In this document: positions 1 through 64,000 of the stretch, in pieces
Layout: every line of letters starts with the position of its first letter
Position numbering within the stretch: position 1 is the first letter of the stretch
Assembly: GCF_002775205.1 (NCBI RefSeq)
Contig: NC_036456.1
Location: forward strand, 8,335,463 to 8,399,462
Direction: 5' to 3'
Source of the DNA: Xiphophorus maculatus
Lineage: Eukaryota; Chordata; Actinopteri; Cyprinodontiformes; Poeciliidae
Length of the DNA: 64,000 nt
Translations under genes and position numbers: made by a program
The notes under the pieces: model-generated
What the model saw: the letters and a program-made list of their open reading frames with translations, nothing else
Told to the model about the DNA's origin: nothing
Databases searched by the model: none

Positions 1-863
1 ATTTCAGTCGGGCGGTTTCACTTTAACTACACATTTGTCATGTGCCAAGCACAGCAGAGGCTTTAAGGATTTAAGTGTGGTTTTGTTTTTCAGTTTGAAT
101 AGCCTTGAGATCATCCCCTAAACCTGCGGGTAACTTTGGAAATCTGACCAACCGTCGAATTGTCATGTTATTTCTTGTAGAAAAAAAATTAAAACCATTA
201 TAGAAAGGGTAGATGCTTCTCCAAAGGTCCTTAACCAAAGCTTTATTGGTTTGTAATGGATTGCAGAACATAGCTATACAGACACAAATCTTGGGTTCAA
301 ATCTTCTTTCTAAGGCCAGAAAAGTGGCTTGTTTGAACCTCCAGTGGTTTTCCTGTGGTAGAATATGAAACCAGACACCTCTTGTGCTTACACAGTGTTT
401 GGATAGAGTTCAAGGACGGCATGACATGCGCTTCACATTCTCAAATGAGAAACAACACTAGTAGTTCTTTTTATTTAAACAATCAGCGTTACATGACTCT
501 ACACACAGGTCCTTATACGGAAACCTCTTCTAATGAGTTGCTATGGCTTCAGGGGAAATACTTGAATGTTGAAATAAGTTCATGGAGTGAAAGGATCACT
601 AATTTTATATTTACAAATGGGTACTTGTTCTTATCTAGCCGGCAGCTATGACACAGATGACTGTCTTGCTTTTGTTTATCTGACTTGTTCGTCTTCATCT
701 GGCATTGTTGTTGTCATTACTAAACTTGTGCGTGGGTTTGCTGTGTGAGGTCGGTTTATTTGAGCAGAAATTCTCCTTGTTGTTTTGATAATGTGACTGT
801 GAGTCAGTTCAAAGGTTCAGTTTCTCATCTCTTTCCTTTTTTTCGCCCTGCTCTTCCTCACAG
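1..863. other. Probable ANKRD46 intron
   Basis: No coding exon or RNA gene is visible. The stretch ends in a pyrimidine-rich tract and cag acceptor just before the ANKRD46 exon at 864, so it is most likely intron sequence. The ankyrin-encoding exons that should precede it are not here. Confidence 0.5.
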
Positions 864-3800
864 TAACCACAATGGTTCGACTCCTCTGGTCCTGGCCAAA
901 AGACGGGGCGTCAACAAGGACGCCATTCGCCTGCTGGAGGGCCTGGAGGAACAGGAAGTGAAAGGCTTCAACAGAGGGGCTCACTCCAAACTGGAGACCA
1001 TGCAGATGGCCGACAGTGAGAGGTAAGCATCAGGAGGACTGGTAGAGAGGAGAGGGTTAGTCAGAAACTGAAAAACAGGATATAACTTCAGGCTCAACTT
1101 GATTTGCAAATTAAAGCTGCAGGGTCTAGTTTAGGGGTCGGGAACCTTTTTGACTCAGAGAGCCATGAAAGCAAAAATATTTGGATATTTATTTCAGTGA
1201 AAGCCATATAATATATTTTAAGACTGAATTCAACTAAATGTGAGTATAATAAGCCTCTGAATTTATTCTTTTAAATAATGTTGTCATAATACTCACCATT
1301 AATGCGACTTCTGGTGCTGCATGAATTTGCTGATGGCTTTGTAGTCTGGTTGGTACTTGGTAAGGTTAAGCTTCATGCAAGCGTTGAGGCTTTCATCCGT
1401 TAAACATGATCGTAGGTTGGACTTGATGTTGTTAAGATGTGAGAATGACCGCTCACATGCACACGTAGATCCAAACATGGTGCTGCTCAGTAGCTCTTGG
1501 CACGCTTTCTTTCTGCTGTCTCCCGCCGGGTATTTTGACGCAAAGGTAGCATGGCGTGTGTCGAAGTGCCGCTTTACATTCGACCGTTGCAAATTAGACA
1601 CACCGCAGAACCTGCTCTCTCCACAAAGGCAAATTCTTCGGTCCATTCGTCCTGAAATGTACAATACTCCTCGTCTTTTTTTCTTTTCACCATCTTCTTC
1701 GTCGAAGGGTTAACTTTGAGCTAATGCCCGAGCAGACTGATTCAGAAGGGGGCATTTACTTGTTTACCCCTCAACAGCCAATGTAGGCTATTATCATCCA
1801 ATTAAAATAATGGACTGCTCCTGCAGCCAATAACAAGCCTGAACAGGACATGAGCGGTGGAAAATCGATGGATGGATAAAAACTTGGCTCGTGAGCCATA
1901 CGTTCCCGACCCCTGGTCTAGTGTGAGAATTTTTCACATATTTCCAAGTAAACTTTGTTTGTTTTAGTTTTAATACATGCAACAACTACTGTATTTTGTG
2001 GCTATTTCCAAGGGGCTTTTAATAACAGACGGCAAATCTGCTTGGATGAAAGTAGCTCTCTGTGAAATTTACTTTTTATTTTTTGCCTTTTTTTTTTTTA
2101 AAGAAAAATCAAACATGACTGAGCTGAAGCTTAAGCTATTTTACATTTGAGGATTCTGAATCTAAACTCAAAGTTCATTCCTAATCACAGTGATAGGTGG
2201 TTCTACAAAGTCCTGACTTACTACGGTAATTTTTTATTAAATTAGAAAATGCATTAAAGTGAGGTTTGTTTGCCTATTTTTGGTACTGAAACAGTTAACT
2301 GGTCTTCATTTATACTGCGGCACAAAAAAGTCTTGGTTTCAAAGCCACTTAAAGTCTTTGTTATATACAGTTCCTGCGGGATAAGAGTTTTTCTTTTCTG
2401 GTCAGAGATAAAGTGCAGGTCAAACCCCATTGGTCACATGCATAACATTTAATTTGCTGACCAATTAGAGTCAGAAATTACCATCTGCACATGGCAGGAC
2501 AAATGAATGGTGTTCAGGTCACTGCTGTGCCAATGTGCCTGAAGACAATGCCCTAAAGAATCTTTTTTATATATATGTATTTAAAAGAATACATCAACAT
2601 TTAAATGCATCAGTGAATATCCAAAGTCGCACATTCAGCCGTTCTCAATTTTTATTTTCACGTCAGTGTAATTTAATTTATAATTTTGCCTACTGTAAAA
2701 AAAAATTTCCCTCCACACACTGTATTAGTCAGCCATCCATGGCGTGACGACAAACGATAGTCACGCCCTTTCAGGTGCCTGGCATTCAAAACTGTTATCA
2801 GTCGTGTTCATTCCACTGTAAAGCAAAATAAATCGAGGTTTCATGAACAGCTTAAGTAGATAATGAAGCGCAGCACACTAGTCATTCAAATGAAACCACA
2901 AACCTCAAATGAGACATGATTTATACACAATCAGTCTGAAACAGGATTCGTTTCAGGTAAACAAAGTTTTATCTATGAAATTAACAAGGACAATACTGAG
3001 CTGGATGAGGAGCAGGAAAAGCTATGGGTGGTGTTAGCTTACCCTTCAACTCTCTCCATTTCTTTTGTTTTAAAAACTTCAATATAAAATGTGATAAATG
3101 TACGGAATAACATAAAAACATGGAACAAAAATATAGTAAAGCATATTACATCAGGAGCACATAAAAAAAACCTCAAATCTCTACAAATTTCAACCAATAG
3201 AATAAGTTTGTGGAGGCTTTTTAAAGTATTTTGGCTTAAAACTGTAGAATTGGAACAAGTTACTTAAATAACACTGAAAATGCAGCAGGTGCTACTTTTT
3301 AAGTCTCTAAGGTTTCTTAAATTTAAGTCTTGGCCGTCCTAACGCATGAATACGCTTTGATGCTTTATCCCAGCTTGGTGCCACTTCTAGCAAGTTATTT
3401 CTCTCAGAGCGACTCTGTGTTTATCTCCAGTCCATCTTTCTATCACTCGTCACTAGCTTCCCTCTTTGTTCTGAGGAACGCTGCAAGCAACATGTGTCAG
3501 GTGTCTTTTCTCACTCTTTCTCAGTCTTTTCGCCGTAACAACTGGGGGGGTAAACTGGAGCTCGGAACCAAGAAAGAATCGAGTCACATTTGCAGCTTTG
3601 ACAACCAATGGGAGAAGTTCTAGGAGAGCTGTCTGTGTGTTGGTGGTCCTTTCGTCAGCATGTCTCTTCTGTGTCCCAGCGCGATGGAGAGCCACTCTCT
3701 GCTCAACCCCAACCTGCAGAGCAGCGAGGGCGTCCTGTCCAGCTTCCGCACCACCTGGCAGGAGTTTGTGGAGGACCTGGGCTTCTGGAGGGTCCTGCTG

Positions 3801-3896
3801 CTGCTGGTGGTCATCGCCCTCCTGTCCCTCGGCATCGCCTACTACGTCAGCGGGGTGCTGCCTTTCTCCAGCAGCCAGCTGGAGTTGGTTCACTGA
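864..3896 (+). CDS. ankrd46: ANKRD46, last two coding exons (5' part outside the window)
   Basis: ANKRD46 is a small ankyrin-repeat protein with a C-terminal membrane anchor; its function is poorly known. Exon 864-1022 follows a cag acceptor and ends at gtaagc. It encodes the end of the last ankyrin repeat (PLVLAKRRGVNKD) and the stretch EEQEVKGFNRG. Exon 3680-3896 follows tgtcccag, and the split codon restores Ser-Ala-Met. It encodes MESHSLLNPNL, SSFRTTWQEFVEDLGFWRV, the hydrophobic anchor LLLLVVIALLSLGIAYYVSG and the terminus LELVH before TGA at 3894. I recognise nearly residue-for-residue agreement with vertebrate ANKRD46. The first base of the upstream exon completes a Cys codon begun in an exon not seen here. 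The 2.66-kb intron contains a hAT element. The gene is ordinary and not part of the Ig cluster beside it. Confidence 0.93.
1132..1915 (-). mobile_element. Internally deleted hAT-superfamily DNA transposon in an ANKRD46 intron
   Basis: The ends are inverted repeats: taggggtcgggaacc at the left, and on the right the complement of caggggtcgggaac. Flanking 8-bp sequences gtctagtt (1124-1131) and gtctagtg (1916-1923) form a near-perfect target-site duplication, as hAT elements make. The minus strand carries an open frame, 1299-1664 (121 codons). Its first part resembles the N-terminal finger region of ZBED/GTF2IRD2-like hAT transposases (SNLQRSNVKRHFDTRHA). Its second half matches the C-terminal hAT dimerisation region (FGSTCACERSFSHLNNIKS, then LTDESLNACMKL). 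The catalytic core between them is missing, so this copy is non-autonomous. Confidence 0.85.
1924..3679. other. Rest of the ANKRD46 intron, nothing recognised
   Basis: AT-rich intron sequence between the hAT element and the terminal exon acceptor. No coding, RNA or repeat signature was recognised by reading. Confidence 0.5.
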
Positions 3897-4701
3897 GGAG
3901 GAGGAGGACGAGGAGGACGAGGAAGTGGCGACAGTGGAAAAGGAACAGCATGGAGGGAAGAAGGTTGAAAAGTTGAGTCAAAGTTCTGCTCAAACAAAAA
4001 CAAAAAAAAACGAAGTTGAATTATCTTATCCTGTCAGCTAAAAAGCAAGAATCTTAACAAATTCTCCTCTGATATTTGCCTTTACTTATTGAGTTGATTA
4101 TTTCACTAAGAGGCAGGAGAACATTTAGTTCAGTTTCATTATCTTGAATCTGCAGAGAGAACGATTGAAGCTCGACTCATCCAGAATCATCCTGCTCCTG
4201 TTGTGTTCGACACACTAACTCTCCAACAGCCCTTTTCCTGTTACAATCTGTATATTTCAGTGTTTGTAACTTTATTTTGACAGTGTTCTCTTATTATTAT
4301 TATTTATTATCTATTCATTTTCTTTATACTGAATGTTTATTACACTTCTGCATCTCTTTTTTCTTTATTGCCTGAAACTCAAATAGCATTCAAATCTTGT
4401 TTTTATTTGCTGCGATGACTAAAGTGACCTACAGCCGTCCTGTAGAGGTGATGTTCGTTTAAATACTCAGAAAAGCACCTTGTCTGTTTCTTTAGACCAA
4501 AAGGGTCCATTTAATGAAGCCTGCAGCTTTGTTTCAGTCCACTTAACACTATGATGACCATCATGTAGAGGATTATCATGGGGTTATTAATGCAGATCAG
4601 TTGCTTTTGTTGTATATTCATTTTATCTGATTGCTTTTTTTCTTGCTATATCCTGTAAATAAAGCCTTTGAAGTACCTCCTGGTTTAATGTCGAAAATAA
4701 A
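3897..4701 (+). other. ankrd46: ANKRD46 3' UTR with two polyadenylation signals
   Basis: The sequence after the stop codon is AT-rich and non-coding. It contains AATAAA at 4658-4663 and a second AATAAA at 4696-4701. The 3' end is inferred from these signals only. A short gaggaggacgaggag purine run directly follows the stop. Confidence 0.6.
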
Positions 4702-5440
4702 GTCAAGAACAAATGTAGTGATCAACAACAACGCTTCCTGTGTGTTTTTGATTTTTAAAAATGAAATATTCAGCTGTTAATGGGATTAATGGCATAGAGC
4801 TATGTACATTAAATATCTGCTGCTGTTGTATCAACCTTCCAGATCTCTCGGGTTTTCTGGTTCTGCTCTGCAGCCCCAGAACTAGAACCAAATTAACACA
4901 AATTAAACAGATTTGAAAATAATTGCCAACATACCAAACCAAAAATATTTTTGTCCCTTAAATCTAAAAACATATAGCAAATTCATGTATTTTATTTTTA
5001 GCGAATATATTTTTTTTTTTAAGTGAAATTCAGCCTTTTTAACCTAAATGCTTATCTTATCAAAAATTTTGCTCAATGCATTTACCATCAAAGCATTCTA
5101 CCCAACATTTATAAATCACAGAAATTTGAATGCATCTATTCCCTGGACAAATCACCTTTTGTTTTTCTCCTTTTTTTGAACCAAATATTTATTTTTTTTT
5201 TCTCTTTTTTTTTTTCTTTCTTACATTTGAACAAAACCATAAACAAATACCACGTGTAATTTTTTTTTCCTTACTAACCTGTTTGATTACAATAATTCTC
5301 AATCACATACATTAAAACTGTTTAATACCGCAGGCAGCCTCTAAGTCCGAGCACTGCTCCACGGTGTTTAATCGAATGATCGACTATGAAATACTTACCG
5401 GCCGTCTCTCACTGTTTGTTTTAAGTACTTACATTTTACC
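4702..5440. other. Intergenic, AT-rich, nothing recognised
   Basis: The sequence after the ANKRD46 polyadenylation signals has poly-T/A runs (for example 5010-5020 and 5190-5220). No convincing gene or repeat was recognised. Confidence 0.4.
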
Positions 5441-5442
5441 CC

Positions 5443-5482
5443 TCATGCCTGATGAGTGGAAATGCTGAGCCGCGAACTGTTT
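5443..5482 (-). pseudogene. Relic fragment of a two-Ig receptor exon
   Basis: About 40 bp align with the D1-coding sequence of the receptor gene at 7450-8421. The 19-mer atgctgagccgcgaactgt at 5462-5480 recurs exactly at 8195-8213, where it encodes part of YSSRLSIS on the minus strand. The bases just before it are also similar (cctgatgagtgga against cccgatgagga). This looks like the remnant of a further family member. No flanking exon structure survives. Confidence 0.45.
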
Positions 5483-5515
5483 TTCAATTCAACCAAGTTG
5501 CGGCCTTATCTTCTT

Positions 5516-5609
5516 CATGATTGATTTTTTTGCATCAGGCTCCCATGCATGGCAGGCATGCGGGCCTAATGCAAAAAAATCAATCATGTTTATGGGGGGG
5601 GGGGGGGGG
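5516..5609. repeat. 25-bp-arm inverted repeat followed by a poly-G run
   Basis: Left arm 5516-5540 and right arm 5564-5588 are reverse complements except for one mismatch. The 23-base loop itself contains gcatg/catgc palindromes. A run of about 17 G follows at 5593-5609. It may be a small foldback element or a replication-generated hairpin. Confidence 0.6.
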
Positions 5610-6157
5610 TGTCCATAATATCGTTTTGCTCTTCAATATGCCAGACGTCGTTACTACAAGATAGTGATTTAATATTTAATGTTGTAATGCCATTACTGAG
5701 ACGAGGCAGCTAAATGGGTAGGCGAACAAATGAACGTTCTGTTTTTTAGAGCAGTTCGGTGTTCTATCGGCTCTTCCTTCTGTCCGTCTAACATTCCCGC
5801 TATAGATTTTCCTTAATATCAAAGTTACTCATAGCCTGTTGTGTTAAACCTGCTGACCAAGTAAAGGAAATTCAGCTTAATGGCACAGGCAAATTATTTA
5901 CACAGATTTCTGGTCTGTGGATGTGAAAACATGTTGGCGCTAATCTGTTCTGCCATCTTTCTATGATTGAAGATGGTGTAAGCTGATTTATGTATCTTTG
6001 GGTGTGTTATACAACAACTTCATTTTGAAAGGAGGACATTTCATTTAAGATCATGCAAGAGTGATTTTTCCCTCTCTCAATACAGTAGTGAGGACGCAAA
6101 GATTGACGATGAAAGTGTAAAAACTCATTTGACTCGTCAACCCTGACAGCTTATACC

Positions 6158-6910
6158 AAGGGCGTAGGTTTGGTCTAAGTTTTGGTGGGACCTTACAACT
6201 TAATTTAAGACTAACACTTCAAATGCCATATTCACTGAGATAATTTCACAGTATAACTAACACCTCACCTGGAGCCCTGAAGCTCCAGCCACCTCTCCAA
6301 CGTTCTGCTCTGCCCCTTGCTCTGCTGTCTGAGCATCCTATGTGAAAAAGTATTACATAATTAACAGACCTATTCTACCTCACATTCAGTGCTGACCTTA
6401 CTAAACACCGGACTTTACAACAAATGCGTTGCGTGATAGATATCTAACTTATGGGTCCCCTCACTGTACTTACAGCCGAGGTAGCGAAATAACTTCTAAT
6501 GTCTGTCGTCCTTTTCTTTTTTGGTGGCGACATGGAGACTCATAATAAATGTCAAACTCAGAAGGAGACGCGTTCACTGTCAGCACCATGGACCAAGCTT
6601 CCGTTCCGCGTGTGGCCAGCTGGCCGCGGCCTGTTGCAGCTAATCAAGGAACGAAGATCCACGTTCTGTGAGCCAATAGCGGCATGGGTCGTCATAGTTC
6701 ATAACAGCGAATTTTAAAATGAATGCTACCACTGCGTAGTATATTGAAATATTAAACTAATCAGTGTAGATTTTCGTTTATTTATTTTGTTTTTGTTAAG
6801 AAATACATTTTTTTTATTAATATGGCAAAAATTGGTCGGGACTATTTTATATCCCTTGAATATTGGTCGTGACATGTCACGACTGTCCATACCCAAACCT
6901 ACGCCCATGA
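6158..6910. mobile_element. Non-autonomous terminal-inverted-repeat element (MITE-like)
   Basis: The left end aagggcgtaggtttgg is mirrored at the right end by ccaaacctacgccc. The copy is flanked by cttatac at 6150-6156 and 6911-6917, a 7-bp direct repeat with an imperfect eighth base, consistent with hAT-type insertion. No transposase frame was recognised. The right end also contains the palindrome gtcgtgacatgtcacgac (6866-6883). Confidence 0.65.
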
Positions 6911-6974
6911 CTTATACACCCTGCGGTTGTCTGCTCTCACTGAAGCGACACCCGCCGTAGGGTTACCACCGCAG

Positions 6975-7041
6975 GGTGAGAGCGACACACCGCAGGGTGA
7001 GAGTTTGACAGGGTGAGAGTTTGACAGGGTGAGAGTTTGAT
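6975..7041. repeat. Short tandem repeat of gacagggtgagagttt
   Basis: About three to four copies of a 16-bp unit (cagggtgagagttt with small variations) lie in tandem upstream of the first Ig receptor gene. Confidence 0.7.
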
Positions 7042-7449
7042 AAGAATAAGAATGTGGACAATCTTGTTTTAATTAACTGTCCGCTTAGATACTTAGCCCA
7101 GCGGCTTTGTTTGTTTGTTTGTTTTTTTATGTTTTTTACACACGTTGTTTTGAAAGAATAGAGACACGAACAAGAAAAACTGTAAACCTTTCTTTAAATA
7201 TCAACGTGAAATTTATTTATACAGCACTTTAAAAGCAAGTTTAAAGCCGTACAAAAAAAAGCTAATAAAATGAGTTGATGAAAAGAAAGAGAAATAATAC
7301 AAGAAAATATATATATAATGTTAAAATAAGAGTAATAAGTAAAAAAAAAAAAAAAAAAAAAGTTTTATTGAGAAAGCTTCCTCTTCAGTGAGAGCAGAAA
7401 GGCGCAAATCTCCACATGAAATGCAGTAAACAGACAGCAGAGTGATGTT

Positions 7450-8421
7450 TTAGGTGACGAGGTCAGATGAGACGTCCTGGTCCGCAGAGAGATCTTCTCT
7501 GTTCCCGCAGCGTTTCATACCAAGACAATTCTTCACCTCCTTTGACTTGTGAGACTTAAGGTACCATCCAATAAACAAAAGAGCAAAAACCACCAAAATG
7601 AAGATAGTAATGCCAATACAAGAAGGTTCCTTATGCACAGAGGGGCTTTGGGTGTGTTGCTGTGGAGGAGAGAAACGGGATTGAAACACGGTGAGAGCAA
7701 AGATGCTTTAAGCACTGAGGTTTATACTTACAGACTGAGTGGTGGAGGTTTTAATGCTCGATCGCTCCTGTTGGACCGTCAGTCTCCATCCAGCAGGGTC
7801 TCCTTCCTCTTTAGAGTCTTTCTGGACATAGCAGTAATAGTCCCCTCCATCCTCCAGCTGGACCCCCTTCAGGATCAGCGACACATTCCCCGCTGACTCC
7901 CAGTCAGGTGGCAAAGACGCACGGCCTCTGAATCTTTCTCCATATTCGACGATACCGGAGCGACCCACTCTAATCACGAGCTGCCCGTTAGATTCCCACT
8001 GAACAAACTTCAGTTGTTCACCCAGAGTTAAGGAGAAGCAGGAAAGTTTTGTTGTTTCACCTTCAGACGCTGAAATGCTGGATATAAAAACAACCTTCAG
8101 CTTGATGGTGCGCTCTATATTGTCTCCGCACATGAATTCATAATGTCCGTTGTCGTTGTAGTTGGCATTCTTCAGCAAAATACCCGATGAGGAGATGCTG
8201 AGCCGCGAACTGTATTCTTCCGCCGGCTGCAGTTCTCCGTTAGCCGAGTCGGCCATCCGAACCGGGGAGTCATCGCTCAGCCTCCTGATCAGCTGCGCGG
8301 TTCCCTCCTCACAGAGAAGCTGCGATGACAGCTTTACAGTGTCGCCCAAAGACGTTACCAAATCGCCTCTGATAAAAGGCAAGAGAAAGACAGCAGGAAC
8401 AAAGAGAGAGATCCACGCCAT
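7450..8421 (-). CDS. Two-Ig-domain type I membrane receptor, complete, 299 aa
   Basis: Two exons: 8421-7732 (690 nt) and 7659-7450 (210 nt), joined in phase 0 between gtaagt and a ctccacag acceptor. The protein starts MAWISLFVPAVFLLPFIRG, a clear signal peptide. An N-terminal Ig-like domain (about residues 20-110) and a V-like domain (about 115-215) follow; the second has Trp in QWESNG and the end motif EDGGDYYCYV. A Ser/Thr-rich stalk leads to the membrane segment (IGITIFILVVFALLFIGWYL). The tail of about 33 residues has no tyrosine, so no ITIM or ITAM. The architecture resembles teleost two-Ig innate receptors such as DICPs, but I cannot assign it to a named family. It is the most diverged of four relatives on this strand. 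The ligand is unknown. Confidence 0.8.
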
Positions 8422-8769
8422 GGCAGTGACAGCAGGATAAAAGGAAGCAGGAGTAAGAGAGGTGGCGTTTTATGTTCAGCAATGTGTGGGCGGAGGAAGA
8501 TGGGCAGGCATGTTATCTAGAGAGAGAAAGAGCGCAGAGCAGGTTCACGTGAATATATTTTCGGTTGGGCTCCACAGCGCATTAAGAACAGGCTTTCAGC
8601 AATGATGAGAGTTTCTTTTTTTTCTTTTTCTTTTTTTTTTTTTACATCTCAGGCTCTGCTGCAAACAGCTGGGTTTTTATGTATCAGCGAAGCCTGAAAG
8701 CGTGACAGTGAAAGACAAAGAGAGCCGCACATTCCGTGGGTGAAAAGTTGCTAAACCACTTGCCTCATC

Positions 8770-8975
8770 CGAGTGGCCCAGTCAATGGTGATGCAATGGG
8801 AAATACGAACGTCGTCCCTAGACAACAGTCACGATCCACTCTAGCAACAGGCTGGCAGGAAAGGGGGAAGACGTGCGGAAAATATCGACGGGTCCGGGAG
8901 TCGACCCCGCGACGGCCGCGTCGAGGACTCAGTGAATGTGGGGTCGCGCCATCCCCTATGCCACGGCACGCCCTC
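8770..8975 (-). mobile_element. tRNA-derived SINE
   Basis: Read on the minus strand, the sequence begins gcgtgccgtggcatagggga, like a tRNA A box. About 55-60 bases later it has ggggtcgactccc, like a B box (consensus GGTTCGANTCC). The head gcgtgccgtggc is shared with the SINE at 60608-60764, and both continue into a conserved cgcatgtcttccc-type body. The 3' boundary and target duplication are uncertain. Confidence 0.55.
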
Positions 8976-8980
8976 ATAAT

Positions 8981-9860
8981 ACATACTTAATGTAGGATGA
9001 GTCACGAGAACACATGCCTGAAACCCAAATAACATTAAATTCTTGATTTGTTGTGAATTTAATTTTTTTGACTTATCCATGTAACATTCAAATAAATCCT
9101 GCTTTGGGTTTAAATAGAGATACAAACAATTGCAGTAATCAAGAACAATGCTTCTAGTGTCTTATTCGTTTTTAGAGATGAAATATTCAGCCACTAATGG
9201 TTATCCTGCTTTTCACCCCCTCGTCCAGTTTTACACAATCGCAGCCTCATTTACATATACCACAAGTAAATGAGAGCAACAATAAGGAGCAACAGATGCA
9301 AATCTGTTATGCAAATGAGCCTTGAGCCAGTTAGAAACCTTCCATACAAACAGTATAATTTCAATATTAAGGCTAAGATTTGCAGAGCCAGAGAAGCTTT
9401 TCCACAGGTGACATTGGGTCTTTATAGTGGGTCACTATAGCCCAGCATATAAACTTTGCAAAACTGCACATTCTCTTGGTTGCCTCTGACAAGTTGTCAC
9501 CTAGAGTGGCAACTTGTCAGCTAAATCCGCGTTTGTTCTTTCACACATGCTGCACCTTTGATTCTGTCACATCCTTGACACTTGCTACATGGTGGTTTTA
9601 CTTCATCTTCTCACTTCGCATTCTATTAACATTCCGATGTGGCTGCTAACTGCATGCAAACAAACACCAGCCTCATGTTTGATGTCCATCTCCCTCGCAC
9701 TCGCCAAACAGGAAATGGTAAACATGAGTTTATCATTTCTTTATATGTTGTATTCGCCTGGTAATACCTGTTGTACTAACAAACCAAAAGCAAAGAATAC
9801 AAACTGGGAGGTGTTAAAAGATCTTTATTTATGTCTGAGAGCTGACTGTTTTACAGCTTA
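8981..9860. other. Intergenic, nothing recognised
   Basis: No gene, RNA or repeat was identified. Reading frames here are short and lack splice or family support. Confidence 0.4.
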
Positions 9861-10020
9861 AAAGGGATGAAGAGCTTAATGACAAATAAATAAATAATCT
9901 GATCTATTTAAACACCTGTTGTAGCTTCGCCAGAGTTGGAAGCATGGCAGCTTCCAGCTCGTAGAGTTTTCCAGAATCACAGCGGCTTTTGGCACAGCGC
10001 CACAAATAAACAGCAACAAG
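9809..10020 (-). pseudogene. Orphan membrane-exon and 3' UTR fragment of the two-Ig receptor family
   Basis: The segment is clearly homologous to exon 2 and the 3' UTR of the genes at 15705-16723 and 18517-19522 (for example ctgatctatttaaaca and tgtagcttcgccagagttgg). On the minus strand it reads as the end of the membrane segment (LLVAVYLW) and a tail (CDSGKLYELEAAM, then LPTLAKLQ) to a stop. Homology stops at about 10018, before the exon acceptor, and no Ig exon lies upstream, so the copy is dead. It lacks an 8-bp insertion found in the two complete relatives, which changes the reading frame of the tail. Confidence 0.7.
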
Positions 10021-10660
10021 CAGTTTTAAATTACTATTCCAAAGTTTGTCATATTCTAATTGGATATTCCAATATTAGTTAGCAATATTACTTAAAAGCA
10101 TTAGAAATTACAAAGATTTCCTAATTAAACGCATTGTCTCCTTTGACAGGTCATTATGCTACAGTAAACAAGTAAGAAAATTATTCCCTCAACTTTCAAG
10201 CTATTGATGTACAAAACCCAAAATCATTCAGGTCTAGTGTATACTATCGGTGTCCGCCTTCCTGCTCCTCTACCATGTAAAAAATACTTAAATAATAGTG
10301 ACCTCACATACTTCCTGAAAGGCCACGTGTACTCTCTTTCTTGTTTTCACATTGGATTATGAAGCCTCCTATTTATCATTGTTATTGTCTTTTCATAAAA
10401 TATTGTTTTATAGCCCGGAACAAAGCTGACTAGTTGTCTTTTAGGTTTATTTTTAATATTGGGATTCCAACCATTTACTACCTCAGGTCCTCGTGTAAAT
10501 CATCTGCGTTTCAACTGCCGACATAAACACAGATATTTTTTTTCTCCGCTCTTTGCTCGCTTACTGACACAAGCTGGGTAGGTGAGGTGATGATGCAATA
10601 ATAAGAGGCAGGAGGGTAAGAGGGTAAGAGACCAGGCAGGCAGACAGGCAGAAACAGAGA
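10021..10660. repeat. Duplicated non-coding block, similar to 19980-20155
   Basis: The stretches 10020-10090 (ttttaaattactattccaa) and 10545-10650 (ctccgctctttgctcgctta, then gtgaggtgatga and caataataagaggcagg) recur near 19984-20057 and 20060-20150. In the second location the two parts are adjacent. They are remnants of segmental duplication of the receptor neighbourhood, with about 450 bp of unrelated sequence between the parts here. Confidence 0.6.
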
Positions 10661-11039
10661 CAGAATAAGTGGCTTCCTCAGAGTCCAGCCTCGGTCAGAG
10701 CAGCAGGATGGCACCTTGCCTATCAAAACAGCGAGGAAAAAAAAAACCCCTCTCCCCTCCAAAGGAATTTGTTTTTGAGCACAAAGCTGCCACACCCTTA
10801 TGAATATGTTCTCCTCTCTAATGTCTATTTGGAAAAAAAAAAAGAGAAAAGAATGTAGCCTGTCAGGCACGAGGACAGAGGAAGGACACTTTTGTACTTT
10901 TACAAAGTAGATTAAATTACAATTACACTGAAATTACATTCTTTTATTTATCTCTGCTGAAATCATTAAATAGAGTCTAATAGCTTTGTTATGCTCAATA
11001 AACAAACACTAAATCTTTATATTTGCGTTACAATTCAAA

Positions 11040-11370
11040 CACTTTAGGGGCCAGAGGCCTTCAGTAGATTCTGTGTTTTCTGTGTGTTAATATCGAGTTT
11101 TCTGTGTCCTTGAGTCTCCATGTTGTCCTGTCCCCCCCTTGATTGTTCCCAGGTGTGTCTCGTTCTGTGATTACCCTCTGTGTATTTAACTCCACCTGTG
11201 TTCCTTGTTCCTTGTTCCTCGTGGGGTCCTAGTCAATGTCTTGTCAATTCGTCGTCTAATGTGTGTGCTGCCTGTTTGGACTGAGTTTCATCATTAAAAT
11301 TCATTATTCATCTTACCTGGGTCCGCTGCGTCGGCCTCACCACCCCTCACCGCACATGCGCACATGACAT
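11040..11370 (+). mobile_element. Possible LTR-like retroelement relic
   Basis: A C/T-rich stretch ends in acctgggtccgctgcgtcgg and a short tail to atgaca. It resembles terminal sequences of fish LTR elements. A short related tail occurs at 63363-63402. No coding region is attached, and it looks like an old, isolated terminal fragment. Confidence 0.3.
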
Positions 11371-12525
11371 TCTGATGGACTTTTTGTAGGCAGACCTACG
11401 AAGACACTGTTACAGTAATCAACTAAACTTACATACATAAATGTTTCTCAAGATCTTGTTGAATGACAATAATTTATCTCTCATACAATTCTAGATCTGA
11501 ACACATTGAAAAATGGAGCCCTCCGAGCTTCTTCTCTCTTTATAACAGCCTGCAGCCAGTCAGATATGATCAGGGTTTATTTAGTAAAATAGCAGCAAAT
11601 TATTTCATAACTTCATAATCAGCGACCACCTTGCTCCTGTAGTCTGTTTAAAAACTACAGTCAGCCTCCAGCTCTGTCAGCAGCAGCATTTTATCTCTCA
11701 GGGAAACCACCTTCTCTTTAGATGTGGCAGTTAAAATGTTAGTAATCGAAGCAAACATAAAAAATAGAATAAACGCGTTTATTCATTTCAACAGGGTGTA
11801 TGATATTGAGTTTACACTGATTAACATGTACACCTGTCATGACGTAGCTACTTTCTTTTTTGTTTTGTTCTGCGCTTTGTTTAGAACGAATGAGGTCACC
11901 GGCACAGAAGAACATTGTGATAAATATTTCTTGAGAGCGGAAGCTGGAAAAGTTTCTTTTCAGCATTTCGATAAGGAAGTTGTGGTTACAGTTACATGTT
12001 TTCCTGGGGCCGTTTGATTTCTAAAACAGCCTTTCACAAGCAGTCACGCATATCAACGTGTAAAATAGGCATAATGGTTGTTATTGACGCCGCGCTGTCA
12101 CTTCGGCCCATAGGGTTTCACAATTTTACCTCAAAAAGCGACCACATTGGTCAGGCAAACATGCAGAATACCCGCACGGATGTGGCGGCATTGTGATCCT
12201 CTGCGCGTCCGGAGCGCAGCTCAGACCGCGAGCTGCTCCGCGCAGGAGGCCCTCATCCGCGACACGAGCAATAAATCATTCGTTCATGCTTGAAGCTTCT
12301 TCAACTCAAGCACAAATTCGACCGCCGTGTTCTCACATAGTGACTAGTTGATGTTGGGCACGAGCCCGACATGTCTATTTTAGGCACGTGGCCTCCTCCA
12401 AACTGCCTCGAGGGCCCAGGTGTGTACTGCGGCTTTTTAGAAGAGTCTCTGCTTCAAGACTGAAGAGGAGACGCTTCTATGTCTACCAGTTGCCTTAAAA
12501 TTACTGGCTGTTTTGTGTGGGTGCG

Positions 12526-12579
<54 letters not shown>

Positions 12580-13990
12580 AATTATGACATTTCATTTACA
12601 TGTGTGTAACAGAGAAACGTAAGTATCTATCTAGTTAACCCAAGTCGAAAAATTAGGCGGCGAGCAGCAGGCTGAGAACTGGACTGATCGAGGAGGCAGA
12701 TCAGTTGGACACATTTAAAAGTAGCAGAAAGCAGTGGCTGTTTTAACCACATTATTCACCTTTTTTTTTTCTTTCTTTCGTTTTTTTTTTATTACTACAG
12801 TTGTTTCCAAAGCAGGGAATCTTAATTGCACCATGACCGCGCTACTGAACCGCTCTGCGCCTTTTCTGCTCACCGAACCTGCGTCGAAAGCGCATAAGAA
12901 AAATAGCGTGACAAAACCTTTCTGGCTTGTCACGCTATTTCTAAGAAACTCTTTGTGTTTCTTAGATCAAACACAAAGAAGAAATAACGGAGAATAAACT
13001 ATTGCAACAAGAAAATGTCCGAGAGAGCTGACAGCCTGAAGATCCGCGTCCAAACTGCCCATATTATCTTTACAAGCTTATGGATTTAAAAAAGTCATTC
13101 TGAAGCTTTAGTCATTGCCGCCATGTTTATTAGATGACCTCAAGAAAATCTGAATATCACGAAGGTGATTATTTAAACTGTGTCTACTAAAATAAATGCT
13201 TTAAAATGTAAGGATTTTTTTTGTGTAAAATTACAAAATGTTATTTAGATATATGTGACAGAAAAACTTACGTAGTTCACAAAATAACCTTTTTTTAAAT
13301 AGAATTAAACTACTTAAGAAATAGGTATAAGATATCACAGGTCGCAATTGTTACGTATTCAAATCAGTAATAATCTTCTGCCACAACATAAAAGAGTCAT
13401 AGTCGTCTGATGATTTAATGTCGACTGCCTGATTAACCGGTTTGATGTCTTAGTGTCTTGCTACTTTAGGCCTGGCATGACAAAAAGAAAATACTGATAA
13501 ATCTTTCTTTTCGCCATTCCATGAAGCTTTAAATTCCAATTAGGTCTATTGCTGAGCAGCATAGGAATTGAGCACCTACTGATTATTACAACAATACAGT
13601 ATTGTATTGTGAGCTGATTTCGCGAAGCTGTCAAACCCGTTCCGGTCCTACCGAGTACCGAACAGGAAAAACCGTTACCGGAAACTGAGGCCTTGTCTGA
13701 GGCCTTGAGGCACGTCTACAGCAAGCAGGAACGTTATCGGCTTATTAAATGACCTTTAACCTTCACCGCTCCCTAAATATTCCTGCCAGGTCTTCATGTA
13801 AATTCTCCACTGCCAACCTCTTCCCAAAGGGAACCGTTGCATTTTTTTGTCATCCTGGTAGTGCTGCTACTTCTGCTCCTTTTGCCACCAGCGAGGAAAA
13901 CCGCAAAAAAGACACATTTTTCCCTCTGGTAAAGGAAGTCTCAACAGGACAGCGTTTGTAGCTTAGACTCAGTCATTTTTAGATGAACAT
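11371..13990. other. Intergenic, no gene recognised; contains a (TG)n array
   Basis: Mostly AT-rich. A (TG)n microsatellite lies at about 12529-12577. A small GC-rich, CpG-containing patch is at 12180-12260. A hairpin aaatagcgtgacaa/ttgtcacgctattt lies near 12900-12952. A block near 13770-13830 weakly resembles 10480-10530. None carries a convincing gene. Confidence 0.4.
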
Positions 13991-14042
13991 GGCCCGTTTA
14001 ATGCCACTTTTTCAGCAATTGTAAATTGTTCAGAAGATCAAG

Positions 14043-14789
14043 TCAACAGCAAAAACGACCTCCAGCTGGACGCGCTTGGTGCCAGACTTGGAGCAGGTCA
14101 TTTCGTAGATTCCTCCATCGGTGAACAGCACGCCAGTGATTTTTTCTATAAGCAGCAGGATTTTCAGATTTAGATTGTTTCCCATATTGGATGTAGCAGA
14201 AATAATCCCCGCCATCCTCAGGCTGCGCCCCGTCAATAGTCAGAGACAGATCTCCGTTAGTGATCCAGTCAGCGGACACAGTCAGTCCGTCAGCAGGTGT
14301 CCCGCTGCAGCTTTCAGAAATGGAGTTCTTCACACACAGATGTTCCCCATTTTTCTCCCACCGACCAGGTAAGCCTGTTCCCTCCTTGGTTCTACCGTAA
14401 CACGGGAGAGTCACGGTATCACCCCGGGTCACGGACACTTTACTGGCAGAAAACACCTTCACCTGGATGGTTTTCTTGGTGCCAGACTTGGAGCAGGTCA
14501 CTTCATACGTCCCTTCGTCGGTGTACAGCGTGGGGCTGAAAACGATGTATGAAGAGTCGCGCTTTATCCGGCCTCTGTCCTTCTCTCTGCTCACCTGCCA
14601 CTGCCCGCCCTGATCAGTAGCGACATCCCGGGGACCATCAAGTGTCATCCGCTGCAGTATTAGTGATTCATCCGGCTCACAGTTCCCATTAACTTTAAGC
14701 TGATCACCTACGATCGCTTTAAAGGAGTTCGCCACAGGCGAGGCAACCAGGAGAATAAACGAAAAGAAAAGCCCCAATAACGGAGTCAT
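14043..14789 (-). CDS. Two-Ig receptor copy without membrane exon (secreted form or pseudogene)
   Basis: The frame starts MTPLLGLFFSFILLVASPVA, a signal peptide. D1 follows (YEVTCSKSGTKK at its end) and then D2 (VTLPCYGRTKEGTGLPGRW through DGGDYFCYIQ). After KQSKSENPAAYRK the family sequence stops. The last 97 bp (14043-14139) instead match the end of a D1 domain, identical as read to 19167-19263 in the neighbouring gene and read here in another frame up to the stop. Both Ig domains keep their cysteines, and the extra pair (HLCVKNSISESC) is present. No connecting or membrane exon is found downstream. The product would be a soluble protein of about 248 aa, or the copy is a pseudogene. An upstream in-frame ATG exists, but this start gives the best signal peptide. 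Confidence 0.5.
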   Translation of the reverse strand: MTPLLGLFFSFILLVASPVANSFKAIVGDQLKVNGNCEPDESLILQRMTLDGPRDVATDQGGQWQVSREKDRGRIKRDSSYIVFSPTLYTDEGTYEVTCSKSGTKKTIQVKVFSASKVSVTRGDTVTLPCYGRTKEGTGLPGRWEKNGEHLCVKNSISESCSGTPADGLTVSADWITNGDLSLTIDGAQPEDGGDYFCYIQYGKQSKSENPAAYRKNHWRAVHRWRNLRNDLLQVWHQARPAGGRFCC

Positions 14790-15600
14790 TGTGTTCCCGT
14801 GTGAGCAGGCAGAGAGCATCTGAGAGACTGAGAGGCAGAGGAAGTGGAGAAAACTCAGGAGTGGAAAAAAAACAGAGAATAGGCGGAGCTGGACAGTCGT
14901 CATACACGTTTTGAGTGAATTGTACTGTAGTGTACTGTCATCTACTGGACTAATGAAAATTGCATTTCCCCGTCCAATTATTTTTAATACTATTATAAAA
15001 TCCGTGTCCTTCACATGTTCTAAAAATCTTAGTCAACTCTCGCTGAGTCTGGGTCAATCCAAAACTTCACGTTAGGCTACTTCTCGTCAGGATAAAGATG
15101 TAAAAGTACTCCAAGTGAAATACTTCAAACTGTGAGCATGAAATGTTTTGAGTAATTACTGTCTGATAAACATTGGCTAAGGATTTTTAAACTTTTGCTG
15201 ACATCTACTGTCATTTAAGAGAAACCGCAAGTTGATAAACATCAACTTTTTCGGTTTTTTTTTTTGTGTTTTTCTTTTTGGCTGATAATCTAAATAGGTA
15301 ATAACTCTGTCTTTATATTGTAAGTTGTAACATTTTCGTGTAATTGTTTTTCTTTTTAGTTTGGCAATACTTTACCTAAAAGCGTCTCAGTGCTGGCTTC
15401 CTTCGGTAGAAAGTTGCTTATTTGCATATTTGAAGAAACTCTGGATTACGCCACATGTAGAAGATGTTTGATTTTATTCTGATTATATGATTATTAATGA
15501 TTAACCTTCAAAATGAATGACGCAAAACAGGATACGAAATTGTGAGGAGCCACAGTTTTGTCTAAGAGCTGACAGCTTTACAAATATAAAAAAGATCCAC
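14790..15600. other. Intergenic between two receptor copies
   Basis: Presumed promoter side of the copy at 14043-14789 and the downstream side of the next. No repeat or RNA gene was recognised. A conserved tail (aggagccacagttttgtcta, 15545-15564) recurs near 18358, marking the edge of the duplicated 3' flank shared with the gene at 18517. Confidence 0.45.
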
Positions 15601-15623
15601 ATCCAAACTACATGGTTTATAGT

Positions 15624-15629
15624 TTTATT
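15624..15629 (-). terminator. Polyadenylation signal AATAAA
   Basis: TTTATT on the plus strand gives AATAAA on the minus strand, about 75 bp after the stop codon of the receptor gene at 15705-16723. It is conserved at the same relative place in the next copy. Confidence 0.55.
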
Positions 15630-15704
15630 TAGAAATGTTTACAAGAAAAAAATGAACAGGATTTATGAGCTTCAATGATAAATAAAATAAATAATCTGAT
15701 CTAT

Positions 15705-16723
15705 TTAAACATGTGTTGTAGCTTCGCCAGAGTTGGATGCATGGCAGCTTCTGTGTACCAGCTCGTAGAGTTTTTCAGAATCACAGCGTATTTTCCCACG
15801 GGGCCACAAATGAAGGAGAGCAACAAGCAGCAGGATCGCAGTGAGAACCCAGGTGGAGATCTGCCAAGGCTGAGTGAGTTCGGCACAACTATTAGTTTGC
15901 TGCAGATGAAGAGAGAAAGAGAAAGGGAAATTTACAGAGAGAGTCAGAATCAATACAGTTTTTATATTCTCCCTAGAGAATAAACTGGGCGCTTAGAGCT
16001 ACTCACATTTCTAGGTGCTGCTGTGCTGTTGTTGATCATCTGATGAGTCATTTTCTCAGTGACGGTCAGTCTAACAGCAGCAGGAGTTCCAGATTGTTTC
16101 CCGTGTTGATCTTGGGTGTAGCAGAAATAATCCCCGCTATCCTGAGGCTGCGCCCCGGCAATAGTCAGAGAATGATCTCCGTTAGTGATCCAGTCAGTGG
16201 ACACAGTCAGTCTGTCCGCAGGTGTCCCGCTGCATTCTTCATAGTCGGAGTTCTTCCCACACAGATGTTTTCCGTGTTTCTCCCACAGACCAGGTAAGCC
16301 AGTTCCCCCGATGGTTCTACCGTAACACGGGAGCGTCACGTCATCACCCTCGGTCACGGACTTTTCAACAGCAAAAACGACCTCCAGCTGGACGGGCTTG
16401 GTGTCAGACTCGGAGCAGGTCACTTCATACATCCCTCCATCGGTGTACAGCGTGTGGGTGAAGACGATGTTCGAAGAGATGATCTTTATCCGGTCTCTGT
16501 GCTTCTCGAGGGTCACCGTCCACTCTCCGCGCTGACAAGTAGCGACCTCCAGGGTACCATGATCCCCCAAGTCCCGCAGCAGCCTCCCCGATTCGCCCGG
16601 CTCGCAGCTTACAGGAACTTCAAACTGGTCTCCTACGATCACTTTCACGCAGTCCGCTGCACGAAGGCGGACAGCGAGAAAGAGGACAAAGGCGCAGAAA
16701 CATCCTGATCGCACCGGTTCCAT
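15705..16723 (-). CDS. Two-Ig-domain type I membrane receptor, complete, 303 aa
   Basis: Exon 1 is 16723-16007 (717 nt) and exon 2 is 15899-15705 (195 nt), joined in phase 0 (gtgagt donor, ctgcag acceptor). The signal peptide is MEPVRSGCFCAFVLFLAVRL. D1 (residues about 25-120) has CEPGESG and YEVTCSES. D2 (about 122-225) has VTLPCYGRT, LPGLWEKHG and QDSGDYFCY, plus an extra cysteine pair in HLCGKNSDYEECSG. The membrane exon reads ISTWVLTAILLLVALLHLW. The short tail ends SGEATTHV, with one tyrosine in LYELV that does not fit an ITIM. I chose this ATG because it aligns with the neighbouring copy and directly precedes the signal peptide; an in-frame ATG lies at 16756. An N-glycosylation site (NNST) precedes the membrane. 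The exact family name is unknown. Confidence 0.8.
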
Positions 16724-16758
16724 TGGAGAGTGAAGAGAGATACAGTAAGTGTTCACAG

Positions 16759-16767
16759 CTTATATAG
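16759..16767 (-). promoter_or_regulatory. TATA-box candidate
   Basis: The minus strand reads ctatataag 36-44 bp upstream of the chosen start codon of the receptor gene at 15705-16723. The placement implies a very short 5' UTR. Inferred from motif and position only. Confidence 0.45.
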
Positions 16768-16779
16768 AAAAAAAGTCTC

Positions 16780-18430
16780 CTCCCAACCTTTTATTTAGAG
16801 GGCGTTACTATTGGACACTAATATGACTAATAGTTTGCATTGATTTCACTGCTGAATCGTTTCAGGAAACAGTTCCTGTTTATTAGAGTCAATTAAAAAG
16901 ATTGAGCGGACAACTTTTGCAACTTGGAACTGGTTCCAGTGTGATCAGACTGGGTGTGAGTTCGTGGACGGAGGCGGGGGGGTGGGGGCGGGGGGGGGGT
17001 TCTCTTAGTGGTGAAAAAAGAAAAAAGAAAAGAAAAACAAGTGATCGCACTATTATTTTCTATACTGGACGATTCTGAGAATTATCTCTATTTCTCTCAG
17101 GGAAATTGTAAATTGTTCAGAAGATCAAGTCAGCACTTTTTACAGTTTAGTAACCTAAGAGACTGGGTTGGCTCCTTTCCCAGCACCTTTTTCGTTCTTT
17201 TCTCTCATGCAACCACAAGACCCATGTGACGTGCTATGACTCAATAAGTCAGAGCTTCACCATTAACTGGAGAGCACAGGAGTAGGAAGCTGTTAATCTG
17301 GGGGGCGTTTGTTTGATTGACTTTGCAATCCCTGCTGTTTGATCGCCAAACAATAGGACACCTAAGTAAACACCTTACTTATAAAACACTGTCTCTTCTT
17401 CCATAGAAGGAATATACAGTTTTATTGAAGTTGCTAAGCACAGAGCTTCAGTAGCAGAGCTGATCAGAATGAACTGGATTAGTTCGGTTTAGTAGCTTTT
17501 CTGCCATAATAAATGGAACATTAATCAACATTTTGAACGATGGCGCTCGACAAAATGCTTCAATAATTCTTGTGTTCTGTGACCTGTTTGTGTTTTTATG
17601 ATGTGTAGAACTTTGAACTGCTTTGTTGCTGATGCTTTGTGGACTGATATAAACTTGCAGACAGTTGTCCATGTTGCATTGGGTCTTTACAGATATTCGG
17701 TCACTAAGCCATTCAGTCAGTCGGCTTTACAAAACTGCACATTCTTCTGATTGCCTCGTGGAATCAGTGGCACTGAAAAAATGTTGCTCGCCCCACTGAC
17801 CCTCCCAGATAATCATGTTCAGGTCGTGAAACTGCATATGCAGGCATCTTCTTTAATAATTGCAGAAACACTTTCCTGGCGTCCCTTTTCTCTGTGACGG
17901 AATGCAAAAAATGCCACCACCTCATTTCCCGTCTGGTCCTGGTCCGTCTCTTCTTCTACATCATCTCTTCATCAAAGACAAAAATGCAGCTCTGACATAG
18001 AGTTTGATTCAGGGCGCTACGTGTTGGCTGAGTGTGACTCATGATTTTTTCCCTTCAACAGTTTGTTGATGTACGTCTGAAAGGTTACAAGGCAGTTATA
18101 GTCAATGTTTTAAATCATTTTAATTCTGCTAACAGACGTGGACGAGGCAGCTAAAAACTGATGCGACGTATTTGCATGTTTGATTATCTGAGTGATCACC
18201 GTAATGCTGTTGCAAATGTGCTTGTTAGTAGCTTTAGAAATAAATGTGCCTGTCAGAACTTCACCTCTGAGCGCAGCAGAAGTGCAGAGGCACGTTTGCC
18301 TGTTCTATTCTTAGAACAGAAGAAACAGCAAAACATCAGGACAGGATACAAAATTGTGAGGAGCCACAGTTTTGTCTAAGAGCTGACAGCTTTACAAATA
18401 TAAAAAAAGATCCACATCCAAACTACATGG
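16780..18430. other. Intergenic between receptor copies, with duplicated flank and G-rich tract
   Basis: Contains a G-rich tract at 16971-17000. The block at 17085-17260 is recognisably similar to 20160-20340, for example gacccatgtgacgtgcta in both, so the flanks were duplicated along with the genes. No coding exon was seen. Confidence 0.5.
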
Positions 18431-18438
18431 TTTATAGT

Positions 18439-18444
18439 TTTATT
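18439..18444 (-). terminator. Polyadenylation signal AATAAA
   Basis: TTTATT on the plus strand lies about 73 bp beyond the stop of the receptor gene at 18517-19522, at the same place as in the neighbouring copy. Confidence 0.55.
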
Positions 18445-18516
18445 TAGAAATGCTTACAAGAAAATGAACAGGATTTATGAGCTTCAATGATAAATAAAAT
18501 AAATAATCTGATCTAT

Positions 18517-19522
18517 TTAAACATGTGTTGTAGCTTCGCCAGAGTTGGATGCATGGCAGCTTCTGTGTACCAGCTCGTAGAGTTTTCCAGAATCACAGCG
18601 GTTTTTGCCACAAAGCCACAAATAAAAAAGAGCAACAAGCAGCAGGATCGCAGCGAGAACCCAGGTGGAGATCTGCCAAGGCTGAGTGAGTTCGGCACAA
18701 CTCTGGGTTTGCTGCAGATGAAGAGAGAGAAAGGAGAGTTAATAGAGACAATCAGAGTCACTAAAGTTTTTATATTCTCCCTAGAGAATAAACTGGTCGC
18801 TTTGAGCTACTTACATTTCTAGGTGCTGCTGTGTTGTTGATCACCTGATGTGACTTTTTCTCAGTGACGGTCAGTCTAACAGCAGCTGGAGTTCCAGATT
18901 TAGATTGTTTCCCATCTTGGGTGTAGCAGAAATAATCCCCTCCATCCTCAGGCTGAACCCGGACGATAGTCAGAGAATGATCTCCGTTAGTGATCCAGTC
19001 AGTGGACACAGTCAGTCTGTCAGCAGGTGTCTCGCTGTAGCCTTCAGAAATGGAGTTCTTCACACACACTTTCCCGTTTTTCTCCCACCAACCAGTTAAG
19101 CCAGTTCCCCCGATGGTTTTAATGTAACACGGGAGCGTCACGTCATCATCTCGGGTCACGGACCTTTCAACAGCAAAAACGACCTCCAGCTGGACGCGCT
19201 TGGTGCCAGACTTGGAGCAGGTCATTTCGTAGATTCCTCCATCGGTGAACAGCACGCCAGTGAGAACAATCTTTGATAAGTTGCTCTTCATCCGGTCTCT
19301 GTACTTTCTGCTCGCTGTCCACTGACCGCTCTGGTAAGTTGCGACCTGACGGGGGCCTTCATCCACCAAGTCCCGCAGCAGCGTCCCGGTCTCACCCGGC
19401 TCGCAGTTCACAGGAAATTCAACCTGGTCTCCTACGATCACTGTCATGCAGTCCGCAGCATGAAGGCGGACAGCGAGAAAGAAAAGAAACGCAAAGAAAC
19501 CTGCTGCTCGTGCCGAAGCCAT
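18517..19522 (-). CDS. Two-Ig-domain type I membrane receptor, complete, 300 aa
   Basis: Exon 1 is 19522-18815 (708 nt) and exon 2 is 18711-18517 (195 nt), phase 0 (gtaagt, ctgcag). The signal peptide reads MASARAAGFFAFLFFLAVRL. D1 has CEPGETG and YEMTCSKSG. D2 has VTLPCYIKT, LTGWWEKNG and EDGGDYFCY. The membrane exon reads ISTWVLAAILLLVALFYLW and the tail ends SGEATTHV. It is the closest relative of the gene at 15705-16723. In D2 one cysteine of the extra pair is replaced (CVKNSISEGYSE), leaving a free cysteine. Upstream in-frame ATGs extend to 19666 through a repeated sequence; the start at 19522 aligns best with the neighbour. The tail tyrosine is not in an ITIM. Confidence 0.78.
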
Positions 19523-19552
19523 CCTTGCTGCGCGCATCCACATGGCAGAGAG

Positions 19553-19630
19553 TCGGTATACTGAGGAGAGGAGGGATACAGACGGAGGAAACCGGCATAC
19601 TGAGGAGAGGAGGGACACAGAGGGAGGAAA
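19553..19630. repeat. Two tandem copies of a ~38-bp unit upstream of the receptor start
   Basis: The unit begins ggtatactgaggagagga or ggcatactgaggagagga and repeats twice between about 19555 and 19629. It lies in the presumed 5' UTR or promoter and keeps the upstream frame open (PPSVSLLSSV twice). Confidence 0.65.
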
Positions 19631-19639
19631 GAGAGGAGA

Positions 19640-20640
19640 GGCGCGCCTCCCGCTCCGCCTCTTCATACCCGTTGCCCAGGAGCTTTAACAAAAGCAGCAG
19701 AGGAATTTGCCACTTTCTCTCTCTACTACATGTCAGCTGCTTTGGGTAGATGGTTGAGTCATTGTTGAGAAAATATTTGCGTAGAGTCAATTAAAGAGAT
19801 TTGTACCATGACGCCTGTTACAACTTTATTTTATTTAAATAATGTAATGTAGTTGCAGGTAAATAAAAGATGGTTGTCTTGTGAGTGAAACCTGTTTATT
19901 CTCAGAGCGGTGAAAACAGATCAAAGGTAAAAGAAATGATCACAATATTAGTGAACGATGTTGAGAATTATCACTGTAGCTACAGTTTTAAATTACTATT
20001 CCAATCAGAAGTTTGGCATATTCTAATTTTATATTCCAATTTTAGTTAGCAATATTACTTCCTCCGCTCTTTGCTCACTTACAGACACAAGCTGGGTAGG
20101 TGAGGTGATGACGCAATAATAAGAGGCAGGAGGGTAAGAGACCAGGCAGACAGAATAAAGAGAGCAAACTTTTCCCTCAGGAAAACTGTAAGTTGTGCAG
20201 AAGAACAAATCAGCGCGTTTTCCAGTTTAATAAGGTAAGTTTTGAAGAGGCTTGGCTGGCTCACTTTCCAGCACCTTTTTTGTTCTTTTCTCACATGCAC
20301 ACTGTAACCACAGACCCATGTGACGTGCTATTGACTCTGTTGACTCTACGGAAAAATCGCTGCTTCATTAACTGTGCAGAGCACAAGAATTTAAAAGCTA
20401 TTAATCCGGATGGGTTTATTTTATTGTCGCTGCAGCTGCAGTGGCTGTGATCACCAAAACAGCAGGACGCCACAACTGCATAGTTTACCAATAAAACATG
20501 AAGGAACGTGAAAGTCAGGGTTCTACTTATTGCAATTGCTATCGAAACCACAACAGTTTCAGTATGCAGAGCTGACTCAAAAGGAGCTGGGTTTTTTCAT
20601 AACATGCACAGTATTTTTGTTTAAAAAATACACTTTGCAA
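19640..20640. other. Junction between the minus-strand and plus-strand gene families
   Basis: The non-coding blocks at 19980-20155 and 20160-20340 recur near 10.0-10.65 kb and 17.1-17.26 kb. No gene was recognised. The segment separates the head of the last minus-strand receptor from the first plus-strand butyrophilin-like unit. Confidence 0.5.
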
Positions 20641-20852
20641 AATGCATGTGAGGTTTTATTTATTTGATTTACCCACAGCTGAAATGCCCGTTCATATGCA
20701 AATCATGCAATTATTTTATTCACATTTTGTTTACGTAGACTGAGATCACAAACAGGAAGCAGCCAGCAGTAGAGCTACCGGCCATCGATTAACGGAGAAA
20801 CGGACAGACAAGAGACGGATCGGGGCAGAGAGACATAGTGAAAGTTCTTCGA

Positions 20853-23800
20853 ATGTTTTCGGATATGACTTTCACATGCAGCTCGTCGATCCGTGTCTGG
20901 GCCACAAACCCAGGATGCCTCCTTTTCCTGTTTGTCCTGTCAGGTATTGATTTTATTTACCTTCTTTTGTCAAGCGTCTTTGGCTGCAATATATTGTTCA
21001 TTTACGTATAGTGTAGTTTTTTTGTGTGTAAACTTAGGCTTCAGGGTCCACTTCAACTTATCACTGAGCAAGTGTTATAAAAACAACTCCTGATGGCGAT
21101 ACAACGCAATTCAACCAGGAAGTGGGATATTCACAGCAATTTGTGGCGTCGAAGAGATTAAACTTGCATAACTATTGTTAAGGTGTTCAAGGCACGTCGA
21201 TTGTTAAAAGTTATAACTTTAATCTATGGGCTCGAAAATAGATTTGTCTGTTTTTACCTAGAAGTAAAAACAATAAAGTAATATTTATAAAGCTGTTCAT
21301 TTTCTGGCAAGATCTGACTCTTTTCTTAGGTCTACAGCAAATTTGCTTTTGTAGTGTAGAGGAACTAATTGAGTGATTAGCAAGTTTGCATATTCTAGTT
21401 TCTAAAAACTATTTGAGGCATTTCGCAAGAAACTCGTGCAATTTTAGCAGTTATTACCTTTTGTAAATGCAAATCAGCAACTTTTGGGTTTGAATTAAAA
21501 GCAAATTTAAACCTATAACCCTTCTTACATTACTGTTCAAAATAGAACACTATTGACATTTATATCGGAAAGGTTGGAGACCTTTCCAAACTTTCTGATT
21601 TAAGAATCACTTTCCTCAATGCATCGTACTGTAAATGTTTGTGTTACTCTATGTAAACTCCAAGGCGGCATATTGTTTGGCAAAATCAGTGCAGAGCAGC
21701 AAATGTCATAGAAGAAGGTGCTCTGGTCGGATTGGCTCTTAGCATTTGTTCTCCACTTATGCTGTACAGATTGTCAGTTTGTTTTGCCAGGAGTTTGACT
21801 AGGCCATTGTAACACATGGCTTAACTTTCTAAACCCTTCAGCTTCTGTTTAAACCACCTTCAGATGAGAGAGTGATACCTTAAACTTTGTTGGCAGCAGT
21901 GCAGTTGTGTTAAATTCACAATAATAATAATAATAAAAACACCATTGGATTTCTCTTTTCATAGTTTTTTTATTTCTATTCTCCCCATCAGGTTCAGCCT
22001 CAGCAGATATCGTCCCACAGACAATAACAGCCTATGTGACTGAAATCGTCGTCCTGCCGTGCCACATCACTGTGGATGGTGAACTCCCCACGGTGGAGTG
22101 GTCCAAGGAGGGCTTAAGGGAAAACAGCATCACCTTACTGTACCGGGACGGCTGCGAGACGTTTGGGATGAAGAATCCAGCCTTCCACTACAGGACAAAC
22201 CTTCTTTTGAACAAACTGAAGGACGGCAACATCTCTCAGATCATTTACAACCTGAGGGTGTCTGATGGAGGCAAGTACAACTGCAGGACCCTCAGGGGGA
22301 AGGAGTGGCAGGTTCACGCGATTATCGTCCTTAATGTGGGTGAGTCTTGGTCTTATGTTTGGCTTCATGGCAGGACTATGCTTTGTACTGCATCAGATAA
22401 TCAATCTTTATCAAAAGTCCTATAATAGTTGGTTGAATCCCATTCCAGGTGCCACGTCAAAGCCAGAGCTCACAGTTGTTCCCTCCACTGAGGGTGGAGA
22501 ACTGACCCTGGAGTGTAAGGCGGAGTGCTGGTTCCCAGAACCTGACATCACGTTTTACGATGACGAAAGGAACGAGATTCCAGCAGAAAAACCAACAAGA
22601 GGGCCAAACTCTAGAGAATGTTTTACAGTTACCAGGAGAGCAGTTGTGCAGACTAAAATCAACAGGTAATTACAGGTTTATGTGTTTTAGATAAAGTCAG
22701 TAAAAGTTGGCAGTAAATGCCAAAGTTTTTGTGCCTCCACATGCTGTCTTTTCCTTTTATTCACATGATTCTTAGCAACTATAGGAGAGGGGAACACATC
22801 ACTACACTTATTTTCCATTCAAGGCGAAAGTCCAGTTTCTCTGGCACTAAAGCGACAAAATAATTTCCCCTTGTATATGTTGATACAGTAAAACCAGCTG
22901 ATGTCTTATTACATCAGATATTAGAACATTGTGCTCAATTTACAAATTCTCTCCTTTTTTTTCAAATCTAGAAATAAAAGTAAAACTGACACTTTGTCTT
23001 TTTTTTTTTTTTTTTTACCACAGAGTGACCTGCAAAGTCCACGAGAGAAAGTTCAATCAGACCAAGAACACAGAGATTTACATCCCAGGTATATCAGATT
23101 ACACTGATCTGAAATGAAACACCCAAAACATTCTTTCATGGTTGTACTTTAAGAGCTTCGTAAGCATAAACTGCTCTATTATGCAGTGCAGTTTTCTGCA
23201 GTGCACATTAGTTTTTACATGCCAGTTTGAGTTTACATCGTACTGTAAAATCATGATCTATTGCCGCTAACTGGACACCACGGCCATGTTTGCACCACAT
23301 TAACATAAAAACAAAAATTGGTGAAAATTTAGCCAGAACAAAGAGTAACTAAGAAGTATTATTTACTTTGCATGTCTCCTTTTACACATGTTCCAAAAAA
23401 AAAAAAAATTTACTCATGTACTGTGCATCATAATATGCTCATTTTTGCTCTATTAACATTTCAGATGGCTGGATGAGGTCCTGCTCAAACACGGCAATAA
23501 TCACAGGAATCGTCACTTCTTTCGTGACAGGGTTAATAATATGTGGAATTGTTTTCCTGGGAGACAAAAAATCCTGCGGTAAGTAAGCTCACCCGAGCCG
23601 AGTGAAGAAAGAAACTATTTTTTCTAAATTACTTTAGTCGTATTTCATTTTCTTTGGCTTCAGATAAATCCTTACTTTCGAACAGAAATCACAAGGAGAT
23701 ATTGGTCTCTAAATACAACGAAACGTCCAACTAAAAATGCCTTAACTAAGAGAAGTAATTGTGCAAAATATTGCGCTTGCAATAAGCTGAACATTTCTTA

Positions 23801-24806
23801 GTTGCATCTGTTATTTGGAACTTTGATTCTGGAAAAGCAGGAAATTTTAAAATGGGAGATGTGTAGCACTAGGCTGTCGCAGGTTCGATTCCCGGCCTGG
23901 TGAACTTTGCCGCATGTCTTCCCCCTTCTCTCATTACCCACTTCCTTGTCAATTCACTATCCAATAAAGGCCACTAGAGCCAATAAAACCTTTAAAAAAC
24001 AAAACAAAACAGACCAAAAAAGCTAAAAAAAATGAAGACGGGGGTGTAGGTTCAGTAATAAAACAATGCATCTATTGTATACATTAGAGGGATACAATGG
24101 GATAGTGCAAACCAGCCTGGTGCTGTGTCTAAATTCATTTAATACCTTTCATTTGCAATACGTGTCATTTTCCTTCAACTTCAAAGTAGAACAATGCGCC
24201 ACTTTGTGTTGGTCAACAACATAAGATCCTAAAAGCACACATTGAAGTTTGTTGTGAAAGGTTACAAAAGTCCACATGGTATGGAAACGTCAGGAAAGGA
24301 GCTGGACTTCTACACTAATAAAATAAGTTGCACATAAAATCATTTTCTTTGCAATGGTATATTTGAAAAGTCACGTGTGAAGCAAGTGTCAACGGATATT
24401 TTCTTTCTGTAATTACACAGGGAGAGGACAACACTCCAGAAATGGAGGTATGAAAGAAGCTGTTCAAGAGAAGGAAGAGGCAGAGAGGAATGGATACAGA
24501 TACAGAGGTACCTCACAGGAAGAGCAGTCCACAGATGACTCCATGATCTCGCCAGATGGCACAGGACCAATAGCCCAAACGCCCAGTTACAACGTGGCCA
24601 CAGGACAGGACACGTCCACCATGAAAACGTCTCAAATGACTGTTGTAAGACGAAACAAAACCCTTAGCTTATTGAGCAATGACAGACCTAGATCCATGTC
24701 TTCTTCGCCTTCTTCTCTGTTCCCTCCCAGTACCATAATCTCCCGGGCAAATACCAATGAGAGCTCAGAGACGCTGTTAAATGAACAAGGAAACCACAAC
24801 AACTAA
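20853..24806 (+). CDS. Butyrophilin/B7-like receptor, copy A, 406 aa
   Basis: Six exons: 20853-20943, 21992-22339, 22449-22665, 23024-23088, 23465-23578 and 24421-24806, all GT-AG, total 1221 nt. The signal peptide is MFSDMTFTCSSSIRVW plus NPGCLLFLFVLSG. The V domain (about residues 32-147) has VVLPCHITVDGELPTVEWS and VSDGGKYNCRT. The C domain has LECKAECWFPEPDITFYD, the W-F-P-x-P mark of butyrophilin/B7 C domains, and is split across exons 3-4 (VTCKV). The membrane segment is IITGIVTSFVTGLIICGIVFLG. The 128-residue tail is hydrophilic and Ser/Thr-rich. There is no B30.2 domain and no clear ITIM. The longer N-terminus possible in copies B and C is absent because the upstream ATG reads ggg. 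A likely T-cell co-signalling or recognition molecule by family; its partner is unknown. Confidence 0.83.
23865..24012 (+). mobile_element. 5'-truncated tRNA-derived SINE in intron 5 of copy A
   Basis: It has a B-box-like gcaggttcgattcccggc, the body cgcatgtcttcccccttctc and an A-rich 3' end (tttaaaaaacaaaacaaaac). The same insertion sits at 31673-31818 in copy B and is absent from copy C. Confidence 0.65.
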
Positions 24807-24810
24807 AACT

Positions 24811-25196
24811 AGGCCTGTCACAATGAGCAACAGGTCAAGTCCTGTTGCTCATTCAATTTAGCTCGAAATTATCGGACTAACTTAAAATGAGCTTGATCAC
24901 TTCTATTCTTATGAAATTAGAATAGGAATTTTATCTCCAGATAAAATTTGCAGAGAATTTTTTTTTTCTGGAGACATCATTATGTGTTTCATTTTGTTGT
25001 GTGTTGTTTTGATTTGATTGTGTTTTGGTTATTTTGTATCTTTTGGATATCTAAGATATCTCCCAGTTCCAGTGTTAAGTGTTCTTTACAAGACTTAAAG
25101 TTTTTAGATATTTGAGAGTGAAAACTTGCCTTGTTATGCCATTATCTGTAACCTCTAGGAAAATGTGTTGTCTAGCAAAATTGACAGCGACGGGCC
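24811..25196. mobile_element. hAT-type MITE in the 3' flank of copy A
   Basis: The left end aggcctgtcac is mirrored by gcgacgggcct at the right. The interior (taacctctaggaaaatgt, then tagcaaaatt) is shared with the element at 39634-39781. Directly after the gene stop it contains a perfect 13-bp stem (24822-24834 with 24841-24853, 6-nt loop). Confidence 0.5.
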
Positions 25197-26284
25197 TCAA
25201 AGGATCAGGACAAAAGCCTACAAAACTAATTTAAAACCAAGTATTCCAAGACTTCCTCTCAGGGGTTCCTCTTCAGTTTTCTTATCCTCAGGTTTCAGTC
25301 TTAAAAGTGTACATAATTTTTAAAACATCTCTTGTCCTCTTGTACGAAAAAGATATTGCGACTATCGTCATATGCAGTTCCAGTTAGCATTTGGGCTTGT
25401 TATTGAGCCAAAAACAAGTCTTAAATTATGTGGGAGTAAGATTAAAACCATCTTTCCATAATTCAGTGTTAGACTTTTTAAAAATCTGCATTTACTGAAT
25501 GTTTTGTTGTACTAGAATTGTGTTTACTTTACATTAAACAGGGAACTGGCCTTGGTAACTGTGACGTAATTTGTGAGTGACTCATTAGATTCTGACTGTT
25601 GACAGGTTGTTGGAGGGTGGTTAGGTGTTTGTACGTTGTTGGGCTTTCTAAGATGTGTGTTTGAATGTTTTCTCAGGTGTTTTATATGACAGTGTTTCAA
25701 TTCAGCCTAGCGTTTCCTTGACGAGTACACTGTGTTGTGGCCATTTATGCTGATTTTTTGTAAATCGTAAGTTCTGTCAATTTAGTTTTTCTTTAGGCAG
25801 TTAGAATGTGCTTTAGTTGGTTTATAACCAAAATCTGTCATTTTAATTTAAAATTGTTTAGATTATTTTTGGTAACTTTTGGACCTTCCCATTAATTTAA
25901 GTGATTAAGGATACACTGGAGGGCTTGGCGCAGGCCTTTAGTTTGGCAAATGACAGGATGCTTTTGGAAAATGATTTTTATTTATTTTTTTTACCACTTT
26001 TTGTACTTGAAACATCAGATCAAGTTAACTTTCTTTTTCATCTAACTTGTAAGAGATTTTTAGTTATTGTTCTCTATATATTTTTGCCAGAAAACATATA
26101 CATTTTTTTCAAACAACCAAGTCGGAAGTGCGTGCAAGAACAAAACCACCCTGCTGCCACCCACGGCCTTTCCTGGAAATCTTTGCTTTTGGAACTTAGA
26201 AGGCAGCGACACAAACTATTTGCTTCAACTTCTGTCGTTGTCAAAGAAACTACATTATTTGATGCTTTTTGTTGGCACCTGATG

Positions 26285-26818
26285 CGTCAGTTCTGTAAAT
26301 GGTGCTGCCTTCCCGGCCACTCATATCATCCCTCCATGCTTCAAAGGGAAAGCTACATATGCACTGGCATGTGATCTAGTAGTAATAAAACAACTGCACA
26401 TAGCAGAAGACTCCTCACTCGCTGGTGGTGCACATAAAGCAACTCAGGTCTCAAGTATATATAAAACCAAGGAGACAGTTGTCGAAAAACAAAAATATAA
26501 CACACCCTCTGGCCAGTGTTGGCGTAAACGGTTTTACGTGTCCAGGGACCATCATGACCTCTGATCCTAAGTGGTACGATGGTGTCGGCCATGTTGTCAA
26601 GAATTTACACCACATTTGTGTTCTTTCTTAAATGTGTGAACATTTCACTGTTGCCTCCAGGCTTCGATTTATGTGTTCTTATTCTTGTTTGTCTTCTGAT
26701 AGAACAGGAGGAAGTGTTTTTACATTTGAGCTTTTTCTGTAATGTATTGTTGTGTTGGAGCAACAAAGCAAAGCAAGTTTTAGACGTACTGACAATAAAA
26801 TATGATCTTGATTTGACT
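26285..26818 (+). mobile_element. Degenerate LINE, reverse-transcriptase C-terminal remnant (unit A)
   Basis: The translation GFTCPGTIMTSDPKWYDGV resembles the FLGTTISSDLKW motif of fish non-LTR retrotransposons. The end caataaaatatgatcttgat resembles the LINE 3' end with aataaa and tgatt repeats. The copy lies at the same place in units B and C, so it predates the duplications. Unit C retains an upstream RT piece. Confidence 0.55.
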
Positions 26819-26919
26819 TGAATTCTTGGATTTTACTTCTCTTGTCATTCTAGTCTATGTGCATCTGGCTGGTATTTATTGAATGTTTTGTTCACGAGAC
26901 TGGGAGTGAGATTGCTCCT

Positions 26920-27200
26920 TGCTTTCATCCATACGTTATCTACTCCCAGATGTCTTTGCAGGTTTATGTGGAAGATGGTTCCTATCTTGGTTATTGGGTG
27001 AGAGGTAAGATATGTTCTGGACAGGTCATCCATCTGTCCATCACAGGGCAACACAGGCAGACACAGGACAGGCAACCATACACACATTCTTTAAAGGTCA
27101 ATTTAGGGAGACCAATTACCCTAATAGTCATGGTTTTACACTGTGGGAGAAAACCACACATGCAAATTCCATGCAGAATGACTGCAGGGCGCTGCTAACT
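26920..27200 (+). repeat. L2-like LINE 3' tail (unit A)
   Basis: Recognised from ctggacaggtcatccatctg, tcacagggcaacacaggcag, caatttagggagaccaatta and gcaaattccatgcagaa. This is the fish L2-type 3' tail. The same copy is at 34747-35020 and 41170-41440. Confidence 0.65.
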
Positions 27201-27501
27201 GTGCCAATGTCAGCCATCTGATAAATTGGACATGATTGATTTAAAGAGCAAATGGTCGTCTGTGTACTGTTATCAGTCTAGTGAGTGACAAACAACTTGA
27301 TAAAATAAAAGTATTTATAGATTGTTTTGCATTTCTCTGAATTGCTTAAAAATAACCTAAGATTTGTTGAGTCTTTTGAAACATGCAGCCTGCCTTTATT
27401 TACCCACAGCTGAAATGCAAATCATGCAATGATTTTATTCACATTTTGTTTTCTTCTTTGACTCAGTATAATATGAAGGAAAGATAATTTTTCTAAAATT
27501 A

Positions 27502-27506
<5 letters not shown>

Positions 27507-27600
<94 letters not shown>

Positions 27601-27622
27601 TATATATATATATACAGTATAT
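27507..27622. repeat. (TA)n microsatellite
   Basis: About 45 consecutive TA dinucleotides followed by tacagtatata variants, upstream of exon 1 of copy B. An equivalent array precedes copy C at 35358-35442; none precedes copy A. Confidence 0.9.
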
Positions 27623-27871
27623 GTGTGTGTGCGTGCGTGGGAGATGTTTCTGTTCCCTGTGTCAAGCCTCTTGACACGCCCCAAAATATCAGGTATCAAG
27701 GTTTCAGTTTCACGTCTATAAAAAATAATCCTGTATAACATCACGTGAGAACGTAGACTGAGCTCACAAACAGGAAGCAGCCAAGCAGTAGAGCTACCGG
27801 CCATCGATTAACGGAGAAACGGACAGAAAGATTTCGGATCGATGCAGAGAGACTTAGTGAAAGTTCTTCGA

Positions 27872-30800
27872 ATGTTTTCGGATATGACTTTCACATGCAG
27901 CTCGTCGATCCGTGTCTGGGCCACAAACCCAGGCTGCCTCCTTTTCCTGTTTGTCCTGTCAGGTAGCTATTGATTTTATTTACCTTCTTTTATCAAGCGT
28001 CTTTGGCTGCAAATGCAAACTTACGGAAGAGGATTAGGGCCACCAAAAAAAAAGAAAAGAATTCTGACTTTAATCTGATTAAAGTCAGGACTGTTTTTTC
28101 GGTGGCCCTAATCCTCTTCCGTACAATCTACACGTATAGTGTATAGGGTGACCATATTTTCATTTGGGAAAACCAGGACACCTTGGAGCGGATCTCTGTT
28201 CCCATGCACAGAGTTGTCTGTGGCATGCACTCAATTAACATAGGCCTACGTAATCCTACAATAACACGATATTTACAGTTGGTTTATTAAAAATGCTTTT
28301 CAGTAAAAGTCAACAGCAATAACTCCAATAACAAATGATTTTCGACAAAGTACCGTGTGATCGAGCTAGCACTACTCTCACCTCGGACAGCTGTTTTGTG
28401 TTTCTCGGTGTCCAGGTGGCTTTTCAGATCCCTTGCACCTCCATTGGACACCGAGACATATGTGCCTGCTTTGCACACTGTGCACAAGGCCTCCCATTTG
28501 TCTCGACCCGGTCTGAAAACGGGGGAATCTCTTTTGTAAATCGTGGGTAAACATACATTTGCGCTTTGGCATGTTGTTGTCGTACTGACAGAAACGCTAT
28601 CTATCTTCTGATTAAGAACAGGGCTGCCCGCACTGACGCGGCTCAGGGATTACGTGACACGCAGCGCCGGGGGCATTGTCCTAGTGCCTGTAAATTTAAT
28701 GGTCCAATGAAGGTAATTTAAAAAACAGGACATTTCCTCACTTTCTAAAAAAAAACCCCGCCCGGGACAGGACGTGAAATACGGACATGTCCCGGGAAAT
28801 ACGGACGTTTGGTCACCCTAATAGTGTACGTAGTTTGTTTTACTTGGGCTTTAGGGTCCACTGCAGCTTATTACTGCGCGACAAGTTATAAAAAAAACTC
28901 CTTATGGCGATACAGTGCAACGCAATTCAACCAGGAAGTGGGATATTCACAGCAATTTGTGGCGTCGAAGAGATTAAACTTGCATAACTATTGTTAAGGT
29001 GTTCAAGGCACGTCGATTGTTAAACGTTATGACTTTAATCTTTACTGGGCTCGAAAATAGATTTGTCTGTTTTTACCTAAAAGTAAAAACAATAAAATAA
29101 AAATAATACTTATAAAGCTGTTCATTTTCTGCCAAGCTCTGACTCTTTTCTCAAGTCTAAAGCAAATTTGCTTTTGCAGTGTAGAGGAACTAATTGAGTG
29201 TTTTGCAAGTTTCCAAAATCTAGTTGCTAAAACCTATTTGAGCCATTTCACAAGAAAGCTCATGCAATTTTAGCAGTTATACCTGATTGTAGGTAAAAGT
29301 AGCTGATTTGTAAATGCAAATCAGCTACTTTTTGTTTGAATTAAAAGCTGATTTAAACCTATAACCCTTCTCCTTACATTACTGTTCAAAAGGGTCAATA
29401 GAACAGAACCTTTCCAAACTTTCTGATTTAAGAATCACTTTCCTCAATGCATCGTACTGTAAATGTTTGTGTTACTCTATGTAAACTCCAAGGCGGCATA
29501 TTGTTTGGCAAAATCAGTGCAGAGCAGCAAATGTCATAGAAGAAGGTGCTCTGTACTTATGCTGTACAGATTGTCAGTTTGTTTTTGCCAGGAGTTTGAC
29601 TAGGCCATTGTAACACATGGCTTAACTTTCTAAACCCTTCAGCTTCTGTTTAAACCACCTTCAGATGAGAGAGTGATACCTTAAACTTTGTTGGCAGCAG
29701 GGCAGTTGTGTTAAATTCACAATAATAATAATAATAATAATAATAAAAACAGCATTGGATTTCTCTTTTCATAGTTTTTTTATTTCTATTCTCCCCATCA
29801 GGTTCAGCCTCAGCAGATATCGTCCCACAGACAATAACAGCCTATGTGACTGAAATCGTCGTCCTGCCGTGCCACATCACTGTGGATGGTGAACTCCCCA
29901 CGGTGGAGTGGTCCAAGGAGGGCTTAAGGGAAAACAGCATCACCTTACTGTACCGGGACGGCTGCGAGACGTTTGGGATGAAGAATCCAGCCTTCCACTA
30001 CAGGACAAACCTCCTTTTGAACAAACTGAAGGACGGCAACATCTCTCAGATCATTTACAACCTGAGGGTGTCTGATGGAGGCAGGTACAACTGCAGGACC
30101 CTCAGGGGGAAGGAGTGGCAGGTTCACGCGATTATCGTCCTTAATGTGGGTGAGTCTTGGTCTTATGTTTGGCTTCATGGCAGGACTATGCTTTGTACCG
30201 CAACAGATAATCAATCTTTATCAAATGTCCTAAAATAGTTGGTTGAATCCCATTCCAGGTGCCACGTCAAAGCCAGAGCTCACAGTTGTTCCCTCCACTG
30301 AGGGTGGAGAACTGACCCTGGAGTGTAAGGCGGAGTGCTGGTTCCCAGAACCTGACATCACGTTTTACGATGACGAAAGGAACGAGATTCCAGCAGAAAA
30401 ACCCACAAGAGGTCCAAACTCTAGAGAATGTTTTACAGTTACCAGGAGAGCAGTTGTGCAGACTAAAATCAACAGGTAATTACAGGTTTATGTGTTTTAG
30501 ATAAAGTCAGTAAAAGTTGGCAGTAAATGCCAAAGTTTTTGTGCCTCCACATGCTGTCTTTTCCTTTTATTCACATGATTCTTAGCAACTATAGGAGAGG
30601 GGAACACATCACTACACTTATTTTACATTCAAGGCGAAAGTCCAGTTTCTCTGGCACTAAAGCGACAAAATAATTTTCCCTTGTATATGTTGATACAGTA
30701 AAACCAGCTGATGTCTTATTACATCAGATATTAGAACATTGTGCTCAATTTACAAATTCTCTCCTTTTTTTTCAAATCTAGAAATAAAAGTAAAACTGAC

Positions 30801-32612
30801 ACTTTGTCTTTTTTTTTTTTTTCCCCACAGAGTGACCTGCAAAGTCCACGAGAGAAAGTTCAATCAGACCAAGAACACAGAGATTTACATCCCAGGTATA
30901 TCAGATTACACTGATCTGAAATGAAACACCCAAAACATTCTTTCATGGTTGTACTTTAAGAGCTTCGTAAGCATAAACTGCTCTATTATGCAGTGCAGTT
31001 TTCTGCAGTGCACATTAGTTTTTACATGCCAGTTTGAGTTTACATCGTACTGTGAAATCATGATCTATTGCCGCTAACTGGACACCACGGCCATGTTTGC
31101 ACCACATTAACATAAAAACAAAAATTGGTGAAAATTTAGCCAGAACAAAGAGTAACTAAGAAGTATTATTTACTTTGCATGTCTCCTTTTACACATGTTC
31201 CAAAAAAAAAAAAATTTACTCATGTACTGTGCATCATAATATGCTCATTTTTGCTCTATTAACATTTCAGATGGCTGGATGAGGTCCTGCTCAAACACGG
31301 CAATAATCACAGGAATCGTCACTTCTTTCGTGACAGGGTTAATAATATGTGGAATTGTTTTCCTGGGAGACAAAAAATCCTGCGGTAAGTAAGCTCACCC
31401 GAGCCGAGTGAAGAAAGAAACTATTTTTTCTAAATTACTTTAGTCGTATTTCATTTTCTTTGGCTTCAGATAAATCCTTACTTTCGAACAGAAATCACAA
31501 GGAGATATTGGTCTCTAAATACAACGAAACGTCCAACTAAAAATGCCTTAACTAAGAGAAGTAATTGTGCAAAATATTGCGCTTGCAATAAGCTGAACAT
31601 TTCTTAGTTGCATCTGTTATTTGGAACTTTGATTCTGGAAAAGCAGGAAATTTTAAAATGGGAGATGTGTAGCACTAGGCTGTCGCAGGTTCGATTCCCG
31701 GCCTGGTGAACTTTGCCGCATGTCTTCCCCCTTCTCTCATTACCCACTTCCTTGTCAATTCACTATCCAATAAAGGCCACTAGAGCCAATAAAACCTTTA
31801 AAAAACAAAACAAAACAGACCAAAAAAGCTAAAAAAAATGAAGACGGGGGTGTAGGTTCAGTAATAAAACAATGCATCTATTGTATACATTAGAGGGATA
31901 CAATGGGATAGTGCAAACCAGCCTGGTGCTGTGTCTAAATTCATTTAATACCTTTCATTTGCAATACGTGTCATTTTCCTTCAACTTCAAAGTAGAACAA
32001 TGCGCCACTTTGTGTTGGTCAACAACATAAGATCCTAAAAGCACACATTGAAGTTTGTTGTGAAAGGTTACAAAAGTCCACATGGTATGGAAACGTCAGG
32101 AAAGGAGCTGGACTTCTACACTAATAAAATAAGTTGCACATAAAATCATTTTCTTTGCAATGGTATATTTGAAAAGTCACGTGTGAAGCAAGTGTCAACG
32201 GATATTTTCTTTCTGTAATTACACAGGGAGAGGACAACACTCCAGAAATGGAGGTATGAAAGAAGCTGTTCAAGAGAAGGAAGAGGCAGAGAGGAATGGA
32301 TACAGATACAGAGGTACCTCACAGGAAGAGCAGTCCACAGATGACTCCATGATCTCGCCAGATGGCACAGGACCAATAGCCCAAACGCCCAGTTACAACG
32401 TGGCCACAGGACAGGACACGTCCACCATGAAAACGTCTCAAATGACTGTTGTAAGACGAAACAAAACCCTTAGCTTATTGAGCAATGACAGACCTAGATC
32501 CATGTCTTCTTCGCCTTCTTCTCTGTTCCCTCCCAGTACCATAATCTCCCGGGCAAATACCAATGAGAGCTCAGAGACGCTGTTAAATGAACAAGGAAAC
32601 CACAACAACTAA
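27872..32612 (+). CDS. Butyrophilin/B7-like receptor, copy B, 406 aa
   Basis: Six exons: 27872-27962, 29802-30149, 30259-30475, 30831-30895, 31271-31384 and 32227-32612, total 1221 nt, all GT-AG. The domain order is as in copy A: signal peptide (NPGCLLFLFVLSG), V domain, butyrophilin-type C domain (ECWFPEPDITFYD), membrane segment (GLIICGIVFLG) and a 128-residue Ser/Thr-rich tail. The protein is nearly identical to copy A; visible differences include RYNC for KYNC near the end of the V domain. An in-frame ATG 30 bp upstream (27842) would add MQRDLVKVLR; I used the start conserved in all three copies. Intron 1 holds a foldback and a hAT-like element. Confidence 0.83.
28022..28123. mobile_element. 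Foldback element in intron 1 of copy B
   Basis: Arms of at least 22 bp, acggaagaggattagggcca and its complement, enclose a centre that is itself palindromic (ctgactttaat/attaaagtcag). A related copy in intron 1 of copy C (35859-35969) is interrupted by a hAT-like element. Copy A lacks it. Confidence 0.8.
28144..28820 (-). mobile_element. hAT-type DNA transposon remnant in intron 1 of copy B
   Basis: The ends tagggtgacca and tggtcaccct(a) are inverted repeats. The 8-bp flanks atagtgta at 28136-28143 and 28821-28828 are identical, a hAT-size target duplication. The minus strand encodes N-terminal finger-like pieces (MPKRKCMFTHDLQK; CTVCKAGTYVSVS, then LKSHLDTEKHK), as at the start of some hAT transposases. 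They lie in different frames, and no catalytic domain is present. The same family occurs at 35970-36450 and 59721-60590. Confidence 0.82.
31673..31818 (+). mobile_element. SINE in intron 5 of copy B (same insertion as 23865-24012)
   Basis: Sequence and flanks match the copy A insertion base for base as far as I can read, so it was duplicated with the gene and is not an independent insertion. Confidence 0.65.
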
Positions 32613-32616
32613 AACT

Positions 32617-33004
32617 AGGCCTGTCGCAATGAGCAACAGGTCAAGTCCTGTTGCTCATTCAATTTAGCTCGAAATTATCGGACTAACTTAAAATGAGCTT
32701 GATCACTTCTATTCTTATGAAATTAGAATAGGAATTTTATCTCCAGATAAAATTTGCAGAGAATTGTTTTTTTTCTGGAGACATCATTATGTGTTTCATT
32801 TTGTTGTGTGTTGTTTTCATTTGATTGTGTTTTGGTTATTTTGTATCTTTTGGATATCTAAGATATCTCCCAGTTCCAGTGTTAAGTGTTCTTTACAAGA
32901 CTTAAAGTTTTTAGATATTTGTGAGTTAAAACTTGCCTTGTTATGCCATTATCTGTAACCTCTAGGAAAATGTGTTATCTAGCAAAATTGACAGAGATGG
33001 GCCT
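32617..33004. mobile_element. hAT-type MITE in the 3' flank of copy B
   Basis: Same element and position as 24811-25196. It carries the same perfect 13-bp stem with a 6-nt loop at 32628-32659, directly after the stop codon. Confidence 0.5.
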
Positions 33005-34104
33005 CAAAGGATCAGGACAAAAGCCTACAAAACTGTAATTTAAAACCAAGTATTCCAAGACTTCCTCTCAGGGGTTCCTCTTCAGTTTTCTTATCCTCAG
33101 GTTTCAGTCTTAAAAGTGTACATCCTTTGTAGAACATCTCTGGTCTTCTTGTACGAAAAAGATATTGCGACTATCGGCATATGCAGTTCCAGTTAGCAAT
33201 TGGGCTTGTTATTGAGCCAAAACAAGTCTTAAATTACTTGGGAGTAAGATTAAAACCATCTTTCCATAATTCAGTGTTAGACTTCTTAAAAATCTACATT
33301 TACTGAATGTTTTGTTGTACTAGAATTGTGTTTACTTTACATTAAACAGGGAACTGGCCTTGGTAACTGTGACGTAATTTGCAAGTGACTCATTAGATTC
33401 TGACTGTTGACAGGTTGTTGGAGGGTGGTTAGGTGTTTGTACGTTGTTGGGCTTTCTAAGATGTGTGTTTGAATGTTTTCTCAGGTGTTTTATATGACAG
33501 TGTTTCAATTCAGTCTAGCGTTTCCTTGACGAGTACACTGTGTTGTGGCCATTTATGCTGATTTTTTTAATCAATCGTAAGTTCTGTCAATTTAGTTTTT
33601 CTTTACGCAATTAGAATATGCTTTAGTTGGTTTATAACCAAAATCTGTCATTTTAATTTAAAATTGTTTAGATTATTTTTGGTAACTTTTGGACCTTCCC
33701 ATTAATTTAAGTGATTAAAGATACACTGGAGGGCTTGGCGCAGGCCTTTAGTTTGGCAAATGTCCAGTGTGATGATGGGATGCTTTTGGAAAATGATTTT
33801 TATTTATTTTTTTACCACTTTTTGTACTTGAAACATCAGATCAAGTTAACTTTCTTTTTCATCTAACTTGTGAGAGATTTTTAGTTATTGTTCTCTACAT
33901 ATTTTTGCCAGAAAATATATAAATTTTTTTCAAACAATCAAGTCGGAAGTGCGTGCAAGAACAAAACCACCCTGCTGCCACCCACGGCCTTTCCTGGAAA
34001 TCTTTGCTTTTGGAACTTAGAAGGCAGCGACACAAACTATTTGCTTCAACTTCTGTCGTTGTCAAAGAAACTACATTATTTGATGCTTTTTGTTGGCACC
34101 TGAT

Positions 34105-34646
34105 GCTGATGGGTCAGTTCTGTAAATGATGCTGCCTTCCCGGCCACTCATATCATCCCTCCATGCTTCAAAGGGAAAGCTACATATGCACTGGCATGTG
34201 ATCTAGTAGTAATAAAACAACTGCACATAGCAGAAGTCTCCTCACTCGCTGGTGGTGCACATAAAGCAACTCAGGTCTCAAGTATATATAAAACCAAGGA
34301 GACAGTTGTCGAAAAACAAAAATATAACACACCCTCTGGCCAGTGTTGGCATAAACGGTTTTACGTGTCCAGGGACCATCATGACCTCTGATCCTAAGTG
34401 GTACGATGGTGTCGGCCATGTTGTCAAGAATTTACACCACATTTGTGTTCTTTCTTAAATGTGTGAACATTTCACTGTTGCCTCCAGGCTTCGATTTATG
34501 TGTTCTTATTCTTGTTTGTCTTCTGATGGAACAGGAGGAAGTGTTTTTACATTTGAGCTTTTTCTGTAATGTATTGTTGTGTTGGAGCAACAAAGCAAAG
34601 CAAGTTTTAGACATACTGACAATAAAATATGATCTTGATTTGACTT
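34105..34646 (+). mobile_element. Degenerate LINE remnant (unit B)
   Basis: Duplicate of 26285-26818. The GFTCPGTIMTSDPKW motif and the caataaaatatgatcttgat end are both retained. Confidence 0.55.
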
Positions 34647-34746
34647 GAATTCTTGGGTTTTACTTCTCTTGTCATTCTAGTCTATGTGCATCTGGCTGGT
34701 ATTTATTGAATGTTTTGTTCACGAGACTGGGAGTGAGATTGCTCCT

Positions 34747-35020
34747 TGCTTTCATCCATACGTTATCTACTCCCAGATGTCTTTGCAGGTTTATGTGGAA
34801 GATGGTGCCTATCTTGGTTATTGGGTGAGAGGTAAGATATGCTCTGGACAGGTCATCCATCTGTCCATCACAGGGCAACACAGGCAGACACAGGACAGGC
34901 AACCATACACACATTCTTTAAAGGTCAATTTAGGGAGACCAATTACCCTAATAGTCATGGTTTTACACTGTGGGAGAAAACCACACATGTATATTCCATG
35001 CAGAATGACTGCAGGCTGGT
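34747..35020 (+). repeat. L2-like LINE 3' tail (unit B)
   Basis: Duplicate of 26920-27200, with ctggacaggtcatccatctg and caatttagggagaccaatta. Confidence 0.65.
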
Positions 35021-35352
35021 TTCCTGATGCAAGGAAATGGCGCTACTAACTGTGCCAATGTCAGCCATCTGACAAATTGGACATGATTGATTTAAAAAGC
35101 AAATGGTCGTCTGTGTATTGTTATCAGTCTAGTGAGTGACACACAACTTGATAAAATAAAAGTATTTGTAGATTGTTTTGCATTTCTCTGAAATGCTTAA
35201 AAATAATCTAAGGTTTGTTGAGTCTTTTGAAACATGCAGCCTGCCTTTATTTACCCACAGCTGAAATGCAAATCATGCAATGATTTTATTCACATTTTGT
35301 TTTCTTCTTTGACTCAGTATAATATGAAGGAAAGATAATTTTTCTAAAATTA

Positions 35353-35357
<5 letters not shown>

Positions 35358-35435
<78 letters not shown>

Positions 35436-35442
35436 TATATAT
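35358..35442. repeat. (TA)n microsatellite
   Basis: Long TA array upstream of exon 1 of copy C, followed by a tgtg-rich tract and a g-run; counterpart of 27507-27622. Confidence 0.9.
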
Positions 35443-35712
35443 GTATGTATGTGTGTGTGTGTGTGGGGGGGGGGTGGGTGCGTGCGTGCGTGGGAGATGT
35501 TTCTGTTCCCCTGTGTCAAGCCTCTTGACACGTCCAAAATATCAGGTTTCTATGTATCAAGTTGACGTCTATAAAAATAATCCTGTATAACATCACGTGA
35601 GAACGTAGACGACGGGATCACAACCAGGAAGCAGCCAGCAGTAGAGCTAACGGAGAAACGAACAGACAAGGTGTTTGGATCGATGCAGAGAGACTTAGTG
35701 AAAGTTCTTCGA

Positions 35713-38700
35713 ATGTTTTCGGATATGACTTTCACATGCAGCTCGTCGATCCGTGTCTGGGCCACAAACCCAGGCTGCCTCCTTTTCCTGTTTGTCCTGT
35801 CAGGTATTGATTTTATTTACCTTCTTTTATCAAGAGTCTTTGGCTGCAAATGCAAATTTACGGAAGAGGATTAGGGCCACCGAAAAAAAAAAAGATTTTG
35901 GAGATTAAACTCAGAATTTTGACTTTAAAGTCAGAATTCTTTTTTTTTCTTTTTTCGGTGGCCCTAAACTAGGGTGGCCATATTTTAATTTGGGAAAACC
36001 AGGACAGCTTGGACCGGGGGGGGGGTGCGGAGGGGGGTTGGTCGGAAGACCAGAACACTATGGAGCGCGAGGGGGGTTGAGGGGACGGGGGGGGGGGGGG
36101 GGGGGGGCAGTGTTGGGAAAACCAGAACACCTTGGAGCGGTGGGGGGGGGGGGGGGCTCTAAAAGCGGGGAAACTATACATTTGCGCTTTGGCATGTTGT
36201 TGGCGTACTGACGGCCACGCTGTTTATCTTAAGAACAGGGCTGCCCGCACTGACTCTGCTCAGGGATTACGTCACACGTTCTCGGCATAACACCGTGCGC
36301 AGTGCCCTAGTGCCTGTAAATTTAATGGTCCAATGAAGGTAATTTAAAAAACAGGACATTTCCTCACTTTCTAAAAAAAACCCCGGGACGCCCGGGACAG
36401 GACGTGAAATACGGACATGTCCCGGGAAATACGGACGTTTGGTCACCCTACCTAAACCTCTTATACGTATAGTGTAGTTTTTCTTACTTGGGCTTTAGGG
36501 TCCACTGCAGCTTATCACTGCACGACAAGTTATAAAAAATAAAAAAAAACTCCTTATGGCGATACAATGCAATGCAATTCAAGTAGGAAGTGGGATATTC
36601 ACAGCAATTTGTGTGAATTTAACTTTCAAAGAAGTTAAACTGGCATAACTATTGTTAAGATGTTCAAGGCACGTCGATTGTTAAACGTTATGACTTTAAT
36701 CTTTACTGGGCTCGAAAATAGATTTGTCTGTTTTCACCTAGAAGGAAAAACAATAAAATAATATTTTAAAAGCTGTTCATTTTCTGCCAAGCTCTGACTC
36801 TTTTCTTAAGTCTACAGCAAATTTGCTTTTGCAGTGTAGAGGAACTAATTGAGTGATTTGCAAGTTTCCAAAATCTAGTTGCTAAAACCTATTTGAGCCA
36901 TTTCACAAGAAAGCTCATGCAATTTTAGCAGTTATTACCTGATTGTAGGTAAAAGTAGCTGATTGGTAAATGCAAATCAGCTAATTTTTGTTTGAATTAA
37001 AAGCTGATTTAAAGCTATAACCCTTCTCCTTACATTACTGTTCAAAAGGGTCAATAGAACAGAACCTTTCCAAACTTTCTGATTTAAGAATCACTTTCCT
37101 CAATGCATCGTACTGTAAATGTTTGTGTTACTCTATGTAAACTCCAAGGCGGCATATTGTTTGGCAAAATCAGTGCAGAGCAGCAAATCTCATAGAAGGT
37201 GGTCTGTACTTATGCTGTACAGATTGTCAGGTTGTTTTTGCCAGGAGTTTGACTAGGCCATTGTAACACATGGCTAAACTTTCTAAACCCTTCAGTTGGC
37301 AGTTTAAATCAACCTCAGATGAGCGAGTGATACCTTAAACTTTGTTGGCAGCAGGGCAGTTGTGTTAAATTCACAATAATAATAATAATAAAAACACCAT
37401 TGGATTTCTCTTTTCATAGTTTTTTTATTTCTATTCTCCCCATCAGGTTCAGCCTCAGCAGATATCGTCCCACAGACAATAACAGCCTATGTGACTGAAA
37501 CCGTCGTCCTGCCGTGCCGCATCACTGTGGATGGTGAACTCCCCACGGTGGAGTGGTCCAAGGAGGGCTTAAGGGAAAACAGCATCACCTTACTGTACCG
37601 GGACGGCTGCGAGACGTTTGGGATGAAGAATCCAGCCTTCCACTACAGGACAAACCTCCTTTTGAACAAACTGAAGGACGGCAACATCTCTCAGATCATT
37701 TACAACCTGAGGGTGTCTGATGGAGGCAGGTACAACTGCAGGACCCTCAGGGGGAAGGAGTGGCAGGTTCACGCGATTATCGTCCTTAATGTGGGTGAGT
37801 CTTGGTCTTATGTTTGGCTTCATGGCAGGACTATGCTTTGTACCGCAACAGATAATCAATCTTTATCAAAAGTCCTATAATAGTTGGTTGAATCCCATTC
37901 CAGGTGCCACGTCAAAGCCAGAGCTCACAGTTGTTCCCTCCACTGAGGGTGGAGAACTGACCCTGGAGTGTAAGGCGGAGTGCTGGTTCCCAGAACCTGA
38001 CATCACGTTTTACGATGACGAAAGGAACGAGATTCCAGCAGAAAAACCAACAAGAGGGCCAAACTCTAGAGAATGTTTTACAGTTACCAGGAGAGCAGTT
38101 GTGCAGACTAAAATCAACAGGTAATTACAGGTTTATGTGTTTTAGATAAAGTCAGTAAAAGTTGGCAGTAAATGCCAAACTTTTTGTGCCTCCACATGCT
38201 GTCTTTTCCTTTTATTCACATGATTCTTAGGGGTTTTGTGAGCAACTATAGAAGAGTTGATACACTTATTTTCCGTGTAAGGCGATAGTCCAGTTTCTCT
38301 GGCACTAAAGCGACAAAATAATTTTCCTTGCTGTATGTTGATACAGTAAAACCAGCTGATGTCTTACATCAGATATTAGAACATTGTGCTCAGATTACTA
38401 TTTCCCTCTCTTCTTTTAAATCTTGAAATAAAAGTAAAACTGACACTTTGTCTTTTTTTTCCCACAGAGTGACCTGCAAAGTCCACGAGAGAAAGTTCAA
38501 TCAGACCAAGAACACAGAGATTTACATCCCAGGTATATCAGATTACACTGATCTGAAATGAAACACCCAAAACATTGTGGTTGTACTTCAAGAGCTCCTA
38601 TTTTATTTATTTGCACTGGATTAAACATTGATAGTTTTTAAACCCAGTTTGAGTTTGTTGTGTGGTCTAGAAACGTGGTCATAATAATCAAAAATGTTTT

Positions 38701-39620
38701 TCTATTAACATTTCAGATGACTGGATCAGGTCCTGCTCAAGCAAGGCAGCCATCACAGGAACTGTCACTTTCTTATTCACAGGGTTAATAATATGTGGAA
38801 TTGTTTTCCTGGTGCACAAGAAGTTCTGCAGTAAGTACGCTCACTCAAGCCAAATTAAGGATTAAGCCACTTTTTAAAGATTACTTTAGTCATATTTCAC
38901 TTTCTTTTGGCTTCAGATAACGGGAGTCAATGGGGATAGTGTAGACCAGCCTGGTGCTGTGTCTAAATGCATGTAACGCCTTTCATTTGTAATAAGTTTG
39001 TTTGAAAATTATGTATTATTTTCCTTCATCTTTTCACTACTTTACATAAAATCCCAAAAACACAAGATTAGAAAAAAGCCCAAATGGTATGAAAGTGTTG
39101 GAAAAAGGAGCTGGATTTTAACAATAGTAAAATAAGATGCATATAAAAACATCTTTTTTTTTTTTTCGTTAGGATTTTATATATTTGGAACGTCAAAAGA
39201 AAGTGTTGACTGATATTTTCTTTCGGTAATTACACAGGGAGTGGACAAAACTTCTGTCGGTCAAGAAATACACATATGAAAGAAGAGAAAGATGAGATGG
39301 ACAGGCGCAGTGGTACCTCACAGGAAGAGGAGTCCACATATGATTCCAGAACATCACCAAACGGGACAGAGCTAACAGACCAGTCACCCGTTGACAACAG
39401 GTCACCAGGACAGGACTCGTCCATGATAAAAAGTTCTGGATCGACTGCTTCAAGACGAGACAAAACCCCCGGCTCACTGAACACAGACCGACATAGGTCT
39501 GTGTCCTTTTCCTCCTCCAAAGGAAACTCTCTGCTCCCTAATACATATCAAAGAAGCTTAAGTCACCGGTCAAATGCAAGTGAGAGTTCAGAGTCACTGT
39601 TGGATAAACCAGAAAGCTAA
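35713..39620 (+). CDS. Butyrophilin/B7-like receptor, copy C, 405 aa
   Basis: Six exons: 35713-35803, 37447-37794, 37904-38120, 38468-38532, 38717-38830 and 39238-39620, total 1218 nt, all GT-AG. The V and C domains nearly match copies A and B (VVLPCRITV instead of VVLPCHITV). The membrane exon (ITGTVTFLFTGLIICGIVFL) and tail differ strongly. The tail has MKEEKDEMDRRSGTSQEEES and later SESLLDKPES, with only two tyrosines and no clear ITIM. It ends with the same Ser-rich layout as A/B, so the tails are homologous but much older than the ectodomain similarity. An optional ATG upstream (35683) is in frame. Confidence 0.82.
35859..35969. mobile_element. Foldback element in intron 1 of copy C, interrupted
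   Basis: The left arm acggaagaggattagggcca is intact. The right arm is cut after ggtggccctaaac by the hAT-like element at 35970; its continuation (ctaaacctctta) resumes after 36450. Confidence 0.75.
35970..36450. mobile_element. hAT-type element with poly-G expansions in intron 1 of copy C
   Basis: Same family as 28144-28820 (tagggtggcca start, tggtcaccct end), flanked by cctaaac at 35963-35969 and 36451-36457. Its left part holds three tandem versions of a piece ending accagaacaccttggagcg, each followed by a long G run (36016-36158). Most of the finger-coding part is missing. Confidence 0.8.
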
Positions 39621-39633
39621 AACGTGGAAAGGA

Positions 39634-39781
39634 CTAGCCCTGTCACTAACCTGCATTGTTATGCCATTCTCAGTATGGTACATGTACATGTACATGGTCT
39701 CAAAACAACGATGTTATTGTTTATCGCAATAACCTCTAGGAAAATGTATTATTTAGCAAAATTTATTATGACAGGGCTAGA
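39634..39781. mobile_element. hAT-type MITE in the 3' flank of copy C
   Basis: The 11-bp perfect inverted ends tagccctgtca and tgacagggcta enclose ttgtttatcgcaataacctc and tagcaaaattt. Related to 24811-25196 and to the fragment at 63258-63334. Confidence 0.65.
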
Positions 39782-39907
39782 AAGGACAGGACACAAGACT
39801 ACAAAGGCGTAATCAAAAACCAAGGATTCAAAGACTTGTGTTCAGGGATCGTTTTCTACTAGTCAGGTTCCAGTCTGAACAGTTCACATCCTTCCTAGAA
39901 CATCTCC

Positions 39908-39973
39908 GGGGCCTCATGCAGAGAGATATGGGGCCTCATGCAGAGAGATATGGGGCCTCATGCAGAGAGATAT
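39908..39973. repeat. Three tandem 22-bp repeats
   Basis: The unit starts ggggcctcatgcagagagat and repeats three times without change, directly before a MITE that starts with the same ggggcctcatg. Confidence 0.9.
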
Positions 39974-40195
39974 GGGGCCTCATGTATAAAAAAGTGAGCA
40001 GTTTTCACAACAAAACTTTGCCGTACGGACAAATTTAGAAAAGCGCGGTGCACAAAAAGATCCAGATGTATAAATTCCAATTTGCGGGAAAATAGAGTGC
40101 AGCTGCTAGTCCGGCATTTTTATACATGCCGCCTTGTGCGTAAAATATGGCGCTGCACATTGTTTGTGCTTACGCACGCTTTATACACGAGGCCC
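39974..40195. mobile_element. MITE with ggggcctcatgtataaa ends
   Basis: The left end ggggcctcatgtataaa is mirrored on the right by tttatacacgaggccc. The interior is short and non-coding, with gcttacgcacg near the right end. It belongs to a fish MITE type with these ends. Confidence 0.75.
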
Positions 40196-40419
40196 ATGGA
40201 GACTATGGCATTCATGGCAAGGTCCAGTTTCAGTCAGCAAGTTGGGGGAATAATCATTATCCCTAAAACAAGCTAGGAATTATGGTAGAATTTCTTTTTC
40301 GGGTATTTTATGTAAGATTGCTTCAATTCAGCCTAATGTTTCCTTAATGAGTACAGACCATTTGCTTTAACTTCTGTCATTATGGAAGAGAAGTGTTACA
40401 ACTACCTACCCACTACGTT

Positions 40420-41066
40420 ATTTGGCATCGAGGGTAAACAGGTCTGTAAATGGTGCCGCCTTCCCGGGGCCTCATAACATCCCTCGATATTTCAAAGGGA
40501 AAGCTACGTATGTGCTGGAGCTATTTATCGATTTTAGCTTTGCTTTTAACATCGTCCCAATGAGGCTGTGTGTTAAACTCCTGAGGTTGCATGTCATGTC
40601 ATCCATTTGCAAATAGGTCTTTGACTTTTTCTTTTACAAAACACAAGTTTGAGTCACTCTCTCGTGCTACTTCAACACCAATGACTCCACGTCGCATCAT
40701 GACTCGGTCAGGATGGTAAACGGTTTTATGTGTCTAGGGACCATCCATCATGACCTCTGATCTTAAGTGACCTCTGGTACGATTGTGTCAGCCATATCGT
40801 CAAGAAGGTACACCAAAGTTGTGTCCTTTTTTTACATTTTTACAAAGGACACAACTTTTTAAGAGTTACTTCAACATTTTACTGTTACTTCTATTCCCTG
40901 ATCTATGTGTTCTTGTGTATCTTCTGATAGATTATGAGGAATTGTTTTTACCTCTTACCTTTTTATTTAGTCTGATTTATGTTCTAACTGTGTCAAGTTT
41001 CTGTAAAGTATTACTATGTTGGAGCAACAAAGCAAGTACTGACAATAAAATATCATCTTCATTTGA
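40420..41066 (+). mobile_element. Degenerate LINE, reverse-transcriptase remnant (unit C)
   Basis: LELFIDFSFAFNIVPMRLC matches the reverse-transcriptase motif LFIDFSSAFNTIVP of fish non-LTR elements. The 3' end caataaaatatcatcttcat is as in units A and B. The frame is broken and the copy is old. Confidence 0.65.
40815..40858. repeat. Perfect hairpin, 15-bp arms
   Basis: aaagttgtgtccttt at 40815-40829 and its exact complement at 40844-40858, 14-nt loop. Units A and B lack the inverted arm here. Confidence 0.8.
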
Positions 41067-41169
41067 CTTGAATTCTTGGGTTTTACTTCTCTTGTCATTC
41101 TAGTCTATGTGCATCTGGCTGGTATTTATTGAATGTTTTGTTCACGAGACTGGGAGTGAGATTGCTCCT

Positions 41170-41440
41170 TGCTTTCATCCATCCGTTGACTGCTCCCAGA
41201 TGTCTTTGCAGGTTTATGTGGGAGATGGTTCCTATATTGGTTATTGGGTGAGAGGTAAGATATGTTCTGGACAGGTCATCCATCTGTCCATCACAGGGCA
41301 GCACAGGCAGACACAGGACAGACAACCACACACACATTCTTTAAAGGTCAATTTAGGGAGACCAATTACCCTAATAGTCATGGTTTTACACTGTGGGAGA
41401 AAACCACACATGCAAATTCCATGCAGAATGACTGCAGGGC
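41170..41440 (+). repeat. L2-like LINE 3' tail (unit C)
   Basis: Third copy of the tail at 26920-27200. Confidence 0.65.
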
Positions 41441-41516
41441 GCCGCTAACTGTAGTAGTAGCGCCCTACAGTCAAATCATGTCCAATTTATCATGTCTGAT
41501 AAATTGGACATGATTT
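41428..41516. repeat. Inverted duplication with perfect 20-bp hairpin
   Basis: aaatcatgtccaatttatca at 41473-41492 pairs exactly with 41497-41516 over a 4-nt loop. Just upstream, gcagggcgccgct and tagcgccctac are also inverted copies of each other. Units A and B have only one orientation. Confidence 0.8.
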
Positions 41517-41669
41517 ATTTAAAGAGCAAATGGTCATATTGTTATCAGTCTAGTGAGTGACACACAACTTGATCAAATAAAAGTATTTGTAGATTGTTTT
41601 GCATTTCTCTGAATTGCTTTAAAAATAATCTAAGGTTTGGTGAGAGTCTTTTGAAACATGCAGCCTGCC

Positions 41670-42284
41670 TCTAAAACAAGATATTTTATTTTGGTTTGAT
41701 ATTTTGCTGTATTTTCTCCCTCTTCTCTGCTTTCTGCCCCATCATCACAACTGAACGACATGAACTTTGTGTTTAGTAATTTAAAAAAACAACAAAAAAA
41801 CAGCAGTGAAACTACTCATAAAATCTTAAAATTAAAGTTGAAATAATATCCTTGTTAGTCAGATTACACAGTACTGACTGAGTGAGGAGTCCAGGGTGTC
41901 ATTTATGCTTCAGTCTCAAATGGAGGCAGCAGTTTCGAGCAGAACGAGTCCAGATGTTGCACAAAGGAACTAGGCTGTTCTGAAAGTGCTGTTGTGAAAA
42001 CATTTCTAACTATTGTCTTTCTGCACAGCAATGCTTGGCTGCGCTGTAAATGACTTAGACATTTCAAAAGATTTATTAATTTCAATTAAACTTAGAATGA
42101 AAACTATAATAATAATAATTATAATAATTATGATTATTATTATTATAATAAAAATAATTTATACTAACAATAAACAGTTATTGTTAACCAGGAAGTGTCC
42201 ATTATTCCCTCCCCTTCCAAAGCGGAACTGTGGATCTAAAGCCTCTCGAACCTCGGGGCGTCGAGGTTTACTGCTGGAACAAAA
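41670..42284. other. Intergenic, 5' flank of the coiled-coil receptor gene
   Basis: Non-coding; contains an A/T-only tract with ataataatt repeats at 42098-42165. No promoter motif stands out. Confidence 0.4.
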
Positions 42285-45200
42285 ATGGACCAGGTTCACC
42301 GAGGTTCTAGACGACCCCTAGTTGAAAGTGTAAAGTTCATTTCAAGGACCAGCAGGACGTACAGCAGAACGTTCCTCCGTTTCTCGGCCGCTCAAGTCGG
42401 ATTCCTCTCTGTCGTCGTCTGTGTCTTGCGCTTCTCTCCAGGTTTGGCCTGATTAACTTGTTCATATTTGCTTTTTTGGTCTAAACTGCGATTTATTTGC
42501 CCGACGTAACGTGTCGTTTGTGGCTTTTTTCTTGTTTGCGTGTCGCGAATCAGCGCAGTCTTAAGTTGGAGTTAATAATAAAAACGAGGTTTCTTTGCAA
42601 GTGACGTCAGGTTCGCTGCTGCTTCCGCATATTAGTAACTGCAGCTAAATTCGACCAACTCAGCGAGTCCTTCGAGTTTAAACATATAATTACTCATACA
42701 GAGCGAATTAAATCTGCTTTAAATACATTTGTAGTTATAACTTCATGTATGAGCAGCCGCTTAACCTTTTATTCTAGCGGAAGAGGCGAGCAGTTCTCGA
42801 ATGTTCTTTTTCATATTCTCAAAGCTGAAGGACGTGGACGGCCGCCGAAAGAGGTCAAATAAGGTTACACACTTTCTTAATGTAGCTGCTTCCTCTCCTT
42901 CCCTCTCCACACCAGTGTCGGCAGACGTTGCGCCGAAGACGGTAGTGGCGAACGAGAATGAAACGGTCACCCTGCCCTGCCGAACCAACCAAACCAGCGA
43001 CCTCCTCACAGTGGAGTGGTCCAAGGCTGAGATGACCCCCAACATCACCCTCCTGTACCGCCATGGCTCGGAGACCGTGGAGGAGAAGAACGCGGCCTTC
43101 CTCAATAGGACCAGCCTCATTCTGGAGGAAGTGAAGCTGGGCAACATCTCTCAGGTCATCTCCAAGCTGAGGCTGTCTGACGGGGGCCGATATCTGTGCA
43201 GGACCATGGTGGGGAAGCAGCGGCAGGTTGAAGCAGTGCTGGACCTCATTGTGGGTAGGTCATCACCTCTGTGGCTGCTGGGCGAGTCTTTATAGTATAT
43301 ATCCTAACATGTTCCATTGCTGATCTGGTTCTGTGTCTTTTGAAGCTTCAAAATAATAATTTACGCCCTATTTATTATTATTTTACATTAACACACGGTG
43401 TGGTGGCCACTGTGGCGTTCAGGGAAACAGGAACACACAAGTTAAGAGGAAGTGCGGTTCAATCTAATTTATTTGCATAGAGTGGATTCACTTTATATTT
43501 TGTCTCGAGGCACTTTACAAATCAAAACAAATCCAAATATATAAAGTAGTTAAAAAATATCTTAAGCTTTCAACTTGTCTTCAATCATATGGCACAACTT
43601 CAAGCTTGATGGTATTGGAAAGTTGGAGTGCACCGATTACAGCTGCCTGGCCGATCGCTGATTACCGATCTTTAAAAAGCCTGACCTGCTAATACTGATT
43701 GTGGCTGATGCTGTTTTTTTTCGTCTGAAATGTTTCTAAACAGCAAGAAAGTTTCTGAGTTGGCAACAGTGAGGTGACTGTTATTATTGTGAACGTGCAG
43801 ACATGAGCTGTTGGGACTGTCCCCTCTCTCACGGCAGAGCAAAAGAGGACAGTGGCAGATTTGTAGACCTTTGCGCTGAGTAGCTAAGATTGGCCTCGCA
43901 TGTAACTATCAGCTGATCTCTGATCTCCCAAAACTAAGGAAATCAGGGTTTGTTTCCTACTGGAAAGGATAAATCAGAGAAGCAGCCTTGAGGCCCCGCC
44001 GAGCTCCAAACCTTCTGTAGGAGAGAGAAGCTGTTGACACGCAGGACGACTATATGCTGTTCATTTCACAAACCTTGAAAAGTGGAAAGAGAAAATTAGC
44101 TCAAAGAATGACACAACCCATGTAGAGGAAACATTATGCATGTGGAGGTGAACATATCAGAAGGAACCAAAGTCAAGGGCGCACATTTAAAATACCGTGT
44201 GTGGTGCAAAACTAACCCCCCCTCCTCCCCACTGTGAGACATGGTGGCAGGCAGCAGCATGTTGTTGTGGCGAACTTGGTCAGAGTTGATGGTAAAAGAA
44301 ATGGAGCTATAAACGGGGCGGCAAAAGATTTGATCATGGAGTGGAGATTGACCTGCTAGCTGAACGACATCGAAAGTGTTTAGCAAGAGCGTAGGAAGGA
44401 AGAAGGAACACGTAGGAGTCAAAGGAACTGAGTGTCTAATAAGTCTGAGTGCAATCCAGGATATCCTCTGACGTCTTTTTTTTTTCATAACCTAGCTGTG
44501 GTATAATTTGAACAATAGTCGCAGTTTCCGGCTTCACAGTTCTCTGAATTTTCTTCTCTTGTAACAGAAAGTTTGAAACACAAGGTGTTGATGTAGATTA
44601 CATCTAATGTAATCCCTCTGATGCAAAAGGTTAAAAAACCCCCCAAAAAACAATGACAAAGATACACAGAAATAAAAACTAACAAAAAAAGACAGAAAAA
44701 ATCAGTCTGAATCTCACAACCAATCTGGGAAAACTGCATTTTAACCCGAATCCACCGTTTGAGGGACTCTAGTCTCTAAACTAGACTCTAGTTTAGATAA
44801 AAGCATATAAACGTGTCATAAATACCCAGCCAAAGCCCAGACTTGTAGCCAATGCAGTGGTAAGACTTAAAGGTAATGCTCTTAATCCAGCCTGACTTAG
44901 TTTAAGCTATTTTGCTAAAAGGAAAGCCAGAAAAGGGATTCTCTAAATGTAAAAAGCTGGTGCAGACTTACAGCTGTAACCGCACCAGAAAACAAATGAA
45001 ACGCTGGCTATCTTGCATCATGAGGCCAGCCTGGTTACTTCTTTGGTGATCATAAATGGTTTGCTTTAAATATGCAGCTTTAGATATTTACTACTAAAGC
45101 AAACAGTGGGTTTAAATCCAGGTGTCATCAAATGACGGCTCGTGTGCAGCACTGAGTAGACTACAATATTTCAACTGGCCTGCATTTGAAACCAGTACTA

Positions 45201-48200
45201 AAACCTGTATTAGGATAACAAGTTTCAGCTTCAGCAGGGGAATTACCTGTTCAGTCTGGCAACTCACAGTTGTGAAAGCAATCTTCGAAGTCACTCTTTG
45301 TTCTATACATGAGTGCAATATCGACTAAAGGAAGGAAGAAGACTTTGTCAGAACGTGATTTTGTTCTTGTTTTGCTTCCTGAAGCCATTTTCAGCTACAG
45401 GAGAAGTTTGTTTTAATACCGTTGCAAGTTGTGCTTGTGCCATAAGATCAGCTGTCATTTAGATCTCTTGCAAAATTCACACAGTGCTGCGTTCCTACCA
45501 ACATCAAATGTGGTTTCAATGATTTACTTTGTTCAGGGTTTTTCTTTATTATAAAGTAAACCTTTTTGTTCAGGTGCTGCGTCTGAGCCGAAGCTCGCCT
45601 TTGTTCGCTCTGGTGCCAACGGGGGATTGACGCTGGAGTGTAGCGCCGAACGCTGGTTCCCAGAGCCGGAGATTACGTTCTACGACAAGAAAGACAATGG
45701 GATTGAAGCCGAACACCCACGGACCGTTCCGGACTCAGCTGGAGGTTATAATGTTAAAAGGAGAGCGTCTTTGCAGATCGTCACCAACAGGTACAACTTC
45801 TAGCTTTCGTCAAATCAACCAAGAGGGATTGTTTTTCACAAAAAGCCTGTTGGGATGTTACTTGCATGTTGACGTTTGTCTTTAATTGGTTGAGTAAAAA
45901 GTAAAAATTGAACACTTTTGTTGCTTCATCGCAGAGTGACCTGCCGTGTTTACCAGCCGCTGTTGAAGAAGACAAGATATGCACATATTTATATCCCAGG
46001 TACAGTAATGTGTCGAATATATATTTATGAGCTGGAGGTGTTAATTAGGGGAAAACCTTTACAGTTCTGACAAAGACGGTTTGATAAGCACATGACTTTT
46101 AATGTATTTGTATTTGAGCCACTTGTACATATTATGGGCTTTCCGGGTCGACTCAGAAGTGGTATAAACATCCTCTCTAAGGAAAAGATGGCCGACAGTA
46201 AATTTGATTTACTATTAAATCAAAATCGTAAATCATGCAGTTAAGCTTATGAAGAGTTTTTTTGATAATGGGTCAAGAAAATCAGAACTTTATCAATTTC
46301 AAAAAATTACACAGTGTAGCCATTTGAGTGTATTTGGATATGTTTAAATCTTAGGGTTTACATGGTTGCGTTTAAAGCTGTCCGCTTATGTTTTCGTCAA
46401 CATATTTTATTAGAAAATCACCACAGACGGTGTGCTTTGCTATATTTCATTAATCAAATGTCAGACCGAGACATAACATGTTGACACATCATATTGTTCT
46501 AGAGTCTAGATTTGTCTTCACTTCATTTCTCATCAATTTTCAAAACTTAATTTTGTCCACGAACAACCAATGTTTTCTGAATCACCAAATTAGACCATAA
46601 GGTCAGTATTGGCATGTAGTCATTATGTCCTTGCAATCACAGTAAGTGTAAATATGTAGGTTTATATTTTATCTTGCATGATAAACAAAATGTAGTTGTT
46701 GGTTTGTGAAATTTTAATGGAACAAAAACTAATTCACACGTGTATGAGAATCAAGATTGCAGTTTTCGTTTGATTCTTCCTCACATCTCAAGCACTCAGT
46801 AGAAAAGTTATCAGTTTGGCATGGTATTTTTTTTTTTTGTCTTGCTTGAGCGAAAAGCCTTTGAAGATATTTTTTTATCACCTGCCATAATTGATTTCCT
46901 ATTATTTCAGACGACTGCATGAGAACCTGCACCGACAGCATGGTGTGGAGTGTCCTGGGAACCGTAGCTGTACTTGCATTGTGTGCGGTCGCTTATTTTC
47001 TGTGGAAGAAATGTAGATGCTCTGGTAAGTCTGCAAACGTTTTACTACCTCTACTGGAGCAGATGAAAACTTTCTGCAGCAACTCCTGTTTAGATATGGA
47101 TTCAGTCATTTTAATGCTTATTTTAACACAGTTACTTCTAACGTATGAGTTTTTGTAGGCATGTAATGACTTTTCAAGACTAAATATCCCTTTGCCTTGT
47201 GTAAGTTACACAAAAAAAATCCACAATTGTTGGCAGTCTTGGCTAATGGAAGTACTCAGCGTTTCCGATACTGCTGGTAGAGATGCATAGACCTCTCATT
47301 TACATATGTGCTGGATGGACCCACTTTAGATAATGACCTATTACTATTAAAGTCATGAAAGGTTTATGACTAGACACGTTAGTCAATTAAGATGTCTCTA
47401 AATATCTTAAATTACCATTCAGGGTAGTCAAAATGTAGCTGTCTAGTCAAAATTCATTCTTTAGATATCTGGAATGTAATTACAGATGGTCAGATGAAAC
47501 TGATTTTATGCTGAAATGGCCTGCCATACCTGACTTAAGGGTCTCGTTAGCATGACGGCTGAAAAGAGAAGAAAAAGAAAAACAGCATTTGTAGCGCAAA
47601 CATCAGACCGGCACACCGGGAATTGTCCCGGTATTCCCGATTAGTCAATTCAGGCCTGTTTTGGAAGATTGTGTAGATGGTGAGAAAACATTCTAGCAAA
47701 GCCTGAGTGAATCATCTGGGTAGGATAACCTGGACATTTGGTGAGTACTAGCAGTACACCCACAGTATGACTACCTCTTCACTGAAATATATAGAGAAGG
47801 AGATATATAGAATATAGCAATGAAATACCTGAAGTATCTGACGAATACTACATTAATTTAGCAAAATAATACTAGAAGAAAAACCTAGTTAAACAGGCAG
47901 CAAATTATAGGAGTAAAGGTGTAATGTTCTAATACGAAAGACAAAAGTGGTTGATTGCAGCCATCAACGAGGTTTTCTCTTTAACTTATAAGTGTTACCT
48001 GTTTTAATTTTTCCCCTTTATTCACAGATTGCAGGCAGAAATCAACTCAACCACCACAGCTGCCCAGTCCCAGTAAGGAAAATGCCATCAACACCCAGTT
48101 ACAAGGAGAAATCGAACGGCTACAAGCAGAGATCAAAAGGCTGAAGTCACACATTTCTAAAAAAGATGAGATCATCTCCACACAAAAAGCAGAACTAGAA

Positions 48201-48641
48201 GAACTTAGATCCAAATACAGTGCCGCTCGACAGCAAAACCAACCAACATCTAACTCCTCATCCTCACTTAATGCTTCTCACCAAGTTACCCCAACCCTTG
48301 ACCATAGCAACACACCACCAGCAGCCACATCGGCAAACCACAATCCAAAATCTGGCAACGTGTCCAAGGCGAAAGACCCCAAACCGGCTGGTTCAGGACA
48401 AGCCCAGCTCTCTGCTCCTCCTAAAAAGTACAGGTCCAAAAGCTCTCCTGGTGTTTTAACAAACAACAGTTCTACCTCTTCCAGTTCTTCCTCAGCTTCC
48501 ACTTCGAAGGAAAACAAAATTACCCGCGCTGGGAGTTTTTCCGGTTCTCGTCCTGGTGTTGTCAGGTCTCCCCGTAGGTACACTAACCCCTTCAGCGTTC
48601 TGGACGGTCTGACTGAAGAGTCAGAGTCTCTGATCCATTAG
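42285..48641 (+). CDS. Butyrophilin/B7-like receptor with coiled-coil tail, copy D, 501 aa
   Basis: Six exons: 42285-42441, 42916-43254, 45574-45790, 45935-45999, 46911-47024 and 48028-48641, total 1506 nt. Exons 3-5 have the same lengths and phases as copies A-C, proving common origin. The first exon carries a hydrophobic stretch (VGFLSVVVCVLRFSPG). The V domain has VTLPCRTNQTSDLLTVEWS and LSDGGRYLCRT. The C domain has LECSAERWFPEPEITFYD. The membrane segment is VWSVLGTVAVLALCAVAYFLW. The last exon gives a tail of about 204 residues beginning with a probable coiled coil (QLQGEIERLQAEIKRLKSHI and KAELEELRSKY), then a Ser/Thr/Pro-rich basic region. There is no B30.2 domain. The first-exon donor (gtttgg) is the weakest site in the model. 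Confidence 0.78.
43450..43545. repeat. Short dispersed repeat fragment in intron 2 of copy D
   Basis: atctaatttatttgcataga and gaggcactttacaaa resemble a common fish dispersed repeat whose usual form is tttatttatatagc and aaggcgcttta. Only weakly supported. Confidence 0.3.
44060..44400 (+). mobile_element. Degenerate Tc1/mariner-like transposase remnant in intron 2 of copy D
   Basis: ttggtcagagttgatggtaa, aatggagctataaa and ggcaaaagatttgatcatgg follow the order of the Tc1-like stretch that reads LVRVDGKMDGAKY and AAKDLRLGRRFTF in intact fish elements. The match is partial and the frame is broken. Confidence 0.5.
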
Positions 48642-50940
48642 CGTGGGATACTGAGACAAATTATCATAATGCTTGGTGCAGATATAGCATTAAAGCATCT
48701 GATGACTGGACACACATAAAGGTCACCATATAAAAAATGGGACAGGCCAGTTCCAAAATGGCACTTCAAGGTTTTCTTTCTTTCTAATTAGGGTTTTCTG
48801 AAGTTACTTATCTAGTCGGGATCTTCAATTATTTCAGATACCAGAACAGACATCAGGAACTCTCTGTTTAAAAAAACACATCTGGTCAGTATAGCTCTAA
48901 GAACAAAGTAGAATTTGCCAACTTTTAAAACTCATTGTTTTCTCCTCTTTGTTTGTCTTTTTACTTATTTTTTTTATGACGATGAATCTCTTCCATCATG
49001 TTCATGTTGGGTATTATTCATTTTTAAACTTCAGGTTGTCAATAGATACATATTTTTCTACCTTTTCTCAAACGTCTCCTGCCTTCAGAGTAGGAAAACA
49101 TCTCAGTCTTTGTCAAGTAGTAGAACAAGTTTTGCTCAGAAACGAGTTAGAAGCAAATAGTGTTTATGTAATTATTACGATGACAAATGGGTACAACTCT
49201 GGTGTTGGGAAATAAATGGTGCCAACCGTTTTATGGTGCTGCAGTAACAGCTTTTAAAGAACAAGCTGAATCTCATGAGCTCATCCTGTTTATGGGGACA
49301 TTTTTTTTCTTATTGATATATATATATTTTTAACACTGCTTGTCGTGGGCGGTTCAGAGTATTTGTGAGTTTAAATGTAGCTTCAAATTTCAAACTTTAA
49401 GCTTTGATTGCTTCGTGAGAATTTTGGTTCGTTACAACTGTTTACAGCTGATTTTAAAAAATGCAGTTAAAGATGAACGAACCTTATTTTGTAAGCTTTA
49501 ACTATGTATTATGACAGTGTTGGAAATGAGACTGTTAAATTTTGTCTACGTATCTGACGACACTTTATCTTCAGACACCTTTATTACTCTTAAAATGAGC
49601 ATATTTTCTGTGAATGTAATGTAAATACTTTCTACTGTAATTCACTACTTTCTGAGGCTCAAAGGTCTTATTGAATAAGATCTTTGATTTGAAAATTCTT
49701 CAAGTATTAATAGATTTTATTGTGGTGTGTTTGATGCGTTTATGAGCCTCATTTAAGATGTGTAAATTCTACTTTTTAAATTTTTCCTTTTTTACTTTTT
49801 TTACTGTGATAAAATATGTCCATTTTTATGAATGTTGACAGACTTCTAAGAACATATATAACTACTTTTTGCACCTTAGGTTTTCAAATGTAGCTCTTTG
49901 TGAAAACAATTTTAAAACATACACTCGTGGACACACAGCTCCCCCTGGTGTCCGAGTCGTGACTTGTGGTTTTTTAAGCGACGTGAGACGTTTATGGCTT
50001 TAAAGTAAATCAGATGATTATTTGAAGAGCTGGTCCTGTGATTTGTATTGTGTGCATTTAAAAGAAAATGTTTTATAGATTTCTGGGACAGCTGTTTCCT
50101 TTTAGTATTCTGTAAATATGAAATGTGTTCATATATTTTTAACAGTCAAATTGATAATGAATAGAAACTTAAGTAGTTTTGAGAAAGTCTGTAACATTAA
50201 AGCTGAAAAGAAAATTTAAATGAGCATCAGCCTTGGTATTTTTTAAAAAGTTTTTTTAAAGTGCTCTTTAAAAAATAATCATGAAAAAAATCATAGATGT
50301 AAAAATGGTTGAAAAGTGATTAATGGCTGAAAGCCGTCGATATGAAATGCCGCCGGTGACTTGATGAAAATACTACATAGTTAGGTTTGAGTGTTTTGGG
50401 CTTTAACAAAAATAACAATCAGAAACACAAAAACAATCAGTTTCATGAAGCTGCATCAGAACATATTCAATGAATTATTACTTTGCTTTGAACTCATGTT
50501 GAGGTTTTAACTCTGTTTCAGAGAATCTTAAACATAATTTCCTTTATTCCAAACTACTCTCACTTTTGTGAGTCAGTTTGATGATGTGTATCTAACCGGC
50601 TCCAAAATCTTTTAGGTTTAAGAACGTCTCAAAAACGGTCAATAGAATTTTGATATCAGATTTGTGCATTTCTCCTAAATACATATGACAGTTTTATCAC
50701 TTTGTAAAACCCTGCCCAGTAAATTCTTAGTTTTGCTCCAGGAATTGCAAGAACTTCTTTTTTTATTTTATGCTTCCTGTAACATTAACAGGAAGCATTT
50801 CTTGTGAGAAAGAGGAACCAGATTTATTTGATAGCACAATTTTTCAAGTTTTCCCCTCCAACTTGCAAAGAATGGAAAGGTTTGCAATTTTCATTGCACC
50901 TCAACTGTAAGAGACTGAATCTAAAAAAATTAAAGAAAAA
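48642..50940. other. 3' UTR and downstream flank of copy D
   Basis: AT-rich and non-coding. An AATAAA lies at about 49209-49216 (gggaaataaatggt), and others may be used. A CTCF-like motif is at 49939-49953. No gene was recognised. Confidence 0.45.
49939..49953 (-). promoter_or_regulatory. CTCF-like motif
   Basis: The minus strand reads ggacaccagggggagct, close to the vertebrate CTCF core (CCACNAGGGGGCGC). Motif match only; occupancy unknown. Confidence 0.35.
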
Positions 50941-50952
50941 TATCCAAGAATC

Positions 50953-51121
50953 ATCCATCCATCCATCCATCCATCCATTTTCTAACACCCTTGTCCCTAT
51001 TGGGGTCAGGAGGTCCTGGTTTCTATCTCCAGCCAACGTTCCGGGCGAGAGGCGGGTTCACCCTGGACAGGTTGTCAGTCTGTCGCAGGGCAACACAGAG
51101 ACAGACAGGACAAATAACCAT

Positions 51122-51152
<31 letters not shown>

Positions 51153-51200
51153 CACACACCTAGGGAGAATTTAGAGAGAGCAATTAGTTTGTCATGCAGT
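50953..51200 (+). repeat. L2-like LINE 3' tail with (CA)n
   Basis: Starts in catccatccatccatccat and continues gggtcaggaggtcctggttt, ccctggacaggttgtcagtc and a (CA)n array at about 51121-51160. This is the typical fish L2-type 3' tail. Confidence 0.7.
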
Positions 51201-51239
51201 AATATCAATATTACTTTTCTCCACAGAAACTCTTAGAAA

Positions 51240-52300
51240 TTTAACTACTTCTCACTAAAGACATCAGAAGACTTTTTCTAATAACAGAGGATGCATAAAG
51301 AGTAAAACTCACTCTAAAGAAGTCATTTAGTCATCTAAAAAAAACTTTATGCTCACAAACAGCTGGCCTGGCTGCTTGTTCCCTCCTGGGCTGCGTGTAG
51401 CTTAGTCTCCTTTTTTACCATTAAATGAAAATTTCCAAGTTTTCTTTTTTTTAAAAAATATTTCTGTGGCAAAATGTGTTTCCAAGGAAGAGATCTACAG
51501 TATGTCTACTGATGAATATCTGTTTTTTGTATTGCCAATAAGCAGCCATAACTTTATTCAACATATTCATATTAAACATGACTTTTTCTTAAAAGACAGA
51601 AAAGTATAAATTCCTTGGTCCTCAATCCAACACAAAATGAGGTCATCAAGTATTACTTGTCATAATTCATATTTTTAAATGCTTCGTGTTTTTCTTGGTA
51701 CTGACACAAAAGCCTTTAAAAAAAAAAATTCTACAGGTATATTTCAAAATTTTCTCTCCACCTTAAAGACAACTGATAGGTCGACTGTCATTTGTTAGTG
51801 TTTCCTCTTTTAATTTTTACACACATCCTACCTCAGAAAGTCGATTACACACGTTCCTTGTAGAGAAAAAAAAAGAGGTAAATTTACATGGCTAAAGAAT
51901 AACTTCAGCCTGTGACTACTTGAGTTTGCAAAAACACAAAAAGTGCAAAACCGTATTCAGCGAATTTGAGGTGAAGTGCATTTAGGTTTTGATTTCACAG
52001 AGTAAAACAAGAAAAGAGGAAATGGTTCTGACCAACACTGAGGAGAAACAAGAGTCTTTCTTCAGTGCAACTGATCGTCTGAGTCTCAGGTGAAGACGAG
52101 TTCGCCTCATTCGTTTGGAAGAGGTAGGATGTTCCTCAGTTTTCGTTATGTTTGCAGTGTTGTAGTGACTTTGAATGAGTTATTATCAATAATAATGTGA
52201 TCACAACCATCTAACCTTATATTGAGCACGTGTTACCTATCTTTAAACGTATCTTAAAACTTTTTCCAGTGACTTAATACTTAGTGACTTGCTTGTTCTT
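51240..52300. other. Intergenic, nothing recognised
   Basis: AT-rich; no coding exon or repeat was recognised. Its last part may contain a first non-coding exon of the putative gene at 52305. Confidence 0.35.
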
Positions 52301-52304
52301 TTAG

Positions 52305-54400
52305 AAGACTTGCTTTCATGGCATCAATCGTCTGAGCCCTGAGGGACGTGATTCCCCCAAAGGTGGAAGAGTTTCTTCTCCATCAGACTCCAGAACCAAC
52401 GTCTCAGCACTCAGTCCAGAAGAACTCTGTCCAAGAAACGACCAGGACCGATAAAACAAACTTCAAACTTCTCAGCCTCTGGAATCCAAGCTTGAAGTTA
52501 AATGAATAGCAAACAGGGTAAGTTGGGAGTTTTATTAACAGATATGAAAGGAGTCTAATTATGTCTACTAAATATATATCTTTTTTTATTTTCCATGGCA
52601 ATAGATCACCTGATGATGGAGTTTCTGGCATTGAAAAGCTTGATGACCTTCGCTGCTCTGATCCTTTCCTCTGTGATTCCTGTGGAAACTGAAGTGGTGA
52701 ATTCACGGAGTTCTTTCTGCATCAGATTCCACCCGACGTCCAGGGATCTTGGAGGAAGGAAACGTCTCGGAAAGGTGGAGATACAAACCCATCTGCCAGA
52801 CGTTCAAAAACAGCAGAACGTTTACGACACGGTCAACAAGAGTCCAGTATTTTCTGCCTCCAAATATAAAGGACACAGAGCCGGGAGACCGGAGAGTTTC
52901 TGGATGATTGAACCACAGGTATGTTTTTTTGTTTGACAAGTCGATGACCTTTCACTTAAGGGACTTTGTGCAGAATTATTTAACATATCAACAGTCATGT
53001 TGATGATTTGTAGGGGTTGGGATTTGAAATTAAATGACACCTGGGTTTCAAACCTCTTTCAATATAACCTGTTTCCTAAATCACAATGTCCTCTCCAAAC
53101 AACTGTTACTGAATATTACCCTCACCTTAAAAACGTATCTTTATTTATCATAATGCTGCATTCAAATACTCTTAGAAGCTGTAGAAATCCCACTTGACAT
53201 TGACAAAAACATTTCTGTCACAGGAAGTTACATTGTATTTAAAAATAAAAGTAGCAAAAAATATTATGTCTGACTGGGAAGATCTGCCACTGAGAAAATA
53301 TCAAAACTCAGGATGTAAAACGCAGGATAACGTAAAGCAGGATGTTTTGTGAGATTTAAGTCAAAACATTTCCTGTTTTGTTCTGATTTTAAAACAAACG
53401 GAAATGAGAAACATTTCACATAATTTTGAATATGTGAAGGACTTTCACACAAAAAGACTCGTTTTTACATTAGCCCTCCATCCACACACTTACTTACTGA
53501 CCACATAAAATACATAAAGACCCAACAAAGAATGTGACTGTGATCATATCAGGCGGTTTCCTTTCAGCAGCTTCCTGGATTGATTGTTGAGTACAGCAGT
53601 AGCTCTGAAGTCGTCTCTGCAAATCAAAGTTTTATTACGGTTATTCATCGATTTACCAGGACAAGTTTGTTTGTATCTTTTTATAGTCAATCTATAACCA
53701 CACCTATATAAGTGATACATCATTGAATAGAGTTAAAACGTCAATTAATGTAAATGTGACCACAAGTAGGCAGTTATATCATTATATTTATATTTAATTC
53801 ATCTTTAATTTTGTGGTCTTTCCAGCTGTGATTAAGACAAGCACATTGAAAGTGAAGACTTTTTGGAGGCCTCTTATTGTCCTGTTTGTTTTCTAAGAAA
53901 CCCACTGAAATATAAATGAAACAAAAACTTGGGAGTTTAATTTTTGCTTAACCGACTGATTAAAAAAAAAGAAAAAATAGAAAAACCCAACAGGAAATGA
54001 AGTTCAGAGTCACCAAACTAACAGAAAAAAAAAACATCCAAATTGTCAGACCCCGAATTTATGACTCTGTTAAAGAATTTCAGCTTTTAAAAAAAAAAAA
54101 AAAATATGAAAGTGTTGTGTTGGAGCCTCTACAATGTGAAACGAATGTAAAAACATCTGTCTTACTGTTTGAGTGTCCAATCTGAACTGTTGCTATTTAT
54201 ATTTGAATCCATGTTTTTGCCTGTTTACCTGCGTTTGTCTTCGGCAGCTCTCTGTGTGGGAAGGTGACGTCAGTGTAGGACACGTCAGCACCCACCATTG
54301 CTGCAGAGCAGAATTTTCTACGTCAATTAAACAGCAGCTGGTTTCCAATATAGACATTTCATTAAATCAACTTAGACCTGTTGTAGGAGGGAAAGAATAA
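52305..54400 (+). CDS. Putative small secreted protein, 152 aa, unrecognised
   Basis: A spliced model fits: non-coding exon 52305-52517 (ttttag acceptor, gtaagt donor), exon 52605-52918 with ATG at 52613, and exon 54248-54400 ending in TAA. The 86-nt and 1.3-kb introns have GT-AG ends, and the coding junction is phase 0 (306 + 153 nt). An earlier non-coding exon may end near 52123 (gtagga). The protein starts MMEFLALKSLMTFAALILSS, a plausible signal peptide, and continues VYDTVNKSPVFSASKYKGH and WEGDVSVGHVSTHHCC. It has three cysteines and no membrane segment after the signal. AATAAA at 54397-54402 overlaps the stop, so polyadenylation would follow at once. I recognise no family. It could be a lineage-specific gene or chance alignment of splice signals. 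Confidence 0.33.
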
Positions 54401-54593
54401 ATATTACACAAAGTGTTTTATTTGTGCCTTATTGGTATTATTTAGATTTTAATACATTTTGTTATTAGTAGGAATGGATGGTATTGATCCTCTTGGTTGG
54501 TGATTTCTCTCCATGTTGGCAAGCGCTCAAAAAAAACCCACATCCGTACTATTTTTTGCTAAGTGTAATCTGCATTAAAAAAAGTCACTTGAT

Positions 54594-57179
54594 TTATAAG
54601 AAATGGGGCTGACCTCTGACCTTCCTCCTGAGACACAGCAGCATCCCACAGACAAACAAGAGGCAGGCGGCAACCACAGGAAGTAACACGTATATGGGAT
54701 GAAAGTGAAAGGAGTCTAGCTCGCATCCTTCGGCGACATACGAGTGAGGGGGGAAAAAAAACAAAAAACAGTTTGGTTTGGAGGTTAGAAAAAAAAAAGC
54801 CAAGAACGAGTGGATGACTCCCACCAACGCGTTCATCAGAAATGCACTGAAACTCGTCGCGATATTTCCATCCCACCTCTGACTGACAGCCAGCTCTCTG
54901 GGGATTCCCCTGCTCCAGTGATGCTGCATTTGTAGAGACCCTCATCAGACTCGGAAACATCTCGGACTGCAATGCTCCCAGTCGAGCTGCTCCCGATCAG
55001 GAGGCCGTTTTTGTAAAACTTGGTGAAGTTGGAGGAGGAAGAGGCGTCGCTGTGGATGCAGCGAAGAATCACTGCGTCCCCCTCGGCTACAGGAAGGACG
55101 GGACTCTGCAGGATCACAGGGCCATCTGGGCGACAGGCAGGGATAAATAATACATTACACTTCACAATTAAAGGCTCCCTCAAAGTAAATTATCCTGACA
55201 GAATTATCTCTGGGTAAAATAATAATTCCCAACAAATCTACCCACATAGCAGTGTTATTTTATTTTTGTCGTTCACACATATTCTGCCGAAACAGCAGCA
55301 GACACATGCAAGTCCATTTATGGGTCCCATCAAAACTCAAAACAGACATTTTATAGATACTTTTTTATTTTTCTGCTGAAAATAGTATTTGCCCCAATTT
55401 ACTGACGTGCAGGACATGAGTACATTTATATAGCTAATCCATGTAGCCATGTAATTCATCGTCATTTGAAGGCAGAAGAAAGTTAAGGAACATTTCGTAA
55501 GTTTTGAAATAATAATAATAAAAAACATTTGGTGTATGTAGGTGAAAAAACCCTAAAATTACGGATGAGTGTGTATCACTCAATTTATATTGAAGCCTCT
55601 GCAAATCAAAGAAACACCACAAAAAAATCACTAAATAAATCTAAATATCACTTAAAATAGATATTTTGAGTGTTTTTTTTGTTTGTTTACGTCACAAAAT
55701 CTTCAGCAGATAATATTCAGTGATTCTTCTACTATAAATCAGTTTTGTTGGACCAAAACTTCAGTAATGTGCCGTGAATATATTGTCATCCTCAGACATT
55801 CCTCAAACTGTGGCTCACAAACTCAGACATAAAGAAGAATCTGACGGGTCGGTCCTGCCAGTTCCATAATGACCTGTCAGGAGACTGTAACAAACATGTT
55901 TTCTCCTCTTTGATAGAAACAAACCAAGTCGTAGTTTTCTTTTACCCACCTGTCACAGTGACATTAATGACCTCGCTGCATGCTCCGGTTCTGAACTCAC
56001 ACCAGTACCGTCCGCTGTCAAACGGGTAAACGGCATCTATTACATGCTGCGACCCATTTCTCTTTCCCCAGTCTGCCGTTTCGTTGCCGGCCGTGTTTCT
56101 CTTCACCGTCCAGTCGGGAGAGTTTTCACTGTCCACACAGCTCAGAGTAACTGATTCATACGGAAAGAACTGAGATCTGTTTGGGAGGATTCTCACAACA
56201 GCTGAAAGGGAAAGGAGGAGAGTTACTGTCTGAGTTTAGGAAGGTTTTAGCAACTTCTAGAACTGCTTCTGCTTAGTTACCACATCTTAGGTTCTGCTGG
56301 GCTCTTACACTCTCCAAGTGTTCTTCTTTTGCCTTTTCACCAGCTTCCCTTTTATGTGTTTCAAATCCTCCTGTTTTTATACAAGCATTTTCGTTTTTCG
56401 TTGTCCTTGATTAGGTTCTGATCGAGAACAATGAAACACCAGAAAACCCAACACCAGATACACGTGTTGACCGACTGTTGCTTTGGCCACTTCCAGTACG
56501 ATAAATTAACATATGTTTTCACGCCTGCACGTCCATCCCTCCATCATATCTCAAAAGAAAATTCAAGCTTTCATTCTGGTCATAAAGCCTTTTCTTTTTT
56601 AGCAATAGAATTCTAATATTTGCAATATTTTCAAATGATTATAAGCAAAACAAGACGTAGTAAAGTTCAAAATGGATTCATCGAAGCTGTTTCTCTGTGT
56701 GACGGTGTCCATGTCATAAGCCGTAGATACAAAAAAGGATGTGACGCTTTTATTTTATAACTCGAGGTCTGTGGTGATCCGGTGTTAAGTCTTCACTCAC
56801 ACAGCAGTTGACAGGGTTCCTGCAGAGCAAGGTTAGACTGTGGCAAAGTGAGGAAACGTGTTTAGACACAATCAGTGCACACTGGCCATGTCAAAACCCG
56901 AAACAACACGAGTCAATGATAAGTACAGAGGTTTAAAGGACAGACGGTCGAACCGCTGGTTGAGTAGCGCCTGTCATTATGAAACTGGACAGGTCTATTT
57001 TTAGAGAATCATGTAAAACACACACAAAAAAAAAAACACTTTGAAGCAGAAACCTGACATCACGGATAAAGTTCGCTCTGTTTTCTAGATCTTCACCTCT
57101 TGTAAAATAAGCACATAAAGTAAAGTCAATAATACATCTAGAACTCACCAACAGCAGCGCAAAGGGCTGTGAAGTTCAT
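54594..57179 (-). CDS. Fc-receptor-like two-Ig membrane protein, 221 aa
   Basis: Four exons on the minus strand: 57179-57149, 56201-55950, 55125-54877 and 54727-54594, total 666 nt, phase 1 between Ig exons. The N-terminus is MNFTALCAAV. D1 has ILPNRSQFFPYESVTLSC, WTVKRNT and FDSGRYWCEF. D2 has SPVLPVAEGDAVILRC, FYKNGLLIG and SDEGLYKCSI, then GAGESPESWLSVRG. These are the marks of teleost FcRL / Fc gamma RII-like proteins. The membrane segment is IYVLLPVVAACLLFVCGMLL with a very short basic tail (LRRKVRGQPHFL). There is no charged residue in the membrane, no ITIM and no ITAM. The signal peptide is short in this model; an extra mini-exon may exist. It is known that FcRL proteins bind antibody or MHC-like ligands, but the ligand here is unknown. 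Confidence 0.77.
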
Positions 57180-58480
57180 GCTTCCTCCCTGCTGGGCGAC
57201 GACAGACTGAGCCGTCTGAAGAGGTGTCACCAGCTACACCCTGCTAGTACAGGATGTGAACTCTTTTTTTTAAAAAAAAAAAATCTTTTTCTTTTTTATG
57301 AAACAGCAATTAGACATAAACATTAGATCAACCTTTGTTGTCGACTTAGCGAGAATGTGAGGAGGTCTATCTACCTGGAACAATGCATCCTGCTATTTTA
57401 CCTCCTACGATGACGTGAAAGGGTTAAAGTAAGAGCTACTGAATGTTTGAGGGAATAAAAATGAATATATAACAAAAATCAAGAAATGATGCCTAAAGTT
57501 GTTTTTTTTTTCTCCACAGCGTACAATGATCTTCTGGGTAAATCATCTGGTCAAAAAAAAATAATGTGCGTTCCTGTATGCAAGTTAATGATAATGCATT
57601 AAAGTTTGCAACACTTTATTTTTGTGTTTCAACAATGTAACTCAAACAGACGTTTATTTGTTTTTGTGTCTAAAAGCAGAAAATAGTTCAAGGCTTAGTT
57701 ATAACATATTTTTATTATTGATATGAAGCTCTAATTTATCTACACATTAGAAAGATAGATTAGATTTTAGTCAGTAGTTTCACAGTCAATAATTCAAAGC
57801 CGTTCTTTGGAGATCGTTTGACCTTTGTTTTTATGTTCTATGGAGACAATTTATCACACGTCATTGGCCTTTTCATAGGAAAGACTCTTGGTGCCAGGAT
57901 GTAGCGAAAATACTGATTTCCACTTGTGGGTCAACTGGAAAACTCGACGGTGATGAAAGCCTGTTTCAGAAAAACGAAGGCCTTGTTTAGTTCTGTTCCT
58001 TCTGACTGGTTTAAATAGCAGTCATTTGTTTTGTTATGTAACATTTGTGTGCACATACTTTCACCGAAGTCCAGCAGTTGTATTTTGGCTTAAAAAGAAG
58101 AAGACAAATTGAACAGTAAATTGTGACAGGGATCCGGGGAGCCTTTTTTAAAAAAAGCCTTTTTATTTTCCTGGTGTCCACCAGAGGGCGCAATGGGACC
58201 GCCTCCTTGAGAGTGAAGACATGTCCACTGATTACGGCAGGCCGTTTTAAATTAAATTCGGTTTTACTGTCGTTTTTATTTGAAATTGGTTTATGACCAG
58301 ACGTATTAGTAAATGAGGATTATCTATAATTATATTTTAGCTTTGCAAAAATACCTATTTGAGATATATTTGATTACATTCTGACTAGTAGAAATTACTC
58401 CGGATTTACCATTGAGTTTAATGAGTTGTCAAATTTATATTAAATCGGTCTGCCTTAGACGGTGTAATGTTAAACAGCCC
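57180..58480. other. 5' flank of the Fc-receptor-like gene and intergenic sequence
   Basis: No gene recognised; AT-rich. A CTCF-like motif lies at 58178-58192. Confidence 0.4.
58178..58192 (+). promoter_or_regulatory. CTCF-like motif
   Basis: ccaccagagggcgcaa matches the vertebrate CTCF core well (CCACCAGGGGGCGC). It points away from the reverse-oriented motif at 49939-49953. Motif match only. Confidence 0.4.
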
Positions 58481-58499
58481 GGAGGATGCACACTCTGTC

Positions 58500-59350
58500 A
58501 TCACCATGGATAATTGGACAAGCAGAAGTTGATTTAAGTTTACTGAAAAGAGGAAGACAACTGGAAAAGAAAGAGGTGGAAAGTTAAAGAATATGCAGAA
58601 TATGTACAAATATATACAGATGCTTTCAAAATGTCAAATGACAATATAGGAATAGCATTTATAATTCCGGATTTAGATATGAGAAATAAAAGAATAACAG
58701 ATAAGTTGACAGTGTATACAGGTGAATTAATGGCTTTAGAATGGATTGAGGAAACAAGAGGGGAAGAGTTTATAATTTGTTCAGATTCAAGTAGTGCATT
58801 AATAAGTATTTTAGAACTAAATTCAGAATCAAGGCAAGATATTATATTTTTATATTAATCATTTAATTTTTAGGACTAAAAAATGATGGGTCTCGGGTTA
58901 AATTAGTTTTGGATTCCTGCCCACACTGGAGTGAGAGGAAATGAGCTGGCAGGTAGTTTAGACAAGAATGCAGCAAAAAAAAAAAAAAAGTGTATTGTTG
59001 ATTTAAATATTAAAATAAGCAAAAATGAGGTTAAAACTATCAGTAAAATGTACATTAAGAAAAAATGGCAGGAACAGTGGGACAGAGGAAGCAATGCAAG
59101 ATTTTATTATAGCATCCAAAAAAAGTTGGAGAATTTAGGAAATGTAGCAGGAATTTTAAAAAAAAGAAGAGGATGCTATATATAGATTAAGGTTTGGACA
59201 TACAGGTTTAAACAGCACTCTTAAAGTAATTCATAAACATAGTTTTGTAGTTATTGTGGAACATTAGAAACAATGCAGCATATTTTTTTTTAGAATGTAG
59301 TAAGTATGTTCAGGAAAGGGAGGTGTTAATTAGAGATTTACCACCATATA
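58500..59350 (+). mobile_element. LINE remnant: RNase H domain and C-terminal zinc knuckle region
   Basis: IYTDAFK, GIAFIIP, VYTGELMALEWIEE and FIICSDSSSALISI are RNase H motifs of the kind in I/Nimb-type non-LTR elements. They are followed, after a frame change, by PAHTGVRGNELAGSLDKNAA. Further on, WQEQWDRGSNARFY, YRLRFGHTGLNSTL and ETMQHIFFECSKYVQER complete the usual C-terminus. Reverse transcriptase is absent, so it is a 5'-truncated, broken copy. Confidence 0.8.
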
Positions 59351-59359
59351 AAAAAACAA

Positions 59360-59700
59360 CAACAAGAAACCGCTTAATAATCCCTTTTCCAAAAGGGGGC
59401 GGGGACAGTGGCCCTTCCCCTTTCAGTCTGCTGCAGCGAAGTGTTCTTGGAAGGTTGTCCACACTGTCATTATCAGACCTTGGATCCAGAACCGTAATGC
59501 TGTACTTGTGTTTTCTTTTGCTTGGGCTCATTTTCACCCCAACTCCCCTTAAAGGTAGGTGTTCAGCGATATCATTTCAAATCGTAGCTAATTATTTCTA
59601 CTTTCATTTGGCTTAGATTAACATAAACTATTATGAGAGGTTGCTTTAGCGTAAAATTGGCTTCACCACGTTTACGTCCCAAATGTCTGAAATTGTTTTA
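59360..59700. other. Intergenic, nothing recognised
   Basis: The stretch between the LINE remnant and the hAT element has an open frame on both strands but no recognised family. Confidence 0.35.
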
Positions 59701-59720
59701 CGCCTGTGGACATGTTAAGG

Positions 59721-60590
59721 TAGGGTGACCATATTTTCATTTGGGAAAACCAGGACACCTTGGAGCGGATCTCTGTTCCCATGCACAGAGTTGTCTGTGG
59801 CATGCACTCAATTAACATAGGCCTACGTAATCCTACAATAACACGATATTTACAGTTGGTTTATTAAAAATGCTTTTCAGCAAAAGTCAACAGCAATAAC
59901 TCCAATAACAAATGATCATTTTATTCAAAATGTATTTATTAAAAAAAATGCTTAACAATTCCTGTAATGAATGAATAGCACAATGAAAGAGATAATGTCT
60001 CATCTAAACATCCCTCACTTAACAATAAAAGTTAACAATAACTCTCAACTGTCAATAACACATGATCCTCAGCCTCATTGCATTCACTGCATCCTCGTTC
60101 CCTGGTTTGACAAAGTACTGTGTGATCGAGCTATAGCACTACTCTCACCTCGGACAGCTGTTTTGTGTTTCTCGGTGTCCAGGTGGCTTTTCAGACCCCT
60201 TGCACCTCCACTGGACACCGAGACATATGTGCCTGCTTTGCACACTGTGCACAAGGCCTCCCATTTGTCTCGACCCGGTCTGAAAACGGGGGAAGCTCTT
60301 TTGTAAATCGTGGGTAAACATACATTTGCGCTTTGGCATGTTGTTGGCGTACTGACAGCCACGCTATCTATCTTCTGATTAAGAACAGGGCTGCCCGCAC
60401 TGACCCGGCTCAGGGATTACGTGACACGCAGCGCCGGGAGCAGTGCCCTAGTGCCTGTAAATTTAATGGTCCAATGAAGGAAATTTAAAAAACAGGACAT
60501 TTCCTCACTTTCTAAAAAAAACCCGGGACGCCCGGGACAGGACGTGAAATACGGACATGTCCCGGGAAATACGGACGTTTGGTCACCCTA
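59721..60590 (-). mobile_element. hAT-type DNA transposon remnant, longest copy
   Basis: Ends are as in 28144-28820 (tagggtgacca, tggtcaccct). It has a gttaag flanking repeat (59714-59719 and 60591-60596). On the minus strand the N-terminal finger region is seen (MPKRKCMFTHDLQKSFP; WEALCTVCKAGTYVSVS, then LKSHLDTEKHK). It is about 200 bp longer than the copy in gene B because of a stretch near 59915-60110. No catalytic core. Confidence 0.8.
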
Positions 60591-60607
60591 GTTAAGATAT
60601 CTAGTTG

Positions 60608-60764
60608 CCGGTGCGTGCCGTGGTGGCGTAGTGGATAGCGAGGCCCATGTTTGGGGCCCTTGAGTCCTTGACGTGCCGCATGTCTTCCCTGTTTCCTGTC
60701 GGCCTGCTATCATGTGAGGGACACTAGAGCCCACAAAAGACCCCCTGGAGGGGTAAAAAAAAAA
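60608..60764 (+). mobile_element. tRNA-derived SINE with perfect 14-bp target duplication
   Basis: The head gtgccgtggtggcgtagtgg is A-box-like, then agtccttgacgtgccgcatg and a poly-A end. The 14-mer aagatatctagttg is repeated exactly at 60594-60607 and 60765-60778. The insertion lies 3-17 bp from the end of the hAT element at 59721-60590. Confidence 0.85.
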
Positions 60765-61189
60765 AAGATATCTAGTTGTATTTTGACTTGGCAAAACCCA
60801 TTTGAGGTGTCTCCAGTCACATTACTTTCTACATAATTCCAGTTAAGGATATTGTAAATATATTTTTAGACATGAGATATGTAATATTTGACTACAGATA
60901 ATTAAATTGCAGAAATCTTGAAAAACAATAGGCAAAAAAAAGAGATGTATAAAACTGTATTTTTGACTAACCAATTTAAGCATAAATTTCTTAATAATTG
61001 ATTGCATGTAAATATAATGTAATATGCATCATTTTTTTGTGTTATACTGCGTATAAATATTGTATTGCTGATTATTTTGGGAGGGTTTTCGATTGACATT
61101 GACATTTTTTGCCAGGTTACTTAATTGAGTTTTGGGGGAAAACGACAACGACAACAACAAAAACTCAAATGCTGCACTTTGTGCTGCCA

Positions 61190-61515
61190 GCTGCTTTCTC
61201 AGCTGTTGTGCTAATGAACACATTAGCTGAGTTGCATTCAACTCAGCTACGGAACGTTGCGTTCCTTAGCTGAGTTGCATTCTGTTGTGCTGGTTTGTGC
61301 AGCAAAGATTTTCATTTGTGCAGCTGTCATTTTAAAGATATTAAGAAAAAAGTTCTAGGGGTCATCAGAGGTCAAACAGCCCCCCCCCCCACCTTCTTCA
61401 AATGAGACGAAATGGGTGTCAATCAACTCGGCTACGTTTGTGCTGGTTTGTGCAGCAAAGATTTTCGTTTGTGCTGCTTCGGTTTTGAAGATATTAAGGA
61501 AAAGGTAAAGGTCAA
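61190..61515. repeat. Diverged direct and inverted repeats
   Basis: gtgctggtttgtgcagcaaa is repeated at about 61288 and 61440 with similar flanks (gaagatattaagg). gctgagttgcatt at 61225 and 61279 is repeated, and an inverted form aactcagctacgg lies between. Probably parts of one decayed element. Confidence 0.55.
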
Positions 61516-61519
61516 AAGG

Positions 61520-61732
61520 TCAACCAGCCCCCCCACTTTTATTATTGTGTCTATTTAATTTGACAAATGTGTACAGGGCTTTTGGTGTTAGCTTTTCATC
61601 AAGTTGTTTACTGAGCTCTCTCCATATCCCATCACTTTGAGTTGCAATGTTACCATTTCTTATGACTGTGTTTTTTGAAGCACAGAGGACTTCAGTTACA
61701 GCTTTTTGGGGAACCAATGACTTCTTTGGCAT
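61520..61732 (-). other. Possible transposon-derived coding fragment
   Basis: Open frame with KAVTEVLCASKNTVIRNG and IWRELSKQLDEKLTPKALY. The composition looks like real protein, and it sits among repeats. I cannot name the family. Confidence 0.28.
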
Positions 61733-61975
61733 CTGTTTAGCAAAAATTAAAATAAATTTAAAAATCCTGTTAGTTAATTATGTTGAAGTATTTCAAATAT
61801 GGCAGACAATCAATAGGTTATAGCTGTCATTCATAATCTTCAGAATACAGTATAACTTCCGTATTTGTTCTAAATGCCAAATATTTTGCATTACAGATTA
61901 TCTATGAAAATAAAAATTAGGACTCCTCTGTCTGTCTTCTCCCAGTGCTTCCACATGTACATGCATATACTGTAT

Positions 61976-62110
61976 ATCCATCCATCCATCCATTTTCCAA
62001 CACCCTTATCCCTAATGGGGTCAGGAGGTGCTGGTGCCTCTCCAGCTAACATTTCAGGCAAGAGGCAGGGTCACCTGGACAGGTCGCCAGTCCATCGCAG
62101 ATAAACACAC
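61976..62110 (+). repeat. L2-like LINE 3' tail
   Basis: atccatccatccatccattt, ggggtcaggaggtgctggtg and acctggacaggtcgccagtc. Same family as 50953-51200. Confidence 0.7.
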
Positions 62111-62131
62111 ACATTACAGAAATCAACACAT

Positions 62132-62132
<1 letters not shown>

Positions 62133-62229
<97 letters not shown>

Positions 62230-62281
62230 CGTCCGTCCGTCCGTCCGTCCGTCCGTCCGTCCGTCCGTCCGTCCGTCCGTC

Positions 62282-62328
<47 letters not shown>

Positions 62329-62334
62329 CGTCCG
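62133..62334. repeat. Compound (CTGT)n-(CCGT)n-(CTGT)n microsatellite
   Basis: About 23 CTGT units, about 16 CCGT units, then about eight CTGT and a few CCGT units. It starts 20-30 bp after an L2-like tail. Open frames here on both strands are simple-repeat artefacts. Confidence 0.95.
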
Positions 62335-62518
62335 ATCGGTTCGGTCCTGCCGTGTGGTGTCCAACAATGGGCACAAAATAATGGCTACAAGTCCAGTGAA
62401 CTAATTTCAAAACCAGGCATTAATCAATGCTTTACTACAATCTACCTGCAATGCATGTGGCTAGTGTCAGCGTAAAGTCCTGACTGAATGAAAATCATTA
62501 CAACCTATTTACGTCACG

Positions 62519-62770
62519 TTAACGAAGAACAGCTGAAAAGTTACCGGGTTTATCAACTGCGGTAGCAATTTCGCTCCAACTCCTCCTCTTGACATTTCTA
62601 TATTCTTTGCATGTTGAATAAACATTAATGTTGTTTCCACATATCATCTCCAATGTCCGCTGGACTTCGGGTTGCGCCGTATCAGCTGTTTGGGATTCCC
62701 CTCCGTAATTTCCCCTCAGAAAACACTGAGGAGAATCCTCGCTTTCTGATTGGCTACCTGTCACATTCAA
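62519..62770 (-). other. Possible transposon-derived DNA-binding fragment
   Basis: Open frame with YRNVKRRSWSEIATAVDKPG, which resembles a Myb/MADF-like module found in some transposon-encoded proteins. It lies beside sequence with atcgtgtagtgtgaac, similar to TIR-type repeat ends. No complete element could be outlined. Confidence 0.28.
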
Positions 62771-63257
62771 CAGGCTGAGTTAAGATCCCAGTTGGGGAAA
62801 AACCCTGATTTAGATCGGAGCGGCAACGACGATCTACCGTAACACACCACACAATCTTAGAAAGACCAACGTTTTAAGATTGTCTTAATTGGAAAAGTAG
62901 CAGCAAAAAATCGTGTAGTGTGAACTATTGCATCAGGTAGTCGATGTGCCCATCTTCTCTATTTAAATCTAATTATTACTGAAGGGCGACATAATATACA
63001 GACTTCATAATCTGCACTCTTTTGGTTGAATGCAGTATTTATTTCCACTTTGGCTTTATGTTGTTTAGTTTTTTTTTTCAAGTGAGTTTTTTGTTAATGG
63101 AGACTGAGAATCTATTTTATTTTTGTTTTTGGTTGTTTTGTTTTGTTTATCAGTTCAAGTGTTTAGTGTTCCTTTGAAAATAAAGTGTATCTATCTTTGG
63201 CAGGAAATTGCATGCATTATTACATCATTTTCATTAAATCAGTGTAAAAAGGTCTTC

Positions 63258-63334
63258 AAACAATACTATCGTTTATCGCAATAATTTTTGAGACAATTAA
63301 TCGTTGAGCAAAATTTGCTATGGTGACAGGCCTA
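63258..63334. mobile_element. hAT-type MITE fragment
   Basis: tcgtttatcgcaataattt, then gagcaaaatttgctatggtg and acaggcct at the end. One end only; related to 39634-39781. Confidence 0.5.
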
Positions 63335-63554
63335 ATTAAAATCATCTTTTCATTCCCTAAAACCTGGGTCCGCTGTGTCCGCCTCATTCAACCGCATATC
63401 ATGACGCTATAGAATAACTTGGCACTAAGTAATCTTGTGGTTTTTTACAGAAAGCATCTGGAAAAGAACCGTACAGAAACATAGGGGTAGAAGAATAATA
63501 GTTTGTGTTGCTTTACTGACACAAGAAGATAAGATTTCTTTCATCCTTTGTTAG

Positions 63555-63920
63555 GTCAATATCAGGTAACAAGCTCGCGTCAACCAGTTGTTGCTGCTCA
63601 AGGTGATGATGTCATCCTCCAGTGCCTTGTGGAGCCTCCGTTGGACATGGTGGACATGACTGTGGAGTGGTCAAGGCCTGACGCCAAACATCGGCCAAAG
63701 GGAATGGAGTACGTACATCTTTACCGAGACAACCGTGAGGTTCTGGACATGAAGAGCTCGTCGTACCACGGGAGGACGGCGTTGTTCGCAGGCGGCCTCA
63801 GACACGGGAACATGTCCCTCATCATCACCAACGTCACGACTGCGGACGGAGGGACGTACAAATGCTTCGTCCCAAAGCTACATGGCAACACCAAATCCTC
63901 AATTGTTCACCTTATTATTG
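63555..63920 (+). CDS. BTN/MOG-like V-domain exon of a gene running past the window
   Basis: The exon has a tttgttag acceptor and a gtgagt donor and is phase 1 at both ends (366 nt), as in the other butyrophilin-like genes here. It encodes a V domain: VVAAQGDDVILQCLVEPPLD, TVEWSRPD, YVHLYRDNREV, YHGRTALF, GNMSLIITNV and ADGGTYKCFV. This order is typical of butyrophilin/MOG-type V domains. The signal-peptide exon upstream was not found with confidence, and C-domain and membrane exons must lie beyond the end. It is clearly more distant from copies A-D than they are from each other. Confidence 0.75.
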
Positions 63921-64000
63921 GTGAGTTGAAGTCGTGAGATAACTCCTCATCCATCTTCATCTGAGTCATCCGCAGCTTTTAGATGCAGTTCCTGATCTAA

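What the first reader, a model, noticed from the sequence alone, without database searches (positions are those of the whole stretch)
20650..41670. Unit B is a recombinant between unit A-like and unit C-like sequence
Seen directly: B and C share the upstream (TA)n array, the foldback, and intron 1 variants (ttaaacgttatgacttta; gtcaatagaacagaacc) that A lacks. B and A share late intron 1 (gaagaaggtgctctg), the intron 5 SINE and nearly identical exons 5-6 and 3' flank, while C differs strongly there. The switch lies in intron 1 near 29.4-29.6 kb. This fits unequal crossing-over or gene conversion between tandem immune genes.
Basis: seen in the sequence. Interest (0 to 1): 0.75.

Follow-up and report, generated by a model that had tools for sequence, protein, structure and literature searches.

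The report
Hybrid middle gene in butyrophilin-like array
In a fish-like animal genome, the middle of three neighbouring butyrophilin-like immune receptor genes is a hybrid, with the front end of one neighbour and the body of the other, which is the ordinary fingerprint of misaligned recombination in a tandem gene array.

Summary
Units A, B and C (about 20664-41672) each carry an intact six-exon gene for a butyrophilin-like receptor (signal peptide, V, C2, TM, tail). A-C divergence is equal at both ends of the unit (8.6%, 8.8%), but B changes partner: in the 5' part B-C is 5.1% and A-B 7.4%; in the 3' flank A-B is 1.9% and B-C 9.2%. B and C share a (TA)n block and an intron-1 MITE; both inter-unit junctions copy one breakpoint. 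One unequal crossover C x A would make this, though part ages match only after dropping clustered patches. B's protein equals A's but for one residue, so the swap concerns the front end. Chicken BG and primate BTN3A genes are close precedents: a new member of a known kind.

The parts
20664..27395 (+). Unit A: 5' flank, butyrophilin-like gene A, 3' flank
   Evidence: Self-BLAST and three-way alignment; left edge of homology about 20664
20853..24806 (+). Gene A, exons 20853-20943, 21992-22339, 22449-22665, 23024-23088, 23465-23578, 24421-24806; 406 aa, no internal stop, GT/AG at every intron of the model
   Evidence: V-set and C2-set_3 (butyrophilin Ig-C) in Pfam
27395..35246 (+). Unit B: the hybrid unit
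27872..32612 (+). Gene B, exons 27872-27962, 29802-30149, 30259-30475, 30831-30895, 31271-31384, 32227-32612; 406 aa, one residue different from A (K/R in the V domain)
35246..41672 (+). Unit C
   Evidence: right edge of homology about 41670
35713..39620 (+). Gene C, exons 35713-35803, 37447-37794, 37904-38120, 38468-38532, 38717-38830, 39238-39620; 405 aa; ectodomain near-identical to A/B, TM and tail divergent
   Evidence: Pfam
27395..29407 (+). C-like part of B (5' flank, exon 1, early intron 1), with short A-like patches at 27758-27831 and 28921-28999
   Evidence: Informative characters and Viterbi path; BC 45/874, AB 62/841
29408..29532 (+). Switch interval: 125 bp identical in A (21580-21704), B and C (37064-37188)
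29533..35246 (+). A-like part of B (late intron 1 to 3' flank), AB 70/5662 substitutions counted from A 21700
31055..32625 (+). A-B stretch with no substitution (A 23248-24819), 1571 aligned sites, covering exon 5, intron 5 with SINE, exon 6
   Evidence: 0 of 20000 permutations, also extreme in noncoding sites alone; one 1-bp homopolymer indel inside
27452..27750 (+). (TA)n-bearing 299-bp block shared with C (35303-35602), absent from A
   Evidence: in the own-genome search only B and C match over the whole block, the other listed matches cover its (TA)n/TG part, query 56-190 (simple repeats are skipped there)
28022..28123 (.). Foldback MITE in intron 1 of B, shared with C, no remnant seen in A
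   Evidence: Repeat with ends near 28022/28123: 82 matches listed, 40 of 425 candidates scored
28144..28820 (.). hAT-type element (type inferred from the 8-bp TSD and terminal repeats) private to B, TSD ATAGTGTA; A and C carry that site once, unoccupied
   Evidence: ends agree with genome copies, query 16/17 and 693-696
35970..36450 (.). Related element private to C, inserted inside the right arm of the shared MITE, 7-bp repeat CCTAAAC
   Evidence: 87% over 290 bp and 92% over 48 bp to B's element
27386..27396 (.). Junction J1 between A and B; the same junction sequence recurs as J2 at 35237-35247
38600..41005 (+). Old divergent block of C (intron 4, exons 5-6, 3' noncoding); apart from short repeats, only A and B match it in the own genome

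Best explanation
A tandem pair A-C with one duplication junction already existed. Misaligned pairing of C with A, and a crossover in a matched stretch of intron 1 (125 bp identical in all three today), made a third, middle unit B = C 5' end + A body. This joins a C-type promoter region, exon 1 and front of intron 1 to exons 2-6 of A; because exon 1 encodes the same signal peptide in all three, the protein of B is that of A (one residue different) and only the regulatory front end is new. Afterwards private hAT-type elements inserted into B and into C, and conversion homogenised a 1.6-kb A-B tract (TM and tail) and the V-C2 ectodomain of all three units, while C kept an old, divergent TM and tail. 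Shown: partner switch, breakpoint interval, shared junction, intact reading frames, identity tracts. Inferred: crossover rather than conversion, order of events, effect on expression.
For: Partner flip with equal A-C divergence at both ends: left AB 62/841, BC 45/874, AC 71/829; 3' flank AB 17/873, BC 78/845, AC 74/845; Fisher p for left vs 3' flank: AB 5e-8, BC 0.001, AC 0.93. A-B change point over the whole unit at B 29350, 0 of 5000 permutations. 125-bp three-way identity at the switch. Late intron 1 (B 29561-29801) already has 9 A-B to 1 B-C substitutions. B and C share the (TA)n block and the MITE. In the left part AB and BC differences are clustered (2 and 34 of 5000 permutations) while AC is not (911 of 5000), as if B were the patchy one. 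J1 and J2 are the same breakpoint sequence, as expected if the third unit arose by homologous exchange in an existing pair. B has 40 private substitutions and 11 private indels and its own hAT-type insertion with perfect TSD, so it is not an assembly chimera of A and C. The 1571-site A-B run without substitution: analytic p about 1e-8, noncoding alone about 2e-6. A-C dS 0.012 in exons 1-4 vs 0.466 in exons 5-6.
Against: Raw divergence of the two supposedly coeval parts differs (BC left 45/874 vs AB right 70/5662, p = 3e-12; vs AB 3' flank 17/873, p = 4e-4); the difference goes only after removing clustered patches that I chose after seeing the data (p = 0.12; p = 0.40). Other splits exist: the character-order test over the whole unit puts its best split between B 30203 and 30535, not in intron 1 (0 of 20000), driven by C's divergence; within intron 1 alone the best A-B split is at B 28884 (0 of 5000) and from the 5' flank to exon 3 A-C also splits at B 29358 (69/789 vs 21/1094, 0 of 5000), so a block alike in all three begins at the same place. 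Two-part order tests are weak: B 27395-30580, 2808 of 20000 (substitutions only 3252); intron 1 alone, 1247 of 20000 (substitutions only 1424). The runs test is strong unthinned (left 21, B 27395-30580 4, of 50000) but not after merging neighbouring characters (8726 and 7142 of 50000). B-C grouping on the left rests on 58 vs 32 characters, p = 0.008; substitutions only 44 vs 26, p = 0.04; none in the 5' flank and exon 1 substitutions. One genome, no outgroup for noncoding DNA.
Confidence: 0.66

Rival explanations
1. Gene conversion without crossover: three units already stood in tandem and B's 5' part was overwritten from C, or B's body from A.
For: Later conversion-like tracts exist (A-B 1571 sites, three-way V-C2 block). 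The left part looks patchy, with A-like islands at 27758-27831 and 28921-28999. Ages of the two parts differ in the raw counts.
Against: The third unit with an identical junction still needs an unequal exchange, which by itself gives a hybrid middle unit; a separate conversion is an extra step. The C-like part reaches to the junction.
Confidence: 0.27
2. No recombination in B: A alone evolved fast in its 5' part and C alone in its 3' part.
For: With three sequences, B-C sites can be A-private changes and A-B sites C-private changes. A-C divergence also drops at the intron-1 switch.
Against: A-C divergence is equal in the 5' part and the 3' flank (8.6% vs 8.8%); A-B falls about sixfold and stays low to the end of the unit; the MITE and (TA)n block are shared by B and C.
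Confidence: 0.04
3. Assembly artefact: B is a misplaced haplotype or a chimera of A and C reads.
For: No reads could be inspected; the units are up to 98-100% alike over long stretches.
Against: B has 40 private substitutions, 11 private indels and a private insertion with perfect TSD; the window lies inside one contig of a 704-Mb assembly in 101 contigs; of the matches listed for the 1-kb right flank only the locus itself covers its full length (the left flank was not searched).
Confidence: 0.03

Closest known systems
Chicken BG gene region (butyrophilin homologues; Salomonsen et al. 2014, PMC4046983; abstract, passages and part 1 of section 8 seen)
   Same: Tandem array of butyrophilin-family genes in one orientation; hybrid genes with two kinds of 5' end and two kinds of 3' end and no clear groups in between; unequal crossing-over or deletion proposed; 5' end reported to set tissue of expression; no obvious pseudogenes.
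   Different: BG genes have one V-like domain and many small tail exons that could form a coiled coil; here V plus C2 and one tail exon after the TM exon. Here only three units, and no expression data.
Primate BTN3A1/2/3 (passages of PMC6790196, which cites Afrache et al. 2017; the latter not seen)
   Same: Three neighbouring butyrophilin genes; IgV domain homogenised by concerted evolution in hominoids.
   Different: Most BTN molecules carry a B30.2 domain (same passages); none is found in A or C by Pfam (B, one residue from A, was not scanned). Homogenisation here covers V and C2 plus the intron between.
CD300A/CD300C paired receptors in primates (passages of PMC12447643)
   Same: Ectodomain kept alike by gene conversion, divergent signalling parts.
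   Different: I recognised no ITIM or ITAM by eye in the tails of A or C (no tool run), so opposite signalling is not shown.
Anti-Lepore-type hybrid genes from unequal crossover (recalled, no call)
   Same: Middle unit carries 5' end of the downstream gene and 3' end of the upstream gene.
   Different: The breakpoint here spares the protein and swaps only the front end.

Membership tests
Butyrophilin-like / B7-type receptor | V-set followed by butyrophilin-type C2 domain, then TM | tested here: met
   Pfam V-set (26.6 and 28.0 bits, cut-off 26) and C2-set_3 (46 bits, cut-off 27) in A and C; best PDB match butyrophilin 1A1, E 5e-21, then BTN2A1 and BTN3A (98 distinct sequences matched, 60 shown); TM read by eye in exon 5
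Butyrophilin sensu stricto | Intracellular B30.2/PRYSPRY domain | tested here: not met
   No B30.2 match in the A or C full-length proteins at E up to 0.1
Hybrid unit from unequal crossover in a tandem array | Middle unit has 5' of the downstream unit and 3' of the upstream unit | tested here: met
Hybrid unit from unequal crossover in a tandem array | Inter-unit junctions are copies of one breakpoint | tested here: met
   J1 and J2, 2 of 2 junctions
Hybrid unit from unequal crossover in a tandem array | Both parts of the hybrid equally old | tested here: inconclusive
   Rejected on raw counts, not rejected after dropping clustered patches
Paired receptors with shared ectodomain | Ectodomains homogenised, tails diverged | tested here: met
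   A-C dS 0.012 vs 0.466
Paired receptors with shared ectodomain | One activating and one inhibitory member | not testable with these tools
   No motif recognised by eye and no assay

The most novel reading that the evidence does not exclude
The array keeps one ligand-binding ectodomain uniform by conversion while shuffling two kinds of front end (expression) and two old kinds of tail (signalling) around it, so B is A's receptor placed under C's control; the two tail types (dS 0.47, flanked by about 8-9% divergence) may be ancient allelic lineages caught as neighbours rather than an old duplication. That would make chicken BG-like modular reshuffling a recurrent, independently arisen mode in butyrophilin-family arrays.
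Probability: 0.2. Interest if true: 0.6.

Novelty: new member of a known kind. Interest (0 to 1): 0.33.

Why it matters
It is a worked example of how a third immune gene is made in a tandem array: breakpoint narrowed to about 125 bp, junction conserved, transposon insertions ordering the events. The consequence (same protein, other promoter region) and the neighbouring case of C (same ectodomain, other tail) suggest recombination reassorting control, binding and signalling parts separately, as reported for chicken BG genes, and this can be tested by haplotype sequencing and expression data.

Tried and rejected
Rejected: uniform divergence, assembly chimera (private B changes), and the SINE as evidence for a switch (C lacks a larger block there). 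Looked for a closer donor of C's divergent core elsewhere in the genome: apart from short high-copy repeats only A and B match it, at 66-85% (52 matches, 40 of 1455 candidates scored), and C's TM-tail protein finds only A, B and C at E up to 1 (6 matches, 14 of 14 candidates scored). Considered A or C as the recombinant instead of B: either leaves a second pair unequal between the two ends, whereas B as recombinant leaves A-C equal; a fourth, lost copy as donor is not excluded. Considered coding constraint as the cause of the identical tracts: intron 5 (842 sites) has no A-B substitution and the ectodomain is low at synonymous sites too, so constraint is not enough. Order tests that came out weak or put the split elsewhere are listed under evidence against. 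Paper searches listed no teleost butyrophilin hybrid array by title or abstract start; that covers only those term sets and this library. PMC5829056 was opened for passages and gave only a reference entry. No structure prediction was run. Three sequences cannot polarise changes; the neighbouring related gene at 42.9-45.8 kb was not used as an outgroup because its V domain is only 53% identical.
Full report
What is there. The window is G000:C14:8335463-8399462 of a 704-Mb assembly in 101 contigs; from its immune genes and genome size I take it to be a bony fish, which is inference. Self-comparison shows three head-to-tail units. I modelled the same six-exon gene in each from splice signals and checked frames: A 20853-24806, B 27872-32612, C 35713-39620; the model introns are GT/AG, no frame has an internal stop, proteins are 406, 406 and 405 aa. 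Pfam gives V-set and butyrophilin-type C2-set_3 and no B30.2 in A and C (C also has a SARAF match far below its cut-off); the closest solved structures are butyrophilins 1A1, 2A1 and 3A. In the own genome the ectodomain finds these three, a related gene next door (53% in V, 51% in C2) and many weaker V or C2 domains: of 84 matches listed (150 of 179 candidates scored) 45 lie on the same contig at 20.9-24.5 Mb.

Is B a mosaic? Three-way alignment in anchored blocks gives, left of the switch, AB 62/841, BC 45/874, AC 71/829 differences, and in the 3' flank AB 17/873, BC 78/845, AC 74/845. A-C is equal in these two parts (Fisher p = 0.93) while AB falls (p = 5e-8) and BC rises (p = 0.001). This comparison leaves out C's divergent core and the ectodomain; it singles out B as the sequence that changes partner. 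A change-point scan of the A-B pair over the whole unit puts the best split at B 29350 with 0 of 5000 permutations as extreme. Between the last B-C character (29407) and the next A-B character (29533) lie 125 bp identical in all three, a plausible place for a homologous exchange.

Weak spots. In the left part B-C characters outnumber A-B ones 58 to 32 (p = 0.008; substitutions only 44 to 26, p = 0.04), so B's kinship to C there is clear but not overwhelming, and in the 5' flank with exon 1 (A 20732-20981) substitutions show none of it (12/248, 11/240, 14/234). Shuffling the order of characters within B 27395-30580 gives a two-part statistic as large in 2808 of 20000 shuffles, in intron 1 alone in 1247 of 20000; over the whole unit the statistic is beyond all 20000 shuffles but its best split is between B 30203 and 30535, set by C's divergence. 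Within intron 1 alone the best A-B split is at B 28884, and from the 5' flank to exon 3 the A-C pair splits at B 29358 too (69/789 vs 21/1094; 0 of 5000), because a block alike in all three starts there. The left part is patchy: a Viterbi path gives C, A (27758-27831), C, A (28921-28999), C (to 29407), A. AB and BC differences there are clustered (2 and 34 of 5000 permutations) and AC differences are not (911 of 5000), but AB differences downstream of the identical tract are clustered too (65 of 5000). The runs test agrees (21 of 50000, left part) but loses significance when neighbouring characters are merged (8726 of 50000), so the small islands may be multi-base mutations. A 28-bp indel at 29553 groups B with C just right of the switch. 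These do not undo the main flip but show that a single clean switch is a simplification.

Structural characters. A lacks a 299-bp (TA)n-bearing block present in B and C; over its whole length it is found only in B and C in this genome. Insertion or deletion cannot be told: I saw no target duplication. Exon 1 lies downstream of it, so the foldback and the hAT-type element lie in intron 1. The foldback is a many-copy MITE with ends near 28022 and 28123, shared by B and C, with no remnant seen in A. Beside it B carries a 677-bp hAT-type element (28144-28820; ends agree with genome copies) with a perfect 8-bp duplication ATAGTGTA; A and C have that site once. C carries a relative of it (35970-36450) inside the right arm of the MITE with a 7-bp repeat CCTAAAC, where B is uninterrupted. 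The two elements are 87% alike over 290 bp and 92% over 48 bp, less than their flanks. They are therefore two independent insertions, both later than the B-C exchange.

Mechanism. The junction A|B and the junction B|C are the same sequence, joining the right edge of the unit to its left edge. A third unit with a copied junction implies an unequal homologous exchange in an existing pair, and such an exchange between C on one chromatid and A on the other makes a middle unit with C's 5' end and A's 3' end. This is what B is. The model predicts equal age of both parts: raw counts disagree (BC left 45/874 vs AB right 70/5662, p = 3e-12; vs AB 3' flank, p = 4e-4), and agree only after removing clustered patches chosen afterwards (18/697 vs 68/4084, p = 0.12; vs 17/873, p = 0.40). 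So either later small exchanges altered the left part, or conversion rather than crossover shaped B. I put crossover at about 0.66 and conversion at 0.27; that B is recombinant in either way is above 0.9.

Later events. From A 23248 to 24819 there is no A-B substitution in 1571 sites (0 of 20000 permutations; noncoding alone analytic p about 2e-6), while the part downstream of it (B 32626-35246) has 54 in 2574: a recent A-B conversion over TM, SINE and tail is the best reading. In all three the V-C2 stretch is 98-100% alike, intron 2 included except A-B there (4/109).

C is the larger mosaic. Between A and C exons 1-4 have 2 synonymous differences in 165 sites (dS 0.012), the TM and tail exons 37 in 107 (dS 0.466, dN 0.297) (Fisher p = 4e-15). 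The best B-C and A-C change point is at C 38596. C's core is divergent in noncoding sequence too (JC 0.23 in introns 4 and 5, 0.56 downstream of the stop, against 0.21 and 0.36 in exons 5 and 6), has no nearer relative found in the genome, and falls back to about 4-5% near the unit's right end, with one divergent 32-site piece. Gene conversion with selection for distinct tails would leave such a divergence peak (general principle, recalled); captured ancient alleles would too.

Meaning. The recombination in B leaves the protein as A's with one K/R change, and exchanges promoter region and front of intron 1. In chicken BG genes the 5' end was reported to set tissue expression and hybrids are common (PMC4046983: abstract, passages, part 1 of section 8). 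Primate BTN3A genes show homogenised IgV domains in hominoids (PMC6790196, passages), and CD300A/C show conversion of the ectodomain with divergent signalling parts (PMC12447643, passages). The present array combines these features on a small scale. It is a good example of a known process, not a new kind of thing.

Noticed in passing
38600-41005 and 37447-38532: Gene C shares its ectodomain with A and B (dS 0.012) but has an old divergent TM and tail (dS 0.47): shared binding part, different signalling part.
   Followed up: yes
28144-28820 and 35970-36450; relative at 59721-60590: Two independent insertions of the same hAT-type family close together in intron 1 of B and C; the family has many copies, the larger listed pieces 88-96% identical to B's, a 196-bp piece at 59721 99% (76 matches, 40 of 376 candidates scored).
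   Followed up: partly
42918-48641: A fourth, more distant butyrophilin-like gene (V 53%, C2 51% to A); an ORF at 47985-48641 with coiled-coil-like Pfam matches, all below cut-off, may be its tail.
   Followed up: no
14043-19684 (minus strand): Another set of repeated ORFs that look like Ig-domain proteins by eye; 15527-16711 and 18341-19510 are 87% alike, and 14043-14139 is 100% identical to 19167-19263, suggesting conversion there too.
   Followed up: no
7708-8469 and 54836-56235 (minus strand), 63533-63937 (plus strand): Further ORFs with Ig-like domains, so the window looks like a mixed cluster of Ig-superfamily genes; 7708-8469 and 63533-63937 match V-set in Pfam, the 54.8-56.2 kb ones were judged by eye only.
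   Followed up: no
39973-40207: High-copy repeat fragments within C's divergent 3' block (73-92% to the listed genome copies), with no match to A or B there.
   Followed up: no
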